From Roseovarius pelagicus (GTDB taxonomy: Bacteria > Pseudomonadota > Alphaproteobacteria > Rhodobacterales > Rhodobacteraceae), in assembly GCF_025639885.1 (NCBI RefSeq), contig NZ_CP106738.1:558001-622000 (forward strand): a DNA stretch of 64,000 nucleotides. The letters run 5' to 3'. Below are positions 1 to 64,000 of this stretch, piece by piece. The translations under genes were made by a program, and so were the position numbers. The notes below the pieces were generated by a model. It saw only the letters and a list, made by a program, of their open reading frames with translations, searched no databases and was not told the DNA's origin. Numbering within the stretch: the first letter of the stretch is position 1; the number at the start of each line of letters is the position of its first letter.

Positions 1-322
1 AGAGGTCAGTGACGAAATGGACGCGATTGAAGAGCGCCCATGCAGGTGGCGGTCCCGAGGCCGCTTGCGGCGCGGTTCTGTCGCATGCCCCCTCATGTGG
101 TGGGCTGTCGACCGGTAGTGATCTGGGAACCCGATGCGATTTCGTGGGCGGGGCGGCAAAGCCCATATCCTGCGCCACCCTCACTTTGCCCGCATCAAGG
201 CTCGGCCCGAGGATATCGGCGGCAAAGGCGCGCTCATTGGGTGTCAGCGCACGCGAACAGCCGCCCAACGCAATCACAAGACAGGTCGTCAACAGTACCG
301 CATGCCCCGAGAAACGCGCCAT
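1..322 (-). CDS. Partial lipoprotein of unknown function (3' end outside window)
   Basis: The gene runs off the left edge; 107 codons are visible without a stop. The start is ATG at 322, preceded by AGGCGGAA. The N-terminus is a lipoprotein signal peptide: a short basic start, a hydrophobic stretch and a lipobox (LGGC, Cys at residue 22), so the protein is predicted to be lipid-anchored. After the lipobox comes a conserved-looking segment beginning LTPNERAFAAD, then a Pro/Ser-rich stretch. I do not recognise a function. It lies about 180 bases downstream of the next minus-strand gene and may share its transcript. Confidence 0.6.
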   Translation of the reverse strand, partial: MARFSGHAVLLTTCLVIALGGCSRALTPNERAFAADILGPSLDAGKVRVAQDMGFAAPPTKSHRVPRSLPVDSPPHEGACDRTAPQAASGPPPAWALFNRVHFVTDL

Positions 323-502
323 GTTCCGCCTGACACCCGCGCTACGAACACGCATGTTCTATAGATATAATAACGCCGCATAGTGTGGAATTCATGGCAG
401 GCCCCTTTCCCACCAAAACCATCGCGCGTTTTTACACGCAGGCCAAGGGGCCGTGGAATGAAATCTGCGCGCCTTAGGACGCTGTATCGCGCGTAACTGG
501 CA

Positions 503-1540
503 TCAATCGGTGCCACAGAACTTGCCAACACTACTGGTGCGACAGGTGTCCGAATTCAGTTGGAGCCGCTTTGCACCGGACTTTGCCTCATCCGACTTAT
601 CGTCAGATGACTGATCAAGGCTGGTAAAAAGCCCACCTTCCTTGCCCTGACGCTCAAGCCGCTTGGCCGCGATCTCCTTGGTTTCACTCGTTGCTTTCGC
701 CACGCGATTGGCGGTTTCGGCCGCTGCTTTTTCTAGCTGCGCGGCGCGGGTCAAAAAGATCGCGCGCTTTTTCGCGCTGATTGGGCGGGCATCACTACCG
801 ATACCACTGGCAGGCTTTTCCTGCATTGCATTCAGCGCATCATAGTCGATGGCCAGTAACAGATCGAGCAGTGTCTCGTGATTACCGTCAGCATAGGCCG
901 TGATTGCAATGTCATCACCGATATAGCCGCGCGCAAAGATCGGCAGGTTGCCACTGCTGTCAAATTCGTCACGTTTGGACGCATAGAATGTCACACCAGC
1001 GATTTCACCCATGATGATCGGGCGGCCGCTCTGACGCAGCATGACATTGGCGCGGGCAGGATCGTTTTCCAGTTTTTCAGCAAATATTCGACCCGTGGAC
1101 GGATTGTGAGTGGCTGACAGACGGATCGTGCCCGTTGCCCCGACATATTCCCATACATCGCGTTCCGCGCGTGCATTTTCCTTACCAGCCATCATTGATT
1201 TGGCCGCGGTCATTGCCGTGCTTTCGTTGAATTTACTCAGCAGCGTCGCTTTGAGACCCACCATGTCCGCATCACCGAAAACACCAGTATCCTCGGGCGA
1301 CCAGCTGCGCCGGGTCCAACCATTTGGCGCTTCGGGCAGGTAGGTTTTGGCCAACACCTTTGGCGTCTCTGGTGGTGTCCCCACCAGTGCGCCGACGCGC
1401 GTGGATACGGACTGGGTGTAATCCGTCATGGAGTATTCGCCCGGCCCTTTCCCCAAAGCCTGCGCTTGGGAAATGTAATCAACCCCGGCAACCGCACATG
1501 CGGCGACCGCGGCAAAACCGAGTGCAAATTTGTTGATCAT
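503..1540 (-). CDS. Conserved hypothetical exported/membrane-anchored protein
   Basis: This is a 345-residue protein. The start is chosen at ATG 1540 because AGGAG lies 7 bases upstream; a longer frame to 1594 has no such site. Residues 1-20 form a hydrophobic segment (signal peptide or anchor). The middle holds a mixed alpha/beta region without a motif I know. Residues ~270-320 are rich in Ala, Lys, Glu and Arg and look helical, perhaps coiled coil. The tail contains two Cys residues (near DTCRTSS and KFCGTD). It lies 93 bases downstream of ggt on the same strand and may be the last or penultimate gene of that unit. No function is assigned. Confidence 0.7.
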   Translation of the reverse strand: MINKFALGFAAVAACAVAGVDYISQAQALGKGPGEYSMTDYTQSVSTRVGALVGTPPETPKVLAKTYLPEAPNGWTRRSWSPEDTGVFGDADMVGLKATLLSKFNESTAMTAAKSMMAGKENARAERDVWEYVGATGTIRLSATHNPSTGRIFAEKLENDPARANVMLRQSGRPIIMGEIAGVTFYASKRDEFDSSGNLPIFARGYIGDDIAITAYADGNHETLLDLLLAIDYDALNAMQEKPASGIGSDARPISAKKRAIFLTRAAQLEKAAAETANRVAKATSETKEIAAKRLERQGKEGGLFTSLDQSSDDKSDEAKSGAKRLQLNSDTCRTSSVGKFCGTD

Positions 1541-1633
1541 TTCGGCTACTCCTGTCGCGTCGTTCGGCGGCAGTGTCCCCGATAAATCTGGCAAAATTGG
1601 GATGCTTGACTGGCGTCTTTCGGGCGGCAGTAC

Positions 1634-3415
1634 CTACTCTCCCAATGCGACGCCCTCACGACGTGGGTCAGCTCCACCGCGCAAACCGTCGCCGATTGAG
1701 ATCGCATGCAGCCCTGATGTCAGATCGCGCAAGTTCACCTCGTAACCCAGCGCGCGCAGTGGATCTGCCATAGCCTCGGCATTGGTGCCCTCCTCAAGGT
1801 CATAGGTCCCAAAGCGGTTGACCAGATGCGGCAATGCCACGGCCTGTTGCACATCCAGTCCCCAATCAAGATGCGCAATAATCGCATTGGTAACATACGG
1901 AATGATCCGGCTGCCCCCCGGACTCCCTATCAACAGAACCGGCGCCCCATCCTTCAGCACGATCGTTGGCGCCATCGACGAACGCGGACGTTTACCCGGC
2001 TCTACCCGATTAGCGACAGGAACCCCGTCGCGGTGGCTGCGAAATGAAAAATCGGTCAACTCATTGTTCAACAGGAATCCCGCTGCCATCAGGCGCGAGC
2101 CAAATGCACTCTCAATGGTGGTCGTCATCGACAGCGCGTTGCCATAGCGATCGACGATCGACATATGCGACGTTGACGGCAATTCGATCACGTCGCTATC
2201 CGCCCAGTTCAGGGCATGGTCGAACTCGGGCGTTCCAGCCGTCACCTCCGGCAGCGCATCGTCGCCTTTCAGCAATTCGGCCCGCCGCGCCACATAGCTC
2301 GACTCCAGCAAGCCCTGCGTTGGCATCGGCACAAAATCACTATCAGCCATGTAGCGCCCGCGATCGGCAAAAGCGAGCCGGCTGGCATCCCCGATGAGCC
2401 GCCGTGCCTCCACGCTGTGCGGCCCCATCGCGGCCAAATCGAACCCCGACAGCAGGCCAAGCGTCTGCCCCACAGTCAGCGCCCCGGATGATGGTGGTCC
2501 CATGCCACAGATTTCATGGTCGCGATAGGCCGCGCAAACTGGCGCACGCTCGCGCACTTGGTAAATCGCAAGGTCCATTTCGGTCAGCAACCCCGGATTA
2601 TAGGGCGCATTCTGCACAGCGCGCAGGATTTCCCGACCAATCTCTCCTGTGTAAAATACATCTGGCCCGTCTTGGGCGAACGCGCGCAGCGTTTTGCCAT
2701 AGGCCGGGTTGTGTAAGGTCTGACCGACTGGGATCGGTTCTCCATCGGGAAGGAAATAGGCAACCGTTTCTGGAAAGGGTGCGAATGTCAGCGCATTGCG
2801 CACAATCGACTGATGCATACGTTCGCTGACGGTAAATCCATCCTCGGCCAACCGGATCGCATCATCAAACAGCGTGCCCCAATCGGCCTGCCCCCAGCGT
2901 TGATGCGCGGCGTGCAACAATGCAGGCGTGCCCGGAGTACCCACCGACAGGCCACCGGGCACCGCCTTGAAAAAATCCATCGGCGTGCCGTCTTCGGCCT
3001 GAAACATCAATGGCGTTGCGGCCAGCGGGGCGGTTTCTCTGCCGTCGAGTGTGGTGAGACTACGACGCGTCGCGTCCCACCAGACCAGAAAAGCCCCGCC
3101 ACCAAGACCCGAACTTTGCGGTTCGACCAGTCCCAGCACCAGCTGGGCGGCAATCATCGCATCCGCCGCAGTGCCGCCTGCGCGCAGTACCTTTGCGCCC
3201 GCCTCGACAGCAAGGGGATGCGCTGCCGCGATCATCCAGTCATCTGCCACAACCGGTTGACCAGATTCTTTGTGGCGTTGGGCGTCTGCGACTGCGGCGC
3301 TCGTTGCAATGGCACCTGCCCCGCCCAATTCGGGCGCGACAGCATCAGCCGCCTCTTGCGCCACCGCACCGTTGGACAAAAGGAGTGCCGCAGCGAAGAA
3401 AACGAGCCTGCGCAT
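1634..3415 (-). CDS. ggt: Gamma-glutamyltransferase (periplasmic)
   Basis: A 593-residue gamma-glutamyltranspeptidase, an N-terminal nucleophile hydrolase that cleaves or transfers the gamma-glutamyl group of glutathione and related amides, normally in the periplasm. The start ATG 3415 follows AGGAGG. Residues 1-20 are a signal peptide ending AVAQ. Family marks are the substrate-binding Arg in DGRE (near 126), the autoprocessing site TSH at 415-417 with T415 as the likely nucleophile, NNELTDFS (near 450) and the oxyanion motif GSPGGS. Most family members have TTH; here the second Thr is Ser, a mild change next to the nucleophile. The gene starts 40 bases after the 2-hydroxyacid dehydrogenase and is probably co-transcribed with it. 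Confidence 0.95.
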   Translation of the reverse strand: MRRLVFFAAALLLSNGAVAQEAADAVAPELGGAGAIATSAAVADAQRHKESGQPVVADDWMIAAAHPLAVEAGAKVLRAGGTAADAMIAAQLVLGLVEPQSSGLGGGAFLVWWDATRRSLTTLDGRETAPLAATPLMFQAEDGTPMDFFKAVPGGLSVGTPGTPALLHAAHQRWGQADWGTLFDDAIRLAEDGFTVSERMHQSIVRNALTFAPFPETVAYFLPDGEPIPVGQTLHNPAYGKTLRAFAQDGPDVFYTGEIGREILRAVQNAPYNPGLLTEMDLAIYQVRERAPVCAAYRDHEICGMGPPSSGALTVGQTLGLLSGFDLAAMGPHSVEARRLIGDASRLAFADRGRYMADSDFVPMPTQGLLESSYVARRAELLKGDDALPEVTAGTPEFDHALNWADSDVIELPSTSHMSIVDRYGNALSMTTTIESAFGSRLMAAGFLLNNELTDFSFRSHRDGVPVANRVEPGKRPRSSMAPTIVLKDGAPVLLIGSPGGSRIIPYVTNAIIAHLDWGLDVQQAVALPHLVNRFGTYDLEEGTNAEAMADPLRALGYEVNLRDLTSGLHAISIGDGLRGGADPRREGVALGE

Positions 3416-3455
3416 AATGCCTCCTACTTACAAAATCGGCTGACCGACCCGCCCG

Positions 3456-4436
3456 TCAGAGCATGGCCGGGACAACCTGATCCGGGGGCCGGTGCCCGTC
3501 CTGGAACGTCTTGATATTCACCAGAACCTTTTCCCCCATCTCGATCCGCCCTTCGACCGTGGCCGATCCCATGTGGGGTAGCAGAACTACATTTTTCAGC
3601 TCTCGCAGGCGCGGATTGGCCCCATCCTCGTAGACGTCGAGACCCGCCCCCGCAATATCCCCTGCGCGTAACATGCGTGTCAGCGCATTCTCGTCGATCA
3701 CTTCGCCACGTGATGTGTTCACGATCACCGCATCCGGCTTCATTAGTTTCAGCCTCCGCGCGTTCATCAGATGAAAAGTCGAGGGCGTGTGCGGGCAATT
3801 GACGCTGATCACGTCCATCCGCGCCACCATCTGATCCAAACTCTCCCAATAGGTGGCCCCGAGCGTCTCTTCGGTCTCCGGGCGCAGACGCTTGCGGTTA
3901 TGATAGTGGACCTGCATGCCGAATGCCGCGGCACGTTTCGCCACCGCCTGCCCTATGCGCCCCAGTCCCAGAATACCCAACCGCCGCCCCGCGACGCGCC
4001 CTCCCATGAGGGCTGTGGGTGACCAGCCATGCCACTCTCCCGATTGCATCAAGGCCAATCCCTCGGGAATGCGCCGGGTGACACTCAGAATCAGCGCCAT
4101 CGTCATATCGGCAGTGTCGTCGGCCGAAACACCCGGCGTATTTGACACCAGAATGCCACGTTGGCGTGCCGTGGCCACATCAATGTGATCGACCCCTGCC
4201 CCATAGTTCGCGATAAGCTTCAGCCTGTCACCCGCCTGCGCGATCAACCCCGCATCAATCGTATCGCTGAGCGTCGGCACCAGAATGTCCGCATCCCGGA
4301 TCGCCTTGACCAGTTCTTCGCGGCTCATTGGCGTGTCATCCTCGCGCAATGTTGTGTGGAACAACTCGGCCAGCCGGGCCTCGACGACCTCGGGCAAGCG
4401 TCGCGTTACGACAACACTCAGGCGTTCAGTTGGCAT
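3456..4436 (-). CDS. D-isomer-specific 2-hydroxyacid dehydrogenase (glyoxylate/hydroxypyruvate reductase type)
   Basis: A 326-residue NAD(P)-dependent dehydrogenase reducing a 2-keto acid such as glyoxylate or hydroxypyruvate. ATG 4436 is chosen because AGGAGG lies just upstream; the open frame extends to 4460. The dinucleotide-binding motif GLGRIG is at 157-162. Catalytic residues are seen as Arg243 in TSRGEVID, Glu270 in LDVYE and His288 in LPHMG. The true substrate cannot be read from sequence. It heads a minus-strand group with ggt; the divergent SH3-domain gene begins 105 bases away, so the promoters lie back to back in 4437-4541. Confidence 0.92.
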   Translation of the reverse strand: MPTERLSVVVTRRLPEVVEARLAELFHTTLREDDTPMSREELVKAIRDADILVPTLSDTIDAGLIAQAGDRLKLIANYGAGVDHIDVATARQRGILVSNTPGVSADDTADMTMALILSVTRRIPEGLALMQSGEWHGWSPTALMGGRVAGRRLGILGLGRIGQAVAKRAAAFGMQVHYHNRKRLRPETEETLGATYWESLDQMVARMDVISVNCPHTPSTFHLMNARRLKLMKPDAVIVNTSRGEVIDENALTRMLRAGDIAGAGLDVYEDGANPRLRELKNVVLLPHMGSATVEGRIEMGEKVLVNIKTFQDGHRPPDQVVPAML

Positions 4437-4541
4437 GCAGACCCTCCTAGTTCTTTTCACGATGGCGCGTTGATGTCAGAGTGGCGCAGGAATGGACGGG
4501 GCACAAGAACCCCGCGCAAATAGACAGGCAAAAATCGAGTT

Positions 4542-5042
4542 ATGTCGAGAGTTTCCAATATTCTCTGCGCACTGCTTTTGACCGGTGCCCAGACCGTGGG
4601 CGTCGCCGCACAAGATCGCGGCCCCGTCACCATGCTTCCCCTGCCGCGCTACGTGTCAATGAAAGCCTCAGAAGGCAACGTGCGCCGCGGTCCCAGCCGA
4701 ACCCACCGCATCGACTGGATTTTCAAGCGCAAGGATATACCGCTGGAGATCACTGCCGAGCATGGGCATTGGCGACGCATCCGCGACCGGGATGGTGCAG
4801 GTGGATGGATGCACTACTCGTTGCTGTCAGGGGTCCGCACTGCGATCATCGAAACCGACATGGTCGAGATGAAGGCCCAGCCGGACAAGGACGCAATGGT
4901 TGTGGCCCAACTTGAACTTGGTGTGATCGCCCGTGTTCAGGAATGCGATATTGAGTGGTGCCAAATCCGATCCGCAGGCTATCGCGGATGGATTCGAAAA
5001 TCTGATCTATGGGGCGTGAAACCGGACGAGACGCTGCAATAG
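4542..5042 (+). CDS. SH3-domain (SH3_3/SH3b) exported protein
   Basis: A 166-residue protein with an N-terminal signal peptide (cleavage probably after GVAAQ, residue ~24) followed by two bacterial SH3-like modules: residues ~45-100 (NVRRGPS, then WRRIRDRDGAGGWM) and ~110-160 (MKAQPDKDAMV, then WCQIRSAGYRGWI). Such domains bind peptides or cell-wall components, so a periplasmic envelope role is likely. It is divergent from the 2-hydroxyacid dehydrogenase. The ribosome binding site is weak (AGG about 13 bases upstream). Confidence 0.85.
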   Translation: MSRVSNILCALLLTGAQTVGVAAQDRGPVTMLPLPRYVSMKASEGNVRRGPSRTHRIDWIFKRKDIPLEITAEHGHWRRIRDRDGAGGWMHYSLLSGVRTAIIETDMVEMKAQPDKDAMVVAQLELGVIARVQECDIEWCQIRSAGYRGWIRKSDLWGVKPDETLQ

Positions 5043-5117
5043 GAGCACATGAAGGTGCCCCGCTCAGGGCTGGTCGAGAATTCCCTCTGCAAGCGGCACT
5101 TTTTTCACTTTACGCTC

Positions 5118-5146
5118 TTGCACCAAGAATCCAGCCACGTTAGATA
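5118..5146 (+). promoter_or_regulatory. Sigma-70-like promoter of tRNA-Gln
   Basis: TTGCAC (5118-5123) and TAGATA (5141-5146) are separated by 17 bases, and the tRNA begins 13 bases after the -10 hexamer. This fits a housekeeping promoter. It is assigned from sequence only. Confidence 0.5.
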
Positions 5147-5158
5147 ACGCGCCACAGT

Positions 5159-5233
5159 TGGGATGTAGCCAAGTGGTAAGGCAACTGTTTTTGGTACAGT
5201 GTACCGTAGGTTCGGATCCTACCATCCCAGCCA
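5159..5233 (+). tRNA. tRNA-Gln (anticodon TTG)
   Basis: A complete cloverleaf can be folded. The acceptor stem TGGGATG (5159-5165) pairs with CATCCCA (5223-5229), the anticodon stem ACTGT pairs with ACAGT, and the loop TTTTGGT gives anticodon TTG, which reads CAA for glutamine. The T arm is GTAGG/CCTAC around TTCGGAT. G is the discriminator and CCA is encoded. It stands directly left of a recombinase and IS region, and tRNA genes are common island attachment sites. I looked for a copy of its 3' end near the right side of the island and saw none. Confidence 0.96.
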
Positions 5234-5415
5234 AACACTCACAAGATTTCAGCTATCGAGAGACTGCCCGGGTATTGTGGCGTGTTTTGCGAGGCTTGCG
5301 CTGTGAGGTTTCCAACAGAGACCCGCACGTGAGCACAGATCGGGCCAGTTTCAGGCCGTAGTCTCTGTTTGCGATTCCGACGGTACGAGTTTGGGGAATA
5401 AGCCTAAGTTCTGGC

Positions 5416-7044
5416 TTACAGATTTGCGATCTGCTTACGCTGGTCTGACCACGTCGCTGGCAAACCCGATTTGATGAGATAGTTTGACGTCAGAACTTCA
5501 GGCTGCTCACCAACTGCGATCGCATCCAGGATGTCTGGTGCGAGCATCGCAAGATCAACAATATCCTGCACCCGGCGCTTTGATGTGCCCTCGGCCTGTG
5601 CGATCTCAGAGAATGTCTTTCCGGCAATAATCATCGCCATCCACCTCTGCGCTTTGACAATGTTCTGAACCAACGTCAGATCGACTTCCGGTGGCGCGTC
5701 CCCAAGATGCAGTTTCAGCTCGACGCCGCGCCTGCGCATCCGGAATGGCGACGTTAGGATCAGTTCTTCTGTGTTAATCCGGTCTGCATCACATTTAAGA
5801 ACTGAGGCAAGTTCGGTCTGACACAACCGAACGGACACTTCTCCCGGGCTCAGGTCAGCGCGTTCGATCAGATGCAGACATTGCGTGGTCTGCCGGATGG
5901 CGTGCAGGTTAGCTGATTTGGCGGTGACGTCTGATGCGGCCAGATCTTGGATAAAACGCGTCACACTATCAGGGCGCTGCAGATGCTGTCGGACGAGATC
6001 CGCGATCAGCCCTTCCAGTTGCTCCGCGGGCAAACGCCAGGCATCCGGATGCTTCCGGCTCCGATCCTTCACCAGCCTGTTAGAGATATAGTAGCGCAGA
6101 CGCTTGCCATTCTTCTGGCTGTGACTTGGCGTCAGTCGGTCGCCGGTTTCATCAAAGAGCTTTCCCGCCAGCAGGGATCGCGTGGCCTTTCGCTTTGTGC
6201 CCCGGGCCTTTGCGGCTCCGTCTTTCAGCATCTGCTGAACCTGATCCCAGCTGGACGGTTCGATAATCGCGGGTTGCTGTCCCTCGTAAACCTGCCCTTT
6301 GTGCCGGATGCGCCCCGCATAAATCGGATTGCTCAGAATGTGATGAATGTGTCCGCGATCAAATGGCTTGCCTCCGGAGACGCGCCCCGCCCCGCGCATC
6401 CGCCGACGTGACCTGAGGCCGAGATCTTCCGCGCGGTCTTTCACGATACGGATGAGACCATGCTCCAAATACAGATCATAAAGAGCCGTGATGGTTTTTG
6501 CCTCGTCCGGGTCGATCTTCAGTGTCCGGCCATCCGCCTCATACCCAAGCGGCACATTCCCGCCCATCCAGAGCCCCTTGCGTTTAGAGGCCGCGATCTT
6601 GTCCCGGATGCGTTCCGCCGTGACCTCGCGCTCGAATTGAGCGAAGCTCAGAAGAACATTGAGAGTGAGCCGCCCCATGCTGGTGGACGTGTTGAAGGAC
6701 TGGGTGACCGAGACGAAGGACGCATCCGCCTGATCCAGGCGCTCGACCAGCTTGGCGAAGTCAGCCAGAGAGCGGGTCAGCCTATCGATCTTATAGACGA
6801 CGATCTGATCCACCCGCTTCTCGTCCACCGCCTGCATCAGCCGCTGCAAGGACGGCCGTTCGAGATGTCCACCCGAGATCCCGCCATCATCATAACGGTC
6901 GGGTAGCAATTCCCACCCTTCGTGCTTCTGACTGGCTACATAGGCTTCACAGGCCTCCCGTTGCGCATCCAGCGAGTTGAAATCCTGCTCCAGCCCCTCC
7001 TCCGAGCTCTTGCGGGTGTAGATGGCGCAGCGGATCCGACGCAT
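5416..7044 (-). CDS. Large serine recombinase (resolvase/integrase)
   Basis: A 542-residue site-specific DNA recombinase. ATG 7044 overlaps the stop of the upstream DUF2924 gene by one base (TAATG). The catalytic resolvase domain (residues ~1-150) has the nucleophile Ser in IYTRKSS and the family motifs RYDDGGISGG and VVYKIDRLTRS. A recombinase domain follows (~170-280, including KPFDRGHIHHILSN) with a zinc-ribbon-like and helical C-terminal region. Length and layout fit large serine recombinases that move islands or phages. It is the last gene of a three-gene unit with DUF3489 and DUF2924 proteins, a set often seen together in alphaproteobacterial mobile DNA. Confidence 0.92.
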   Translation of the reverse strand: MRRIRCAIYTRKSSEEGLEQDFNSLDAQREACEAYVASQKHEGWELLPDRYDDGGISGGHLERPSLQRLMQAVDEKRVDQIVVYKIDRLTRSLADFAKLVERLDQADASFVSVTQSFNTSTSMGRLTLNVLLSFAQFEREVTAERIRDKIAASKRKGLWMGGNVPLGYEADGRTLKIDPDEAKTITALYDLYLEHGLIRIVKDRAEDLGLRSRRRMRGAGRVSGGKPFDRGHIHHILSNPIYAGRIRHKGQVYEGQQPAIIEPSSWDQVQQMLKDGAAKARGTKRKATRSLLAGKLFDETGDRLTPSHSQKNGKRLRYYISNRLVKDRSRKHPDAWRLPAEQLEGLIADLVRQHLQRPDSVTRFIQDLAASDVTAKSANLHAIRQTTQCLHLIERADLSPGEVSVRLCQTELASVLKCDADRINTEELILTSPFRMRRRGVELKLHLGDAPPEVDLTLVQNIVKAQRWMAMIIAGKTFSEIAQAEGTSKRRVQDIVDLAMLAPDILDAIAVGEQPEVLTSNYLIKSGLPATWSDQRKQIANL

Positions 7045-7457
7045 TACTGTACCCCGAAGTAACGGGGGCCAGACCAATGTGCGCCGGTGATGTGTTTCGC
7101 GATCGCGGAAAGTGAGCGCCAGGTTTTTCCGTCCATGACAAAGCCACTGCCTGTGACTTCGACCTGATAGGTGCGACCGTTCCATTCGCGGATCAGATGC
7201 GATCCCGGTTTTGCGATCGTGGCAACTGTCTTGTCGGCCGCGATCCGTTTCAGGCGCCGGGTGGTTTTGACGGACACGCCGCCCAGCGCCCGGTTTTGCG
7301 CCTCCCAGATCAACACCCGCTTCATAAACTGCGGCGAGAGGTATTTAGGCGTCGGGCGATCAAACATCTCTCTCCAGCGATTAAGGCATTCAGTTCGATC
7401 GAACGCATCGATTTCGGCAATCCGGGAGCCAAGTTCACAGGGGTGCCCGGCACTCAT
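7044..7457 (-). CDS. DUF2924 family protein
   Basis: A 137-residue protein matching the DUF2924 pattern: an N-terminal region with CLNRWREMFDRPTPKYLS, then RTYQVEVTGSGFVMDGK and WRSLSAIAKHITGAHWSGPRYFG. The last segment resembles a small DNA-binding fold found next to recombinases. The function is unknown; the family travels with serine recombinases and is thought to assist them. It overlaps the upstream DUF3489 gene by 4 bases (ATGA) and the recombinase by 1 base, so the three are translationally coupled. Confidence 0.88.
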   Translation of the reverse strand: MSAGHPCELGSRIAEIDAFDRTECLNRWREMFDRPTPKYLSPQFMKRVLIWEAQNRALGGVSVKTTRRLKRIAADKTVATIAKPGSHLIREWNGRTYQVEVTGSGFVMDGKTWRSLSAIAKHITGAHWSGPRYFGVQ

Positions 7458-7717
7458 TGGCTGCCGCTTTCTTCAACAATCCGATACACCGACCCTTTGT
7501 CGGTATCGCTGCGGACGATCAAACATCCGGATTTGCGCTGTGCCGATATCGCAGCCCGCGCCGTGTGAGGCTGCCAGCCAAAGGCCTGTCGGATCTGCGC
7601 AATTGATGCGCCGGACTTGCGGGCCAGCAGCTTTCGAAGCTGCGCGTGGCGCGTGGGTTTGACGCTGACGCGACTTGATACCCCGGTAGTTTTGTTTGAA
7701 CTGCGGGTTGTAGTCAT
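7454..7717 (-). CDS. DUF3489 family protein
   Basis: An 87-residue basic protein. ATG 7717 is chosen for GGAG at a 7-base spacing; the frame opens at 7747. It contains a winged-helix-like stretch (AQLRKLLARKSGASIAQI, then FGWQPHTARAAIS and VYRI) typical of DUF3489, suggesting DNA binding. It is first in the three-gene recombinase unit. The role is inferred as an accessory or regulator of the recombinase. Confidence 0.85.
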   Translation of the reverse strand: MTTTRSSNKTTGVSSRVSVKPTRHAQLRKLLARKSGASIAQIRQAFGWQPHTARAAISAQRKSGCLIVRSDTDKGSVYRIVEESGSQ

Positions 7718-7952
7718 TGGGTTCTCCACTCTGCGGGCAAAGGCCAATCCCTCGCCCTGTACTGAGTGGAGCCCGGCACTTTCCGGGCGGAATATTATGT
7801 CGACAGTACCGCTCCGCCGCGCTCAGAAGTCCAGTCGTTATTACCAGTAGGGCGGGGAGCAGTCATTCGCTGCAGCAGCGCGACGAATAGGATGAACGGC
7901 AGGAAGCAGTCATTCGCCTTGTTCGAAAGCTATTGGACAAATGAAGTGGTAG

Positions 7953-8278
7953 CCTGGCTGCCAGTCAGATAGAAGCAAAGGAGTTGCCAGGAGCTTAATT
8001 GAAAGCACTCGAAAGTTTCTTGATAAGTCATCTAACGAACCTTTACCCTCCTCGCCTCAGCGCGAAGAACAGTCCGATGAAGTTCTGATTTTCGTGATCG
8101 ACGAAAGCTACGACCGCATTGGTGAGTATGTAGATTGGGACGACTACGCTGACGAGGGAGCGGCGACAGATGCGGCCAGCCAGATATTTCTAAGTCGTAT
8201 CAAATCCGAGTTCGATGCCGACTTCGACGAAGCAAACATTGGTCCCGGCGCGGACTTGCCTGCGTTCGTCATGGTGAG
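7953..8278 (+). pseudogene. Broken gene fragment, interrupted by IS3-family remnant
   Basis: An open frame runs from 7953 to about 8278 without a stop and then enters IS sequence. Its content looks coding: a basic-to-acidic sequence with VLIFVIDESYDRIGEYVDW and DADFDEANIGPGADL. No ATG is present in the frame; a GTG at 8094 could start a short product that ends as a chimera within the IS at 8354. I read it as the middle of a chromosomal gene lost at both ends. The family is not recognised, and I did not find the missing part in the window. Confidence 0.4.
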
Positions 8279-8644
8279 CACTATGAACGCCGGGCTGGTA
8301 ATCAGGTCATGCGCCTTGAGCACGCGATACACAGTAGATTCAGAGACAAAATAGCGCTCTTGATCTGTAAACGTCACTGCCAGCTCGCGGGGCGACAGCT
8401 CTGTCTCTGTCAAGGCGAAGTCGACGACTTTGCGCTTCACGTCATCGGGCACGCGGTTCCAAACGTGTTTCGGCTTGGGAGATTGATCCTGCAATCCGGC
8501 CTCACCGCGCTGCAGGTACCGATCGTACCAACGATAGAACGTGGTGCGGGGGATGCCCAATTTGGCCAGCGTCAGGCGCGCTGACAGGTGACTTTCCTCG
8601 ACCAGCCGAATGATCTCTAACTTTTCAGATGCCGGATACCTCAT
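8279..8644 (-). pseudogene. IS3-family transposase orfB, N-terminal fragment (element A)
   Basis: It begins at ATG 8644 and encodes the N-terminal HTH part of orfB (LGIPRTTFYRWYDRY, later SESTVYRVLKAHDLI). IS similarity stops near SPAFIV, before any DDE motif; after that the frame reads chromosomal sequence antisense and stops at 8144. Confidence 0.75.
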
Positions 8645-9006
8645 TCGTGGTCGCCCCCATCTCCCAGCATGCTTTTTTTAAGCAAGCGAAGTTCCAGCGT
8701 TTGTTCCGCCACAACTTCCTTCAGGTCACGGGCTTCGCGGCGAAGGTCCTTCACCTCATCTGTGTTCGCGGCGCGGGCTGTATCGCCTGCCAGACGCCGC
8801 TTGCCGGCCTCCATGAGGTCCTTTGACCATTTGTAATAGATGCCCTGTGATATCCCCTCGCGGCGGCACAGCTCAGCAATGCTGTCTTCGCCACGCAGGC
8901 CATCCAACACGATCTTGATCTTCTCTTCCGATGAATAATGCTTGCGCGTCGCGCGCTTGATATCTTTGACGATCTTCTCGCCAGGGCTTTTCGTTGTCTT
9001 TCTCAT
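8641..9006 (-). CDS. IS3-family transposase orfA (element A)
   Basis: A 121-residue helix-turn-helix transposase subunit with the start at ATG 9006 (MRKTTK). It shows the usual orfA layout: a basic N-terminus, HTH around AELCRREGISQGIYYKW, and a C-terminal leucine-zipper-like stretch. It overlaps orfB by 4 bases, the site where IS3 elements normally make the fused transposase by frameshift. The element lacks its catalytic part, so this protein is at most a repressor-like remnant. Confidence 0.85.
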   Translation of the reverse strand: MRKTTKSPGEKIVKDIKRATRKHYSSEEKIKIVLDGLRGEDSIAELCRREGISQGIYYKWSKDLMEAGKRRLAGDTARAANTDEVKDLRREARDLKEVVAEQTLELRLLKKSMLGDGGDHE

Positions 9007-9092
9007 CGTCCACTCCTCGGTGGCTACGATGAGCAACAAACCCTCTCTTAGCAAATGACCCTATTTGGACCCATAAGCGCTGACGTCAGACA

Positions 9093-9263
9093 ATTGGCCA
9101 GATCGCGCAGCCGCTGACGCAGCTCGGTCTCTGGCGGTCTGATCGGCAGGTAGCGGATCATCTTCCGATCCGCCCCGACAATCTGGCAGGCCCGCCGTTC
9201 CGACAGGCCCATCCGGGCCCGCAGATGCGCAACGGCCGCGCGCTTCACGGCGGGCCCTACCAT
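9093..9263 (-). pseudogene. IS3-family transposase orfB, N-terminal fragment (element B)
   Basis: It starts at ATG 9263 and encodes MVGPAVKRAAVAHL and LSERRACQIVGADRKMIRY, typical of IS3 orfB. It is cut after RLRDLAN by element A; the usual continuation (a GYRR-type segment and the DDE domain) is missing. Confidence 0.8.
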
Positions 9264-9523
9264 TTTTTTGAAAGCAGTTCCTTCATCGCCGCCGCATCAA
9301 GCATCTGCTCAGCCAGCAGCTTCTTCAGCCAGGCGTTCTCGTCTTCAAGCGCCTTGAGCCGCTTCGCATCGGAAACCGTCATGCCGCCAAACTTGGCTTT
9401 CCAGTTGTAGAACGTCCCTTCCGACATGCCGTGCTTGCGACAGAGATCCGCGCACGTCGCGCCAACCTCATGCTCGGTCAAAATGCCGATGATCTGTTCT
9501 TCCGAAAATCGTGATCGCTTCAT
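9257..9523 (-). CDS. IS3-family transposase orfA (element B)
   Basis: An 88-residue orfA with HTH (IIGILTEHEVG, then CADLCRKHGMSEGTFYNW) and a coiled C-terminus. The end overlaps orfB by 7 bases (ATGGTAG). It is intact as a reading frame but belongs to a truncated element. Confidence 0.88.
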   Translation of the reverse strand: MKRSRFSEEQIIGILTEHEVGATCADLCRKHGMSEGTFYNWKAKFGGMTVSDAKRLKALEDENAWLKKLLAEQMLDAAAMKELLSKKW

Positions 9524-9716
9524 TGTCCGTCCCTTCGTTGGGTCAGACTCTAGTTCCAGGTGGAGGGAAAATCCCGTCGCAGGTCAGAGCCGATGTAACC
9601 GAAGAACTTGAGTATGTTGCGACCGCGCTTCGCCTGTTCAGGCTGTGAAGCTTTCACACAAGCCGCATTTCGGATCTGACTTTGGACAATGTGATCCTGT
9701 CGAAAGCTGCACGGGG

Positions 9717-9812
9717 AAACTACTAAGCCCCTCGCGTCGTCTCGCTTGCATCGACCACATCCGCAGTCACATCAGGGTGTCGGAACGGCGGGTTTGTCGT
9801 GTCTTGGGGCAG
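9717..9812 (+). mobile_element. IS3-family orfB remnant (element C)
   Basis: On the plus strand a short frame encodes LLSPSRR and VSERRVCRVLGQ, the start of orfB of another IS3 subgroup. It breaks off after LGQ at ~9812, where the last gene of the large operon ends in the opposite direction. It is a small relic marking the left edge of the operon-bearing segment. Confidence 0.6.
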
Positions 9813-9813
9813 A

Positions 9814-10815
9814 TCATGACAATGCTCGAGTAGGTGCTTGGCCGTTAATCCAGTTTTCGTCTCCCGGCAAAGCGACTGACACGCAATGATTTGACAATCC
9901 AAGTACGCTTTCGACCGGGATTGTTGTTAGCTTGCCAAGTTCGGACAACCAGCCACCAGAGTTAATCTGAAATTGAACAATTGATGTTGGTGCCGATCGT
10001 TGATCCAATTTATCAACTTCATAGGCCGTCAGAACCATGTCTCCAGCTATCCCTGCTGCGAACAAGCGAACGGCCTGAGTAAAGGCGAGCAGCTCGCTCA
10101 ACAGAATAAGTCGCTGATTGGTCGGCGCGTCCACGCTGCGGGATTGATCGACGCCAAGTGTCAGTTTCGTGCGCACAACATAGGGCACCGCATGCAGCAA
10201 GTGGTTGGTTGAATACAGCGATACATGTGTCTTGCCGCCAGAAGGCCCATCCAGCTCCCACAATAGTTCTCTTGGCCTGTCCATCCCGGCGAGCAGATCA
10301 CAGGCCATGTCGAACATGTCCTTTGCCTTTGGTTGTATCGCCGAGGCCTCAAGGGTACCTCTTATCCATTCTGCGTCCACACGACGCCAGGTTCGCTTGG
10401 GCGCTTTTGGCGTTCGGTGGGGTCGGTCGAATGTGAAACCGCTGTCGTAGACTGGTGTTAAATCGACCACGCGTTGGTGCACCAGTTGAGGCAAAAGTTG
10501 TATACGGTTGAGGTCTGTTGCGGCCTCGTCGAGCCGTTTCTCCAATAAAGATGTGGAATTGCTAAGGTCGGCTTCCGATACCAACCCGGATGAAGATCGC
10601 CAGACAGCAGTTCTAAAATCATACCACAATGTCCGATTTTCTTTTGAGTTGCCCTTTTCCGATCGCAGAACCGGCAGGGTCGCCCGAATTCCGTTGCGAA
10701 CGTCTTTCGACAAGCTGTTCAGGCCGTCCAGCGAAACTTCTTGGCGCGGCAACCGATATTTGACAACGCCGGACTTCGTCAGCCGCCAAGTTCTTTTTTG
10801 CGCGTCCTTGTTCAT
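9814..10815 (-). CDS. Unknown protein, last gene of the MoxR/VWA operon
   Basis: A 333-residue protein, predicted soluble, without a signal peptide or clear membrane segment. ATG 10815 overlaps the stop of the giant upstream gene (ATGA). It has a basic N-terminus and two predicted globular parts (residues ~60-150 and ~170-320). The C-terminus (INGQAPTRALS) ends within two bases of an IS remnant, so the original 3' end may have been lost. I do not recognise a family. The overlap indicates a shared transcript with the giant membrane protein, and it may be a cytoplasmic partner. Confidence 0.7.
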   Translation of the reverse strand: MNKDAQKRTWRLTKSGVVKYRLPRQEVSLDGLNSLSKDVRNGIRATLPVLRSEKGNSKENRTLWYDFRTAVWRSSSGLVSEADLSNSTSLLEKRLDEAATDLNRIQLLPQLVHQRVVDLTPVYDSGFTFDRPHRTPKAPKRTWRRVDAEWIRGTLEASAIQPKAKDMFDMACDLLAGMDRPRELLWELDGPSGGKTHVSLYSTNHLLHAVPYVVRTKLTLGVDQSRSVDAPTNQRLILLSELLAFTQAVRLFAAGIAGDMVLTAYEVDKLDQRSAPTSIVQFQINSGGWLSELGKLTTIPVESVLGLSNHCVSVALPGDENWINGQAPTRALS

Positions 10816-13800
10816 GGCGGACTCAACAGGATACGCAGCTGCGCAGGCGTCAACTCGCCCGTCTCAGGCGCTGCTCGGCTTTTCTGAAACGACCGAATGG
10901 CGAAACGGGTGCGCGGTCCGACAATGCCGTCGCTAGGCCCCGGGTCGAACCCGCGCTGACGCAGTGCATCTTGAATGGCTCTGATTTCGGAGGGTGAAGC
11001 ACTGCCTAAATCAATTCCCTGTGGCGTCGTCGTTGAAGGCGGTGTTGGCGAGGGTTGGGGTTCTGGGACTATCGGCTGGGTTACCTCTGGCTCGGACTCA
11101 GCAGGTGCGGGTGCTTGCCTGGTTGTTTCAGTTTGCTCGGCAGGTGTTTGGGTTACAGGCGCAGGCGTTGCTACCGGTTCCGGCTCGGATTGTTCCTCGA
11201 GTTTTGGTGCAGGCGGCACTGGTGCCACTGGCGTGGTCTTTGCCAAAGCGCTCAAGGCGGCGTCCACGTCGAGCAGGTAGGCTTCCTCGTCTGTCAGAAT
11301 GACCACTCCCCGGGGCTGCGTACCCGCAAACGTCCCAAGCAGTGTTCCTGCAATACTTGGTCCAAGGCTTAGTTGGCGGCTAAAACCATCGCCGATTGAA
11401 ATCGCCCCGTCTTCACTCCGAGAGACAACCAGCGCCCCTGTGGCGTTCGGAAGCGCCCGCAACTGTGACAGGTCCCGCGTGCGGTTATCGACTTCCAAAG
11501 TGTCTGCAAAAACACGCAGCCCGCCGGGCTCACAAGGGATGGAGGTGATGAATGGACCGTCGGCATCAGTGCCGCGCAGATGGACTGTTCGATCCGCCCT
11601 CAGTGATATCGTGTCAAGTCTCGCCCCTTCGGGTATCTGGGTCTGCAACGCGCTCGTCAGCCCCTCGCAGCCATCCGCTGTACCGTCCTGATTTATAGCG
11701 CGCGCGCCTCCACGCGTGAGAATGGTCGGCCCCGCACCCGCCATTGTCGTTACACCGAGCGCATCTGCATAACTGTAAAGCGCTGTTATCTGTCCGACGT
11801 CGTCCAACCGTGCTGCACCCAGGGGATTTGGAAAGATTATCGCGCCACCGCTCCCGAGCGGCTGCGGCAAACCCGTGGCAATACGGTCGGTAAACACGCC
11901 ATCAGCAATCGTGCGCGTAATCACCGGCCCATTGGCAGCGATACCGAGCCCCGTTGGGACTGAGCCAGATGTTTGACGGTATTCAAACAACGCATCCTGG
12001 CCGCGCCAATCCGCGCAATCCTCCACGCGTGTGGGCTCTCCAGCGGCGGTGTAAGACACGAAAGCCGCTTCCGAGCCGCGTTGAAGACACAGCAATGGTG
12101 TTCCCTCGCTTTGCGCCCTGTCACCCGCCGCCAGCGTCACGGCCTCTGGGTTCGGAATGTCAGCAGGCCGCACACCTTCATGCAGCGCAAAACGATTTGC
12201 ACGATGTTCCCACAAACCCCGCCCGGCAACCAGGCTGACTCGGTTCTCGAATGGCACGGCCAGCGCGCGGTAATCGTCAAGATCGAAACGTCCGGCGGAG
12301 AGCGAAACATCACTGTCGCGGAAAGTGATTTCGATGTCGGGGCGCTGGCCCGGCGTTTCGTCGGTCATGCTCCAGCGCCAGCCATCGGTTTCGTCTATGG
12401 CCGTGCGGTTGGCAAAGATATCTTCATCGCTGGTCTGGAATGCGCCAACATCGCCCGGCGTGTTGACCCGCTCGGTCAGGACCCGGCCGTCGCGACAGCG
12501 AATGGTGATCGGCGCACCGGTTTCTGGCGCAATAGTGTGCGTGCGCCCATCCCGACGCGCGAGCCGGTCAATGCGGCAGCTATCCAGGCCTTCGGCAGGG
12601 TCTGTTGTTCGAAATAGCACGGCGTTCGGGTCAATGCTCAAACGGGTGTTGCTGACGCTGTGGCGCACAACACCGAGCGGTGTGACACGATCCACTTCCG
12701 CGTCATGGGCAAGAACACCGCGGGTGGTGTCCATCGCCGGAAGGCCCCCGATCCAACCCATGGCGTACCAATGGTCATCGGCCCTGCGGTGTTCATAGGT
12801 ACTCGCCGTCGCACCATTGCTCCTGATCCGAAGGCGTCCGGCACTAAAGGCCCAGCCACCCTCTGCCTCTGCGCGGACACCATAGACCAGCGGTGCTTGA
12901 ACCGCATTCCAAGCAGTTACTGCCGTGCGCTCCAGCGCAGCGTTTCCCGCGTCCCCGATCAAATAAAGACCACGGTTCAGTGTCCTGCCTCCGCCCAGCG
13001 GTGCATCAACCGGCTGGCAGTGCAGCGTCTCCCAGCCGGTCGTATCAGAAGACTGCGTTACATTCCCTTCGCGCCACGTCCGGCCATCTGACCATAGCTC
13101 CACCAGACCACCGAGACAAACGGCATGGGACCTCAGTGTGTCATGTGGCCAGTGCGGCGACGGGTTGTTTGTGACCCGCAAGGGTGGCTGGCCCCGCCGC
13201 ACATATTCACCATTCAGACCGCTCTCTGATTTGTCCCACCGCCAAAGATCGCTCTCCAGTATGCGCAAATTGTCGAGCAATGACGGGTCGCTACAGGCGG
13301 CCATCTGATCCGGCGCGGTAATCTCAGCGCAACGTCCCGCATCATCGCGGGCCAGAAACCGATCGGGCGCCCTTGAAGGTCTTCCCAAACGGGTCACAGG
13401 TTGAACACGGGCATCGACGCTGAGAGTTGGCTTGGTCAGATCGACAAGTTGCGGGCCAGCGGTCGGAAACAGCATTCGCAGACCCATGTCTGTGCCGACA
13501 TAAATCTGTGTCCCCTCAGCATGCACCGCATTTGCCCGGTCAAACGGCATACGTTCCCCTGCCCGCCATTCAAATCGGGCCATGCGTTGGGTCCCGTCCG
13601 GGTGGCCAGTCCTGCGCCGGGCAATCGGCGATTGCCCAGCTACCAGGTCAATCACAAAATCCCGCGTTTGCACTGCGCGGCGCGCGCGCCACGGCCTGAG
13701 GTCCGCAGGTGCCGAGGCCCAGGTTTTACCTGCCCTGTCCCAGATCACGGGCGGGCCTGACGATGTACGTGCGAAGATGACGTCGTTCCCGGGTATCACG

Positions 13801-16800
13801 GCCAGCGTATCGAAGGGCGTTCCGGGCACGTCGGGGACATCCGGATTGCCCAGCGTTGCCATCCCCGCACCGCCTGTCTTGCTATGCGTGCCGATGGCCG
13901 TCCCGATCACCACTGTCTGAGGCGTGGCACTCAGCGCGACCAACTGGTCGGCGCGGAATGAAAGGCCATCACGCGCGGTCCGCCAGTTGTCCGACGGGGC
14001 CGCAGCCGAGATGCTCAATTGCCCGTTGTCCAGCGTCCAGGTGGTTCGCCCTGTCTGCACAAGTGTGTGGCGTATAAATGGGTCATTGGCGGAAACCCAG
14101 TTCGATCCTGAACCATCGAGGCGCCACCAGCTTCCCGAACGCTCCGCATAGGTATCTGTGTTCACGCGCCGCAGGTGGACTGGCATCGATCCACCTGCCA
14201 GAGGCAAGACTGAGGCAAAGCTTTCAGCTGGAAGTATCCCCGCAAAGGTTGCAATGACGAGGCCCGTATCGCTCCAGCCAATGCCGCGACGTTGGTCGTG
14301 AAAAAACCCTCCAGAAGACGCAAAGGCATCGTTTTGGGAGCCATCCGCCCGCGTCACTTGAGATGTGATCTTCCGCGCACGCCACGTCGTGTCGATGCTG
14401 AGTGCCCCGAACCGCAGAGTTGAACCGTTCACATCGGTGTCCAGCGTCGTGGCCCCGAGGGCCAGTCCCTGACCATCGGGAAACAGAATGCGCCCGGCTT
14501 CCAGTCCCACCGGCTGGGGCAGGTCCATCAATCGAACGAGTGCCGGTTTTGCATCCCTTGAAGAAAAACGCCAGATCGCGTGCGGCGTGATCCAGTCAAT
14601 CGCTCCCGACGCATCGGCGAGCCGGGCAAAACCCGGGTGATTCAGCAACATTCGCCCGTCACGAATGAATTGCTCGGGAGGGACGGGCAAAGTGGATTGG
14701 TCGGCGGAAGCGACTTGAAAAGTGCCGCTGGCCCGTACCCACGACAGCCAACCGATTGTCATGGCGTCGAAGGGCAATTGAGGCGAAGTCAGCTCGGCTC
14801 TAACTTGTGTGCTGTCTCGCACGCTGCGAGCGTCGCTGTTAATATTGGATGGGGCAAGTTCGGACGTCCCATCAGGTGCCGATTCAATCCTGCGAACAAA
14901 GGTCGCTCGTTCATCTCGCAGTGGATTAAGAGAACGGAAATCAGGCCGCGTGCCTGTAAAGGGCTCAAAACCCGCTTCAGAATGGCCGAGGCTTCCCCCC
15001 TCAAAATGCACCGCACGACCCTCAACCGACAGCATTCGGCCAAGGCCGGGATCGTCGCTGAAAAGATGCGTAACGGCCCGTAGGCAAGGCCGGGTCGCAT
15101 CGTGGGGCGGTATCTCGCAAGCGTCCATCCTAAAGACGCGCAGTTTTCCATCGCCATGCTGCACCCAGATCCGGCCTTTTGTATCTAGCAACACCGCCGC
15201 AATTCGACTGGCTTGCGGGACAGGCAAATCAAACAGACGCCGACTATCCTCGCCTTGAACATACCCGTCCGCGTCGATGCCGACGAGTTGTTGCCCGCGA
15301 ACCCAATCAAAGGATATGGCCGAAAGGGACGAAATTGCCGAGACAGGCTGCGCCGCCGTGGGGGCGAACGCATCGAAGAACACCAACCCCTCCGGTGTCA
15401 GTGCCAGCAGCCGTCCGGATACCTCGGCGAGTTGTATGGCACTATCGAGCATATTACGCGCCGACTGGGCGTCGAGTAGCCACAAACCCCTACCAGGAGC
15501 TTCCCACAAAAGGCGGTGCTGTTCCCACATCAGGGGAAGCGAGCCCTTCGACACTTCAGGTCCCTCAATGGTCACCCTTTGCCGCAACGCCGGATCAAAC
15601 TGCACGAGGTCCAAACCGACAAAGGCCCATGTCACATCGCCCAGCCCCTCGAAGACACGCCCAACATCATCGGCATCAAGTTTCAGCGGCGCAGCGCTGA
15701 CCGTTTGGCAGTTGATAGTTGTGCCACCCGCGTCGATGGGACAACGCAGCAGCCTTCCATCGCCAGCAATCCTCCAGAGTATCGGGCCTTCTCTATCAAT
15801 TCCCCAGCTGCGATCTGTTCCGGGGCTGTAGTCATAAGTCTGCGAAAGCAACTTGCCCGAAGCGCGCGTCAGCCCGTTCCTGCCGGGAAAGATGAAAAGG
15901 CGATCAGGGGTGCGCCTCTCTCCAATATGGACGGCGTCTGTCTGGTCGAAACGTATCGGCACCGGCTCCACCGCGATGTCGGGGGGAATAATGATGCTAG
16001 CAATCGGCTTCCCCGCGCCCGGACTAGTGATTTCCAACGCATTGGCCGACGAGATGATCCACTTGCCGTCACGGGCGCTGACATCGCGGATTTGGTTTGC
16101 TGGTGTGCGCACGACGGGCAAAACATCGGGCTGGAACCGCTGGAGGTTCACGGTGCCGCCACTGATTTGCAACGAACTGATATAGCTGTGCCCTGCTTCG
16201 GTCCAGACGGTAATCCCGGCCGTAGTCGAATCAAAAGGCGCGACATCAACCTCCAAACTATCACCGCTCACGCCTTCAAGACGGATTCGCCGCCAAATCC
16301 TTCGGGAAAGATCGTACCGAAAAAGTTCGTCCTTGGCGGTAAAGACGACCCCGTCCGTGGTGCTCAACGCCTGCTGAAAGGCATTGGCATTGCGCGCCAT
16401 GTTTGTTGGTGCAGGCAAGACCAGAGACAATGATCCGCCCCGCCACCGGGTCACAGCCCCATCAGTTGCCAGCAGAGCCGCTTCGCCGCGGGCGGGATCA
16501 AATGTCGCTGAGCTGCCTTGCTCGTCAACTGTCCAGTTCAGGGGGACGACGGATGTATCACAACTATTCCGGTTTGGAATGGCCGAGGTAGGCAGCGAAC
16601 GTATCGAGTTGGCATCGACGACCAAAAGATGTCCACCCGTGATGTGCAGACGCATCGTATCTGTCGGACGCAGGCCGGATACACGCAACCAGCGCCGCTG
16701 ATCTGTCATGTAGATACCGACGCCGCCGGATGTCATCGCAAGGATACGACCCTCCGGCAAAAGCGCTGCGTCAATGACGCGCCCCGCAGGCGGGTCTGCT

Positions 16801-19172
16801 CCCAGAAATGTACAAACCGGTTGAGACGACTGAAAACTCCAATGCATCGCAAACGGCCTGCCGGTATTTGCTCGAGCCATGGCCAGGATGCCGTCGCCGG
16901 TGTTCCACGCCCCTAAAACCGGTGCCCGTGTCATGAGATCGTCGCCGATGCGCAATTGCTGCCCAGACAGCCAGATCGGGCGGCCTTGGAAGCTATGCAC
17001 TAACCGGACATCCCCGCGCCCGCCCGAATAGGCGGGCAGGAACGCGCTCGCGCCAGTTCCATAGAATTGAACCTGCCCGCGCCCCGCGATGTAAAAACCT
17101 CCCGCTGTGGGCAAAGCGTCGGTGAGATCGCTCAGACCAAGTTCGGCCTTGTTTCCCGAACCAACCAAAGTTTGCCATTCGGATCCCTGCTTTTGAACGA
17201 CACTGCCGTTCGCGGTCAAAACAATCAGCGAGTCGCTATGGCTTATGTCAGCGATGTGCCACCCGTTTGGGGCGGCTTCCGGACCCTGCCAGGTGCGATC
17301 TGCAACGTCGTAGGTCCAAAGCTGAGCGTTGTCGGCGAAAACAAGCCCGCCATCAAATGCTGTTGCCGTTCGAAACACGCCCCGGTCCGCCCGCGCCAGC
17401 CCGACCTGCGACGCGGCTTGCGGCTGCGTCTGTCCCGGTGTCAACACCAGCGGCCGCCCCGCACCGTTGACAACGAACAGCCTGCCCGGCTCTGCGTGAA
17501 ATGATCGCAACGGACCGGCAAGGATCACGGGGTCTGACACCACGGGCATGATGGCCGGAAAAACGCCGCGCAAAGCTACCGAAGAGACACTTCCTGACTG
17601 CGGATCAATCAGCCACATCCATGTGCCGGCCGCGCGCAGCCTTGCCTGCGGCCTCACCATCTGTTGCAGTTCCGGCGGCAACGAGGCGGCATCGACCCAT
17701 TTGAACTGCCGCGCGGCGACATCATGTAACAACAACCCACGTTGGCTCAGCAAAAGGACACGTGTTCCAAGCGCGGCACCGGCGTGGAAAACAACCCCGT
17801 CGGGGACAGCCCCTTCGCGCCCGGCCAGCACAGCATCGGTGTGCAGGTTGCGAACCTGTCCGTCCCGCGCCAGCCCGAGGACCATGCCCGACGCTGTGAC
17901 TTCAATTTGCGTAAATGGTCCCCCCTCCAATTCACGGTCGAGAGTGATCGCACCGCCCTTGATCTCCAGCAGACGGTTCGCAATCGTCGCGGTCACAGCG
18001 TCCGAAGCGGCGTCAATTCTGTATGCATCCACGCTGCCCGTCGCCAGCGATTTCCAACTTCGCGCGCTCCCGTCATAGGCAAAAAGCCCGCCTTCATCGA
18101 CGACAATGATCTGCCCGCCTTGCATGACAGCATTGCGAAGTGTCGTAGCGGACAGGCTAGAAATCTTTTCCTCCTCACCCGCGAGGAAAGTGTAGCGATC
18201 AGGATCAGAAACGCGCCTGATGGACAGGCAATCCACCCCACCGCCCCGAACACACGGCCCCTCTGTCAGAGCGAGCAAATCGCCGTTAGGCGTCACATCG
18301 AGATCGCGAATGAGCAGCGAGGCGTCGTTCGACCAAATCAAATCAACCGTTGATCTGTTGACCTGTACCCTGGCCAGCCCCTGCGTTGTCCCCAGCCAGA
18401 ATTGCGCCCCTCGCGCCAGCAAATGAACCGCGCCATCCTGTGCGGCAGCGTTCAGGCGCCCAGTGTTCTTGGGTATGCGCCATAGGTCGTCTTGTTGGTC
18501 AAAGACGGCAAAACCCTGCGCTCCGGCGAAAATCGCGATAAAACGACCGTCATCGCTTGTCGCCCAGGCTTCCACGTCGTCCTGTTCGACTGGACTGCCC
18601 TCTTCGCCGATCCACGGAGTATCCCGCAGCCGCACGCGCCAATCTGTGCCGTTGTCGCTTTGGGCAATGCCGCCGCCTTCAGACAGCACGAAAAGCCGGT
18701 CCGGCTCAGGGCACGGTGTATCGGTGTTTTGGAGTTTGCCACAACCTGCTGACACTGCGGCGATGCCGGTTTGCAACTCGGTTTCGTCGACCGTTACCTC
18801 CCATGTTTCGACGAGGCCTGTTTCTTCGTCAAACCGCGCCATCTGGCCGTTGTCACGCATGAGTATCACCGGCCCTTCACCATCCGCCAACGCCCCACCA
18901 CCAATGAAGGGCGCATCACTGTCTCGCAGATTGTTCAGGATGCGCGCATCCGGCAGAGGCTGGACAACAGGCGGATCCCACCAACCTGATCGGTCGATAG
19001 CTTGCGCTCCGAAAAACCCGGCCACGGCCAGCAAAACGGTGCCCGCCAGCGCAAGCACCGCGACGGGCAAATCAATCCGCTCCCGCACGGTGGCGTTTTG
19101 CACCTCCAGAGCGTCATTTTCGTAGGCTTCTTCGAGGGCTTTCGCCCGCGCCTGTTTGTGGTGCTCGCTCAT
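10812..19172 (-). CDS. Giant single-pass envelope protein with propeller-like repeats and C-terminal peptidoglycan-binding domain
   Basis: Predicted product is 2,786 residues. ATG 19172 overlaps the upstream stop (ATGA). Residues 1-35 are charged and cytoplasmic; 36-58 form one transmembrane helix (LPVAVLALAGTVLLAVAGFF); the rest should be periplasmic. About 2,500 residues consist of irregular short beta-rich units (patterns such as WLGTTQGLARV, GRILAMTSGGVGIYM, RIWVQHGDGKLRV) resembling stacked beta-propeller blades of the two-component-sensor/PQQ type. A Pro/Glu/Thr-rich linker (~2,640-2,720) leads to a PG_binding_1 domain in the last ~62 residues (IRAIQDALRQRGFDPG, then GPRTRFAIRSFQ). It probably spans the periplasm and contacts peptidoglycan. 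No stop or frameshift is seen over 8.3 kb, so it is maintained. The propeller assignment is by eye. Confidence 0.85.
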   Translation of the reverse strand: MSEHHKQARAKALEEAYENDALEVQNATVRERIDLPVAVLALAGTVLLAVAGFFGAQAIDRSGWWDPPVVQPLPDARILNNLRDSDAPFIGGGALADGEGPVILMRDNGQMARFDEETGLVETWEVTVDETELQTGIAAVSAGCGKLQNTDTPCPEPDRLFVLSEGGGIAQSDNGTDWRVRLRDTPWIGEEGSPVEQDDVEAWATSDDGRFIAIFAGAQGFAVFDQQDDLWRIPKNTGRLNAAAQDGAVHLLARGAQFWLGTTQGLARVQVNRSTVDLIWSNDASLLIRDLDVTPNGDLLALTEGPCVRGGGVDCLSIRRVSDPDRYTFLAGEEEKISSLSATTLRNAVMQGGQIIVVDEGGLFAYDGSARSWKSLATGSVDAYRIDAASDAVTATIANRLLEIKGGAITLDRELEGGPFTQIEVTASGMVLGLARDGQVRNLHTDAVLAGREGAVPDGVVFHAGAALGTRVLLLSQRGLLLHDVAARQFKWVDAASLPPELQQMVRPQARLRAAGTWMWLIDPQSGSVSSVALRGVFPAIMPVVSDPVILAGPLRSFHAEPGRLFVVNGAGRPLVLTPGQTQPQAASQVGLARADRGVFRTATAFDGGLVFADNAQLWTYDVADRTWQGPEAAPNGWHIADISHSDSLIVLTANGSVVQKQGSEWQTLVGSGNKAELGLSDLTDALPTAGGFYIAGRGQVQFYGTGASAFLPAYSGGRGDVRLVHSFQGRPIWLSGQQLRIGDDLMTRAPVLGAWNTGDGILAMARANTGRPFAMHWSFQSSQPVCTFLGADPPAGRVIDAALLPEGRILAMTSGGVGIYMTDQRRWLRVSGLRPTDTMRLHITGGHLLVVDANSIRSLPTSAIPNRNSCDTSVVPLNWTVDEQGSSATFDPARGEAALLATDGAVTRWRGGSLSLVLPAPTNMARNANAFQQALSTTDGVVFTAKDELFRYDLSRRIWRRIRLEGVSGDSLEVDVAPFDSTTAGITVWTEAGHSYISSLQISGGTVNLQRFQPDVLPVVRTPANQIRDVSARDGKWIISSANALEITSPGAGKPIASIIIPPDIAVEPVPIRFDQTDAVHIGERRTPDRLFIFPGRNGLTRASGKLLSQTYDYSPGTDRSWGIDREGPILWRIAGDGRLLRCPIDAGGTTINCQTVSAAPLKLDADDVGRVFEGLGDVTWAFVGLDLVQFDPALRQRVTIEGPEVSKGSLPLMWEQHRLLWEAPGRGLWLLDAQSARNMLDSAIQLAEVSGRLLALTPEGLVFFDAFAPTAAQPVSAISSLSAISFDWVRGQQLVGIDADGYVQGEDSRRLFDLPVPQASRIAAVLLDTKGRIWVQHGDGKLRVFRMDACEIPPHDATRPCLRAVTHLFSDDPGLGRMLSVEGRAVHFEGGSLGHSEAGFEPFTGTRPDFRSLNPLRDERATFVRRIESAPDGTSELAPSNINSDARSVRDSTQVRAELTSPQLPFDAMTIGWLSWVRASGTFQVASADQSTLPVPPEQFIRDGRMLLNHPGFARLADASGAIDWITPHAIWRFSSRDAKPALVRLMDLPQPVGLEAGRILFPDGQGLALGATTLDTDVNGSTLRFGALSIDTTWRARKITSQVTRADGSQNDAFASSGGFFHDQRRGIGWSDTGLVIATFAGILPAESFASVLPLAGGSMPVHLRRVNTDTYAERSGSWWRLDGSGSNWVSANDPFIRHTLVQTGRTTWTLDNGQLSISAAAPSDNWRTARDGLSFRADQLVALSATPQTVVIGTAIGTHSKTGGAGMATLGNPDVPDVPGTPFDTLAVIPGNDVIFARTSSGPPVIWDRAGKTWASAPADLRPWRARRAVQTRDFVIDLVAGQSPIARRRTGHPDGTQRMARFEWRAGERMPFDRANAVHAEGTQIYVGTDMGLRMLFPTAGPQLVDLTKPTLSVDARVQPVTRLGRPSRAPDRFLARDDAGRCAEITAPDQMAACSDPSLLDNLRILESDLWRWDKSESGLNGEYVRRGQPPLRVTNNPSPHWPHDTLRSHAVCLGGLVELWSDGRTWREGNVTQSSDTTGWETLHCQPVDAPLGGGRTLNRGLYLIGDAGNAALERTAVTAWNAVQAPLVYGVRAEAEGGWAFSAGRLRIRSNGATASTYEHRRADDHWYAMGWIGGLPAMDTTRGVLAHDAEVDRVTPLGVVRHSVSNTRLSIDPNAVLFRTTDPAEGLDSCRIDRLARRDGRTHTIAPETGAPITIRCRDGRVLTERVNTPGDVGAFQTSDEDIFANRTAIDETDGWRWSMTDETPGQRPDIEITFRDSDVSLSAGRFDLDDYRALAVPFENRVSLVAGRGLWEHRANRFALHEGVRPADIPNPEAVTLAAGDRAQSEGTPLLCLQRGSEAAFVSYTAAGEPTRVEDCADWRGQDALFEYRQTSGSVPTGLGIAANGPVITRTIADGVFTDRIATGLPQPLGSGGAIIFPNPLGAARLDDVGQITALYSYADALGVTTMAGAGPTILTRGGARAINQDGTADGCEGLTSALQTQIPEGARLDTISLRADRTVHLRGTDADGPFITSIPCEPGGLRVFADTLEVDNRTRDLSQLRALPNATGALVVSRSEDGAISIGDGFSRQLSLGPSIAGTLLGTFAGTQPRGVVILTDEEAYLLDVDAALSALAKTTPVAPVPPAPKLEEQSEPEPVATPAPVTQTPAEQTETTRQAPAPAESEPEVTQPIVPEPQPSPTPPSTTTPQGIDLGSASPSEIRAIQDALRQRGFDPGPSDGIVGPRTRFAIRSFQKSRAAPETGELTPAQLRILLSPP

Positions 19173-19990
19173 GGCTGACCCCCAGTACCATTCCAGGCAT
19201 GAGCTTCAGGTGCATCAATCAACGCGGACGCCTCTGCATCCAATCCGGATGGTATCAAATCGCCCTTTGGATAGCATGAAAGTCGCGGTTCCGTCTGATG
19301 AGCCCAATGTTCGAAGAAGATCATTTTTTCGGCCAGCAATGCAACGCGCCGAAAAACCTCGTTCTCCAGGCTTTTTGCAATCCAGGTGCTATGAAATGCG
19401 CTTGCTTGCGGGGCGGGATGCACGGCGGCAAGCGCCGCAACCTTCAGCACGAGACAGGCTGCTTCAAAGGCTGCGATATCAGTCTGCCGTTCCGGGTCCG
19501 CCCTCAACACGGCGGCAGATTGTGCTACACACACCGCCGCTTGAAATGCGTTCATATCTGAAACCGCATTCAGGGTCTCGACTACGTTTTGCAGTGGTTT
19601 CGTCAGGGTACCAGTTTCAGCATAGGCGTAAATCGCCGCCAAATCCCTGCGCAAAGCGCGGCTTTCTGCAGCATCAGGAAACAGCACGCACGCCTCCAAA
19701 GCGCGCAGATGCGCCGCCGGGTCTGAAACATCCAGCTTCAGTCGCATTCGCAGAAGCTGAAAAAGGCGCATTATTGAGGAGGCTGGCACCTCAGCGCCAT
19801 CGCCAGCGGAAACCGCCACCTGTCGCCAAAGCCCTTCCTGAGACTGTGCAATCACCCGTAGCGCAGAATCCGGACTTGCGTCGCGTCCCGTTGTCCGCAG
19901 GGTCAAGGCATCTTTGCCAAACCTCGGCGTCGAAAGGCCGCGGAGCGAGACTGCCGCCCAGCAACCATTGAAGTTTCCGCCGGGAGGCAC
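19169..19990 (-). CDS. Unknown helical protein, possibly the 3' part of a frameshifted gene
   Basis: The frame is 273 codons from a GTG at 19990; a later in-frame start is possible. From about codon 40 the sequence is strongly coding-like: Ala/Leu-rich, helical, soluble (IMRLFQLLRMRLKLDV, then HLRALEACVLFPDA). The first 200 bases overlap the upstream two-helix membrane gene in another frame. Both frames look plausible up to about 19870, which suggests one original ~390-residue protein (membrane N-terminus, cytoplasmic helical C-terminus) split by a one-base change. The end overlaps the giant gene by 4 bases. No known family is recognised. Confidence 0.6.
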   Translation of the reverse strand: MPPGGNFNGCWAAVSLRGLSTPRFGKDALTLRTTGRDASPDSALRVIAQSQEGLWRQVAVSAGDGAEVPASSIMRLFQLLRMRLKLDVSDPAAHLRALEACVLFPDAAESRALRRDLAAIYAYAETGTLTKPLQNVVETLNAVSDMNAFQAAVCVAQSAAVLRADPERQTDIAAFEAACLVLKVAALAAVHPAPQASAFHSTWIAKSLENEVFRRVALLAEKMIFFEHWAHQTEPRLSCYPKGDLIPSGLDAEASALIDAPEAHAWNGTGGQP

Positions 19991-20342
19991 AAAACCGGAT
20001 CGCGGCAGCGTGGGCGCGCCTCAGCGGCCCATTGGGGCGAAAGGCTTCCCAAAGAACCAACGCGCTCGCGATTGCCAGCGGTACCACCCAGATCAGGACA
20101 TAGGGGAAGTGCTTTACCCAGGCATGTCCCTTGGCCCAGAGGTACATTGTATCATGCGCGAAATAGAGCACGCGACCGGGCCCATCGAGGTCAAAGGCGC
20201 GCGTTCTTATGGCTTGCACAAATTGCACCGCAAGCGCCGCAACGGTCGCAACACCGCTCGCTCGCAGCCAATAGCTACGAGCGCGAACAGACTGCCGCGA
20301 GCCCATGCGTCGGATAATGGATCGGGTCCCGCCTTCCATCAT
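19791..20342 (-). CDS. Small membrane protein, possibly the 5' part of a frameshifted gene
   Basis: ATG 20342 overlaps the upstream stop by one base; a GTG at 20345 would give a 4-base overlap. The N-terminus is basic, followed by two predicted transmembrane helices (around VATVAALAVQFVQAI and FPYVLIWVVPLAIASALVLW). The segment between them (LYFAHDTMYLWAKGHAWVKH) would then be periplasmic. After the second helix the frame continues as KLQWLLGGSLAPRPFDAEVW and then drifts into low-quality sequence (Cys, Arg, Gly), while the other frame becomes coding-like. This suggests a frameshift near 19870-19910. Confidence 0.6.
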   Translation of the reverse strand: MMEGGTRSIIRRMGSRQSVRARSYWLRASGVATVAALAVQFVQAIRTRAFDLDGPGRVLYFAHDTMYLWAKGHAWVKHFPYVLIWVVPLAIASALVLWEAFRPNGPLRRAHAAAIRFCASRRKLQWLLGGSLAPRPFDAEVWQRCLDPADNGTRRKSGFCATGDCTVSGRALATGGGFRWRWR

Positions 20343-20800
20343 CACGGATTCTGTCCGGTGGGTGGTTGTGTCGGCGTCGTCGAGGTTGGCGCAGGGGGCG
20401 AGATCAGCCTATCAGCCAGTCTATCGGCCAGCGCCAAAATGTCTTTCCAATAGACATAGGACGCCGTCGCACATGCTGCAACGAACGATAAAACAAGCAG
20501 AACCCGCCAATAACGTTTCAGAAAGCCCCAAACAGATGAAACCAAGATACGCAACCGGAGAACCGCGATCTGCGAGCGCAGTTGCCGCCTTTGCCTTGCA
20601 AGGATATTGCGCATACGCGCTGTTGCGGCATCGTAACGCCCAACTGCCATGGGTTTGGCGTTTGCAAGCCGTCGTCCCGAGCGGGAGGCTTTTCGATGCT
20701 GCCAAAACCAAAACCATCGCTTGGGGAATGGTCGATCAAACACAGCTTCGCGCTTGTCGAGACGTTTTGAAGAAAGCCCTGTCGTCATAGATTTCGCCAT
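20342..20800 (-). CDS. Small basic single-pass membrane protein, unknown
   Basis: A 152-residue protein starting at ATG 20800, which overlaps the upstream stop by one base (TGATG). The first ~95 residues are very basic (many Arg and Lys, e.g. RNILARQRRQLRSQ) and should be cytoplasmic. One transmembrane helix follows (WRVLLVLSFVAACATASYVYW), then a short tail with a Pro/Thr-rich end (SPPAPTSTTPTQPP). I do not recognise it. Its place between the coiled-coil protein and the next membrane gene suggests a membrane anchor or adaptor. Confidence 0.7.
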   Translation of the reverse strand: MAKSMTTGLSSKRLDKREAVFDRPFPKRWFWFWQHRKASRSGRRLANAKPMAVGRYDAATARMRNILARQRRQLRSQIAVLRLRILVSSVWGFLKRYWRVLLVLSFVAACATASYVYWKDILALADRLADRLISPPAPTSTTPTQPPTGQNP

Positions 20801-22899
20801 CAGCCGTCTCCCCAAGTCTGAATGCGTCGAAGTCTGTCTTGCAAGGCAGAGATACGTTCCTGACCCTTCTCGATCGCATCTTCCGCCAATCGGCATTCAG
20901 AATGCATCCGGGCTTCAAAGGTCAGCCTCGCCTGGGCAACAGCGCTGTCCTGAGCGCCAAGGTCTGACATTATGGCGTTGGTGGCATCGCGCAGGGCGCG
21001 TGTCGCTGCCGAGGCGGTCGTTTCAAGGGCCTGCATCTCCTTTGCCGTCTTGCCCAGGTACTCGTGCAGGTCCGAGATGCGCGCCGTCACGGCCTCCATC
21101 TCCTCGGCAATGGCGTCGATCACGCCAAGCGCCTGCCCGGAAATGTCGTCGCGCGCTTTGGCCCATGCTGTGTCCAGCTCGCCGATTTGATTGTCGATGG
21201 TCTCACCAAGCGCTTTGGCCGCCTCACCCTCATAAAGGTTCGCCGCCACTTCAGCGAGCCGTTCCGGGTCCACAGCCACCGGGCTGCGCATCTGCAAGTA
21301 ATCGTTGATCCAAAAAAGCTTCTGGTTCAGTGGCGCGAACTGATCGCCATCGACCACTTCCACATCCAGATCGAACGCCTCCGACTGAGACCTGGAGAAA
21401 ATATAGAAAGCCGAACTTTCCTTGTCTGTCAGCAACGCGTGCCGGTCGTCAAAAAGATTTCCTAGCACCAATCTCAGCGTCTCATCTACATCGCCGCCGA
21501 AATGTGCCAGCGACGGCACGAGGAAATGCCCCGACGGCACAAAAACCTGCGTCCTTGTTGGCCGTTTTGCCTGCGCTTCAGCGACAAAGGGTTCAAGCCA
21601 ATACGACATCGGGTGCGGCTCGGTTCGCATCCGCCAATAGGCCTCCGCGACCCGCATATGCGTCATTGTCGGGTTGTACATCAGGTAGTGAGCAGGTCCC
21701 ACGCGTCCGGCGGAGTGGCTCGCTGCATATTGCAGCGCACCATCGCTAAGCGCCTTGGGCGGCAGCTTTCGCAGGCCATCAATCATCGCGGGCAGTTGCG
21801 CATCACTGAACCGAAGTAACCGCTGTTGCGGCGCACCAAGCGCGGTGATCTGGTCAATCTGATGCTGCAGTTCGTCGATCTGTTCCAGCAGTGGTTCCAG
21901 TTCGGCATCCCGCGCCACATTGCGGGGTCTCGGTTCCAGCGAAACACGATAGCCAACGGTCCGGCTGAGCGCCTTGATCCTGTCTCGAAGCTCGGCAGAG
22001 GCGGTCGCATCCGCCTTGAAGGGTATGATCGCAACATCCAGCGGTTGGACAGGCTCCAGTTCCGCCGCCACATGATCTGCTGCACTCGGGGCCTCAGCAA
22101 TTGTTTCAGGCGTGTGGCAGTAGACCCTGATCGCGGTATCACCTGTCGAAATCACCACCAGATCGGAAGTGGCCGCCGGGATCAGTCCCGCCTCGCGTGC
22201 CCGTAGAAGTATCGCCGCCAGATCGTTGAGCGCACCGCTGGCGGGTACCGGTGAAGATGCCTCAAGCCAGAGCCGCGCAAACCCCAGCCCGAATGCACGC
22301 ATGTCAAAAGTCTGCGCTGCGACGTCTTTCCTGCGCAGATACGCCGAAACCGACCCGTAATCCTCCGGATCATCGGTATAGATCAGAAACGCCCCAAGCT
22401 GACCGTTGCCCAGATGATGCGCGCCAGCTGTCCGTACATCCCTTCCCTGACGGATGACATCGGCCATAACGCGCGCGGTCTGGTCGGCGCTTCCTGTCGT
22501 CGCCAGCATCTGCTCCGCTTCTGTGGCAGCAGCTTTTTCTTCGTCGCTTACGCCGCTGGCTAAGGCCAAAGCCAGCGCCGCTTCCAAAGGTGACACCGTG
22601 CCTTCAAGAGAAACGGAAAAACCCTGATCCGCCTCACGTCCGACGCTTTTTTCTGCCGCCTCGCGATACGCCAGCTTAACGACATCTCGAAACTGCCCGG
22701 TCGCCTCAGCTTTGATTGCCTCCACACGCACTGGCAGCAGCGCACGCCAAACACCGTTTTCAGCGCGCGCGATACGCAGTTGCGATGCCATAAGCGTATC
22801 GAGGTCGCCTTCCGCTAGTACCCGCAACACCGCCAGCATTCGGTGCGATGCAAGTGCTGGGAAATGAAGGCATTGCCGCGTTTCTGAGACCCTATCCAT
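20800..22899 (-). CDS. Unknown 699-residue protein with C-terminal coiled coil
   Basis: ATG 22899 overlaps the upstream stop by 8 bases (ATGGATAG); the open frame to 23046 is a shadow of that gene's end. The product is acidic and mostly soluble-looking. Residues ~1-330 are alpha/beta; a short helix near 345 reads EPLLEQIDELQHQIDQI. The middle (~370-540) has aromatic-rich conserved-looking segments (AHYLMYNPTMTHMRVAEAYW, SGHFLVPSLAHFGG). From ~550 to the end it is a long heptad-like coiled coil (IDAIAEEMEAVTARISDLHE, then SALQDRLRRIQ). No family is recognised. It sits directly after the RavA-like ATPase and its neighbour and may be the structural partner of that ATPase. Confidence 0.75.
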   Translation of the reverse strand: MDRVSETRQCLHFPALASHRMLAVLRVLAEGDLDTLMASQLRIARAENGVWRALLPVRVEAIKAEATGQFRDVVKLAYREAAEKSVGREADQGFSVSLEGTVSPLEAALALALASGVSDEEKAAATEAEQMLATTGSADQTARVMADVIRQGRDVRTAGAHHLGNGQLGAFLIYTDDPEDYGSVSAYLRRKDVAAQTFDMRAFGLGFARLWLEASSPVPASGALNDLAAILLRAREAGLIPAATSDLVVISTGDTAIRVYCHTPETIAEAPSAADHVAAELEPVQPLDVAIIPFKADATASAELRDRIKALSRTVGYRVSLEPRPRNVARDAELEPLLEQIDELQHQIDQITALGAPQQRLLRFSDAQLPAMIDGLRKLPPKALSDGALQYAASHSAGRVGPAHYLMYNPTMTHMRVAEAYWRMRTEPHPMSYWLEPFVAEAQAKRPTRTQVFVPSGHFLVPSLAHFGGDVDETLRLVLGNLFDDRHALLTDKESSAFYIFSRSQSEAFDLDVEVVDGDQFAPLNQKLFWINDYLQMRSPVAVDPERLAEVAANLYEGEAAKALGETIDNQIGELDTAWAKARDDISGQALGVIDAIAEEMEAVTARISDLHEYLGKTAKEMQALETTASAATRALRDATNAIMSDLGAQDSAVAQARLTFEARMHSECRLAEDAIEKGQERISALQDRLRRIQTWGDG

Positions 22900-24499
22900 G
22901 AGCAACCGCCAACAGGTTCTGTTTGATGATCCAACCCGACACTGCGCCGACGATCTTAGCCAATGCTTCTTCCGCGTTCTCGGCCTCAGGCACCTCAATT
23001 TTCTGCGGCTCAGAAAATGCGTCGTCACAAATAGTGAAATGCGCACCGCTCACCACTTCGGGTGGGCACAATATGCGCGCACCATGGACAGTATCTGCCG
23101 CGTCAAACCCGTAACGCCGCATGAGCGCCCGGCGATCGTCGCGCCAAACGACATTCACAATCTCATCTCCGCGTGTGACGGCGGGGGCCACTTCGATGAG
23201 ACAAATGCTGGCGTAATCTTCCATGGACCCGGCGCGCATCCCTTCTGCCTGCTCTCGCAAACAGGTCAGGACCAACCTCTCGCGCGCTTGCACTTCAACT
23301 GCCCGGTCGCGGGGGCTCTGCGTGTTTTTCGTTGCTGGAGCGAGCATGTCAAAAACATCGGCAAACATCACCGCTTGCGAAACAGCCTGCCGCCGGAAGT
23401 CTCCCTTGATTTGCAAGGGATCGAAACGCGCCTTCGTGGAATCTCCGGAAAATGAGACCGCCGCGCAACACGTGCCGGTGTCACGCATATGCGCATGGCC
23501 CAGCTCAGACTTTCTAAGCGACATATTGGCGAGAAGCACCCGCAGTCTGATCGTGGCGTCAATCCACGCCGCCTTCACCAAATGTGCCGCCCCTAAACCA
23601 TCGGTCTCCGGTGCTTGCATCGTCAACGACAACAGGTTTCGGTCTGGCCTGCGGTAAGGCGGCCTGTCAGGGATCATGAAGCCTTCTTCAATCAGTTTCA
23701 GCACGCGGATCTTCTCGGGCACAACAAAGGCCGAAGGCAATGCATCGGGGAGATCGCGCAAGCGCCGCGTATGCAGTACACCTGTGACGCCACCCTCACG
23801 TGGTCGCACGCCCACCCGCAGTCGGTTTGACCGCGCCGATGGTTTAAGCGCCTTTTTCCGCCAGAGCGGATCGTCTTCCAGTTTCGGCTCCAGGCAAAAG
23901 ACCATCTGGGTAAGTTGCAGGTCTGGCACGGGTGGCAATTGCAGCACCGTCTGTGCGCGCCGCCCCACGTTCTGCCGCCGGAACGCCAAGAGCAATGACA
24001 CACCTGCGCAAGCCCAGAACGCTTGCCCCATCACTGTTTTGTCTGCAAGCGCCAAGCGCACCCACTCTTCCATGCGTCGGCAAGCGCCCTCAAAGTCAGA
24101 CACCGCGCGATATTCCGGATTCTCTATCGTTAATGACAATTCGAACCTGTTTTCCACGACGCCTTTCCGCATGATTGGTTCCACTACAGCCAATACAAAA
24201 CGTGGAAAAAGACGCTGCCATGGCGCGCTATTACCCATTTTTCCTCTGAGCCCGATAGCTTCCGATGCCAACCCGTAGGCGCGCCCCCAGTTCGGGTCCG
24301 AAGCCGGGGTTAAAGTCCTTTCTAACTCAGCCAGATCACGGGCTAGTCCAGGGCTGATGGCGACATGGCGATCCTGAATCATGGTGAAAAGTTCCATTGC
24401 CCGCTGCGCACCGTTGCCCGCCGGGCCAAAGGCCGGGTCGGGTGGCGGTGGCTGAAGCATCAATGCTGCGCTCGAGGTGCTGTCGGCAGACATGTTCAC
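22892..24499 (-). CDS. Unknown 535-residue protein next to RavA-like MoxR ATPase
   Basis: GTG 24499 overlaps the upstream ATPase stop by 4 bases (GTGA); an ATG lies two codons later. The protein is mixed alpha/beta with no membrane segment. In RavA-like systems the gene after the ATPase usually encodes a VWA protein (ViaA). Here I see no DxSxS metal site, though the segment around DRNLLSLTMQAPETDG followed by a long helix is where a degenerate VWA core could be. That is speculation. Its position makes it the best candidate for the ATPase's adaptor. Confidence 0.72.
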   Translation of the reverse strand: MNMSADSTSSAALMLQPPPPDPAFGPAGNGAQRAMELFTMIQDRHVAISPGLARDLAELERTLTPASDPNWGRAYGLASEAIGLRGKMGNSAPWQRLFPRFVLAVVEPIMRKGVVENRFELSLTIENPEYRAVSDFEGACRRMEEWVRLALADKTVMGQAFWACAGVSLLLAFRRQNVGRRAQTVLQLPPVPDLQLTQMVFCLEPKLEDDPLWRKKALKPSARSNRLRVGVRPREGGVTGVLHTRRLRDLPDALPSAFVVPEKIRVLKLIEEGFMIPDRPPYRRPDRNLLSLTMQAPETDGLGAAHLVKAAWIDATIRLRVLLANMSLRKSELGHAHMRDTGTCCAAVSFSGDSTKARFDPLQIKGDFRRQAVSQAVMFADVFDMLAPATKNTQSPRDRAVEVQARERLVLTCLREQAEGMRAGSMEDYASICLIEVAPAVTRGDEIVNVVWRDDRRALMRRYGFDAADTVHGARILCPPEVVSGAHFTICDDAFSEPQKIEVPEAENAEEALAKIVGAVSGWIIKQNLLAVAHG

Positions 24500-25554
24500 C
24501 CCAATTTAAGCTCTTCGTTCAGGCGTTTTTGTCCCGACGCATCCTCGCGATCAAGCGAGAAGCGGGAAACTACGTCGAGATCGCGCGTCTGAATCTCGAT
24601 ATCACTTTCGCCATCGCGGTCCGCGCGCAAAAGGCGCAGGCTGAGAACCAGACCGGCCAGTTTGACGATCCGCCGGTTCGACATGTCGGAAAGCTCGTAT
24701 TTCAGCATGGTGCTGACCATCTGGGTGAATGTAGCAAAGACCGGATGCGCGGGATCAATCCTGAGGCTTCCCGATTTGGTGCGCGCGTCCACGTCTTCCT
24801 GAAACCGTTTGAGATCCTCCAGCAAGCCAGCACAATCGGGTTTCTTGTCCAATTCAGCCGCATGGGTCTCCTTCCATCCGGTCTGAAGCAACTGCACAAG
24901 GTCGTCCTGATCCACACCCTCATTGGCAACATTCACCACCCGGCACCTCAAGAGGAAACGGTCGTAGACCGCACCAAGTGTCGGGTCCTGAGGTGGGTGG
25001 TTGGTGGCAGACACCAACAGCCGCAAAGGTGTCGAGATCACCTTTCCGCGGTCATGGAACTTGCGCTCATTCATGAAAGTCAGAAGCGAATTCAGAATTG
25101 CGCTTGAGGCGTTGAACACCTCATCCAGAAACACGACCTGCGCCTTGTGCATCATGTTTCGGTCGTCGCGCACCAATCCCATTCCCTTGCTGAGCGCGGC
25201 TAGGTCGTAGAACCCAAACAATTCGCTCGGCTCGGTGAATTGCGTCAGCAGGTACTCGAAATACGCCTCGTGGCTCGGGTCGTCTTCGGCGCGCTTATCC
25301 TCACCCCCGATCAGTGCGGTGTCCGGGATCAAATCAAGCAGGTTGCAAAAGGAGCGCATGAGCCGCGACTTTGCGGTGCCCGGCGGGCCGATCATCACCA
25401 TTGCCTCACCAGACATGGTCGCGATCATCAGACACTCGATGGCATCTTCCATCTTGTAAAACCGCAAATTTAGCGCGCTGGCCACGGCATTAACCTTCGT
25501 CAAGGTTTTACGATGCCCACGGTAGAGCGTATTCAATCCGTCTTTTTCAAACAT
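24496..25554 (-). CDS. MoxR-family AAA+ ATPase, RavA-like subgroup
   Basis: A 352-residue AAA+ protein. Walker A is GPPGTAKS at 56-63, Walker B VVFLDE at 140-145, sensor 1 SATN near 182-185. The segment YFEYLLTQFTEPSELFG and the LNSLLTFMNERKF stretch are typical of the RavA branch of MoxR proteins. Such ATPases act as hexameric remodelling chaperones together with a VWA protein. RBS AGGA lies 10 bases before ATG 25554. It is the second, distinct MoxR ATPase in this operon, and it is followed by an unrecognised protein instead of a clear ViaA. Confidence 0.93.
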   Translation of the reverse strand: MFEKDGLNTLYRGHRKTLTKVNAVASALNLRFYKMEDAIECLMIATMSGEAMVMIGPPGTAKSRLMRSFCNLLDLIPDTALIGGEDKRAEDDPSHEAYFEYLLTQFTEPSELFGFYDLAALSKGMGLVRDDRNMMHKAQVVFLDEVFNASSAILNSLLTFMNERKFHDRGKVISTPLRLLVSATNHPPQDPTLGAVYDRFLLRCRVVNVANEGVDQDDLVQLLQTGWKETHAAELDKKPDCAGLLEDLKRFQEDVDARTKSGSLRIDPAHPVFATFTQMVSTMLKYELSDMSNRRIVKLAGLVLSLRLLRADRDGESDIEIQTRDLDVVSRFSLDREDASGQKRLNEELKLG

Positions 25555-25564
25555 GCCAGTCCTG

Positions 25565-26374
25565 TCAAATCGTGTTGTTCATCAATTGCGACGCAAACCC
25601 GGGGACGCTGTCGCGCCAGTCACTAGAAAGGTACTCCGGAAGCGGCGGCGTCGGTGCCAAATCCAGCGCAATAACCGGTCCCGGCAAATCCGCCCCGAGA
25701 GCCCTCGCCCGATTGAGCACATATGCGTCCCAAAAGCCCGCCCACTGTTCGGACGCAAATGCATTGCTTGTGGTTGCCCGAACACGTGCGCGCAATACAC
25801 CCCACTTTTGGTCATTCACATCGGTTAATGTCTCAAGCGCAAAGGCGGTTGCGGCCCACAAGGTAGGCAGTGCCAGTTCAGGCACACCTCCGCCATCAGG
25901 CAACATGATGACCCGCGCTTTCAAATGAGAGCGGATCATGCGCGCTACTGAACGGCGAAATACTGGACAGCCCCAGGATTGCTGTGTAACCGGGTCCAAA
26001 AGGCACGGCGCAACCGCGATAAAATCAGGCGGTGCACGACCCAAAAGACTCGTCAACCGGTCAAAAAAAGTGGCACTCCATCGTCGCCACCACGGCAACA
26101 GCAAATCTGGCGCAATCCATTCCACTTGCGTCACCGTCCATGAAGGCGGTTCTGTGACCTGAAACCGCCCCGACCACTGCGCGACAGCCTTCCTCGTGAC
26201 CCGCGTTTGATCCTCAGACCTAGTCATCAGCGCTGCACCCCCGGCAAGGCCGTCACTATCCGGAACCGCCGCATCATGGCCAACCTCAAGCCATCTTCCC
26301 AAGCCAATAAGCGCAAGCCTCTGAAGCGTCCTAACCTCCAACTCGGTGGCGTCGCGCAAAGAGATGTTCTTCAT
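25565..26374 (-). CDS. Unknown 269-residue protein between VWA and RavA-like genes
   Basis: ATG 26374 overlaps the upstream VWA gene stop (ATGA); the longer open frame is not needed. The product is Trp-rich (about ten Trp), alpha/beta, without a signal peptide, and has no motif I recognise. Two possible conserved patches are PDLLLPWWRRWSATFFDRL and IAVAPCLLDPVTQQSWG. It is probably cytoplasmic or peripheral. The tight overlap suggests it is made together with the tandem-VWA membrane protein. Confidence 0.7.
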   Translation of the reverse strand: MKNISLRDATELEVRTLQRLALIGLGRWLEVGHDAAVPDSDGLAGGAALMTRSEDQTRVTRKAVAQWSGRFQVTEPPSWTVTQVEWIAPDLLLPWWRRWSATFFDRLTSLLGRAPPDFIAVAPCLLDPVTQQSWGCPVFRRSVARMIRSHLKARVIMLPDGGGVPELALPTLWAATAFALETLTDVNDQKWGVLRARVRATTSNAFASEQWAGFWDAYVLNRARALGADLPGPVIALDLAPTPPLPEYLSSDWRDSVPGFASQLMNNTI

Positions 26375-28932
26375 CTTCGCACCCCGCCCAAAAACAACGA
26401 CCCGGCAAACAACGCCGCAGCCAACCCTGCAAACCAAGGCCAAAGTGGCACGGGCCGCAATTCGGCGCGCGCACGCATCAAATCTGGCACCGCCACCGCA
26501 AGATCGATACCACCGCTCGCCGCCCGTATTTCACTCAACAAAAGGTTGTTCACACCGAATCCAAAAGCTTCCTGCGTCGATGCTGGGTTCCAGTTTTCTC
26601 GCGAACGCGCGGGCAATCGTATCGGAATTTCTTGTACTTCGCCGTTCCCCAAATCCACCATCAAGTTACCCCGCATGGTTGTGTTTGACAAGCTGATCCG
26701 ACCGATCCCTTCAAACGCGCCAAAGGCGTCTTGCGCACGCATCGAAAGACCCGTGCTGGAGCCATCGGGTAGCAAAATCGCGACAGAGATCCTTGCTGGA
26801 ACGGGACCGCCCCCAAGCGGGGTTATCCGTACCTTGAGGTCTTCGCCACTCAGCGACAAGTCGATGTCAAATCGCTCCGGATCGTCCCAAGCGGCCAGCT
26901 CATCCAAAACCGTACTGGCCCAGCCCTGTGGCCCCACTGGCAAACCAATCGGTACCGATCCCAGAAACACACCTGTCTTGAGCGACGTCAATTTGGGTTC
27001 CCGCCGAAACGCCAGAACCGGCGCACGTGGAGGGTCCGCCATGATGCTCAAATGACTGCTTTCAGGCCTCGGATAGCTCAACGCGATGCCACCCACCGGC
27101 AAACGCATCTCAAAGTGCGATACCTCGTCGGCAGGAATGACCTCAAGCGGCCCATCCCGCCAGAACTCCTCGCGCGGTTCTGGCTTGAAAGCCTTGAATT
27201 CGATCCTCCCCAACTGGGTCGCTGTGCGGATCGGCACCTGTTCACCCCAGTTTGTATCGATTCCCGGCAAAGGTTCATTCGCGACACCAATGGCCGTGGT
27301 AAAGCAAATAGGGCGGCCCTTGATCTGATCGCGCTCGTACCCGCCGTCCCCGATGATAAATAATGCGCAATTGTTGCCGCGCAAAAGCCGCGCCTGATTG
27401 ATCGCCGCCTCTATCATGGTGTCACCGCCAACACTCAGATCAGCGATGGCGCGACGCGCTCGCGCCACCTCTGACGGCGGCATGGACGATGCCGTAAACG
27501 CCAGCCCGGCGCCGCTTGAAAACGACACGATGGTCAATGAATCCTGCGGTCGCACCGCATCAATGACCTTGTTCGCGGCCTCGCGGGCGACGCTCATATA
27601 TGGCCCCATCGATCCCGAAGTATCGATGATAATCAACAGATCGCGTTTTGGCGGCTGACGGATATAGAGCGCCGGATCGCTGTTGACCGGCAGCACCTCA
27701 CCTAAAACTGTTTCTTCCCAATCCGCCAGACGTTGTTGATCCTCTCGGTTACCGCGCAGCGGCCCGTTGACCAGAAACAGCCCAACACCACCCGCCGCCG
27801 CCTCAGATAGCCGCTGGTCAGTGCCGCTTGGAAAATTAATGGGCTCCAAACCGTCGATCACAACGACATCATATGTTCCGAAATCCACGTCATCACCTGG
27901 CGAAGCCCGCTCAATGAGGAAGCGAGCTGGATCGGCGCCGTCCACCCAACTTGCACCGCCGAATACCAGAGCGCGCGCCGGACCACGCACCAGCGTGTAG
28001 ACGTGTTCAGTTCGCAGCGGTTCCCCTTTCCCTTGAGAAAACCCGAGGTCAACGAAGTTCAGCCCGCGTTCGGGAAACTCCACCGGGATACGTACGGCCA
28101 TCGGCCTGCCCGCATCTGCAACATCGCGCTCGGGTTCAGCCAAGCCGTTGATCCCCCAACGGAGCACCCCGCCGCCTTGCAACGTTGCCCGCAAAACCGC
28201 AGGGCGGCCGATGGCCTGATCCGGCCCGATGTTATGGGACAAAAGACCCATCGCAGGCTGCAAAGACCCCACCCCCAGCGTATGGATCGCAACCCCCGAC
28301 TGCGCTGCGGTCTCTGCCGCCGCCAATATGTCTCCGTCTGTCTCCAGCCCGTCGCTGATCAAGAAAATCATGCCCGCACCTGGACCATCTGCGATGTCCG
28401 CCATTCCAGCTTCCACCGCTCGGGCCAGATTGCTTGTGTTGGCCAACGCGCCGAGATCAGCCGACCGGATACTGGCCGGCAGGTCGGACAGGCTCGTATC
28501 AGCCGAAATACTTCGCGTCGTTGCTCCAAAGGCGCGCACGGACCCTCGCCAGTCTGCCTCTTCCGGCAGCGACTCTGCGATATCCTGCAGTCGGCTCGCG
28601 ACGATCTCGCGCGCGTCGTTCACCGCTCCGTCGCCATCCCTGCGGACACTCTCGGATGCGTCGATCAGCACGGCTACCCGCCCGCCGGGCGGCGGGTCTC
28701 CCAAAGGCTGGAGCACTGGCAATCCTGTGGCGGTCGCCAATAGGATCGCCGCCAAAGACACAAGTGCCGCACCAACCGCCTGCGCCATCGGTACCCGGCG
28801 TCGAAAAGCCCAGAAAATCGAAAGGGCAATAACAAGCACGGCAAACACAGTCGCAAGCATGGGAAGCCATCCCGCCGCTTCGCATAGAAGCGCCATGTCC
28901 CACACCACCAGACCCTGCATCCAATCACACAT
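26371..28932 (-). CDS. Tandem-VWA membrane protein with glutamine-amidotransferase-like insert
   Basis: An 853-residue protein starting at ATG 28932 (8-base overlap ATGTGTGA with the upstream gene). Two transmembrane helices lie at ~23-42 and ~50-75, and one at the very C-terminus (LWPWFAGLAAALFAGSLFLG). A first VWA domain (~85-240) keeps a metal-site motif DASES; a GATase1-like segment (~318-420, with ALVFGG and YDVVVIDGLEP) follows; a second VWA domain has the classical DTSGSM at 437-442. BatA/BatB-type proteins next to MoxR and DUF58 are similar, but two VWA domains in one chain are unusual. It is predicted to present its metal-site domains between the two membrane anchors. Confidence 0.88.
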   Translation of the reverse strand: MCDWMQGLVVWDMALLCEAAGWLPMLATVFAVLVIALSIFWAFRRRVPMAQAVGAALVSLAAILLATATGLPVLQPLGDPPPGGRVAVLIDASESVRRDGDGAVNDAREIVASRLQDIAESLPEEADWRGSVRAFGATTRSISADTSLSDLPASIRSADLGALANTSNLARAVEAGMADIADGPGAGMIFLISDGLETDGDILAAAETAAQSGVAIHTLGVGSLQPAMGLLSHNIGPDQAIGRPAVLRATLQGGGVLRWGINGLAEPERDVADAGRPMAVRIPVEFPERGLNFVDLGFSQGKGEPLRTEHVYTLVRGPARALVFGGASWVDGADPARFLIERASPGDDVDFGTYDVVVIDGLEPINFPSGTDQRLSEAAAGGVGLFLVNGPLRGNREDQQRLADWEETVLGEVLPVNSDPALYIRQPPKRDLLIIIDTSGSMGPYMSVAREAANKVIDAVRPQDSLTIVSFSSGAGLAFTASSMPPSEVARARRAIADLSVGGDTMIEAAINQARLLRGNNCALFIIGDGGYERDQIKGRPICFTTAIGVANEPLPGIDTNWGEQVPIRTATQLGRIEFKAFKPEPREEFWRDGPLEVIPADEVSHFEMRLPVGGIALSYPRPESSHLSIMADPPRAPVLAFRREPKLTSLKTGVFLGSVPIGLPVGPQGWASTVLDELAAWDDPERFDIDLSLSGEDLKVRITPLGGGPVPARISVAILLPDGSSTGLSMRAQDAFGAFEGIGRISLSNTTMRGNLMVDLGNGEVQEIPIRLPARSRENWNPASTQEAFGFGVNNLLLSEIRAASGGIDLAVAVPDLMRARAELRPVPLWPWFAGLAAALFAGSLFLGGVRR

Positions 28933-30559
28933 TGCCCCGCCCCCAAACCAGCCCACCAGCGCGCTCGGCCAATAACAGCAGCAAACCGAAAGCAAACAGC
29001 CAAGGTTCCCAGCGAAGACGGTTTGCGCGGTTCTCATCTGGCGGCACCGCATCGACTAGCGGCGGTTCGTCAAGGGCGGCTAGCGTTGGCGCCGGAGCCA
29101 ACGCGCGCGCGGTGTCGCTCTCCGCCCGCGCCTCCGCGATCGGCTCTCCATCCATCGTCACATACTGCAATACGGGCGCTGCGGGAATCGCCTCCTGCGC
29201 AACCCAGGACAAGGCATTGTAAAACATCAACCGTGCCAGCGCCCGGACGTCCGGTGATCCTTGGGCTGACGGGTCCGGCACAATGACGCCGCGCGGGCTT
29301 TGCCGTTCAGCCAACCAGACATCGCCCGAAGCATCGGGGCGAATAATTGACCGGAAGCCGTCCGGAGCCCTGATTGCACGCGGCGCGTTGGTTTCCAGAA
29401 CATCGAAGTTCACTCCGTTCAATACCGGATGATCCTGCATAAACGGCCCAATCGTATTGCCCGCGCCTGACGGGTTCGGCCAGCCCGCATAGGTCAACAC
29501 GAATGGTCCTTTCGGCAGCGCCAGTCCTGGCCCCCCGTATGGCGCAACTACAATCGCGGAAGCGTCTGGCGTTGGTGGTGCAAACGCGCCGGGGCGTGCC
29601 ATGTTCGCCAATCTCCAATCCACCGCCACCCGCTCAACGTCGCCCAGTATCATCTCTACGTGATCATCAAGCGCCAGGGCTCCGCCCTTTACAACCTTCA
29701 GCTGATAGCGCCCTGACCCAGCATATGGCACCACCCCGATCCAGCCGCCAATGCGCTCTTCGTCGCGCCGCAACGCAACCTCTGACCGCCCTCCCGGCCC
29801 CTCCACCGCGACTGTGACATCGCCCGGGCCCACCCCAAATCCCGCGACTTCGACGACCAACTCCGGCGCGCGGTTATGGAGAGCGCCTAAGTTAACCCTG
29901 ACATCCCATATTGCGAGGTTGTCCGCAGGCTCCCCGATCTGATACCAGACCAGATAGCCCGCATGCCGCGCTTCCGGGACAATCCTTGCTGCCAGGTCAG
30001 ACACCACCACCACATGGCTCGGCGCGCGCCCGCACGGTCCTTCCACACCGATCGCGCCAAACAAGGCGGCTACGGGTTGACCGCCGACATCAGGTTTCAA
30101 TTCGGCCAAGACCGCCCCGATGCTTCCAGCTTCGACCAAGCGCGGCGCAGGTCCCGTCACCACCATGTCGAGACATCCCCCTTGTTCGGTTTCAAACCGT
30201 CCGACAGCCTCTCGAACAGCATCCGCGGCCCTTGCCACCCTCTCCCCCACCCCCATGGAGCCGCTGACATCCAGCACGATACGCAGGTGCCGATGCTCCG
30301 TCGCGTCACGTTCGCGCACAGCGAAACTCATCGGAAAAAGCGCCAACGCCACCAGACCGACAATCGCCAGCCGCAACCAAAAGAGAAGCGACACAATCAG
30401 ATTGCGCAGCGAAAACTTGCGCTTGGGCGCATGGCTCTCAGGGGGAACAGGCATCAAATGCGCAACCGATACGCGGATATCCCGATAGTTCGGCCTGACC
30501 ATGTGAAAGCCGATCACCGCACCAAGTGCGACCAAGGACAATATCCCCAGGCCCATCAT
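28925..30559 (-). CDS. BatA-like VWA membrane protein
   Basis: A 544-residue protein. It begins with a BatA-type N-terminus (membrane helices at ~3-20 and ~54-77, with the conserved HAPKRKFSLRNL between them), followed by a VWA domain with DVSGSM at 97-102. A central beta-rich region (~200-330) and a GATase1-like region (~330-430) lead to a C-terminal transmembrane helix (LFAFGLLLLLAERAGGL). VWA domains bind partner proteins through a metal ion; in Bat operons they work with MoxR and DUF58. The start is ATG 30559, 3 bases after the DUF58 stop. Confidence 0.9.
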   Translation of the reverse strand: MMGLGILSLVALGAVIGFHMVRPNYRDIRVSVAHLMPVPPESHAPKRKFSLRNLIVSLLFWLRLAIVGLVALALFPMSFAVRERDATEHRHLRIVLDVSGSMGVGERVARAADAVREAVGRFETEQGGCLDMVVTGPAPRLVEAGSIGAVLAELKPDVGGQPVAALFGAIGVEGPCGRAPSHVVVVSDLAARIVPEARHAGYLVWYQIGEPADNLAIWDVRVNLGALHNRAPELVVEVAGFGVGPGDVTVAVEGPGGRSEVALRRDEERIGGWIGVVPYAGSGRYQLKVVKGGALALDDHVEMILGDVERVAVDWRLANMARPGAFAPPTPDASAIVVAPYGGPGLALPKGPFVLTYAGWPNPSGAGNTIGPFMQDHPVLNGVNFDVLETNAPRAIRAPDGFRSIIRPDASGDVWLAERQSPRGVIVPDPSAQGSPDVRALARLMFYNALSWVAQEAIPAAPVLQYVTMDGEPIAEARAESDTARALAPAPTLAALDEPPLVDAVPPDENRANRLRWEPWLFAFGLLLLLAERAGGLVWGRGNV

Positions 30560-30562
30560 CGC

Positions 30563-31552
30563 CTAACCCGACCGAGACATTAGCGCGCGCCAGGCCCGGT
30601 TTTCGGGCAAGGCAGTGCGGAACCATGCGCGCGCCGACCCCGCATCAAACCCCGCATCCGCGGGATACCGGATCGGTTCGTCGGGCCAGATCATCCCCTG
30701 CCCGCCCCATCGGGCGCGAAACGTCACACGCCGTTCGGCCAGACGCGCCTCTACTTGGGCCAGATATGCCTCCGGGGCATCAAACATGGTTTCACCGAAG
30801 CTTTTTCCTGCCAGGGCTCGCAAGCGGAACGGCTGCGCCTTCAGCAAGGCGCGCTCATGCGGCCAGCTATCGATCTCCACCACGTGGAAACTGCGAAACC
30901 CTTTCTGCGCGCGTCGCACAAAACCTGCCAGCGCCCCGTCGGGATCATCTCCCAACGCATCCGTCACAAAAACAACCGCCGCTGCCGGGCGCAAATGTCG
31001 CTCCACGTCGGACAGTTGTGCCTTTGGCACCGCTTGCCAATCGTCATTTGTTAGAGCTGCGTCCAGCGCATCGCGCACCATCGTCTGCATACACGCAAAT
31101 CCTGCCGACCCTTCGATCCGGATCGCCCTGCCGTCGCCCCCAAACACTGGTGCCACAAAAACCCGGTCCAGCTCCGCCAGCGCGACTTGCAACAAACAGG
31201 CGGTGATCCACGCTGCCACGCCCAATTTGGGCACAGAAACCGGCAGACGCATCGCGGGCCTGCAATCCAGCAATACGATCAGCGTCCGCCGTTCCTCCGC
31301 TTCGAAGGACTTCGCAACCAGATCCCATTTGCCGCCCTTGCGCGCAGAGGCCGCCCAATCCACGCTGCGAATATCCTCGCCAAAGCTGTAATCGCGATAC
31401 TCTCGAAATTCGAGCGACTGACCCATGCGCCGCCGCAAATGCGGCCCCAGCCCCGCGCTTGGCGCGTATTTGCGCAAATGAAGCCTAAGATTGCGCAAGG
31501 CCGTCGCGCCAATCGGTGCATTCAGGGGAAATGGCTTGGTCGCCGCCATCAA
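30563..31552 (-). CDS. DUF58 family protein (MoxR/VWA adaptor)
   Basis: A 329-residue protein with the DUF58 signature SLEFREYRDYSFGEDIRSVD at ~46-65, followed by a VWA-like fold whose metal site is degenerate (LLDCRPAM at ~94-101 in place of DxSxS). DUF58 proteins are regular partners of MoxR ATPases. The start overlaps the MoxR stop (ATGA). Unlike some DUF58 proteins it lacks N-terminal membrane helices and is probably cytoplasmic. Confidence 0.92.
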   Translation of the reverse strand: MMAATKPFPLNAPIGATALRNLRLHLRKYAPSAGLGPHLRRRMGQSLEFREYRDYSFGEDIRSVDWAASARKGGKWDLVAKSFEAEERRTLIVLLDCRPAMRLPVSVPKLGVAAWITACLLQVALAELDRVFVAPVFGGDGRAIRIEGSAGFACMQTMVRDALDAALTNDDWQAVPKAQLSDVERHLRPAAAVVFVTDALGDDPDGALAGFVRRAQKGFRSFHVVEIDSWPHERALLKAQPFRLRALAGKSFGETMFDAPEAYLAQVEARLAERRVTFRARWGGQGMIWPDEPIRYPADAGFDAGSARAWFRTALPENRAWRALMSRSG

Positions 31553-32721
31553 AACCGCGCCATGTTGGATGCCTGATTCAGTGCAGCGCGGAACTCTGCG
31601 TCATAGCCCTCCCGCGCGGGCGCACAGATTGCCACAAATTCGCGCACCAGATTGTCGTGCGTGTCTGCTTCCCTACCGCTCTGGTCATAGGGAATGTCAA
31701 ATTTCATACGATGGCGCAGCACAGGTAGCGCAACCTTGGCCAAGGCCTGGGTCGTCTTGACGGGTAGTTGGCTCGGCTCGCCGGGGTCGATCTCATGCAC
31801 CGCCGCCCATCCCAATGTCGCCAACGTCAGTGAGGTTGCCGCCCGCGGCCCCAACTCATAGCGCAAACGATCGCGGCGAAACTCCCGTAGTTTCTCCAGT
31901 GTCACGCCAGCCACACCTTGCACTCCGTCGAAATCCCCAACTGACGCCATAACGATGTTCAAAATGTGGGTCTGGACATCTGCATTCGGCGTTGTCGCAC
32001 GCAAGCCCCGCCCCAAACGATGCAGATTGGCCAGACTCTGATCCATGCTCCAGCGCGGCCTGTCCTTGTCGGAGTCACCGTCCCGTCCCGCGCCGGTGTC
32101 TTTGGCAATAATCGCCGACAGCGTATCACGCTTTGGAAACGGCATCACTGCCTTGAACAGGAAACGGTCAAGCTGTGCCTCTGGCAACTCATAAGTGCCT
32201 TCTTGTTCAACTGGGTTCTGCGTTGCCATGACCATAAAAGGCGGGTGCACCGTCATCGATGTGCCATCGCGGACCTCTTTCGGTTCAGCCAGCGCATAGC
32301 GCTGCCCCAGAACCGTGACCTGAAATTCCGCCATTGCCTCCAGCATGGCGGCTTGCGTTTTGGGCGTGGCCCGGTTGATCTCATCAGCCAAGAGCAAACG
32401 ACAAAAGATCGGCCCGGGCTGAAACACAAGGCGCCCCTCATCGTCAGGCATCTTGGTACCGGTAATGTCCGACGGCATCAGATCAGGCGTAAACTGGATT
32501 CGTCCCACATCCTCGCGCGGGAAATCCATCGCCGCAGACAGCGACCGGATAAGTGCCGTTTTCCCAAGGCCTGGATTGCCTTCCAGTAAGACATGCCCGC
32601 GCACCACCATGGCCACCAACAGAAGGTTGATGATGCCATCGATGCCGTTCATGTCCTCTTTCACGCGATCCCGGATCGAATGAAGCCAGAGCAGTTCCGC
32701 CTTAGAAATCATATCAGACAT
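31549..32721 (-). CDS. MoxR-family AAA+ ATPase (classical)
   Basis: A 390-residue MoxR ATPase. Walker A GNPGLGKT is at 48-55, Walker B LLLADE at 109-114, sensor 1 ATQNP at 166-170, followed by the MoxR hallmark EQEGTYELPEAQLDRF. I chose ATG 32721 with AGGG upstream; the frame opens at a TTG at 32745. MoxR proteins act as chaperone-like ATPases for metal-dependent or multi-subunit complexes and usually pair with DUF58 and VWA proteins, as here. A ~15-residue Asp/Gly/Lys-rich loop (residues ~211-222) is an insertion between the AAA+ core and lid. Confidence 0.94.
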   Translation of the reverse strand: MSDMISKAELLWLHSIRDRVKEDMNGIDGIINLLLVAMVVRGHVLLEGNPGLGKTALIRSLSAAMDFPREDVGRIQFTPDLMPSDITGTKMPDDEGRLVFQPGPIFCRLLLADEINRATPKTQAAMLEAMAEFQVTVLGQRYALAEPKEVRDGTSMTVHPPFMVMATQNPVEQEGTYELPEAQLDRFLFKAVMPFPKRDTLSAIIAKDTGAGRDGDSDKDRPRWSMDQSLANLHRLGRGLRATTPNADVQTHILNIVMASVGDFDGVQGVAGVTLEKLREFRRDRLRYELGPRAATSLTLATLGWAAVHEIDPGEPSQLPVKTTQALAKVALPVLRHRMKFDIPYDQSGREADTHDNLVREFVAICAPAREGYDAEFRAALNQASNMARF

Positions 32722-32741
32722 GACACACCCTAAATGTTGGC

Positions 32742-34664
32742 TCAATTCTCAACGGCATTCTCAAGTTCCTTGATCCAAGATGGTATTCTTTGTGTCGGGG
32801 GCTTTGCGGGCAACAGGTTTTCGGGATACTCGGGCAAATCGCCCTGAAAAATCGTCAACCCCTCCGGGGCGGCACCTGACGCCGCGAACGGGTGAGATTG
32901 GCCTGTGGGGTCAAAACCCTCTGCTTCAACCTCGTTACCGTCTCCTGCCGCCGAGCCGCCCTGCACAGCGTTTGCTGTTTCCTCGCTGCTGCCGTCCGGG
33001 GCTGGTTGCTCAGCGACCCGGCTGTCGTCGCCCGATAAGTCCGAACCTTCGCCGGCAACAGCCAAGTCCGCCTGCTCCTCACTACTGCCACTGGCTTCGG
33101 GGCGCGTGGCTGCGGCATCAGGCGCGCCACCGTCAATGCTATCTTGATCTCCACCGCCGTTTTCGGTCTCCACATCTGCGTTGTCCTCCGTGCCGGTACC
33201 GCCATCCTTAGCATCACCTTGCTCGTCGGCAGCTTCTCCATCGCCGTCATCGCCTTGTTGCCCGTCCTGCGCACCATCCGAAGGAAGTTCCTCACTTCCC
33301 GCTTGCCCGTCCGGCGCGTTCTCTTCGCCGTTCGTGCCCTGTTCACCTTTTTGCACGCCCTCCGATGCAGCGTTCTCGCGCGCCTCGCCTCCCTGTCCTT
33401 CAGATTGACCACCTTCAACGTTGTCGCTCCGTTGCCCCTCCTGACCGTCTTCCGGTGCGGCTCCGTCTCCACCATTCTGACCGTCAGAAGAACCGCTTTC
33501 GCCATTTTTCAAAGGTGCCTCGCCCGACTCTTGCTCGGACGGCGCAGTTTCACCCGTTTCTCCTGGCTCTGTGCCCTCTCCGCCGTCTGTCCTATCCGTG
33601 CCATCGATTTCCTGCCGCTCTTGGCCCTGCCCGCCGTCTCCGTCGGTCTCCGCGTTCTGGCCTGTATCTCCCTGGCCTTCGCCTGATTGACCGTTCTTCT
33701 GGTCCGCTTTATCCGACGCACCGCCCTGCCCGTTTCCGTTCTCTCCGTCGCTTTCCCGTTCGCCGCCACCGCATTCGTCTCGGTCATTTGACGAAGGGTC
33801 TGTTTGGTCTTCGTCCTGTTTCTCTTCCTCCTCCGGCGGAACTTGTTCGGACGCCCCCGTCAGAAACGTCAGCGGTGATGGCAAAGGTGGCAGAACGTTC
33901 AGCGGCAGCCAGAGCGCTAGCGCCCAGGCAATCAGTCCGGCGCTCAAACCATGCCAGGAAAGACCCGACATTGCCTTGAAGCGCCATGCCATCCGCGCGC
34001 CGAACAAGGACAATTCTTGCTCGGCGAGCTTCGGCCAAAACGCTGCCCCGTCCCGCAGCACGCCCAAAACCTCAATGGCCGCCGCCGACCCTTCCGGCCC
34101 ATGGGTCCGCTTTAGCGCCTCGTCCACGCGCCAGGAATGGCGCAGCCTCGCCAGCGCCTCCCGTCCCAACCTAGTGCGTTGCGAAGGAGCTGGTTCCATC
34201 AATGTGACGGCCGCTTCCGCGCCTTTATGTAGCCGCAAGCCCGACCCCGCAACGATCGTTGCAATCAGAAGTCCAGGGCCCATGAACAGTGCCGATATGG
34301 GCAGTCCGAACTGCGTTCGCGCCAAAGTTGCCATCACCAAGAGCCAGCCGCCCGCCGCGATAAGATGCCCTGCTCGGAAGCGCGTCCTTGCCACTCGCGC
34401 CAGCCGCCGCACGTCGTCGGTACCGGCATGCTCAAATCGCTCATGACGCGCCACCACTGCGCGCCATAGAAGCGCCACTGTAGCCGTGCTGATCAGCGCG
34501 GACGTCACACCCAAAACCGCGATCACCAAAGCCCAATCGACCAAAGCCGCTTGTCGCCCCGCGGCTGCCGATGCCACAAGCACGCAAACCAGCCAGACCA
34601 AACCCAGGACCGCTGGACCCAAAACATGAAAAATCGCTTTAATTTGTCCCAAGTCGAAGACCAA
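32742..34664 (-). CDS. Multi-pass membrane protein with very long acidic Gly/Glu/Asp/Gln-rich tail
   Basis: A 640-residue protein, first gene of the large operon. It shows five hydrophobic helices (about 10-32, 42-68, 98-117, 120-141 and 235-262). From ~275 to ~590 the chain is low complexity, dominated by Gly, Glu, Asp, Gln, Ser and Asn, strongly acidic and surely disordered. It ends with a more ordered patch (GLTIFQGDLPEYPENLLPAK, then PSWIKELENAVEN). With five helices the tail and the N-terminus would be on opposite sides of the membrane. The start is uncertain: TTG 34664 directly follows an in-frame stop, and no ATG is near. I do not recognise the family; a hydrophobic substrate or regulator of the adjacent MoxR ATPase is one possibility. 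Confidence 0.75.
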   Translation of the reverse strand: MVFDLGQIKAIFHVLGPAVLGLVWLVCVLVASAAAGRQAALVDWALVIAVLGVTSALISTATVALLWRAVVARHERFEHAGTDDVRRLARVARTRFRAGHLIAAGGWLLVMATLARTQFGLPISALFMGPGLLIATIVAGSGLRLHKGAEAAVTLMEPAPSQRTRLGREALARLRHSWRVDEALKRTHGPEGSAAAIEVLGVLRDGAAFWPKLAEQELSLFGARMAWRFKAMSGLSWHGLSAGLIAWALALWLPLNVLPPLPSPLTFLTGASEQVPPEEEEKQDEDQTDPSSNDRDECGGGERESDGENGNGQGGASDKADQKNGQSGEGQGDTGQNAETDGDGGQGQERQEIDGTDRTDGGEGTEPGETGETAPSEQESGEAPLKNGESGSSDGQNGGDGAAPEDGQEGQRSDNVEGGQSEGQGGEARENAASEGVQKGEQGTNGEENAPDGQAGSEELPSDGAQDGQQGDDGDGEAADEQGDAKDGGTGTEDNADVETENGGGDQDSIDGGAPDAAATRPEASGSSEEQADLAVAGEGSDLSGDDSRVAEQPAPDGSSEETANAVQGGSAAGDGNEVEAEGFDPTGQSHPFAASGAAPEGLTIFQGDLPEYPENLLPAKPPTQRIPSWIKELENAVEN

Positions 34665-34762
34665 TCACCTTGACGCCATTCAGAATCTTTTTCGCACTTG
34701 CGATCAGGTTTTTGAAGCCTACTTCCGATTGTAGCGCGATGTCATTGCTGTGCGACCGAAAG
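34665..34762. other. Leader/promoter region of the large operon
   Basis: About 98 bases between the first operon gene and the IS3-family half element. It holds no gene. It must contain the operon's ribosome binding site and probably a promoter, unless transcription enters from the IS. TTTTTG/CTTCCG-type AT-rich stretches are present but I cannot name a clear promoter. Confidence 0.4.
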
Positions 34763-35447
34763 TGTCCCCGGTCGGGGGCTGATTTTCCGCGTTCTAATCA
34801 TACAGTAGGGCTAAATGCGCCTGCGGATTTCATCAGCGCCGCCGGGACTTTGTTCCCGATCGCGCCGTACGGTCGTTCTTCGTTGTAGTCTCTACGCCAA
34901 GCCTCCAACTTTTCGGCCGTATCATCAAGGCCCATGAACCAGTGCGCGTTCCGGCACTCCGCGCGGAACCTGCCGTTGAATGCTTCGGTGAATGCATTGT
35001 CCGTAGGCTTTCCGGGTCGCGAGAAGTCCAACACGACACCGCGATGATAGGCCCAGAGGTCCATGTCGCGGGAGATAAATTCGCTGCCTTGATCGACGCG
35101 GATCGTCTTGGGATAACCGACCTGGCCACACACACGATCCAGCGTCGTCACCACGTCCTCACCACGATAGCTGAACCGCGCATCGAGCACCGGGACGTAG
35201 CGCGAGAACGTGTCGACCACAGTCAGCACCCGGATTTTGCGCCCTGTTGCGAGCTGATCATGCACAAAGTCCATTGCCCAGACGTCGTTCGGTCTCACTG
35301 CGTCCTTGCGGTCCTCTCGCAGCTTTGCCTTTACCCGGCGTTTAGGTGTCTTGTTGCGCAGCTGCATACCCAACTCCTTGTAAATCCTGTAAGTCCTCTT
35401 GGCGTTGATGTCCCAGCCCTCACGTCGTAGCAGAACGTGAACGCGCA
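34763..35447 (-). mobile_element. IS3-family element, 3' half only
   Basis: The right end TGTCCCCGGTCGGGGGCTGA begins at 34763 and resembles the inverted left end of element B at 9586 (both TG then CGGG then GATTTTCC). It carries the C-terminal catalytic half of orfB; the 5' half and orfA are missing. At ~35447 it is fused to a truncated methyltransferase gene. Confidence 0.75.
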
Positions 35448-35448
35448 T
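34798..35448 (-). pseudogene. IS3-family transposase orfB, C-terminal DDE half
   Basis: A 216-residue open frame whose first codons (MRVHVLLRREGW) correspond to the middle of IS3 orfB. DDE-domain marks are MDFVHDQLA with the first Asp, RVDQGSEFIS with the second, and FTEAFNGRFRAE with the Glu, followed by YNEERPYGAIG. The catalytic triad is present but the N-terminal DNA-binding part is absent, so it is not expected to transpose on its own. Confidence 0.85.
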
Positions 35449-36480
35449 CGTCTGGCTCGCCCGTTTCGATCAGGCGCCGGACCAGAACAGCGTCCTTGCC
35501 GGTCAGTTGTTGCCAGCGGCGGATGGCGGTATCGACATACTTAGGTTCATACTCGACGCCGTAGCATCGCCGCCCGACCTTCTCTGCTGCCAACAACTTG
35601 GTGCCTGAGCCAAGAAACGGGTCCAACACGATCTCGCCGCGTCTCGACGCATCCTTGATCGCCTCTGCGATCATCGCCACAGGTTTCACAGTCGGATGAA
35701 GCGTCAGATCGCCGCCCTTGCCATTTTGGAACGTGTTAACACCGGGATAGGTCCAGACATTGGTCCGGTTCCGCCCGTAGCGACCGAGCTGCACATTGTT
35801 GGTTGAAGCGACCCCCGGCTTGGCAAACACGGCGACTAGCTCGTGGGCAGAGCGATAAAACGACCCCTGCCCCGGCGTGGTCTTGTTCCAGACGCAGAAG
35901 CTCTTTAGAGCTAGGCTGAGCTTACGCCCAACCGACAGCAACACTTCAATGTGGCGCCAATCCATGAAGAGGTACAGCAATGCGCCGTCACCCGTGTGGC
36001 CCTGCATCACTTTAATGCTGTCGCGCAGGAAGCCTTTGAATTCCTTGTCGGACATTTCTCCTGAGGCGAAGGCAAACTCATTATGTTTGGTCTTTCCCCG
36101 CCCGCCGACGTGACCTTGGATTTTCACATTATAGGGTGGGTCTGTGATAACTAAGCTGGCGATCTGCTCTTCGAATAGGCTTTCCATCATACCGGCATCT
36201 CTTGCGTCGCCGCAGCACACCCGATGTTGACCCAACCGCCAAATGTCTCCGCGCTTGGCGATGACAACGTCTATCGGCAAAGGAATATCGTCTTCTTTTT
36301 CGATTGATGGGCTCGGTTCTTCGTGATCCGTCATTATGAGGTCAATCTCACCCGTGTCGAAGCCGGTAATTTCGAGATCCAGATCAAACTCCGGCAACAG
36401 GTCAGCCAGTTCTCCCAACTCCACGGCCAGCAACTCGCTGTCCCAGCCCGCGTTCAGTGCGATCTTATTGTCGGCAAGCC
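35448..36480 (-). pseudogene. DNA methyltransferase fragment (ParB-domain, beta-class type), truncated at both ends
   Basis: The frame from ADNKIALNAGWD onward matches the middle and C-terminal part of phage-type DNA methyltransferases that carry an N-terminal ParB-like domain. Motif IV DPPYN (after SLVIT) precedes motif I DPFLGSGT, the beta-class order of adenine/cytosine-N4 methylases. The ParB-like N-terminus is missing: upstream of ~36480 the sequence changes character. The C-terminus is cut by the IS half element near 35447 (frame ends with ETGEPDDA then IS-derived codons to 35420). It may be a prophage relic and is probably inactive, although both catalytic motifs survive. Confidence 0.7.
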
Positions 36481-37218
36481 AGATGCAGTGAATAAATGCC
36501 CACAGAGTCTGCAACATTCCCTGCAATCTAGAGTCTTTTCCCTGCTACGACTATTAGGGAATTTGGACGGCAAGCTATTGATTTTCTTGACTGCATACGA
36601 GCCCCACTTGACCTGGAATCGTTCGAAATTGATAATTTCCCTGCTAGGTTCCCTGATAGCAGGGAAATAACCAGACTGGATAGCTGGAGACTGGCAGCAC
36701 AGCCAATATACATGAAAAAAGACGCATACATCCCAATGGGATAACCGGTGATCAGGCGACCAGCCTTCCGTCGTTACTTCGCGGCGGTTCATAAACTGGT
36801 TCACACGCGCGCGCGGTATCGAACGCGCGAACCATCGAGAAAATGGGGGCTTCACCTCATTCGCACAAATGGCGTTTTCTATTTTCGACGTCGTTGATCA
36901 GTGAACCTCAGATCCCTCGGCGCTCCAGAGTTTCTGTTTGTCTCGTTACGCACCCAAGTCCTCGCCGACGCGGTAAAGCGGGCGGTCGACCTGCTGAACG
37001 CAGTCGAAGCAAGAGAGACAAAGGGCTGACAGAGCTGCAAAATACTCCGGTAAACGCCGGACTTATTAGGGATGCTCAAAAATGAAACGGATCGCGGTTG
37101 TAGATCATGACCGTCAATGTCATCCACCGCCCCCGGCACGCGACCTTGGGCACGTTATTGCGGTTCAGCGACTTCCCGACTAGCCTACACCTTCTCACGT
37201 TCCCGAAGGTTGCAAAAC
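36481..37218. other. Gene-free junction region between island and DUF454 gene
   Basis: About 740 bases in which I find no convincing gene; open frames here (for example minus 36454-36855) have atypical composition. It holds a cluster of TTCCCTG/CAGGGAA repeats (36538-36669). The region probably marks the right edge of the mobile segment and the promoter of the DUF454 gene. Confidence 0.5.
36538..36669. repeat. Cluster of TTCCCTG direct and inverted repeats
   Basis: TTCCCTGCTA occurs at about 36538 and again at about 36642, followed within 20 bases by TTCCCTGATA and the inverse AGCAGGGAA. The last two copies form a small palindrome (CCCTGATAGCAGGG). Similar repeats occur near recombination-prone sites in alphaproteobacteria; here they lie beside a truncated methyltransferase. 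Confidence 0.5.
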
Positions 37219-37629
37219 TTGAAAAATGCGCCCCCCCGTTCCGCCGCCCAGCGTTTGCTCTGGACACTTGCTGGCTGGTTGTCGTTGGCTTTGGCCGCGC
37301 TCGGCATCGTGCTGCCCGTTTTACCGACGACACCGCTGGTGCTGCTGGCCGCTTTCGCTTTTGCGCGCGGCTCTCCTCGTTTGCGGGCATGGCTCGACGG
37401 CAGCAAACATTTCGGCCCGTTGATCGCCGATTGGGAAACAACAGGCGCAATCCCGAGGCGCGCAAAAATCTTGGCGTGTGCGCTCATGGCATTGGTCTTT
37501 TTGGTCAGCCTCGTCGCGCAGATGCCGTACTGGATTCTGGCTGTGCAGGCCGTGTGCATGTCTGGCGCGGCAGCCTTTGTGCTGACTCGCCCGGACAGCA
37601 CTGCTGGGCGCGGCGGATCGGGACATTAG
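37219..37629 (+). CDS. DUF454 (YbaN-like) inner-membrane protein
   Basis: A 136-residue membrane protein. The TTG at 37219 is chosen because GAAGG lies about 10 bases upstream and the family begins near this point; an in-frame ATG exists at 37117. The DUF454 hallmark GIVLPVLPTTPLVLLAA is present, followed by FARGSPRLRAWL and a conserved WETTGAI-type loop, then two more hydrophobic helices. The function is unknown. It is convergent with the next gene. Confidence 0.85.
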   Translation: MKNAPPRSAAQRLLWTLAGWLSLALAALGIVLPVLPTTPLVLLAAFAFARGSPRLRAWLDGSKHFGPLIADWETTGAIPRRAKILACALMALVFLVSLVAQMPYWILAVQAVCMSGAAAFVLTRPDSTAGRGGSGH

Positions 37630-37687
37630 CGCGAACATCGCAACGGCTCAGCACAGCATATCGCGATGCGTCCGCAGGCGGCGTCAG

Positions 37688-38761
37688 CTACACACCGATT
37701 TGCCTCTCTGGTGCGGCAAATAGCGGGGGGAGTTCGGGAAAATCAGCCAGCACGCGCGCCGCTTGCGGCAAGCGATCCGGATAAAACACTCCATTATCCC
37801 ACAAACGAACGCCATCAAGCTCAATCGTCGGATCGATCACATTCCAGCATATTTCCCCCGGTGGCTGCGTACCGCAGGTGTGAAAATGCAATATCCTAGG
37901 GTTTCCGAAGGCAGATCCACTCCACCGTTCCGGTGTGTTTTCCACGCTGTCGTCATACGCGCAGCCGGGATGAATCCCAGCATGCCAAGAGTGTACCGCG
38001 TACCGATCCAGCCCATATCGCGCCGAAACGTGGTCGTAATGCGCGTTGGCCTGTTGAATGCCGCCTGCGTCGCCGGAAAAACCTGCCAATCGGCCATCTT
38101 GCATTTCTGCAAATGTGCCTGCGTTCAACGGCTCATAAAAAGACTCATAATAACGCGATCCGGTTCCGATCAGAAACTCTGGCAAAGCCAATCGCCCGGT
38201 GAAATGGCGGGCAGGAACGGGCGAAAACACCGATAGCGGAAACCGCGCGCAGGTCGTATCTGACGGAATCGCCATCGCGGGGGCATGGCCAGTCAAATGA
38301 GTGCCATCCGCGCAACTAATCACGATCTGGCCCGCATTGAACAATGCTGTGTCCACAGCCGTCTTTAACGCAGTGAATGCGCCATAGGGCGCAACGCCAA
38401 AACTTGACCGCAACATTGCTGCGTTCAACGCATAACACTGCACCATCCGCGCCCGACCCGGCGCGTTATCAAAACGCAACTGATCACCGATACGCGCCAA
38501 TGAGATCAGTACGTCCGCCTCGAGCATTCGCTCCATCAACGCGCTTGGGACTTCGCGCGCTTCGGGATCGAACGCGACGTTCATACATTCGACCCGAGCC
38601 CCAAGACGGGTCAGCGCGTCTATGATACTTGGCGCAAGGTCCGCGCCATAATACCCCAGATCAGGGGATTCAATCGCGACCAGAACATGCTCGTCGGGTG
38701 TGACCCGTGCACAGTTGGCGACCAAATTCAATGCGCCCGGATTGATCGCCGCTTGTGTCAA
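37688..38761 (-). CDS. M29 aminopeptidase-like / NicX-like metal-dependent enzyme
   Basis: A 357-residue protein of the fold shared by M29 aminopeptidases and 2,5-dihydroxypyridine 5,6-dioxygenase (NicX). Candidate metal ligands lie in the C-terminal half: SWHAGIHPGC and LHFHTCG, followed by PPGEI. The N-terminal half is alpha/beta (HVLVAIESPDLGYYG). The neighbours (carboxymuconolactone decarboxylase-like proteins, Rieske oxygenase) favour a role in ring or amide breakdown over peptide cleavage, but the substrate is unknown. It follows the small AhpD-like gene at once (stop 38762, start 38761), so they are co-transcribed. Confidence 0.65.
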   Translation of the reverse strand: MTQAAINPGALNLVANCARVTPDEHVLVAIESPDLGYYGADLAPSIIDALTRLGARVECMNVAFDPEAREVPSALMERMLEADVLISLARIGDQLRFDNAPGRARMVQCYALNAAMLRSSFGVAPYGAFTALKTAVDTALFNAGQIVISCADGTHLTGHAPAMAIPSDTTCARFPLSVFSPVPARHFTGRLALPEFLIGTGSRYYESFYEPLNAGTFAEMQDGRLAGFSGDAGGIQQANAHYDHVSARYGLDRYAVHSWHAGIHPGCAYDDSVENTPERWSGSAFGNPRILHFHTCGTQPPGEICWNVIDPTIELDGVRLWDNGVFYPDRLPQAARVLADFPELPPLFAAPERQIGV

Positions 38762-39115
38762 TCAAACATCTCTGGCGTGGGCGGCAGCGAATTGATCGAA
38801 TGCTTCCAGCGCCTTGGCACCATAGGTAATGCCCGGCCCCGCCCCCATATAAGCAGCCATTTCCAGCATTTCGATTATTTCGTCGCGCGTTGCCCCAAGC
38901 CGCACCAGCGATCGAACATGAAATCCGATGCAGCTTTCACAGCGGGTTGTAATGGCGATCCCCAAGGCCACGAATTCTTTGGTCTTTTCATCCAATGCGC
39001 CGTTTTTCTTGGCGGCGCGAGACATGGTGCCGTAGCCCTTTGTCATTTCGGGCGCTGCCTTGGTCAGCACGCCAATGCGTTTTTCCGTCTCGCTGAGAAA
39101 TGCGATCCAATCCAT
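38762..39115 (-). CDS. Carboxymuconolactone decarboxylase / AhpD-like protein
   Basis: A 117-residue protein. The start is ATG 39115, four bases after the stop of the next gene upstream; the frame opens further up only as a shadow. The AhpD/CMD motif CESCIGFH (Cys-x-x-Cys-x-x-x-His) is intact, with the preceding Glu in KTKEFVALG, so a thiol-based peroxidase-like or decarboxylase activity is possible. Confidence 0.88.
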   Translation of the reverse strand: MDWIAFLSETEKRIGVLTKAAPEMTKGYGTMSRAAKKNGALDEKTKEFVALGIAITTRCESCIGFHVRSLVRLGATRDEIIEMLEMAAYMGAGPGITYGAKALEAFDQFAAAHARDV

Positions 39116-39119
39116 GTAC

Positions 39120-39698
39120 TCAATCCTTTTTGTAATATCCCACGACATCGCCATCGGTGGTGACCCCCAGCCCGTTAAGCAGACGATTGACGTAGTTGAA
39201 ATACCCGATGATCTGGTTGGCTTCGAGTATTTCACCATCGTCCAGACCGGCATCGCGCAAGGCCTGAACGTCGGACTGGCACATCTGACCGGGACGCAAC
39301 GTCAGTTTTTCGGTATACTCCATAAGGGCCAGTTCACGCCCGTCGAACACGTCCTGTGGTCGCCGCTGATCCAGTGCCGCCCGGATTTCCTCCGCGCGGT
39401 CCGCGTCCCCGATGAGATGCGCCGCGTTCGTCCAGTGATTGGCCAGAGAATATGGGCAATCGTTCAGGATCGACACCCAGGAACTGATCACCTCCTGCAA
39501 CCACGTCGGCAAGGTATTGGCCGGATCATGCAAGGCGGCGCGGTAGAGCACGACATGGCCACGCATCGTGCTGGGACGGTGCGAATGCACGCGCATCACG
39601 TTGTCCACTGTTCCGTGCGGCGTCCGCGCCAGCGTCAACACATCGCGCAGCTCTGGCCCCGCTTCTTCGTCGGAGATCATACTGATCCAAGCGGTCAT
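39120..39698 (-). CDS. CMD-family peroxidase-related protein
   Basis: A 192-residue protein. ATG 39698 is chosen for ACGAGGAAC about 10 bases upstream. It belongs to the uncharacterised peroxidase-related branch of the carboxymuconolactone decarboxylase family: NDCPYSLANH keeps one Cys and the His but has Ser in place of the second Cys. It is first in a three-gene minus-strand operon with the AhpD-like and M29/NicX-like genes and is divergent from the LysR gene. Confidence 0.82.
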   Translation of the reverse strand: MTAWISMISDEEAGPELRDVLTLARTPHGTVDNVMRVHSHRPSTMRGHVVLYRAALHDPANTLPTWLQEVISSWVSILNDCPYSLANHWTNAAHLIGDADRAEEIRAALDQRRPQDVFDGRELALMEYTEKLTLRPGQMCQSDVQALRDAGLDDGEILEANQIIGYFNYVNRLLNGLGVTTDGDVVGYYKKD

Positions 39699-39820
39699 GG
39701 CGCGTGTTCCTCGTGAAAATACATCCCAATCGCCCTGCACCACGACGGCAGGCGTCAGGGATCGGGCACGGCGACTGTCCGGGTGCGCCGTCTGGATTTC
39801 AATTGCAAAGGCATTACGCA

Positions 39821-39840
39821 TATCATTAGAATTCATAATA
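39821..39840. promoter_or_regulatory. Candidate LysR operator
   Basis: TATCATTAGAATTCATAATA is an imperfect palindrome centred on GAATTC, ending at the LysR start codon and lying between two divergent genes. LysR regulators commonly bind AT-rich dyads in this position. It is assigned by symmetry only. Confidence 0.35.
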
Positions 39841-40772
39841 TGATCCGCAATTTGCCCTACACCTCGCTCCGCAGCTTCGAGAGCGTCGCACGGCTCGGCA
39901 GTTTTAGCCGCGCAGCAGATGAAATGAACGTTACGCAAAGCGCGGTCAGCCAGCATGTTAAAGCTCTGGAAGAATGGACAGGTTGCGTTCTGCTCCACCG
40001 CAGTCGTGCCGGCAGCAAGCCGACTGCGGAAGGGATTGCGATGGCTGCGGCCATCGCCAATGGGTTGGGGCAGATATCTGACCTATGCACACAATTACAG
40101 AGCAGAAACGCCCGCGATGCACCCATAATTCTGGCCAGCTTGCCCGGCTTTGCGGTTAACTGGCTCTTTCCCCGGTTGATCCACTTTGATCAGGCCAACC
40201 CCGATCTGTCGGTGTCGATCCATACGAACACATCCAGCGGCGATCTGGTCGCCGGAGATTGCGACCTGTCGATCCGGTATGGTTTGGGAAACTATCGCGG
40301 CATGTATGTGGAACGTCTCCTATCCGAAACGCTCACACCGGTCTGCGCTCCGTCCCTGCTCTCTACCGGACCGGCGCTGAACACAGTTGACGACCTCGCA
40401 CGGCATACCCTGCTGATTGATGATATCTCGGATCTCGGGGGAGAACCGCCTACATGGTCCTATTGGGCCGAGCGCGCGGGCCTGACGATGCCAAAGCCAG
40501 CGAACACGCGACGTTTCGGTCAGTCCAACATGGTGGTACAGGCAGCAATCGAGGGCTATGGTGTCGCGTTGGGGCGTTCACCGCTAATTCAGGCCTCACT
40601 GGCGACTGGTGCGCTGGTTGCGCCCCTGCCACATCAGGTGCCGTCACAATACGCATATTGGCTGGTTTGCGCGAAACAGGCGTTGCGCGCACCACGGTTA
40701 CGTCTGTTCCGGGACTGGCTGGTTCAAGAAGCGACAGAGCAGACTTCCGTTGAAAACTATCAAACCAGCTAA
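39840..40772 (+). CDS. LysR-family transcriptional regulator (GcvA-like)
   Basis: A 310-residue regulator. ATG 39840 begins MIRNLPYTSLRSFESVARL, typical of the GcvA-like subgroup. The winged HTH spans ~7-65 (SFSRAADEMNVTQSAVSQHV), and the effector-binding domain follows from ~95. It is divergent from the CMD/M29 operon and upstream of the Rieske oxygenase gene, so it probably controls one or both. Confidence 0.92.
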   Translation: MIRNLPYTSLRSFESVARLGSFSRAADEMNVTQSAVSQHVKALEEWTGCVLLHRSRAGSKPTAEGIAMAAAIANGLGQISDLCTQLQSRNARDAPIILASLPGFAVNWLFPRLIHFDQANPDLSVSIHTNTSSGDLVAGDCDLSIRYGLGNYRGMYVERLLSETLTPVCAPSLLSTGPALNTVDDLARHTLLIDDISDLGGEPPTWSYWAERAGLTMPKPANTRRFGQSNMVVQAAIEGYGVALGRSPLIQASLATGALVAPLPHQVPSQYAYWLVCAKQALRAPRLRLFRDWLVQEATEQTSVENYQTS

Positions 40773-40852
40773 TGCATGGCATAAACTCTTGATGATTGCG
40801 CAATCCGCAGATGCGCCCGCATGGTGACAAAGTACAGGATTGGACTCATGAT

Positions 40853-41875
40853 ATGTTTCTGAGAAATTGTTGGTATGTCGCCGGTTGGAGCACGGATTTC
40901 GGCCGCCACCTGAAACCCGAAACCATATTGGGCGACGCGATTGTCATCTACCGCAAGGCTGACGATACCGCAGTGGCACTGCAAAATGCCTGCCCCCATC
41001 GCAAGCTGCCGCTGTCAGAAGGCAACCTGCAAGGCGATACTGTCGAATGCGGCTATCACGGCCTGACATTCGACTGCAAAGGCGCCTGCGTGGCCGCGCC
41101 GACCCAACCAGACAACATCCCCAAACGCGCCGTCGTCCGATCCTATCCGGTAGTTGATCGCTATCGCCTGCTGTGGATTTGGATGGGCGATCCGGCGATG
41201 GCTGATCCGGACCAAATCCTGAGCATTGAGAATTTTGATAACCCCGATTGGGGATACACCGATGGCGGCGCAATGGACATTGCCTGCAACTATCTGTGGG
41301 TCTGTGATAACTTGCTGGATCCCAGCCATGTCGCCTGGGTACATGTGTCATCCTTCGCAGGTGCCGGAACGGACAGCGAACCCTTGAACGTGTCGCGACA
41401 TGACGCCGGCGTTCTGGTCCACCGTTGGATTATGAACGGTGCTGCCAGCCCCTACTACGCCCCGCTGATCAAATTCGACGGCCCTTGTGACCGCCTTCAG
41501 CACTACGAAATGCTCTATCCCGGTATCGGATTGAACAAGTCGATCTACACACCCGCAGGAACCGGCGGCGAAGGCTCGGCCCCGAACCCACAGACCTATA
41601 TCAACATCTCATATAATTTTATGACCCCGATCGATGCGGACAATACTCGCTATTTCTGGTTCCAGCATCGCAACACCGATGGGCAGGATCAGGCGATTTC
41701 GGAGCGGATGAACGCAGGTGCGCGCACTGCGTTTGAGGAAGACCGCGCAGTTCTGGTCAAGGTCCACGAAGGCATGAAGCACATGGAAACGCCTGCGCTT
41801 GATCTGGGGTTGGACGCCGGGGCCAAACTGTTTCGAAGGGGTCTCGCTAAATTGATTGAAGCAGAAACCGCATAA
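40853..41875 (+). CDS. Rieske non-heme iron oxygenase (VanA-like)
   Basis: A 340-residue oxygenase alpha subunit. The Rieske [2Fe-2S] centre is CPHR (residues ~46-49) and CGYH (~65-68). The mononuclear iron site is in NLLDPSHVAWVH (Asp and two His). Size and layout fit the vanillate demethylase/Pdm-type single-component oxygenases that demethylate or hydroxylate aromatic acids. A reductase gene is not seen next to it. The start is ATG 40853; an upstream frame to 40796 is possible but less family-like. Confidence 0.9.
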   Translation: MFLRNCWYVAGWSTDFGRHLKPETILGDAIVIYRKADDTAVALQNACPHRKLPLSEGNLQGDTVECGYHGLTFDCKGACVAAPTQPDNIPKRAVVRSYPVVDRYRLLWIWMGDPAMADPDQILSIENFDNPDWGYTDGGAMDIACNYLWVCDNLLDPSHVAWVHVSSFAGAGTDSEPLNVSRHDAGVLVHRWIMNGAASPYYAPLIKFDGPCDRLQHYEMLYPGIGLNKSIYTPAGTGGEGSAPNPQTYINISYNFMTPIDADNTRYFWFQHRNTDGQDQAISERMNAGARTAFEEDRAVLVKVHEGMKHMETPALDLGLDAGAKLFRRGLAKLIEAETA

Positions 41876-41996
41876 AACTTGGCTGAATTGCGAGCGCGCG
41901 ATAGGCCATGAGGACGGAATGAAGGATTTAGGTTGCCAGTTTTGGCTTCATAGTCGCACATAGGGTGGCCAGTCGCTGATCGGGCAACACTAAAGA

Positions 41997-42021
41997 GCGG
42001 ACCGTACGCATGACGGACCGC
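41997..42021. promoter_or_regulatory. Dyad upstream of ABC transporter operon
   Basis: GCGGACCGT and ACGGACCGC, separated by 7 bases, form an inverted repeat with one mismatch pair, 24 bases before the binding-protein start. It could be an operator or an mRNA leader hairpin. Confidence 0.35.
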
Positions 42022-42044
42022 ATATCCAACTTGGAGGGAAAGAC

Positions 42045-42872
42045 ATGAAGTATGGCAGAAGAACCGCGCTGATCGGCGCGATGGTCGGATTGGTGGGTAT
42101 CGCCACGACACTGGGCGGCGCCCCGGCCCAAGCACAGGACGCAACCGCGAATTCTCTGCTTAACGAAATTCAGTCCCGCGGCGTGCTGCGCGTCGGCACC
42201 ACGGGCGACTACTACCCGATGACATTTCGCGAAGTCGGCAAGGATGAATTCGTTGGCCACCAGATCGACGCTGCCCGTGAAATGGCCAAGGATCTGGGTG
42301 TAGAAGTGGAATTTGTAACCACCGAATGGAAAACCATGATCACCGGCATTCAGGCCGGGCGCTATGATATCGCCATGAGCGGCACATCAATGAGCCTGTC
42401 GCGCGCCAAAGTGGTCGGGATGAGCACGCCCTGGGGCATCAACGGTTTCGTTCCTGTCGTCCTACGGAAAAATGCAGATCAATATGCCTCGTGGGATGAT
42501 CTCAACAGCCCAGACCGGACCGTTGGCGTCACCCTTGGCACCACGATGGAGGATTACATCCGCGCGGAGCTGCCGAATGCGGAGATGCGCCGGGTCGAGA
42601 GCCCCGGTAACGGCTGGCAAGAAGTGCTGGCCGGTCGGTCAGACTACACCGTGACCACTTTGGTAGAGGCATCGGGCCTGCAAGAACGCTACGAGGAAAT
42701 TCAGATGATTTTCCCCGAACAGGCACGCAGCGCGTTGCCGATGGCCTTCCTGACACCGATCGAGGATCAGATCTGGCTGAACTATGTTAACAACTGGGTT
42801 CTGCTGAAAAAGCAGGCAGGTTATTTTGACGCGCTCAACGAAACATGGGGCGTGGTCCTGCTGGGCGATTGA
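42045..42872 (+). CDS. ABC transporter substrate-binding protein (polar amino acid type, family 3)
   Basis: A 275-residue periplasmic binding protein with a signal peptide ending APAQAQ (~33). The family-3 marks VGTTGDYYPMTFRE, IDAAREMAKDLG and TWKTM-like segments are present. This branch resembles cyclohexadienyl dehydratase-like binding proteins and often binds aromatic or small carboxylates, not only amino acids. A good GGAGGG site precedes ATG 42045. It is first in a three-gene importer operon. Confidence 0.92.
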   Translation: MKYGRRTALIGAMVGLVGIATTLGGAPAQAQDATANSLLNEIQSRGVLRVGTTGDYYPMTFREVGKDEFVGHQIDAAREMAKDLGVEVEFVTTEWKTMITGIQAGRYDIAMSGTSMSLSRAKVVGMSTPWGINGFVPVVLRKNADQYASWDDLNSPDRTVGVTLGTTMEDYIRAELPNAEMRRVESPGNGWQEVLAGRSDYTVTTLVEASGLQERYEEIQMIFPEQARSALPMAFLTPIEDQIWLNYVNNWVLLKKQAGYFDALNETWGVVLLGD

Positions 42873-42883
42873 TCGTAAAGGAT

Positions 42884-42932
42884 GTGAGGCAAGGAACCAA
42901 TTGATGACATCGACAATCAACACTTGCCTCAC
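42884..42932 (+). promoter_or_regulatory. Intercistronic stem-loop between binding protein and ATPase genes
   Basis: GTGAGGCAAG (42884-42893) pairs with CTTGCCTCAC (42923-42932), a perfect 10-bp stem; TTGAT/ATCAA inside can extend it. No T-run follows, so it may protect the upstream mRNA and give more binding protein than ATPase. Confidence 0.5.
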
Positions 42933-42956
42933 CTCATATTCCGCAAGGGCAGTTCA

Positions 42957-43727
42957 ATGACAGGCACATCGCACGCGACACAACCGGGCGAAGATCCGGT
43001 TGTGCAATTGATTTCCGTCGAAAAAAACTTTGGCGATTACACAGCCCTGAAAGACATCAATCTGGACGTTCGCAGCGGCGAAAAAGTCATCATATGTGGG
43101 CCATCCGGATCGGGAAAATCCACGCTGATCCGTTGTATCAACCGGCTGGAACAACATGACGCCGGGAAGATCATCGTCGACGGCGTAGAGATGAGCGACG
43201 ACACCCGAAACCTCGCAACCATCCGCAGCGAGGTTGGCATGGTGTTTCAGCAATTCAACCTGTTCCCACACATGAGCGTACTGGACAATCTTGCGCTCGC
43301 TCCGATGCGTGTGCGCGGCGTGAGCCGGGCAGAGGCAGAAGAAACCGCGCTGGCCCTGCTGGAACGCGTGCGCATCCCTGAACAAGCCCGCAAATACCCC
43401 GCACAGCTATCCGGCGGTCAGCAGCAGCGCGTTGCCATCGCCCGCGCGCTCTGCATGAAGCCGCGCGTGCTGCTCTTTGACGAACCGACATCGGCGCTGG
43501 ACCCCGAGATGATCAGCGAGGTTCTGGACGTGATGGAAGAACTGGCGCGCGAAGGCATGACAATGATCTGCGTCACCCACGAGATGGGATTTGCCCGCAA
43601 GGTTGCCGATACTATGGTGTTCATGGATCAGGGCCAGATTGTCGAAAAGGCACCGACCGAAGCGTTCTTTTCCGGTGCCCAAAATGCCCGCACGCAGCTA
43701 TTCCTCGATCAAATTTTGTCACACTGA
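42957..43727 (+). CDS. Polar amino-acid-type ABC transporter ATPase
   Basis: A 256-residue ATPase. Walker A is GPSGSGKST, the signature LSGGQQQR, Walker B VLLFDEP, switch His in CVTHEMG. ATG 42957 is preceded by AAGGG. It is strongly like GlnQ/HisP-type proteins. It energises uptake together with the adjacent permease and binding protein. Confidence 0.94.
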   Translation: MTGTSHATQPGEDPVVQLISVEKNFGDYTALKDINLDVRSGEKVIICGPSGSGKSTLIRCINRLEQHDAGKIIVDGVEMSDDTRNLATIRSEVGMVFQQFNLFPHMSVLDNLALAPMRVRGVSRAEAEETALALLERVRIPEQARKYPAQLSGGQQQRVAIARALCMKPRVLLFDEPTSALDPEMISEVLDVMEELAREGMTMICVTHEMGFARKVADTMVFMDQGQIVEKAPTEAFFSGAQNARTQLFLDQILSH

Positions 43728-43739
43728 AGGGACGCCCTC

Positions 43740-44510
43740 ATGTCTTTGCGTCTACGCCCCCTCCTGCCCTTGTTGGCCGTCCTCTTTCTCGCAGGCTGTG
43801 GCGGTGGCAACTACACATGGGGTTGGCATGTTGTATCGCCTTTTGACACACGCGGCCTGACCAACCTCGAATTTTTGGCAAACGGCGTTTACTCGACCAT
43901 CTCGGTCGCGCTCGTTTCGATATTCTTCTCCGTGCTTCTGGGGCTGATCTTTGCCCTGCCCGCGCTGTCGTCAAACCGTACACTCGCCATCATCAGCCGC
44001 ATCTATGTCGAGTTTTTTCGCGCAGTGCCGATGCTGGTGCTGATCCTCTGGGTTTATTACGGGGTGCCCGTACTGACAGGCCTGCAACTGAGCGTGTTCT
44101 TTGCCGGGGTGATCGCGCTTGCGCTTTGCGACAGTGCGTTTGAAGCCGAAATTTTTCGCGCCGGACTACAATCCATAGAGGTCGGTCAGCGCGAGGCAGC
44201 GGATGCACTGGGATTGAGCTACATGGACAAATTACGGTTTATCATCCTGCCGCAGGCTGTACGCCGTGTGTTGCCACCGCTGGGTAATCAGTTTGTCTAT
44301 ATGCTCAAGGCATCCTCGCTGCTGTCCGTCATCGGCTATAGCGAACTCACCCGCCGCGCCAATGAACTGGTTGTGGTGGAATACCGACCCTTGGAAATCT
44401 ACAGCCTGCTGGTGCTGGAATATCTAGTGCTGATCCTGATCGCATCATGGGGTGTCAGGACGCTGGAACGACGGCTGGCACGCAGCGACCGGTCGGCAGC
44501 ACGGATCTAG
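43740..44510 (+). CDS. Polar amino-acid-type ABC transporter permease
   Basis: A 256-residue inner-membrane protein. A lipobox-like LAGC occurs at the end of the first helix, which is unusual but probably just part of a hydrophobic N-terminus. The permease EAA loop is present (EAADALGLSYMDKLRFIILPQA). Four to five further helices follow. The importer seems to use this single permease as a homodimer. It ends just before a strong bidirectional terminator. Confidence 0.92.
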   Translation: MSLRLRPLLPLLAVLFLAGCGGGNYTWGWHVVSPFDTRGLTNLEFLANGVYSTISVALVSIFFSVLLGLIFALPALSSNRTLAIISRIYVEFFRAVPMLVLILWVYYGVPVLTGLQLSVFFAGVIALALCDSAFEAEIFRAGLQSIEVGQREAADALGLSYMDKLRFIILPQAVRRVLPPLGNQFVYMLKASSLLSVIGYSELTRRANELVVVEYRPLEIYSLLVLEYLVLILIASWGVRTLERRLARSDRSAARI

Positions 44511-44522
44511 GTTCGAAACACG

Positions 44523-44555
44523 GCGGCACCCTTGGAAATACCCCAAGGGTGCCGC
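44523..44555. terminator. Strong hairpin between convergent genes
   Basis: GCGGCACCCTTGG (44523-44535) pairs perfectly with CCAAGGGTGCCGC (44543-44555), a 13-bp stem with a 7-base loop, between the stops of the permease (44510, plus) and aepW (44562, minus). It can serve both strands. Confidence 0.75.
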
Positions 44556-44561
44556 TGTCTG

Positions 44562-46577
44562 TTACCGGTGACGCCAAGCCTGTGTGCGGCCCACAATCCC
44601 CCGAGACGCAATCAGGTGAATGATCCGCGCACCTGCGTTGGTGTAAAAGATCATCATGCCCATTGCTGCCGCCGGGGCGATATCGCCTGCATCGTCCATG
44701 TTCAACACCGCGATCGAGGCCAGTGCTGTGTCATGTGAATACAGGAACACCACTGCCGATACCGTCGTCATCGCATTGACGAACAGATAGATCGAGATAT
44801 CGAGGATCGCAGGCAGGCAGACCGGCACCGTCACGCGACTGAATAGCTTCAACGTCGGTTGTTTTAGTGATGATGAAACAGATTCGAACTCTCGGTCCAT
44901 CTGCTGCAACGCCGTCGTCGCTGTCAGGTGGGACACGGTGTAAAAGTGGGTCACCGTACAGACGACGAGGATCGTCATGGTCCCGTAGATCACGCTTAGC
45001 GGGTTGTCCGGGTTGTTGAAGAAAAAGATGTAGGCAAGGCCCAGCACCATCCCCGGAATGGCCATTGGCAACATCGCGAACATCTGAAAGATTGCCCGCC
45101 CGGTTTTAAACCCGTTGGATTTCTCGACCAGATACGCGCCGAAGAAAATGATTGCCGTGCCGATCACAGCCGTCAACAGGCCCAGTTTGATCGAGTTAAA
45201 GTAAGCCGCCCAACCGCCACCGTCCATCTTGTTAAACTGATAGTTGTTCAAGCTGAAGCTAAGGTCGTATGGCCAGAATTTGACCAGCGCCGCGAACTGG
45301 CAGACGGCCAGCATTCCGACCAGAAAGACGCCCACAAGGCTGGCATAGCCGAACATGATCCAATCCGTACGTTTGTTGGGATTGGGCTGATAGGGTACCG
45401 AACGCGCCGACAGCAGCGCCACTTGCTTGCTCTGCACGAAACGGTCGATGCCGAATGCCAGAATCGCAGGCAGCACGAGGACAACCGATACCACGGCACC
45501 CATCTCAAAGTTTTGCTGCCCGATCACCTGTTTGTAGATGTCGACCGCCAAAACATTGAACTGCCCGCCGATCACCTTCGGCAGGCCGAAATCGGTGATC
45601 ACAAGGTTGAAAACCACGAACGCTGCCGAGACAAGGCCATAACGCGCTCCGGGGATCGTTACGGTCCAAAAGGTGCGCCACGGCGACGCCTTAAGCGATA
45701 CCGCCGCCTCGTAGAGCCGCGCATCAGAGATCGCAAGCGCAGTCGAAATGATCAGGAACGCATGCGGAAAAGTGAAGAACACCGATCCGATGACAATCCC
45801 GATAGGCCCATAAATCGTGCCACCGAACAGCAGGTCCTTGAGCATCCCCTGATTACCAAAGAGATAAACCAGCGCAATTCCGGGCAGCAGCGACGGCACC
45901 AGAATGGGGGCCATGGCGATCAGGCGAAACAGACCCTTGAACCGCATACAGGACCGGCTGAGTGCGTAGGCAAACCAAAAGGCCAGCGTGACCGTGACGA
46001 TCGTGCTGATCGTCGCGATCATCACCGAATTCTTGATCGAATTCGACAGCGCAGGTGTCGAGAAATATGTGGTGAAGTTCCCCAGCCCGATGTCTTTTTT
46101 CGGGCGCAGTTGCACACGGCGAAAGGTATTGCTGTCCAATTCCTGCCAGTCGGTGCTCTCGTTCAGCTTTGATCCGACCAGATAGCGCCCATCCTCATCT
46201 ACGTTACGAATGCGGTACTTTACCGGGCTGCGAAAACTGAAATCGGGAAAGAACTGCGTCACGCCCAGTCGGCCGTCTGATCCGGCGATCAGATCCTGCG
46301 GCCTTAGCACATCACGTTCTGCGTTCAGCTCCGCGAATGTCACAGGGGCGCTGAAAACCGTGCCCTCTTCGCCGCTGACCTGCACCTCGTAGGCCGCCAG
46401 ATCAAATTTGAAGGTCGAAAAGGATTTCGACAGCATTGCATATAGCGGGAACACCATCGTGATCAGCAGATAGAGGCCGATCACGATCATGCTGCCGCGC
46501 ATTACCAGATCGTCGCGCGACAGTTTTCCCTTGATGCGTGGCCCGGGAGGAATTTCGTCGATTGTCGTCTCACTCAT
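44562..46577 (-). CDS. aepW: AEP ABC transporter permease (fused two-domain)
   Basis: A 671-residue inner-membrane permease of the Fe3+/2-aminoethylphosphonate group, containing two permease domains in one chain. Helices begin at ~28; a periplasmic loop of ~130 residues follows, then two sets of six helices with EAA-type loops (YEAAVSLKASPWRTFWTVTI and VSSSLKQPTLKLFSRVTV). Length and position after the ATPase fit PhnU2/AepW proteins. The start lies 3 bases after the aepV stop. The name is inferred from context; iron-type permeases look similar. Confidence 0.8.
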   Translation of the reverse strand: MSETTIDEIPPGPRIKGKLSRDDLVMRGSMIVIGLYLLITMVFPLYAMLSKSFSTFKFDLAAYEVQVSGEEGTVFSAPVTFAELNAERDVLRPQDLIAGSDGRLGVTQFFPDFSFRSPVKYRIRNVDEDGRYLVGSKLNESTDWQELDSNTFRRVQLRPKKDIGLGNFTTYFSTPALSNSIKNSVMIATISTIVTVTLAFWFAYALSRSCMRFKGLFRLIAMAPILVPSLLPGIALVYLFGNQGMLKDLLFGGTIYGPIGIVIGSVFFTFPHAFLIISTALAISDARLYEAAVSLKASPWRTFWTVTIPGARYGLVSAAFVVFNLVITDFGLPKVIGGQFNVLAVDIYKQVIGQQNFEMGAVVSVVLVLPAILAFGIDRFVQSKQVALLSARSVPYQPNPNKRTDWIMFGYASLVGVFLVGMLAVCQFAALVKFWPYDLSFSLNNYQFNKMDGGGWAAYFNSIKLGLLTAVIGTAIIFFGAYLVEKSNGFKTGRAIFQMFAMLPMAIPGMVLGLAYIFFFNNPDNPLSVIYGTMTILVVCTVTHFYTVSHLTATTALQQMDREFESVSSSLKQPTLKLFSRVTVPVCLPAILDISIYLFVNAMTTVSAVVFLYSHDTALASIAVLNMDDAGDIAPAAAMGMMIFYTNAGARIIHLIASRGIVGRTQAWRHR

Positions 46578-46580
46578 GGA

Positions 46581-47707
46581 TCACGCCTCCGCCTTGTCAA
46601 AGGCCAAGAGCCGTTTTTGGGCCAACTCGACTGTCATTCGTTTACCAGCCGACAATTCCAGCCTCCGCACCGCGTTTACCGAAAAGTCAGCGATCAGTTC
46701 TTGATCGCCAAAACACTCGTGCTGAAGGCGGCAACGCCAGAACGACCCCAGAAACTCCATCTCGTCGACCAACACTTCCAATGCGTTGGCCTCGGTTTGG
46801 ATCACGTCGTCGCCGCCCGGCGACCGCGCACCGTCGCCGTGCGGGATGATGTCGTTGGGTCGGATCGTGGCGACGATCTGCGCGCCCTTGGAGAAACTGT
46901 GCGGCTGCGACTGCATCGTGACGCCACCGATCACGACTTCGTCCGAGGCGCCCGCCTGCGCCGGAATTTGGTTCATCTCACCGATAAAATCGGCGACAAA
47001 CAATGTTTTTGGCGAACGGTAAATCTCGGTTGGCGATCCGACCTGCTCGATCACACCGTGGTTCATAACCACGATCCGATCGGCCATGGCCAGCGCCTCT
47101 TCCTGATCATGCGTCACCATAACTGTGGTAACACCCAGTTTGCGCTGAAGCTCTTTGATCTCATGGCGCAAATGCACCCGTACCTTGGCATCGAGCGCCG
47201 AAAGCGGCTCGTCCAGCAGCAATAGACCGGGGTTGGTCGCAATGGCACGCGCCAGCGCGATGCGCTGCTGCTGCCCCCCGACAGTTGCGCGGGATATTTC
47301 CGCCCCTGTTCAGGCAGGCCCACAAGGTCCAGCAAGCCAGATACGCGCTTGGCGATCTCGTCTTTGCTGCGGCCGGTGTTCTCAAGACCAAATGCGATGT
47401 TTTTTTCAATCGTCAGGTTGGGAAAGAGAGCGTAGGATTGGAACACAATACCAAAATCACGTTCCGACGGCGGCAGGTTCGACACATCCTTGCCGCCCTG
47501 ATGAACGGTGCCCTTGGTTTGCAAGTCCAGCCCGGCGATGGCCCGTAAAAGGGTCGTCTTACCGCACCCGGATGGGCCTAGGAAACAAACGAATTCCCCG
47601 TCTTCGATATCAAGCGCGATATCCTTGAGCGCCACAAATTTTCCGAAGGCTTTCCAGAGGTTTTCGATCCTCAAATAGGGGCCTGCCCCGTTAGCAGCGT
47701 CGTGCAC
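46581..47707 (-). pseudogene. aepV: AEP ABC transporter ATPase, frameshifted
   Basis: Two overlapping frames together encode one ~375-residue ATPase. The first (from GTG 47707, with AAAGGA upstream) has Walker [10 protein letters not shown] and ends its homology at AQLSGG; the second resumes with [11 protein letters not shown] (Walker B) and VTHDQEEA, then a TOBE-type C-terminus. Between them the run of six C at 47274-47279 (six G in the mRNA) should be seven for the frame to read LSGGQQQR. The loss of one G disrupts the gene. This is a real mutation, a slippery tract, or a sequencing error. A ribosomal slip on the G-tract could restore some product. Confidence 0.8.
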
Positions 47708-47790
47708 TGAACCATCCTTTATTATTAGGGTGTTTGCGTCAGAATAGCCGATCACGCGCCAGGCGTGCAGCATTTTCTGTTCTTGGAAAA

Positions 47791-47821
47791 ATGAGGGGCA
47801 AACGCTAGGCCTGCCCCTCAT
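47791..47821 (-). terminator. Intrinsic terminator/attenuator after aepX
   Basis: On the minus strand ATGAGGGGCA and TGCCCCTCAT form a 10-bp perfect stem with an 11-base loop, followed at once by TTTTTCC. It lies 18 bases after the aepX stop and before aepV, so it should reduce transcription into the ATPase and permease genes. Confidence 0.7.
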
Positions 47822-47838
47822 GTGCTGTCCGTACCCGA

Positions 47839-48858
47839 TTATTTCGGATCGGATTTTCCATCATAGCGGCTCGACCATTCGGCCAGAATACGGGCACGAT
47901 TGTTGGCCGCGAATTCAAAATCGTTGTCGATCATCGCGTCCAGCAATCCTTCGGGGAAATGCTCGACCGGCTGTGCGACACCGGGATACGCAACCACGGC
48001 ATAGCCGGTGTTGTACATCACGTTTGCGTCTTTGGTGACGGTGAAATCAACCAGCTTTTGCGCCGCTTCAAGGCTGTCTGTGCCCGCGACGATTGCAGTG
48101 GCTTCCATATCCCAGCCAACGCCTTCGGATGGAACGATGATTTCAATCGGTGCACCGGCTGCCTTGGACTTGGCACCACGGAAAGCGAAGGAAACGCCGA
48201 TCGGGATTTCACCCGCTGCAGCCAGCTTGCAAGGCGCAGAGCCGGAGTGAGTGTAACGCGCGATGTTGTTGTGCAGGGCGTCCATGTACTCCCAGCCACC
48301 TTCTTCGCCAAAGATCTGCAGCCAGCTCGAAACATCGAGGAAGCCCGTGCCGGACGATGCCGGGTTCGGCATGATCACGTGACCTTCATACTGCGCGTCT
48401 GTCAGGTCTTTCCATGATGTCGGCGCTGTCAGGCCCAGCTTTTCACCTTCAACGGTGTTAAAGCAAACCGACGCAACCCAAGCGTCCATGCCGACCCAAG
48501 CGGGCGGGTTGTCACTATCGACGAACTTTTTATCCAACTGATCAACACCGGCTGGTGCATAGGCTTCCAGCATGCCTTCGGATTTCAGCAGCAGCAGCGA
48601 CGTCGCAGCAAGCCCCCAAATCACGTCCGCTTGCGGGTTGTCGCGCTCTGCCAGCAGTTTAGCCGTGATGACGCCCGTGGAATCGCGCACCCAGTTGATG
48701 GTGATGTCGGGGTGAACTTCGTTGAATTTCTCAGCATAGCGCGCCAGATCTTCGGCCTCGACAGCGGTGTAAACCGTCAATTCCGTATCGGCCAGCGCAC
48801 CTGTCGCTGCCAACGCCGCGAACGCAACGCCGCTCAGCACTTTGGTAAATTTCTTCAT
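47839..48858 (-). CDS. aepX: AEP ABC transporter substrate-binding protein
   Basis: A 339-residue periplasmic protein with a signal peptide ending ALAD (~24). Sequence style ([20 protein letters not shown], then [14 protein letters not shown]) is that of the iron/AEP-binding family; its AEP specificity is inferred from the phnW-phnA-phnY-pbfA neighbours. AGGAG precedes ATG 48858. Its mRNA ends at the intrinsic terminator at 47791-47821, consistent with high expression of a binding protein. Confidence 0.85.
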
Positions 48859-49134
48859 GTCGCATCTCCTCTATTGTTTCCTAGTCAGGACCGTTAGGCG
48901 GGCCTTTTCATTCCGCAAATCTTGTTACAAAGACAACCAAGAAGCCAAATCGATATTTCCTACCGACCCATAACTCCAGCCTATCATAACATCCGCCGGT
49001 CCCTCATGTTTGCTCCACCTAAACACGTCGTGCAACACTCATGTGACAAGCTCCGCTTTTTGCACGCCGACGCAGGCAAGAAAAATCATCTTCTTTGACG
49101 GGGTTGGCAGGACCAGTGATGCCTCGCGATGGAC

Positions 49135-49173
49135 AGGCAACTCAGCTCGAACGCAGATCGTTCAGCGTTGCCT
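49135..49173 (-). terminator. Hairpin at the end of the Na/Pi transporter gene
   Basis: AGGCAAC and GTTGCCT (49135-49141 with 49167-49173) with an inner GAACG/CGTTC pair form a nested stem overlapping the stop codon. No T-run follows, so it may be a weak terminator or mRNA-stabilising element. The rest of 48859-49134 holds no gene and probably has the aepX promoter. Confidence 0.35.
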
Positions 49174-50880
49174 GATTTCGATGTCGTCGATGTCCTGTTC
49201 GATCAGTCTCGTTTCCAGCAACTGCCCTCCGCGGTGCAAAATCGGATAGGCGGCAGACGCCATATAACTGTTGAAATCCCTCAGAGAACTGACTGTCTCG
49301 AGGTGGATATCGCTGGAGTCAAAGCTGATTTCGACCCCTTCACTCAAGCGTTTGAGGTGTCGCTTCCTGCTCTTGCGTTCAAGCCGCGCCATTTCCTGCT
49401 TTTCTTCCAGCAAGAGACGCGCACTTTCCAGATCATCCGAGATCAGCAAATTCGATGCGAGCACCATATTCGCCTGTACCTGTTCGTGCATATGACAAAC
49501 CTCTGCATGTCCGTTCTGCGAAAACTTGATACCTTTTTCGTGTTTTTCCTTGGCCAGAGGAATCAGCCGTTTGACCACGATATCGCCGGCCGCCTCTATG
49601 GCGATGGCATATTCCGTCAATTCGCGTACGCGCTTGTTGTCACCCTTTGCCATATTCTCGCTCTGAATGGCCGCAGCATATCGCCGGATATCATCCAATG
49701 CCGTGTTCACATGGTTATCCTGGGCAATCGCCGCGCGCGCGCGGTCCGGATCATAGGTCTGATAGAGGTCCATGACCGGCTGGATCATCGTCTCGACCAG
49801 TTGCACCATGCGCAGCACCTCGCGCTTGAGATTGGCGATCGCCAGATGCGGTCGCCCAAGAACCGCATCATCTAATGTCGAGCGATACATCGGCGACTGC
49901 TCTTGGTCCGAAGGCGCGTCTTCGGGCAAAAGCCGCGAAAACGGCAGTTCCAGCCGATTGCAGAACAACAGTGCTAGCAGCAGCAAAACAGCGTTGAACA
50001 AAATATGCACGTTGATCAGCGTCTGCGCCGAGTCCATTGATCCAACATACGGCAACAACTCGAACCGGTTCACCACGATCACAGTCACGATCGCGCCGCA
50101 GCCACGCACCGCCAAATTTGCGGCTGGAACACGCCGTGCGGTGCTGGACATCCCACGACTGAGCCAGACGGGTATCAACGCGCTGCCGAAATTGGCCCCC
50201 AAAACCAGCGAAACGCCAGCTTCTACAGGTATCGCTGCCACGGCGACCAAGGTGACACACATCAGGATGACCGCCACGCTGGAATGCATCACAAATGCCA
50301 AAAACGCGCCGACCAGAAAGGCCGTGATGAAATCTGCAGCCAAATAGTCCGCAATGGCAGGCAGAAAACTGCTGTCGCGTATCGGATCCATCGTCTCGCG
50401 CAGAAAGCGTAGCGAAATTAGGATGAAAGCAATGCCAAGGATGATCCGTCCGAACTGTCGCAATCGTCGCTGCTCGGCTTTGACAAACAGCCCGCCACCA
50501 ACAGCCAACAAGACCGGCACCAACCAATCCAGATTGAACGAAAACACCTGAATCAGCAGGGCAGATCCCAGATCCGCCCCTAAAACAACCGCGAGGCCGA
50601 CGCCGAACGTAACCGCCCCCGCCGCTGAAAACCCTGCCACCAGCAGCGCGACGGCTGCCGAACTTTGTAGCACAATCGCCAGCATGACCCCGGCAGAAGC
50701 CGCGCGAAGCGGGTTACGATTCTGCGTGACGACGCGCCGGAACGACGACCCGAATGCGCGTTCTATCCCGGTTTGCACCATGCGCACCGCAAAGAGCAGC
50801 AGCATCGTTGCCCCCATCAGATGCACGATGAATGACAGGATCAACACGACCGATACCCTTTCCAATCGCGCCCGAGGCAT
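49162..50880 (-). CDS. Na/Pi cotransporter family protein (NptA/PhoU-domain)
   Basis: A 572-residue membrane protein with two Na/Pi-cotransporter repeats, each with a QSS-type motif (VLQSSAAVALL near 70 and HSSVAVILM near 200), and a C-terminal PhoU-like helical domain (~340-540). Such proteins move phosphate with sodium; inside an AEP operon it may handle the phosphate released by PhnA, in either direction. The ATG at 50880 lies next to a GCCTATAGGC palindrome; a GTG twelve codons later with AAAGG upstream is another possible start. Confidence 0.88.
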   Translation of the reverse strand: MPRARLERVSVVLILSFIVHLMGATMLLLFAVRMVQTGIERAFGSSFRRVVTQNRNPLRAASAGVMLAIVLQSSAAVALLVAGFSAAGAVTFGVGLAVVLGADLGSALLIQVFSFNLDWLVPVLLAVGGGLFVKAEQRRLRQFGRIILGIAFILISLRFLRETMDPIRDSSFLPAIADYLAADFITAFLVGAFLAFVMHSSVAVILMCVTLVAVAAIPVEAGVSLVLGANFGSALIPVWLSRGMSSTARRVPAANLAVRGCGAIVTVIVVNRFELLPYVGSMDSAQTLINVHILFNAVLLLLALLFCNRLELPFSRLLPEDAPSDQEQSPMYRSTLDDAVLGRPHLAIANLKREVLRMVQLVETMIQPVMDLYQTYDPDRARAAIAQDNHVNTALDDIRRYAAAIQSENMAKGDNKRVRELTEYAIAIEAAGDIVVKRLIPLAKEKHEKGIKFSQNGHAEVCHMHEQVQANMVLASNLLISDDLESARLLLEEKQEMARLERKSRKRHLKRLSEGVEISFDSSDIHLETVSSLRDFNSYMASAAYPILHRGGQLLETRLIEQDIDDIEIRQR

Positions 50881-50912
50881 TGCCTATAGGCATATAGTGC
50901 CCGCATAATCCT

Positions 50913-51758
50913 TCAACTCCCCTTCGCCCCGGCGATAACGGCGATGCCACAGCCCACTACAATGGCTGCTGCGATCCTGCCGCGCTTGGGGCCTTCTTGG
51001 AACCAGAGCACACCAATCAACGCCGCAAAGATCACCGAGGTTTCACGCAGTGCCGAGACAATACCCAGCGGCGCCTGTGTCTTGGCAATCAGCACCAGAG
51101 CGTAGGCCGTCCCCGAAACGATGCCGCCAAAGAGGCCCAGCATCAGTGTCCGTACCGGTACCGCACGCACCCGATCCCATTTGGTTCCGAATACATAGGC
51201 CACGACAAACGCCTCAGCCGTAAAGAGGCAACCTATATATCCCAGTGCGTTGCCCGACAACCGCACACCGACACCATCCACGATCGAATAACTCGCGATC
51301 GCTACCGCCACACCAACCGCGGCCAGAAACCCGACCATCGGCATCGGTGCCTGCTTTCGTTGCGCCGCCAGTATCATGATCCCCACCGAGACCGCGAGGA
51401 TACCCATCCACGCCATCAATGGCAGCGTTTCACCCACCCAGAACTGCGCCCCCAAGGCAATCAGGATCGGTGAAAGGCCGCGGGCGATCGGGTAGACCAC
51501 ACTCAGATCGCCGACCCGATAGGCTGTGTTCAACAGGATGTAATACACCCAGTGGATCACAGTCGATGCGATGATATATGGAACGGCCGCCATACTTGGC
51601 AGGCCCGACAGCAGGACCAGCGCCAGCCCCGGCACGACATGACCCAGCGCAATCAGCCCCAGCATCACCGCCTTGTCACCGGCCCCCTTGACGATGGCAT
51701 TCCAGAACGCGTGTAGGAACGCTGCAAAGAGGACGAGCAGGAAAATCCCCGCGGTCAA
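50913..51758 (-). CDS. EamA/DMT-family transporter
   Basis: A ten-helix drug/metabolite transporter of ~281 residues with two EamA repeats (FLHAFWNAIVKG near the N-terminus; ASYSIVDGVGVRLSG in the second half). TTG 51758 overlaps the pbfA stop by 4 bases (TTGA); an earlier TTG at 51767 is also in frame. The substrate is unknown; position suggests export or uptake of AEP-pathway compounds. Confidence 0.85.
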   Translation of the reverse strand: MTAGIFLLVLFAAFLHAFWNAIVKGAGDKAVMLGLIALGHVVPGLALVLLSGLPSMAAVPYIIASTVIHWVYYILLNTAYRVGDLSVVYPIARGLSPILIALGAQFWVGETLPLMAWMGILAVSVGIMILAAQRKQAPMPMVGFLAAVGVAVAIASYSIVDGVGVRLSGNALGYIGCLFTAEAFVVAYVFGTKWDRVRAVPVRTLMLGLFGGIVSGTAYALVLIAKTQAPLGIVSALRETSVIFAALIGVLWFQEGPKRGRIAAAIVVGCGIAVIAGAKGS

Positions 51759-53110
51759 GCTGCACAATCCCTGAGCGCATCCTCGACAATCGTCAGTGCG
51801 TCATCCAGATCTTGCCGGGCGATCGTCAATGGCGGCGACAATGTCAGCACATTGCCGCTGCTGATCTTAAAGCTGAGCCCCTTGCCAAGGCAGGCATAGT
51901 AAATCGCCTCGGCCAATTGCGGATCCGGCGTGCGTGCCTCGCGATCCGATACGATCTCGACTCCGAACATCAGGCCCCTGCCCCGAATATCGCCGACATT
52001 CGCATGCCCCCCCACTGTGGCGCGCAGGCGGTCCAACGCGGCAAGCCCAAGCGTGGCAGCACGTTCCACCAGCCCTTCATCCGCAATGATGTCGAGGGTG
52101 GTTAATGCCGCACGCGCTGTTACGGGGTTTTTCTCGTGCGTGTAGTGGCCAATGGCGAAGTCGCCGCAGACGTCCAGATCATTTCGGGCCACCACGGCGG
52201 CAATCGGCAGAATACCCCCTCCCAACGCCTTACCCAGCGTCACGATATCCGGGGTTATCCCATCATGCTCAAAGGCAAACATTTCACCCGTCTTGCCCAG
52301 ACCTGTCGGAATCTCATCCATGATCAACAACGCACCATGTTTGCGGCATGCCGCCTGCACGGCTTTCCAATAACCCGCAGGTGGCACCACCGGCACAGCG
52401 CGCATCGGTTCCGCTATGACCGCGGCGACATCGCCCTCGCGCCCCAGCACATAATCCACCATCTTCGCACAGGCGAGCGCACAGTTTTCCGGCCCCGGAT
52501 GGCCATAGGCACAGTGGTAACAGTGAAATGGTGCCACATGCTCGGATCCGGGCAGCAGTGGTCCGGCAATATGGCTGCGAAACGTCGCCTCGCCCCCCAC
52601 TGACGCAGCACCGAACCCGGCCCCGTGAAACGCGTCCCAGAAGCTCAACGTCTTGAACCGACCGGTCGCGGCGCGGGCAATTTTCAGTGCAACCTCGTTG
52701 GCGTCCGATCCCCCGGTGGTAAAGAGCGTCTTGCCCAGATCGCCGGGTGCGATTTCGGCCAGCCGTTCGGCCAGCGCGACAGAAACATCATTGGTAAAGC
52801 GACGCGGCGAAAATGGTAGACTGTCCAGTTGGTCCTTGATCGCAGCGATGAGACGCGGATGACCGTAACCGATATGATGTACTGAATTGCCGTGGAAATC
52901 CATGTAGCGCCGTCCGGCGACATCCTCGATCCAGATGCCTTCGGCCTTGGCGATGGTCGACACACAGGGGCTGGACAGGCTTTGATGCAAAAACGCATCT
53001 GCATCGCGACGCAAGAGATCGCGCGCGGCGCCATCGGTTTCAGCCGCGGACCATTCTTGGCGGGCTTGCGATGTATTGGCCTCGCCTTCGGTATGGGCAA
53101 TCTGCGCCAT
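51755..53110 (-). CDS. pbfA: Class III PLP enzyme, PbfA-like ((R)-1-hydroxy-2-aminoethylphosphonate ammonia-lyase)
   Basis: A 451-residue class III aminotransferase-fold enzyme. PLP-binding marks are FTTGGSDANE, the Asp in LLIMDEIPTGLG and the Schiff-base Lys in TLGKALGGG. In AEP clusters a class III protein of this kind is known as PbfA, which turns hydroxylated AEP into phosphonoacetaldehyde and ammonia; an alternative is a second AEP aminotransferase. Identification rests on its place next to phnY and phnW. GAGGTG precedes ATG 53110. A terminator hairpin separates it from phnY. Confidence 0.78.
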   Translation of the reverse strand: MAQIAHTEGEANTSQARQEWSAAETDGAARDLLRRDADAFLHQSLSSPCVSTIAKAEGIWIEDVAGRRYMDFHGNSVHHIGYGHPRLIAAIKDQLDSLPFSPRRFTNDVSVALAERLAEIAPGDLGKTLFTTGGSDANEVALKIARAATGRFKTLSFWDAFHGAGFGAASVGGEATFRSHIAGPLLPGSEHVAPFHCYHCAYGHPGPENCALACAKMVDYVLGREGDVAAVIAEPMRAVPVVPPAGYWKAVQAACRKHGALLIMDEIPTGLGKTGEMFAFEHDGITPDIVTLGKALGGGILPIAAVVARNDLDVCGDFAIGHYTHEKNPVTARAALTTLDIIADEGLVERAATLGLAALDRLRATVGGHANVGDIRGRGLMFGVEIVSDREARTPDPQLAEAIYYACLGKGLSFKISSGNVLTLSPPLTIARQDLDDALTIVEDALRDCAA

Positions 53111-53133
53111 TTTACACCTCAGTTAAAAAAATG

Positions 53134-53158
53134 GCGGGGCTCGTTTTGTGAGCCCCGC
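53134..53158 (-). terminator. Intrinsic terminator after phnY
   Basis: On the minus strand GCGGGGCTC and GAGCCCCGC form a perfect 9-bp stem with a 7-base loop, followed by CATTTTTTTAAC. It lies between the phnY stop and the pbfA start and should end or attenuate the phnW-phnA-phnY transcript. Confidence 0.75.
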
Positions 53159-53184
53159 AGTTTCGGGAGAAAATGAGGGGAATG

Positions 53185-54633
53185 TCAATTGGGCCAAGGC
53201 AGGGAGTATGTCTTGACGTTGGTAAAGAACTTCATCGCCTCGATGACGCCTTCCTTGACGGCGTTGCCCGAGTCCTTGATGCCGCCAAAGGGGGACATCT
53301 CGATCCGGTAGCCGGGTTGTTCCCAGATGTTGCAGGTGCCCACGTCCAGCCCGTTGATATAGGCGATCGCGCGGTTCAGATCGTTGGTGCACACCCCCGA
53401 GCTGAGGCCGAACTGGGTGCCGTTGGAGATGGCCATCACCTCGGCGTCGTCGTCGGGGACACGCACGATGGGGATGATCGGGCCGAACGTTTCCTCCATC
53501 ACCAGTTCGCTGGCGTGGGGCACGTGATCGACCACGATCGGCGGCAACAGCGCGCCCTGACGGCCGGGATGATAGAGGATCTGCGCGCCTTCCTTCTCGG
53601 CCTGCAGCACACGGTTCTCGAACACTTCCGCGGCCTGCGCGTGGATCACGCAGCCCAGTTCGGTCGCGGGGTCCTGCGGGTCGCCGAACTTGATCTTCTT
53701 CGCTTTCTCCAGCACCAGCGGCACAAACCGGTCCGCCACGCTTTGCTGCACCAGGATACGCTTGATCGCGGTGCAGCGTTGACCGGAGTTGCCGGTGGCG
53801 CCCGCCACCGCGATGGTCGCAGCGCGGTCCAGATCGGCGTCGCTCAGATCATTGCACACGATCAGCGGGTCGTTTCCGCCCAGTTCCAGCGCCTGACGTT
53901 TATAGCCCGCCTTGGACGCGATCAGCTTGCCCACCGGCACACCGCCGGTAAAGGTGATGATGTCGATATGATCGTTCACCATCATTTCTTCGCCGATGTC
54001 GCCCGGCAGGCCGGTCACGATCTGGAACATCTCGGGCGGCAGCCCTGCCTCATAGAGGATGTCCGCCAGCGCGATCGCCGTCAGCGGGGTCAGTTCGGTC
54101 GGCTTGCACACCATGCAGTTGTTGGTGGCGATCGACGGCGCGATCTTGTGGCTGACCATGTTCAGCGGGTGGTTGAACGGCGTGATCGCAGAGATCGCCC
54201 GCACCGGCTCGCGCTTGGTAAAGATCTTGCGCTCCTTGCCGTTATGCGTGAGATCGCAACTGAAGATCTCGCCATCGTCATTCAGCGCCTGCATCGCCGC
54301 GAACTGATACACATCCTGCGCGCGCTTGGTCTCGTAGATCGCGTGCTGGTGGCAGATGCCCAGTTCCAGCACCAGCCACTTGGCCAGATATTCGCGCCGC
54401 TCGCCGATCAGTTCACCTGCGCGTTGCAGGATCTGGCTGCGTTCGTACCGGCTGAGCTTTGGCGTATAGTCAGCCGCGATCTGGAACGCCCGCGCCGCAT
54501 GCTCGGCCGTGCCCGCGGGCACCGTGCCGATCACCTCGCCCGTGTAGGGATATGTCACCTCTATCACATCGTCGGTGAACACCACCTCACCGCCAATGCG
54601 CATGCCTTCATGCCGGATCTCCGTCTTGCTCAT
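53185..54633 (-). CDS. phnY: Phosphonoacetaldehyde dehydrogenase
   Basis: A 482-residue NAD-dependent aldehyde dehydrogenase. The catalytic Cys is in [11 protein letters not shown], the general-base Glu in LELGGND, and the cofactor region in [10 protein letters not shown]. Its place between pbfA and phnA, downstream of phnW, identifies it as the enzyme oxidising phosphonoacetaldehyde to phosphonoacetate. The opposite strand carries a 535-codon open frame over this gene which is a composition artefact. Confidence 0.93.
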
Positions 54634-54688
54634 CGTGTCCCCCCATCCTTACGCGCCATTGCTTGCCAAAGCGTTACCAAAGACCCCA

Positions 54689-55933
54689 TCACAGGGCCGC
54701 CGCCGCCGTGGCGTAGAAAAACGCGTCGAAATTACGCAACTCCGGCTTGCTCGGCAGGTCGATCACACGGTTGCAGATGAATGGCACGACTTGCTCGGTC
54801 AACCCGCCATGGCTGCGCAGCGGCTCGTTCAGCGCGGCCAGATCGTGGCGATGCGCAGATGTGCCGATGGTCATGTTCTCAGTTGATATCATCACGATAT
54901 CGCCGATCCGGTCACCCGGCAACTCGAACCGCTCGATCGCTTCTTCCTTGCCGATGACCTCCAGCAGTTCGTCACGCTGCGCCAGCCGCGCGATGATATC
55001 CGCGCGGTCCGCCCCTGCGGGCAGGTAGGCCGTGGCAAAGCCCCCCAACGCGCCGTGGTGCACCACATAAGGGTCGGTGATCGGCAGGATCACCCGCGCC
55101 GCCGCCGCGCCCAGCCAGTCGTCCAGCAGGTCCTGCACATAGATCACCTTGGGATCGCCCTGTGCATCATGCTTGGGCTTCATCCCGTGATCAGCGGTCA
55201 CCACGATGGCCGCCCCCAGCGCATCCAGCTGCCCGAGGTATTTATCGAACATCTCGTAGAACGCCTTGGCCTGTGCGTCGTCGGGCGCGTATTTGTGTTG
55301 CACATAGTCGGTCGTGGTCAGATACATCACGTCCGGTTTCCATTCCGTTAACAGCTTGACGCCCGCGGCAAAGACAAACTCGCTCAATTCCGCCGAATAG
55401 ACCTCGGGCTGCGCCATGCCCAGCCATTTGCTCGCCGCTTCCTGCCCGTGTTCAGCCGCCGTCGATGTGTCTGATTTCTCTGCCGAAAAACACTTCGCCC
55501 GATCCTCGTCAAACCGCAAACCCGCGCCCAGAAGCGCACGCAGCTTGTCCTTGGCAGTGACCACCGCCACCCGCGCCCCGGCCTCGTAAAAGGCCGAAAA
55601 TACCGTCGGTGCACGCAAGAACCGCACATCGTTCATCATCACTTCCTCGCCCGTCTCCGGATCGTAAAGGAAATTGCCACAAATCCCGTGCACAATCGGC
55701 GGACGCCCCGTCGCGATGCTCAGGTTATTGGGGTTGGTGAACGAAGGAATCACCGAATGCGCCAGCCGATCCGTCCCCTCTCGACGCATCCGCGCCAGAT
55801 GCGGCATCAAACCATCCGCTATCGCAGCCTCAAGATACGCAGGCTCGCAACCATCAAGGCAAATCGCTATCGCACAAACCTTCGGCAAAGCATAATCACG
55901 ATCATTCGCGATAACAGGAGAAATAATCGACAT
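54689..55933 (-). CDS. phnA: Phosphonoacetate hydrolase
   Basis: A 414-residue member of the alkaline phosphatase superfamily that splits phosphonoacetate into acetate and phosphate. Metal/nucleophile regions seen: LDGCEPAYL near the start, the nucleophile Thr in PSFTNPNNLS, VVTADHGMKPKHD and VHHGALGGF. ATG 55933 is chosen with GGAAC upstream, 16 bases after the phnW stop. Confidence 0.93.
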   Translation of the reverse strand: MSIISPVIANDRDYALPKVCAIAICLDGCEPAYLEAAIADGLMPHLARMRREGTDRLAHSVIPSFTNPNNLSIATGRPPIVHGICGNFLYDPETGEEVMMNDVRFLRAPTVFSAFYEAGARVAVVTAKDKLRALLGAGLRFDEDRAKCFSAEKSDTSTAAEHGQEAASKWLGMAQPEVYSAELSEFVFAAGVKLLTEWKPDVMYLTTTDYVQHKYAPDDAQAKAFYEMFDKYLGQLDALGAAIVVTADHGMKPKHDAQGDPKVIYVQDLLDDWLGAAAARVILPITDPYVVHHGALGGFATAYLPAGADRADIIARLAQRDELLEVIGKEEAIERFELPGDRIGDIVMISTENMTIGTSAHRHDLAALNEPLRSHGGLTEQVVPFICNRVIDLPSKPELRNFDAFFYATAAAAL

Positions 55934-55949
55934 AGGGGTTCCTTTGAAT

Positions 55950-57137
55950 TTAAGCAGCAAGTTTCTTGCGTTCTTCGAGCGCCGCAGCGGGTGGCGCGGC
56001 AGAGCCTACCCCCATCTCGGCCAATGTGTCGCGCGCGGCCTCGACGACCTGGCGCATGACGTGTTCGTCCATCTGGCCGATACAGCCGATCCGGAAGCTG
56101 TCCACAACCGTCAACTTGCCCGGATAGATGATAAACCCGCGCGCTTTCATCGCGTCATAGAACGCGGAAAAATCAAACGCGGGATCAGCGGGGCAAAAGA
56201 AAGTCACGATGATCGGGCTGAGCCAGCGATCCGCCAGCAACGTCTCGAACCCCAAGTCGCGCATACCAGCCACCATCACATCGCGGTTTTTCATATAGCG
56301 TGCACCGCGCCCGGCCACACCGCCCTCTGCCGCATGTGCTGCAAGGGCGGTTAAAAAGGCAGCGACAACATGGGTCGGCGGCGTAAATCGCCATTGACCG
56401 GTCTTTTCCATCGTCGCCCACTGCGCGTGCACATCCAGCGACAGTGAGTGACTGTTACCCTTGGCCGCGACGAGCTCATCCTTGCGCGCAATCACGAAAC
56501 CGAAGCCCGGCACGCCCTCGATGCATTTGTTCGCCGACGACACCATCGCCGTATACTTGATGCGCTGCGCTTCCAGCGGAACCGCGCCAAAGGCGGACAT
56601 GCTGTCAATCAGCACTTTGCGCCCGGCGGCATGGGCCGCATCGGCAAGCTCCTCGACCGGGTTCAGGATGCCAGAGCTGGTCTCGCAATGGATGATCAAT
56701 ACATGGGTAATCGCCGGGTCTGCCTGAAGGATTTCGGTGACTTCCGTACCGCGCGGCGGCAGGTAATCACCCTTATCGAGCAAGTGATACTCACGCCCCA
56801 AGCACGCCATCGTCTGAGCTGCGCGCAATCCATAGGCGCCGTTGGCCAGCACCAGAACCTTGCCATCCTTAGGCACGAAACTGCCCAGCATCGCCTCGAC
56901 GCAATAGGATCCAGACCCTTGGATTGGCACACAGTCATATTCGTCCGCGCCCGGTCCGATCAGGTCTAGCAATCCGCTGCGCATTGATCGTGTCATGGCC
57001 CGAAATTCGTCATCCCAGCTGCCCCAATCGCGCAGCATTGCCCGCTTCACCTCATACGAAGTGGTCAACGGCCCAGGTGTGAGCAGATAGGGTTCACCAA
57101 GTTCAGGCGGACGGATGCGGGCAGGTTCGGTTGTCAC
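55950..57137 (-). CDS. phnW: 2-aminoethylphosphonate--pyruvate transaminase
   Basis: A 395-residue PLP enzyme converting AEP and pyruvate to phosphonoacetaldehyde and alanine. The start is GTG 57137 with GAGGAG 7 bases upstream. Family marks are LLTPGPLTTS near the N-terminus, QGSGSYCVEA, the PLP-binding Lys in SSANKCIEGVPG and the C-terminal DSFRIGCIG. It is the first gene of the AEP operon and is divergent from lysR. Confidence 0.95.
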   Translation of the reverse strand: MTTEPARIRPPELGEPYLLTPGPLTTSYEVKRAMLRDWGSWDDEFRAMTRSMRSGLLDLIGPGADEYDCVPIQGSGSYCVEAMLGSFVPKDGKVLVLANGAYGLRAAQTMACLGREYHLLDKGDYLPPRGTEVTEILQADPAITHVLIIHCETSSGILNPVEELADAAHAAGRKVLIDSMSAFGAVPLEAQRIKYTAMVSSANKCIEGVPGFGFVIARKDELVAAKGNSHSLSLDVHAQWATMEKTGQWRFTPPTHVVAAFLTALAAHAAEGGVAGRGARYMKNRDVMVAGMRDLGFETLLADRWLSPIIVTFFCPADPAFDFSAFYDAMKARGFIIYPGKLTVVDSFRIGCIGQMDEHVMRQVVEAARDTLAEMGVGSAAPPAAALEERKKLAA

Positions 57138-57199
57138 GGGCTTCTCTCCTCGGATCGACAATCTGCGCCATTTCTACGACCAGACCATCCATATGAAAA

Positions 57200-57214
57200 A
57201 TTGTTAATTGCAAT
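57200..57214. promoter_or_regulatory. Candidate LysR operator between phnW and lysR
   Basis: ATTGTTAATTGCAAT is an inverted repeat (ATTG-N7-CAAT) containing a T-N11-A LysR box, placed in the 136-base divergent intergenic region between phnW and its regulator gene. Confidence 0.45.
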
Positions 57215-57273
57215 ATGTTGAAAAGTTTTGCCTATATGAGCCGCAATGCGACTTCACCAAAGGAAACGATCCC

Positions 57274-58158
57274 ATGCGCTATAGTCAGATCCGTGCATTC
57301 CACCACGTCGCGACTTGTGGTGGATTTTCCCGCGCCGCCGAGGCACTTGGCCTGACCCAGCCCGCGATTTCTGAACAGGTTCGCAAACTGGAGAGCGATC
57401 ACGATGTCCTGCTCTTCAACCGAGATCGCAAGCAGGTCACGCTGACTCCTGTGGGCGATGCGTTGCTGATCTGCACCAAAAAACTTTTTGAAGTCGAAGA
57501 TCAGATTACCGAAGTGTTATCAGAAAACCGCACCGCATTGGACGGCAACCTGCGGATCATCGCTGACAGTGCCTTTCACTTGACCGACCGGCTAAAGGCA
57601 TATCGTAAACGGCACCCCAAAGTGTTCATCTCGGTTCGCACCGGGAACACGACCGAAATCGTCGAGGCACTACGCAGCTACGACGCCGAGATCGGTGTCG
57701 TCGGCAGCCTGAACCCCGGCCCCGACATGGAAATTCGCAGTCTCGGGGTGTCGCCGATCATCGCATTTGCCGCCAAGACGCTGATTGCCGACCGACCGGA
57801 TGCCATGACGCTGGCACAGCTGGCGAAATACCCCCTGATTTTTCGCGAGGCCGGGTCCAAGACCCGACAGCAGCTGGAAAAGGCGGCGGCAGAACGAAAC
57901 ATCCCCCTGACCCCCGCAATCGAAGTCGAAGGCAGAGAGGCCGTTCAGGATGTGGTCGCCGCAGGTGCCGGCGTCGGTTTCGTGTCAGAGGCGGAATTCG
58001 GTTATGATGCACGGCTCGCCCGGATCACCATATCTGACGTCGATATGACGATGACCGAGTCGCTGGTTTGCCTGCGGCAGCGCGGCGATGTACGCACCAT
58101 CCGCAGCTTCATGGATATCATCGCCGAGGGTCAGCCAAACCTGCCAAGCTCAATATAG
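57274..58158 (+). CDS. LysR-family regulator of AEP catabolism
   Basis: A 294-residue LysR protein. ATG 57274 is chosen because AAAGGAAAC is upstream and the family begins MRYSQIRAFHHVA. HTH ~18-45 (FSRAAEALGLTQPAISEQVR). It is divergent from phnW, the usual arrangement for AEP-responsive LysR activators. Confidence 0.9.
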   Translation: MRYSQIRAFHHVATCGGFSRAAEALGLTQPAISEQVRKLESDHDVLLFNRDRKQVTLTPVGDALLICTKKLFEVEDQITEVLSENRTALDGNLRIIADSAFHLTDRLKAYRKRHPKVFISVRTGNTTEIVEALRSYDAEIGVVGSLNPGPDMEIRSLGVSPIIAFAAKTLIADRPDAMTLAQLAKYPLIFREAGSKTRQQLEKAAAERNIPLTPAIEVEGREAVQDVVAAGAGVGFVSEAEFGYDARLARITISDVDMTMTESLVCLRQRGDVRTIRSFMDIIAEGQPNLPSSI

Positions 58159-58177
58159 CAGAGCCGCACAAACGCGG

Positions 58178-59026
58178 TCAGGTATCCTGTCCGACCTCTT
58201 GCCGCTGATGTCCCAGACCGGCGATGCCCAACTCCATCACATCCCCCGACCTGAGGTAAACAGGCTCGGGTTTCATCCCCAGGCCGACACCGGGCGGTGT
58301 GCCGGTCGAAATCACGTCGCCGGGATGCAGCGTGAACAGATGGCTCAGATGTTCGATGATCGCAGCCACGGAAAAGATCATCGTGCTGGTAGAGCCGGTC
58401 TGCATCCGCTTGCCGTTCACATCCAGATACATAGCCAACGCCTGCGGATCAGGCACCTCGTCACGTGTAACCAGCCACGGACCGGTTGGCCCAAAAGTGT
58501 CACAACTCTTGCCCTTGGTCCATTGGCCGGTCAGTCCCGACTGAAAATGTCGTTCTGACACGTCATTTACGACGCAGTAACCGGCCACATGATCCAACGC
58601 CTGTGCGCGATCCACGTATTTGCAGGTTTTGCCGATGACAACGCCCAGTTCGACCTCCCAATCTGTCCGGGTTGACCCGCGCGGCATCATCACCTTGTCA
58701 TTCGGGCCGACAATCGCCGAATTCGCCTTCATAAAGAGGATGGGATGGTCAGGGATCGCAGCCCCGGTTTCTGCCGCGTGGTCAGAGTAGTTTAGGCCGA
58801 TACAGCAGAACTTGCCGATGTCCCCGACACAAGCACCGAGCCGGGGACTGCCCTCGACACGGGGCAGATCATGCGGATCCAGTCCGCGCAATCGGTCAAG
58901 ACCGGCGTCAGACAGCACGTCACCCGCAATATCACCGATCACACCTGACAGATCACGCAAATCGCCATGCGGATCCAGCAAACCCGGTTTTTCATTTCCG
59001 GTCTCTCCATACCGCAACAGCTTCAT
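58178..59026 (-). CDS. Fumarylacetoacetate hydrolase family protein
   Basis: A 282-residue FAH-family enzyme. Metal-binding acidic residues lie in DWEVELGVVIG and the family motif NDVSERHFQ; GKSCDTFGPTGPWLVT and TGTPPGVG complete the pattern. Such proteins cleave or hydrate 2-keto acids, including ureidoglycolate-type and aromatic ring products. AAGGGA precedes ATG 59026, which overlaps the hydroxypyruvate-isomerase-like gene by 4 bases. Confidence 0.9.
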   Translation of the reverse strand: MKLLRYGETGNEKPGLLDPHGDLRDLSGVIGDIAGDVLSDAGLDRLRGLDPHDLPRVEGSPRLGACVGDIGKFCCIGLNYSDHAAETGAAIPDHPILFMKANSAIVGPNDKVMMPRGSTRTDWEVELGVVIGKTCKYVDRAQALDHVAGYCVVNDVSERHFQSGLTGQWTKGKSCDTFGPTGPWLVTRDEVPDPQALAMYLDVNGKRMQTGSTSTMIFSVAAIIEHLSHLFTLHPGDVISTGTPPGVGLGMKPEPVYLRSGDVMELGIAGLGHQRQEVGQDT

Positions 59027-59808
59027 CTTGCATCCCTTTCCCTAGTCCTGTGACGCCCGCCACCGCCATTCATCCAGCCGAGCGTCGCATCTGTATCATT
59101 TCCAGCGTTGTACTCTGCCCCGACGGGCCGGGTCCACCCAAGCCGCGCCAGCACCTGCCAAATATGCGGGTAATTCAGCTCTCCGGTATCGGGGGGACCA
59201 CGATCCGGCACGCCAGCCATCTGGATATGCCCGATCACGGGCAGCAGCGCCTGTAACCGGTGAGTGACATCGCCTTCCATCAATTGCACATGGTAGCAAT
59301 CGAACATCAGCTTCAGATTGGGTGCGCCGACTTCTTCGATGATCGCACGCGCCTGTCCGGTCGTGGTCAGAAAATACCCCGGCGCATCGTAATGATTGAG
59401 CGGTTCAATCAGGATCATGCGTCCTTTGGCAGCGGTGCAGGCATAGCGCAGCGCACTGACAAAGGTAGCATGGGCCGCAGCGCCGTCAGCGTGGCCTGCC
59501 ATGACATGAACCGCACCTGCCCCTATCGCCTCCGCATAGCCCAGCGCCTCGTCGATTGCTGCTGTCGCCTCGGAGTGTCGTCCCGGCACTGCCGACAGCC
59601 CATTTTCTCCGATTTTACCGCGACGGGTGTTCAGGCCCAGCATCGGCAGGCCTGTCTCTGCCAATGCAGCGCGCATATCCTCGGGTGGTACATCATAGGG
59701 CCAGTGACATTCCACAGCGTCGAAACCTGCTGCCGCAGCGGCCCGGATCGCGTCGGGTAGCCCGCAGTCAGACCAGAGAAAGCCCAAGTTTGCGGAAAAT
59801 CGTGTCAT
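59023..59808 (-). CDS. Hydroxypyruvate isomerase-like TIM-barrel protein
   Basis: A 261-residue AP-endonuclease-2-type TIM barrel of the Hyi family: FSANLGFLW at the start, catalytic Glu in LIEPLNHYD and FDCYHVQLMEGD, then HIQMAGVPDRGPPDTGE. It interconverts hydroxypyruvate and tartronate semialdehyde, or acts on a related sugar acid. It is co-transcribed with the FAH gene. The C-terminal ~20 residues (Gly- and Arg-rich) differ from the usual family end. Confidence 0.88.
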   Translation of the reverse strand: MTRFSANLGFLWSDCGLPDAIRAAAAAGFDAVECHWPYDVPPEDMRAALAETGLPMLGLNTRRGKIGENGLSAVPGRHSEATAAIDEALGYAEAIGAGAVHVMAGHADGAAAHATFVSALRYACTAAKGRMILIEPLNHYDAPGYFLTTTGQARAIIEEVGAPNLKLMFDCYHVQLMEGDVTHRLQALLPVIGHIQMAGVPDRGPPDTGELNYPHIWQVLARLGWTRPVGAEYNAGNDTDATLGWMNGGGGRHRTRERDAR

Positions 59809-59809
59809 G

Positions 59810-59956
59810 CTATGCCGCCGCCCCCAAAGTCTGTTTTCGCGCAGGTATCATCTGATCCTGCTCGACTTTAAATCGCTCAATGACCGCGCGCGCAATATCC
59901 AGACCCTGCGCGCCAAACTCTGACATTGTCATCACCGCTGGCACGGTTGCTTTCAT
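59810..59956 (-). CDS. Possible small protein or gene remnant
   Basis: A 48-codon frame from ATG 59956 ends one base before the hydroxypyruvate isomerase-like start. It encodes a helical sequence (LDIARAVIERFKVEQDQMIP). The ribosome binding site is weak. It could be a small co-translated protein or the tail of a lost gene; I do not recognise it. Confidence 0.3.
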   Translation of the reverse strand: MKATVPAVMTMSEFGAQGLDIARAVIERFKVEQDQMIPARKQTLGAAA

Positions 59957-60102
59957 GTGCAACGACACCATCGTGCGGGATGTACACAAGCGACACAGGA
60001 TCAACTACCTCGTTGAGATGCAACAGTCCCCTTCGATGGTCTTGCGCTCACCCGGAGTTTTCGCCACGCTTTGATGATCCTGGAAAAATATCCCGAGGAG
60101 CC

Positions 60103-61173
60103 ATGACAGACACCGTTCCACGCACCGAGGCACGTATGCGTTGCGTGGTCATCCCCCGCTTTAACATGCTGACCCTCACCAGCATGCTGGAGCCACTACG
60201 TCTGGCAAATGCTCTGGCCCCGACCCCGCTCTACCGCAGTAGTTTTCATTCAGTCGACGGTGACTACATCACCTCGGTCGATGGTTTCGGCATCGCCTGC
60301 GAGCCGGTGCCGGAACGGCTGAACCGTACAGAAACCGTTCTGCTATTCGGCGGGCCGGGCAGCATGCACTATCACAACCCGCGCCTGTTTTCATGGTTGC
60401 GCCTGCAGATGCGACTGGGCGCGCGTCTTTGCGCCGTGGATCTGGCCCCCTACATCGCCGCCCGCGCAGGCTTGCTGAACGGACACAGGGCAACGCTGCA
60501 CTGGACATCCCTGCCGGGGTTTCAGGAACAGTTTCCCGATATCCAAGTGGTGGAACAGCTATATGTCGACGATGCCCCGGTGCTGACCGCGGCAGGTGGT
60601 ACAGCGGGGATCGACCTGATGCTTCACCTTATCTCTCAAACGCATGGTACCGCATTGGTGGGCGACGTCTCGGATCGAATGATACATCATCCGGTGCGTC
60701 CCAGCAGCACTGGCCAACGTATTACACTGGGTCGCAGCGCCGGACGTTTGCCTGAACCCGTCCGCGCAGCTGTCGATCTGATCGAGGCGCATATCGCCGT
60801 CCCGCTGAGCGTACCTGAGATCGCCACGCGGATCGGTCTGTCGCCGCGTCAGTTACTCAGAGAGTTCTCGACTGCTACGGGATGCAGCGTCGTGCAATTC
60901 GCGTTGTTGATGCGGCTGCAACACGCCCGCGTGCTGCTCATGTCCACCGGCATGGGAATTCGCGATGTCGCAACGGCGACGGGGTTCAATTCACTTTCCC
61001 ATTTTGCCAACGCGTTTCGCAAATGCTTTGGTCGACGTCCCAGCGATTATCGACCGGCACAGACAGGAAATGAGCCAGAGCCGCACTGGCCCGGCCCATT
61101 GCATGCGTTTTTGGAAACCAACGAAGTACGGCGCCGGATTGATCAGCAGATCGCCGGCGCGCGCGGCCATTAA
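60103..61173 (+). CDS. GlxA-family AraC transcriptional regulator
   Basis: A 356-residue regulator. ATG 60103 has GAGGAG upstream. The N-terminal half (~10-195) is a DJ-1/amidotransferase-like domain (CVVIPRFNMLTLTSMLEPLR, then LLFGGPGSM); a typical Cys nucleophile is not obvious. The C-terminal AraC HTH pair spans ~225-315 (SVPEIATRIGLSPRQLLREF and IRDVATATGFNSLSHFANAF). It is divergent from the hydroxypyruvate isomerase/FAH operon, which it probably controls. Confidence 0.9.
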   Translation: MTDTVPRTEARMRCVVIPRFNMLTLTSMLEPLRLANALAPTPLYRSSFHSVDGDYITSVDGFGIACEPVPERLNRTETVLLFGGPGSMHYHNPRLFSWLRLQMRLGARLCAVDLAPYIAARAGLLNGHRATLHWTSLPGFQEQFPDIQVVEQLYVDDAPVLTAAGGTAGIDLMLHLISQTHGTALVGDVSDRMIHHPVRPSSTGQRITLGRSAGRLPEPVRAAVDLIEAHIAVPLSVPEIATRIGLSPRQLLREFSTATGCSVVQFALLMRLQHARVLLMSTGMGIRDVATATGFNSLSHFANAFRKCFGRRPSDYRPAQTGNEPEPHWPGPLHAFLETNEVRRRIDQQIAGARGH

Positions 61174-61239
61174 CCGTTTCTTACGCCACGACCTATCACA
61201 TTCCGATATGTCGTGGCGCACCAGATCAATGTCGCGCGC

Positions 61240-62274
61240 CTACCGCATTGCGGGGATCACTTCGTCACAGAACAGCTTCAACGACCGCTTTTGTTCCTCG
61301 TGCCCCAGCCCCAAAGACGAATAGTAGATAAACTCGTTTATACCCAGATCGCGGTAGCCCTGTAGCTTGCGTATCGCCGTCTCGGGAGAGCCGAACATCA
61401 GGTTCTCTTCCAGCATCTCGGGATCATATTGTTCACGCCCCTTCAGCTCATCCAACGGAATGGACGCTGGAAACCCATTCTTGACGTCGCCAGCGTTGCG
61501 GAAAAGGTTCTCGAACTGGCTTAGAACGGTGCGGATGGCCCGCAGGGCCGCGTCACTGTCAGCATCGTTGTCGTAGATCGCGGCGTGCCGCATCAGCGCA
61601 AAGCGCGGGGTCCAGCCATTATCGGCCTTCTGCATCGCCTCATCGAGCTGTCGTTTGTACAACTCGGCCTCGGCAAACGGACGGGTCAGCGGCCAGCAGT
61701 TGACATGACACTTGTTGCGGACGGCATAATCATAGGTGATGGGCGACCGCGCCGCGACCCAAACAGGCACATCCGCCTGCACCGGCTTGGGCACCGAGGT
61801 GGAGGTCGGGAACTGCCAGTAGTCACCGTCGTGTTCGTAATCGCCCTTCCACAGCTCGCGCACGGCTGGCAGCATTTCCTGCATATACCGCCAAGCATCG
61901 GATTGCTTCAGCCCCGGACGCATACGATCAAATTCGCGCTGATAGGCCCCGGACCCAATACCGAATTCCAACCGCCCGCCGCTGATCAGGTCCAGAAATG
62001 CGGCCTCGCCAGCAAGGTTAATCGGATGCCAATAGGCAGCCGTAGCAACCGCCGTGCCGAGGCGGATCTTGCTGGTTTCGCCCGCCCACCACGTCAGTAT
62101 CTGGAATGGATTGGGCGCGATGGTCATCTCCAGCGCATGGTGTTCCGCAGCCCAGACGATTTCGAAACCGCCCTCTTCCGCCATCTGCACCATCTCGATG
62201 GTGTGGCGTGCCACGTCATTCATATCAAGGCTGTCGTCAATACGCTCTAGATTGATCGCAAGTTGAAATTTCAT
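61240..62274 (-). CDS. LLM-class flavin-dependent oxidoreductase
   Basis: A 344-residue luciferase-like monooxygenase. Marks: AEEGGFEIVWAAEHH near residue 32, RLGTAVATAAYWHPINLAGE, GGRLEFGIGSGAYQREFDR. Such enzymes use FMN (or F420) to oxidise organic substrates. AGAAGGTG precedes ATG 62274. It follows the aldehyde dehydrogenase by 160 bases on the same strand and may act in the same pathway. Confidence 0.9.
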   Translation of the reverse strand: MKFQLAINLERIDDSLDMNDVARHTIEMVQMAEEGGFEIVWAAEHHALEMTIAPNPFQILTWWAGETSKIRLGTAVATAAYWHPINLAGEAAFLDLISGGRLEFGIGSGAYQREFDRMRPGLKQSDAWRYMQEMLPAVRELWKGDYEHDGDYWQFPTSTSVPKPVQADVPVWVAARSPITYDYAVRNKCHVNCWPLTRPFAEAELYKRQLDEAMQKADNGWTPRFALMRHAAIYDNDADSDAALRAIRTVLSQFENLFRNAGDVKNGFPASIPLDELKGREQYDPEMLEENLMFGSPETAIRKLQGYRDLGINEFIYYSSLGLGHEEQKRSLKLFCDEVIPAMR

Positions 62275-62397
62275 CTGTCGTCACCTTCTACTAGGCGTGT
62301 CACCAATCGTGACACCATGTCGGTGGCAGGCAATCGGCCTGCGTTGTTAAGTTCGAGGCCATCTCATCGGCCCTGCGTGAGTGCATCCAAAGCCTTA

Positions 62398-62422
62398 CCC
62401 CCCTTGCCGTGGCACAGGGGGG
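62398..62422 (-). terminator. GC-rich hairpin after aldehyde dehydrogenase
   Basis: CCCCCC (62398-62403) pairs with GGGGGG (62417-62422) around a loop that contains a further TGCC/GGCA match. It lies 12 bases past the aldehyde dehydrogenase stop. There is no T-run, so efficiency is uncertain. Confidence 0.35.
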
Positions 62423-62434
62423 GCGCATGGCAAA

Positions 62435-63916
62435 TCAGCGCATGACAAAGGGGTTGGCGATGGGGTCGTCCGATGTGTTCATCCACACTGTTTTCGGTCG
62501 GGTGTAGTCGTACATCGCCTGGAACCCGCTTTCGCGACCGTAGCCGGACCCCTTGATTCCGCCGAATTCAGCAATGGGGGAGACGACACGATAAGTATTC
62601 ACCCAGACGATCCCTGCCCGCACAGCAGACGACATCCGCAATGAACGCGCACTGTCACGGGTGAAAATGCCCGCCGCCAGCCCGTGTTCGGTGTCGTTGG
62701 CCAGCGCCAGCACCTCCTCCTCGGTCTTGAACCGCTGAACACATAGGACCGGGCCGAACAACTCGGTATCGACAATGCGCATATCCTGTCGCGGACAATC
62801 AATGATCGTCGGCTGGTAATACAGTCCCTCCATGCCATCCGGCTGTGCGCCGCCGACCAGAACGGTCCCGCCTTCCTCAACCGCGTGGGCAACCTCGGAT
62901 TTGATATGATCCAACTGCCCCTGTGTACAGAGCGGCCCCATCTGGGTGTCTTCGGCCAGCGGATCGCCGATGACAATCTGGCGCGCCAGCGATGTCATCC
63001 GCTCCAGAAATTCGTCCGCAATATCCTCGTGCAGATACAGGCGCGATCCGGCAACGCAGCTTTGCCCCGTCGCGCCAAAGATGCCCGCGATCGACGCGTT
63101 CACCGCGCTTTCGATATTGGCATCATCGAACACAATGAACGGCGATTTGCCACCCAGTTCCAGACTGACTTCGGCAAAGTTACGTTTCGAATTTTCCAGA
63201 ACGTGCCGCGCGGCCCCCGGCCCCCCGGTAAAGGAAATGCGCGCCACCAACGGATGCGACGTCAGCACCTTGCCGCAAGGATCGCCATGACCGGTCACGA
63301 TGTTCACGACACCGGGGGGAAATCCCGCCTCTTCGATCAGGCGTCCGAAATCCAGCATTGCGGCGCTGGCATGCTCCGAGGCTTTCAGCACAATGGTGTT
63401 TCCCGCCGCCAAGGCCGGTCCCATCTTGACCGCGACGAGGAACAGCTGACTGTTCCACGGCACCACGGCCGCGACGACACCCAGTGGCTCGCGTCGGGTG
63501 AACACGAACATATCCGGTTTGTCGATGGGCAGGGTTTCACCCGCGATCTTGTCGGCGCAACCAGCGTAAAAGTGGAAAAATTCCGCAATATACTTGGCCT
63601 GCCAGCGCGTTTCTTTCAGCATCTTGCCGCTGTCGATAGATTCAGTGCGGCCCAGTTCCTCGGATTTGTCCGCCAGCAGATCACCTAACTTGCGCAGGCA
63701 TTTACCGCGTTCGGTTGGTGTCATCTTGGCCCATGGCCCATCTAGAAACGCGTGATGTGCAGCTCGCACGGCGCGATCGACGTCATCTGCCGTCGCCTCG
63801 GGCACGCGCGCCCAGACCTCTCCGGTTGCCGGGTTGACGCTGTCGAACTGCCCTGCATCAGAAGCAAGGCACCACTCCCCGTCAATCAACATCTCGTAGC
63901 TTTCGATTTCTGCCAT
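62435..63916 (-). CDS. Aldehyde dehydrogenase family protein
   Basis: A 493-residue NAD(P)-dependent aldehyde dehydrogenase. ATG 63916 is chosen with GAGGG upstream; the frame opens at 63997. General-base Glu in SLELGGKSP, catalytic Cys in GATGQSCVAGSR, and FGGIKGSGYGRESG near the C-terminus. It resembles betaine/aminobutyraldehyde-type enzymes; the substrate is not deducible. Nothing further is recognised in the last 84 bases of the window. Confidence 0.92.
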   Translation of the reverse strand: MAEIESYEMLIDGEWCLASDAGQFDSVNPATGEVWARVPEATADDVDRAVRAAHHAFLDGPWAKMTPTERGKCLRKLGDLLADKSEELGRTESIDSGKMLKETRWQAKYIAEFFHFYAGCADKIAGETLPIDKPDMFVFTRREPLGVVAAVVPWNSQLFLVAVKMGPALAAGNTIVLKASEHASAAMLDFGRLIEEAGFPPGVVNIVTGHGDPCGKVLTSHPLVARISFTGGPGAARHVLENSKRNFAEVSLELGGKSPFIVFDDANIESAVNASIAGIFGATGQSCVAGSRLYLHEDIADEFLERMTSLARQIVIGDPLAEDTQMGPLCTQGQLDHIKSEVAHAVEEGGTVLVGGAQPDGMEGLYYQPTIIDCPRQDMRIVDTELFGPVLCVQRFKTEEEVLALANDTEHGLAAGIFTRDSARSLRMSSAVRAGIVWVNTYRVVSPIAEFGGIKGSGYGRESGFQAMYDYTRPKTVWMNTSDDPIANPFVMR

Positions 63917-64000
63917 CGTGCCGAACCCTCTATTAGAAAACTGATTCTCAGTCTGAGGGATAATTTTTATATGAGTTGAGATTTTTGGACGCATCATGTC

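Follow-up and report, generated by a model that had tools for sequence, protein, structure and literature searches.

Analysis of a 64,000-nt window of Roseovarius pelagicus DNA (the whole stretch that was analysed) revealed a minus-strand operon that we read, with a probability of roughly 0.6, as one accessory, horizontally moving machine, a predicted envelope-spanning MoxR–VWA remodelling system. The reading as one machine is based on gene order and strand kept across loci, on the presence of g8 in almost every one of the best g7 loci and in none of the others, on a g7 tree that groups the system's sequences, and on the ATPase and MIDAS motifs, the transmembrane (TM) topology, the VWA-like model of g8 and the propellers of g13. 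Rarity, occurrence on conjugative-type plasmids and a synteny break at a tRNA-Gln gene argue for an accessory and mobile set. The machine is probably used in sensing or conflict; its predicted task is most likely not cofactor insertion but the recognition of something at the envelope, be it phage, conjugation, rival cells or damage; in line with this, a SngB-type gene lies near g13 in some of the carrier records.

Layout of the operon

The ORF list and translations of the window contained 14 ORFs at 9814–34664, all on the minus strand (Table 1), in agreement with the initial annotation, which had described overlapping minus-strand ORFs of this number and extent. They run from an acidic membrane protein through MoxR, DUF58 and two membrane VWA proteins to g6, bpMoxR, g8 and g9, followed by a small TM protein, g11, the giant g13 and a tail gene. 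Overlaps of 1–8 bases had been claimed for nearly every junction, and most of them fit: the overlap was four bases at g1/g2, g2/g3, g5/g6, g7/g8, g10/g11, g12/g13 and g13/g14, eight bases at g8/g9 and, given downstream start codons picked from the start-codon list, eight bases at g4/g5 and one base (TGATG) at g9/g10. The start of g9 (22899, 699 aa), as well as those of g5 (picked from the same list), g6 and g10, is internal to the longest ORF. The exceptions are g3/g4 and g6/g7, which are separated by gaps of 3 and 10 bases, respectively, and g11/g12, which overlap by 200 bases in different frames.

Profile comparison placed g11 at positions 3–144 and g12 at positions 115–335 of one 343-position family, which is a single ORF in all 29 other loci having it (two of them, L030 and L047, cut by contig ends). 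Since both match successive parts of one single-ORF family, g11 and g12 are, judged by sequence, one gene that a frameshift has split, either in this genome or in its assembly; the 14 ORFs stand, but the number of genes becomes 13. Pfam matches above the cut-off were confined to g2 (MoxR), g3 (DUF58), g5 (VWA), g7 (bpMoxR) and the C-terminus of g13 (PG_binding_1). The arrangement is beyond chance, because the same order recurs in distant taxa.

Table 1 Features of the operon and its flanks in the window
Feature	Position	Strand	Description
tRNA-Gln(ttg)	5159..5233	+	Left edge of conserved synteny
Large serine recombinase	5416..7185	-	Beside tRNA; PF00239, PF07508
Transposase pieces	8144..9054	-	Helix-turn-helix transposase domains in 8144-8644
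g14	9814..10815	-	Variable tail slot; 4-base overlap with g13
g13	10812..19172	-	Giant membrane-anchored propeller protein; C-terminal PG_binding_1, PF01471 42.8 bits
g11+g12	19169..20345	-	Two-TM family; g11 19791-20345, g12 19169-19990
g10	20342..20800	-	Small single-TM protein; slot kept, sequence hardly
g9	20800..22899	-	699 aa; central part unassigned, C-terminal part coiled-coil-like
g8	22892..24499	-	Helical domain and degenerate VWA-like domain (structure model); candidate g7 co-chaperone
g7	24496..25554	-	bpMoxR-type AAA+ ATPase, P-loop GPPGTAKS; PF20030 178.6 bits (cut-off 27)
g6	25565..26374	-	Conserved ahead of g7; no Pfam match
g5	26371..28932	-	Two VWA domains, TM segments N- and C-terminal to them; VWA_2 56.2 bits
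g4	28925..30559	-	VWA-like; two N-terminal and one C-terminal TM segments; Pfam VWA_2 15.5 bits, sub-cut-off
g3	30563..31552	-	DUF58 protein; PF01882 46.5 bits
g2	31549..32745	-	MoxR AAA+ ATPase (AAA_3); PF07726 176.8 bits
g1	32742..34664	-	4-5 TM segments, long acidic Gly-rich tail ending P-x-W-[IV]-x-x-[LI]
rve-type transposase piece	34798..35448	-	Pfam

Conservation of the gene set

A tblastn search of plasmid records with g9 and g7 detected the same order on two Paracoccus plasmids, and a class-wide g7 search of 385 genomes detected two further genomes besides the window's own (L030 and L045 in the set below); a genome scan using g9 alone returned no relative. Scanning of named genomes with the g7 alignment yielded 244 relatives, from which the best 80 loci were kept, chosen on g7 alone. 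Among the 36 best of these 80 (L018–L053), g8 follows g7 in 35, and the remaining one, L039, ends inside g7. Local profile searches detected no g1, g3, g4, g6, g8, g9, g11 or g13 in the 44 loci L054–L097. A g5-type VWA match was obtained in ten of the 44, nine of them weak (135–172 bits) and one strong (L069, 424 bits); the contig of L069 ends just after g7, and by its sequence this locus may be a distant member of the gene set.

The 36 loci, the window and the two plasmids give 39 loci in which the set is whole, cut or reduced (L052 and L053 represent one MAG; rows L102, L103, L105, L106, L109, L115 and L117, from wrong contigs, were left out). The same gene order was sought in these genomes, and all eleven detectable genes were found in order on one strand in 18 of the 39; the sole strand break in the whole collection is g1 of L050. 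In the remaining loci the set either runs off a contig end or the 10 kb flank or is reduced: in L031, L032 and L034 (Acidobacteriota) g6–g9 are kept and no g1–g5, g11 or g13 was detected, L040 retains g5–g9, and no g1 was found in L035 and L038. Carriers outside the Alphaproteobacteria comprise Thiosymbion, an Alteromonadaceae MAG and MAGs of Oscillochloris, Planctomicrobium, Opitutia, a cyanobacterium and Acidobacteria, according to record titles, and some of the MAGs may be misassigned. In a tree of 82 g7-type proteins (L039 omitted as too short; long branches flagged, that of L069 among them), a 100/100 branch set the 38 system rows apart from 44 other bpMoxR proteins.

ATPases, VWA proteins and membrane topology

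Two AAA+ proteins had been recognised in the operon from the outset, and both g2 and g7 carry the ATPase motifs. ADEINR is present in 23 of 24 g2 sequences, of which 18 also fit or come under a strict Walker A count (18 of 24), and hydropathy revealed a hydrophobic stretch near the P-loop of g2 in some rows. In g7, Walker B is retained in 39/39, GPPGTxKS in 35/39 and GXXXTAKS in 29/39, and RavA is its nearest sequence relative among solved structures. g3 is present in 24 loci and g1 was detected in 20 of 39, including the window; inspection of the 20 g1 sequences by eye showed the C-terminal P-x-W-[IV] end in all 13 that reach the profile end, nine of which satisfy the stricter pattern P.WI..L. 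In alignments without short rows, the MIDAS start D.[ST].[ST] of g4 is retained in 24 of 27 sequences, and both MIDAS starts of g5 in 28 of 28.

TM segments were predicted by hydropathy in g1, g4, g5, g10 and g11, with one more near the start of g13; g3 and g6–g9 appear soluble, barring scattered hydropathy matches. Read by eye, the charge pattern suggests a periplasmic position for the VWA domains of both g4 and g5, and likewise for the acidic g1 tail and almost the whole of g13. g4 and g5 are membrane VWA proteins, as had been proposed when they were called adaptors, but their VWA domains probably face away from the cytosol, and since they probably lie in the periplasm, the partner of the second ATPase (g7) is more likely g8 than g4 or g5. 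g8 itself gave a single match against solved structures by sequence (E 0.54); its fold and that of g13 were named from fold lists, and families missing from those lists remain candidates. The matches displayed for g9 against solved structures were nearly all coiled-coil or helical proteins aligned to its C-terminal part. g6 occurs in 35 loci, counting the window and one duplicate. The view that the proteins of this second half are unassignable still applies to g6 but no longer to g8, which is VWA-like by model.

The giant protein and the tail of the operon

The slot of g10 is occupied by an ORF of 135–293 aa with a TM segment in 26 of 30 loci, a loose criterion. g13 comprises 2,786 residues in the window and 2,400–2,900 across the gene set. 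In the model of its residues 1–1000, beta-propeller blades come after a membrane anchor. The giant envelope protein of the initial annotation is borne out by this N-terminal anchor, by the propeller fold of the modelled residues and by the PG_binding_1 domain at the C-terminus. Contact with the wall, also proposed there, suits g13 of the window but is not general: PG_binding_1 was found in four of ten other g13 C-termini, all four from Rhodobacterales. When 27 carrier genomes were searched with the C-terminal 899 residues, 15 gave long matches and 12 only short ones or none.

Of 20 stretches downstream of g13, 12 have a same-strand ORF of at least 274 aa that begins shortly after or around the g13 end; these ORFs are poorly conserved, and the one of Azospirillum canadense may be spurious. 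The tail gene of Allosediminivita aligns with its counterparts in Poseidonocella (E 1e-13) and Thalassovita (E 4e-6), and no significant relative of g14 was found among the 12 other tail genes compared (phmmer E 0.53 or worse). On the same comparison (phmmer E ≥ 0.53), g14 was rejected as a possible N-terminal piece of h1, the tail gene of P. versutus. A profile containing g14 and three others scored 9.1 bits (E 0.00054) against one h1, which was not counted.

Genomic setting and mobility

The window's own genome consists of 4.27 Mb in three contigs; its plasmid resembles plasmids of roseobacter-group Rhodobacterales. Synteny with six congeners extends to the end of tRNA-Gln. Beyond this point, five of the six had no DNA match longer than 150 bases to the window in the 6–19 kb compared, and the sixth has a related recombinase (58% identity) at the same tRNA. 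A search for a second att site in the window found neither another copy of the tRNA end nor, at the settings used, any repeats, and did not locate the right edge. The transposase pieces on the left, which are presumably IS630-like and both of which have relatives in L140, and the rve-type piece on the right, together with the synteny break, bear out the earlier proposal of an acquired module with IS remnants on both flanks. g9 was found in the window's own genome only, among 60 relatives. The same was true of g8 in scans of 292 genomes from the order and 398 from the phylum; the g8 scans scored three to four first-look candidates per genome, and since the order also contains named carriers, this rarity is approximate. 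The two Paracoccus plasmids are of conjugative type, and the plasmid and island-like locations fit a horizontally moving accessory gene set.

Shango genes near the operon

A strong PF10923 (SngB-type) match was present in eight of 29 carrier records and lay within ~5 kb of g13 in five, all Rhodobacterales (P. versutus, P. aminovorans, P. lutimaris, G427 and R. capsulatus). In P. versutus, P. aminovorans and G427 the operon is followed by h1 and then by SngA-, SngB- and SngC-type genes on the same strand; the P. versutus genes match SngA, SngB and SngC with E values of 5.8e-85, 1.1e-172 and 1.1e-255, respectively, and h1 resembles SngA (27% over 235 aa) and has a weak TerB_N match. UvrD- and SNF2-like helicase genes lie upstream in P. 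lutimaris. SngC of Shango is listed among defence helicases in the available text of the Hachiman paper (PMC12278908). These arrangements would suit a module that acts against phages or plasmids as an extension of Shango, h1 forming the bridge to SngA. However, 24 of the 29 records have no PF10923 match near the operon (three of these have one on another contig, and some contigs, e.g. that of G426, end too soon to show it), the gene is on the operon strand in four of the five linked carriers and on the opposite strand in R. capsulatus, and all five are confined to one g7 clade; we regard such an extension as possible but rather unlikely. Because the five sit in one clade, the adjacency may be one event. 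Shango was also considered for the window's own genome and rejected, with no PF10923 match there.

Among the non-Shango neighbour proteins, 12 of 17 scanned had no defence match, and a PADLOC scan of ten of the 14 operon proteins (g1, g2, g4–g10 and g14) gave only weak partial matches (best E 3.4e-4). A conflict role is a lead from the Shango adjacency in one g7 clade.

Proposed mechanism and competing readings

A general MoxR–VWA remodelling mechanism is described in the available text of PMC7159879 and PMC13036017. In the machine proposed here, a g7 ring with g8 (and g9 and g6) would act as cytosolic motor and co-chaperone, and a g2 ring with the DUF58 protein g3 would serve the membrane proteins g1, g4 and g5, with the VWA domains of g4 and g5 and the acidic g1 tail positioned in the periplasm. 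g10 and g11 may connect the cytosolic complex to g13, the propellers of which would form an outside binding or sensing arm; ATP-driven remodelling would then alter the state of the outer assembly or relay a signal inward. A bolder form of this proposal is a new immune or surveillance machine, in which the periplasmic propeller chain of g13 recognises an attacker or a wall breach and the two AAA+ motors relay this via the membrane VWA proteins to partners in the cytosol, which in some strains would be the neighbouring Shango; as a whole chain it is tentative, and we would not expect all of it to hold.

The ATPases and VWA proteins might instead form an assembly or maturation machine that folds, exports or installs g13 or an unlinked envelope enzyme. 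Such a machine would fit g13 as the largest gene near the operon end and, according to the available text of PMC7159879 and PMC13036017, MoxR–VWA pairs with known targets (NorQD, RavA–ViaA), which act on one target; but the Acidobacteriota loci keep g6–g9 without a detected g13, the gene set is rare and mobile, and Pfam revealed no metabolic enzyme family among the operon proteins, which leaves this an unlikely account. Two unrelated modules lying side by side, a Bat-like MoxR-DUF58-VWA-VWA set and a bpMoxR set, would explain the reduced loci with g6–g9 alone and L042 and L053, in which g1–g5 were not detected, but are improbable in view of the joint order kept in the 18 complete loci of several phyla, with junctions mostly overlapping or very close.

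We therefore favour a single envelope-spanning machine. MoxR–VWA machines are widespread and few have a known job; a conserved set of 12–13 genes with two such ATPases, membrane VWA proteins and the giant g13 provides a defined object for the transmission of force from an AAA+ ring across the inner membrane. Rhodobacter capsulatus and Paracoccus, workable in the laboratory, carry the gene set, and the Shango link opens the defence question to direct testing.

Comparison with known systems

A literature search found no description of the operon, although the source data of PMC7159879, whose supplements were outside the search, may mention it. The available text of that paper (Kaur et al. 2020, PMC7159879) describes four MoxR–vWA systems, none of this gene make-up, and a 2026 BREX paper (PMC12839542) and the Hachiman paper are relevant to BrxD and Shango only, not to the operon. 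In the propeller ternary system, as described there (PMC7159879), a vWA protein with a C-terminal beta-propeller is a strict feature, and the third component has a variable N-terminus, a TM segment and a C-terminal TPR and propeller. The operon has in common with these propeller systems the PF20030 bpMoxR ATPase with its GXXXTAKS P-loop, beta-propellers, membrane contact and a VWA-like partner that may have lost the MIDAS aspartates. It differs in that the propeller, fused to the vWA protein in the described systems, resides here in a separate giant anchored protein, in the extra MoxR-DUF58-VWA-VWA set and in having no detected bpX domain. g13 has the TM segment and propellers (modelled for residues 1–1000) and no TPR match in Pfam.

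The bpX marker domains were absent from the 14 operon proteins at E 0.1. As a marker bpX is incomplete: it was detected in four of ten positive-control proteins, one counted on a just-over-cut-off bpX1 (bpX6 in L079; bpX1, bpX2, bpX3 and a sub-cut-off bpX0 in L062), and was missing from both L077 proteins and from one of the two L079 proteins. g4, g5 and g8 have no Pfam propeller or bpX match, and the model of g8 terminates in the VWA-like domain. Nine partner families taken from L056, L058, L062, L077 and L079 matched only within L056–L096 and in none of the 39 system loci; g6, g8, g9 and g11 showed no convincing profile match to them, the best being a faint one of g8 (probability 11.9%, pairwise E 0.0025). 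Among the Pfam matches of the 14 proteins there was no VMAP, iSTAND or FtsH family. With no bpX, no partner families and a separate g7 group, identity with the published propeller ternary system found no support, and the operon matched none of the compared systems in all its parts. We class it as sharing the propeller-ternary theme but not as a member, since within these comparisons neither the marker domains nor the partner genes appeared.

Shango (SngABC) neighbours the operon in the five Rhodobacterales and is not part of it in the window. Bat-type operons contain MoxR, DUF58 and TM-flanked VWA proteins in this order, which the first half of the operon repeats; unlike them, it continues into a half with a second ATPase and a giant propeller protein, and g1 bears its tail. 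The second half is reminiscent of RavA–ViaA and NorQ–NorD, with RavA as the nearest relative of g7 and a partner composed of helical and VWA-like parts, but the VWA domain of g8 is degenerate here and the operon adds many further genes.

Possible integration site and genes in the window

A tRNA-Gln gene and a large serine recombinase together resemble an integration site, and in a congener (L140) a related recombinase occupies this tRNA-Gln too. Just upstream of the operon, beyond a transposase piece, lies a DNA methyltransferase-like gene (N6_N4_Mtase). The gene g11/g12, conserved elsewhere, is broken here by a frameshift, either a real mutation or an assembly error. ATPase-like frames of 303 aa, all scoring equally, occur at seven places in total, spread over contigs C1 and C2 of the window's own genome, and are probably IS21 IstB copies.

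Coordinates of features in the window and in compared loci
Feature	Locus	Position
tRNA-Gln and large serine recombinase	window	5159-7185
g11/g12	window	19169-20345
N6_N4_Mtase	window	35420-36526
Shango-type genes	L013	30221-37878
Shango-type genes	L014	29788-37481
Three-gene helicase group	L112	2710-11605
Repeat protein	L015	4612-9858

Reduced sets and neighbours of the operon

Reduced sets comprising g6-g9 or g5-g9 were found in Acidobacteriota loci (L031, L032, L034 and L040), and in the last three g9 is followed by a two-TM protein of 136-147 aa. In L069, a Latescibacterota contig ending before the g8 position, a g5 relative (424 bits) lies upstream of a distant bpMoxR gene. The G362 copy of the operon adjoins an RCC1/FG-GAP/RTX-repeat protein of 1748 aa. 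Upstream of the P. lutimaris copy, three overlapping genes encoding a UvrD-like helicase, an unknown protein and a SNF2-like helicase perhaps form another defence set. In L013, L014 and L099, the operon continues directly, through a gene of 568-585 aa with a TerB_N-like part, into genes of the type of Shango, a known anti-phage system.
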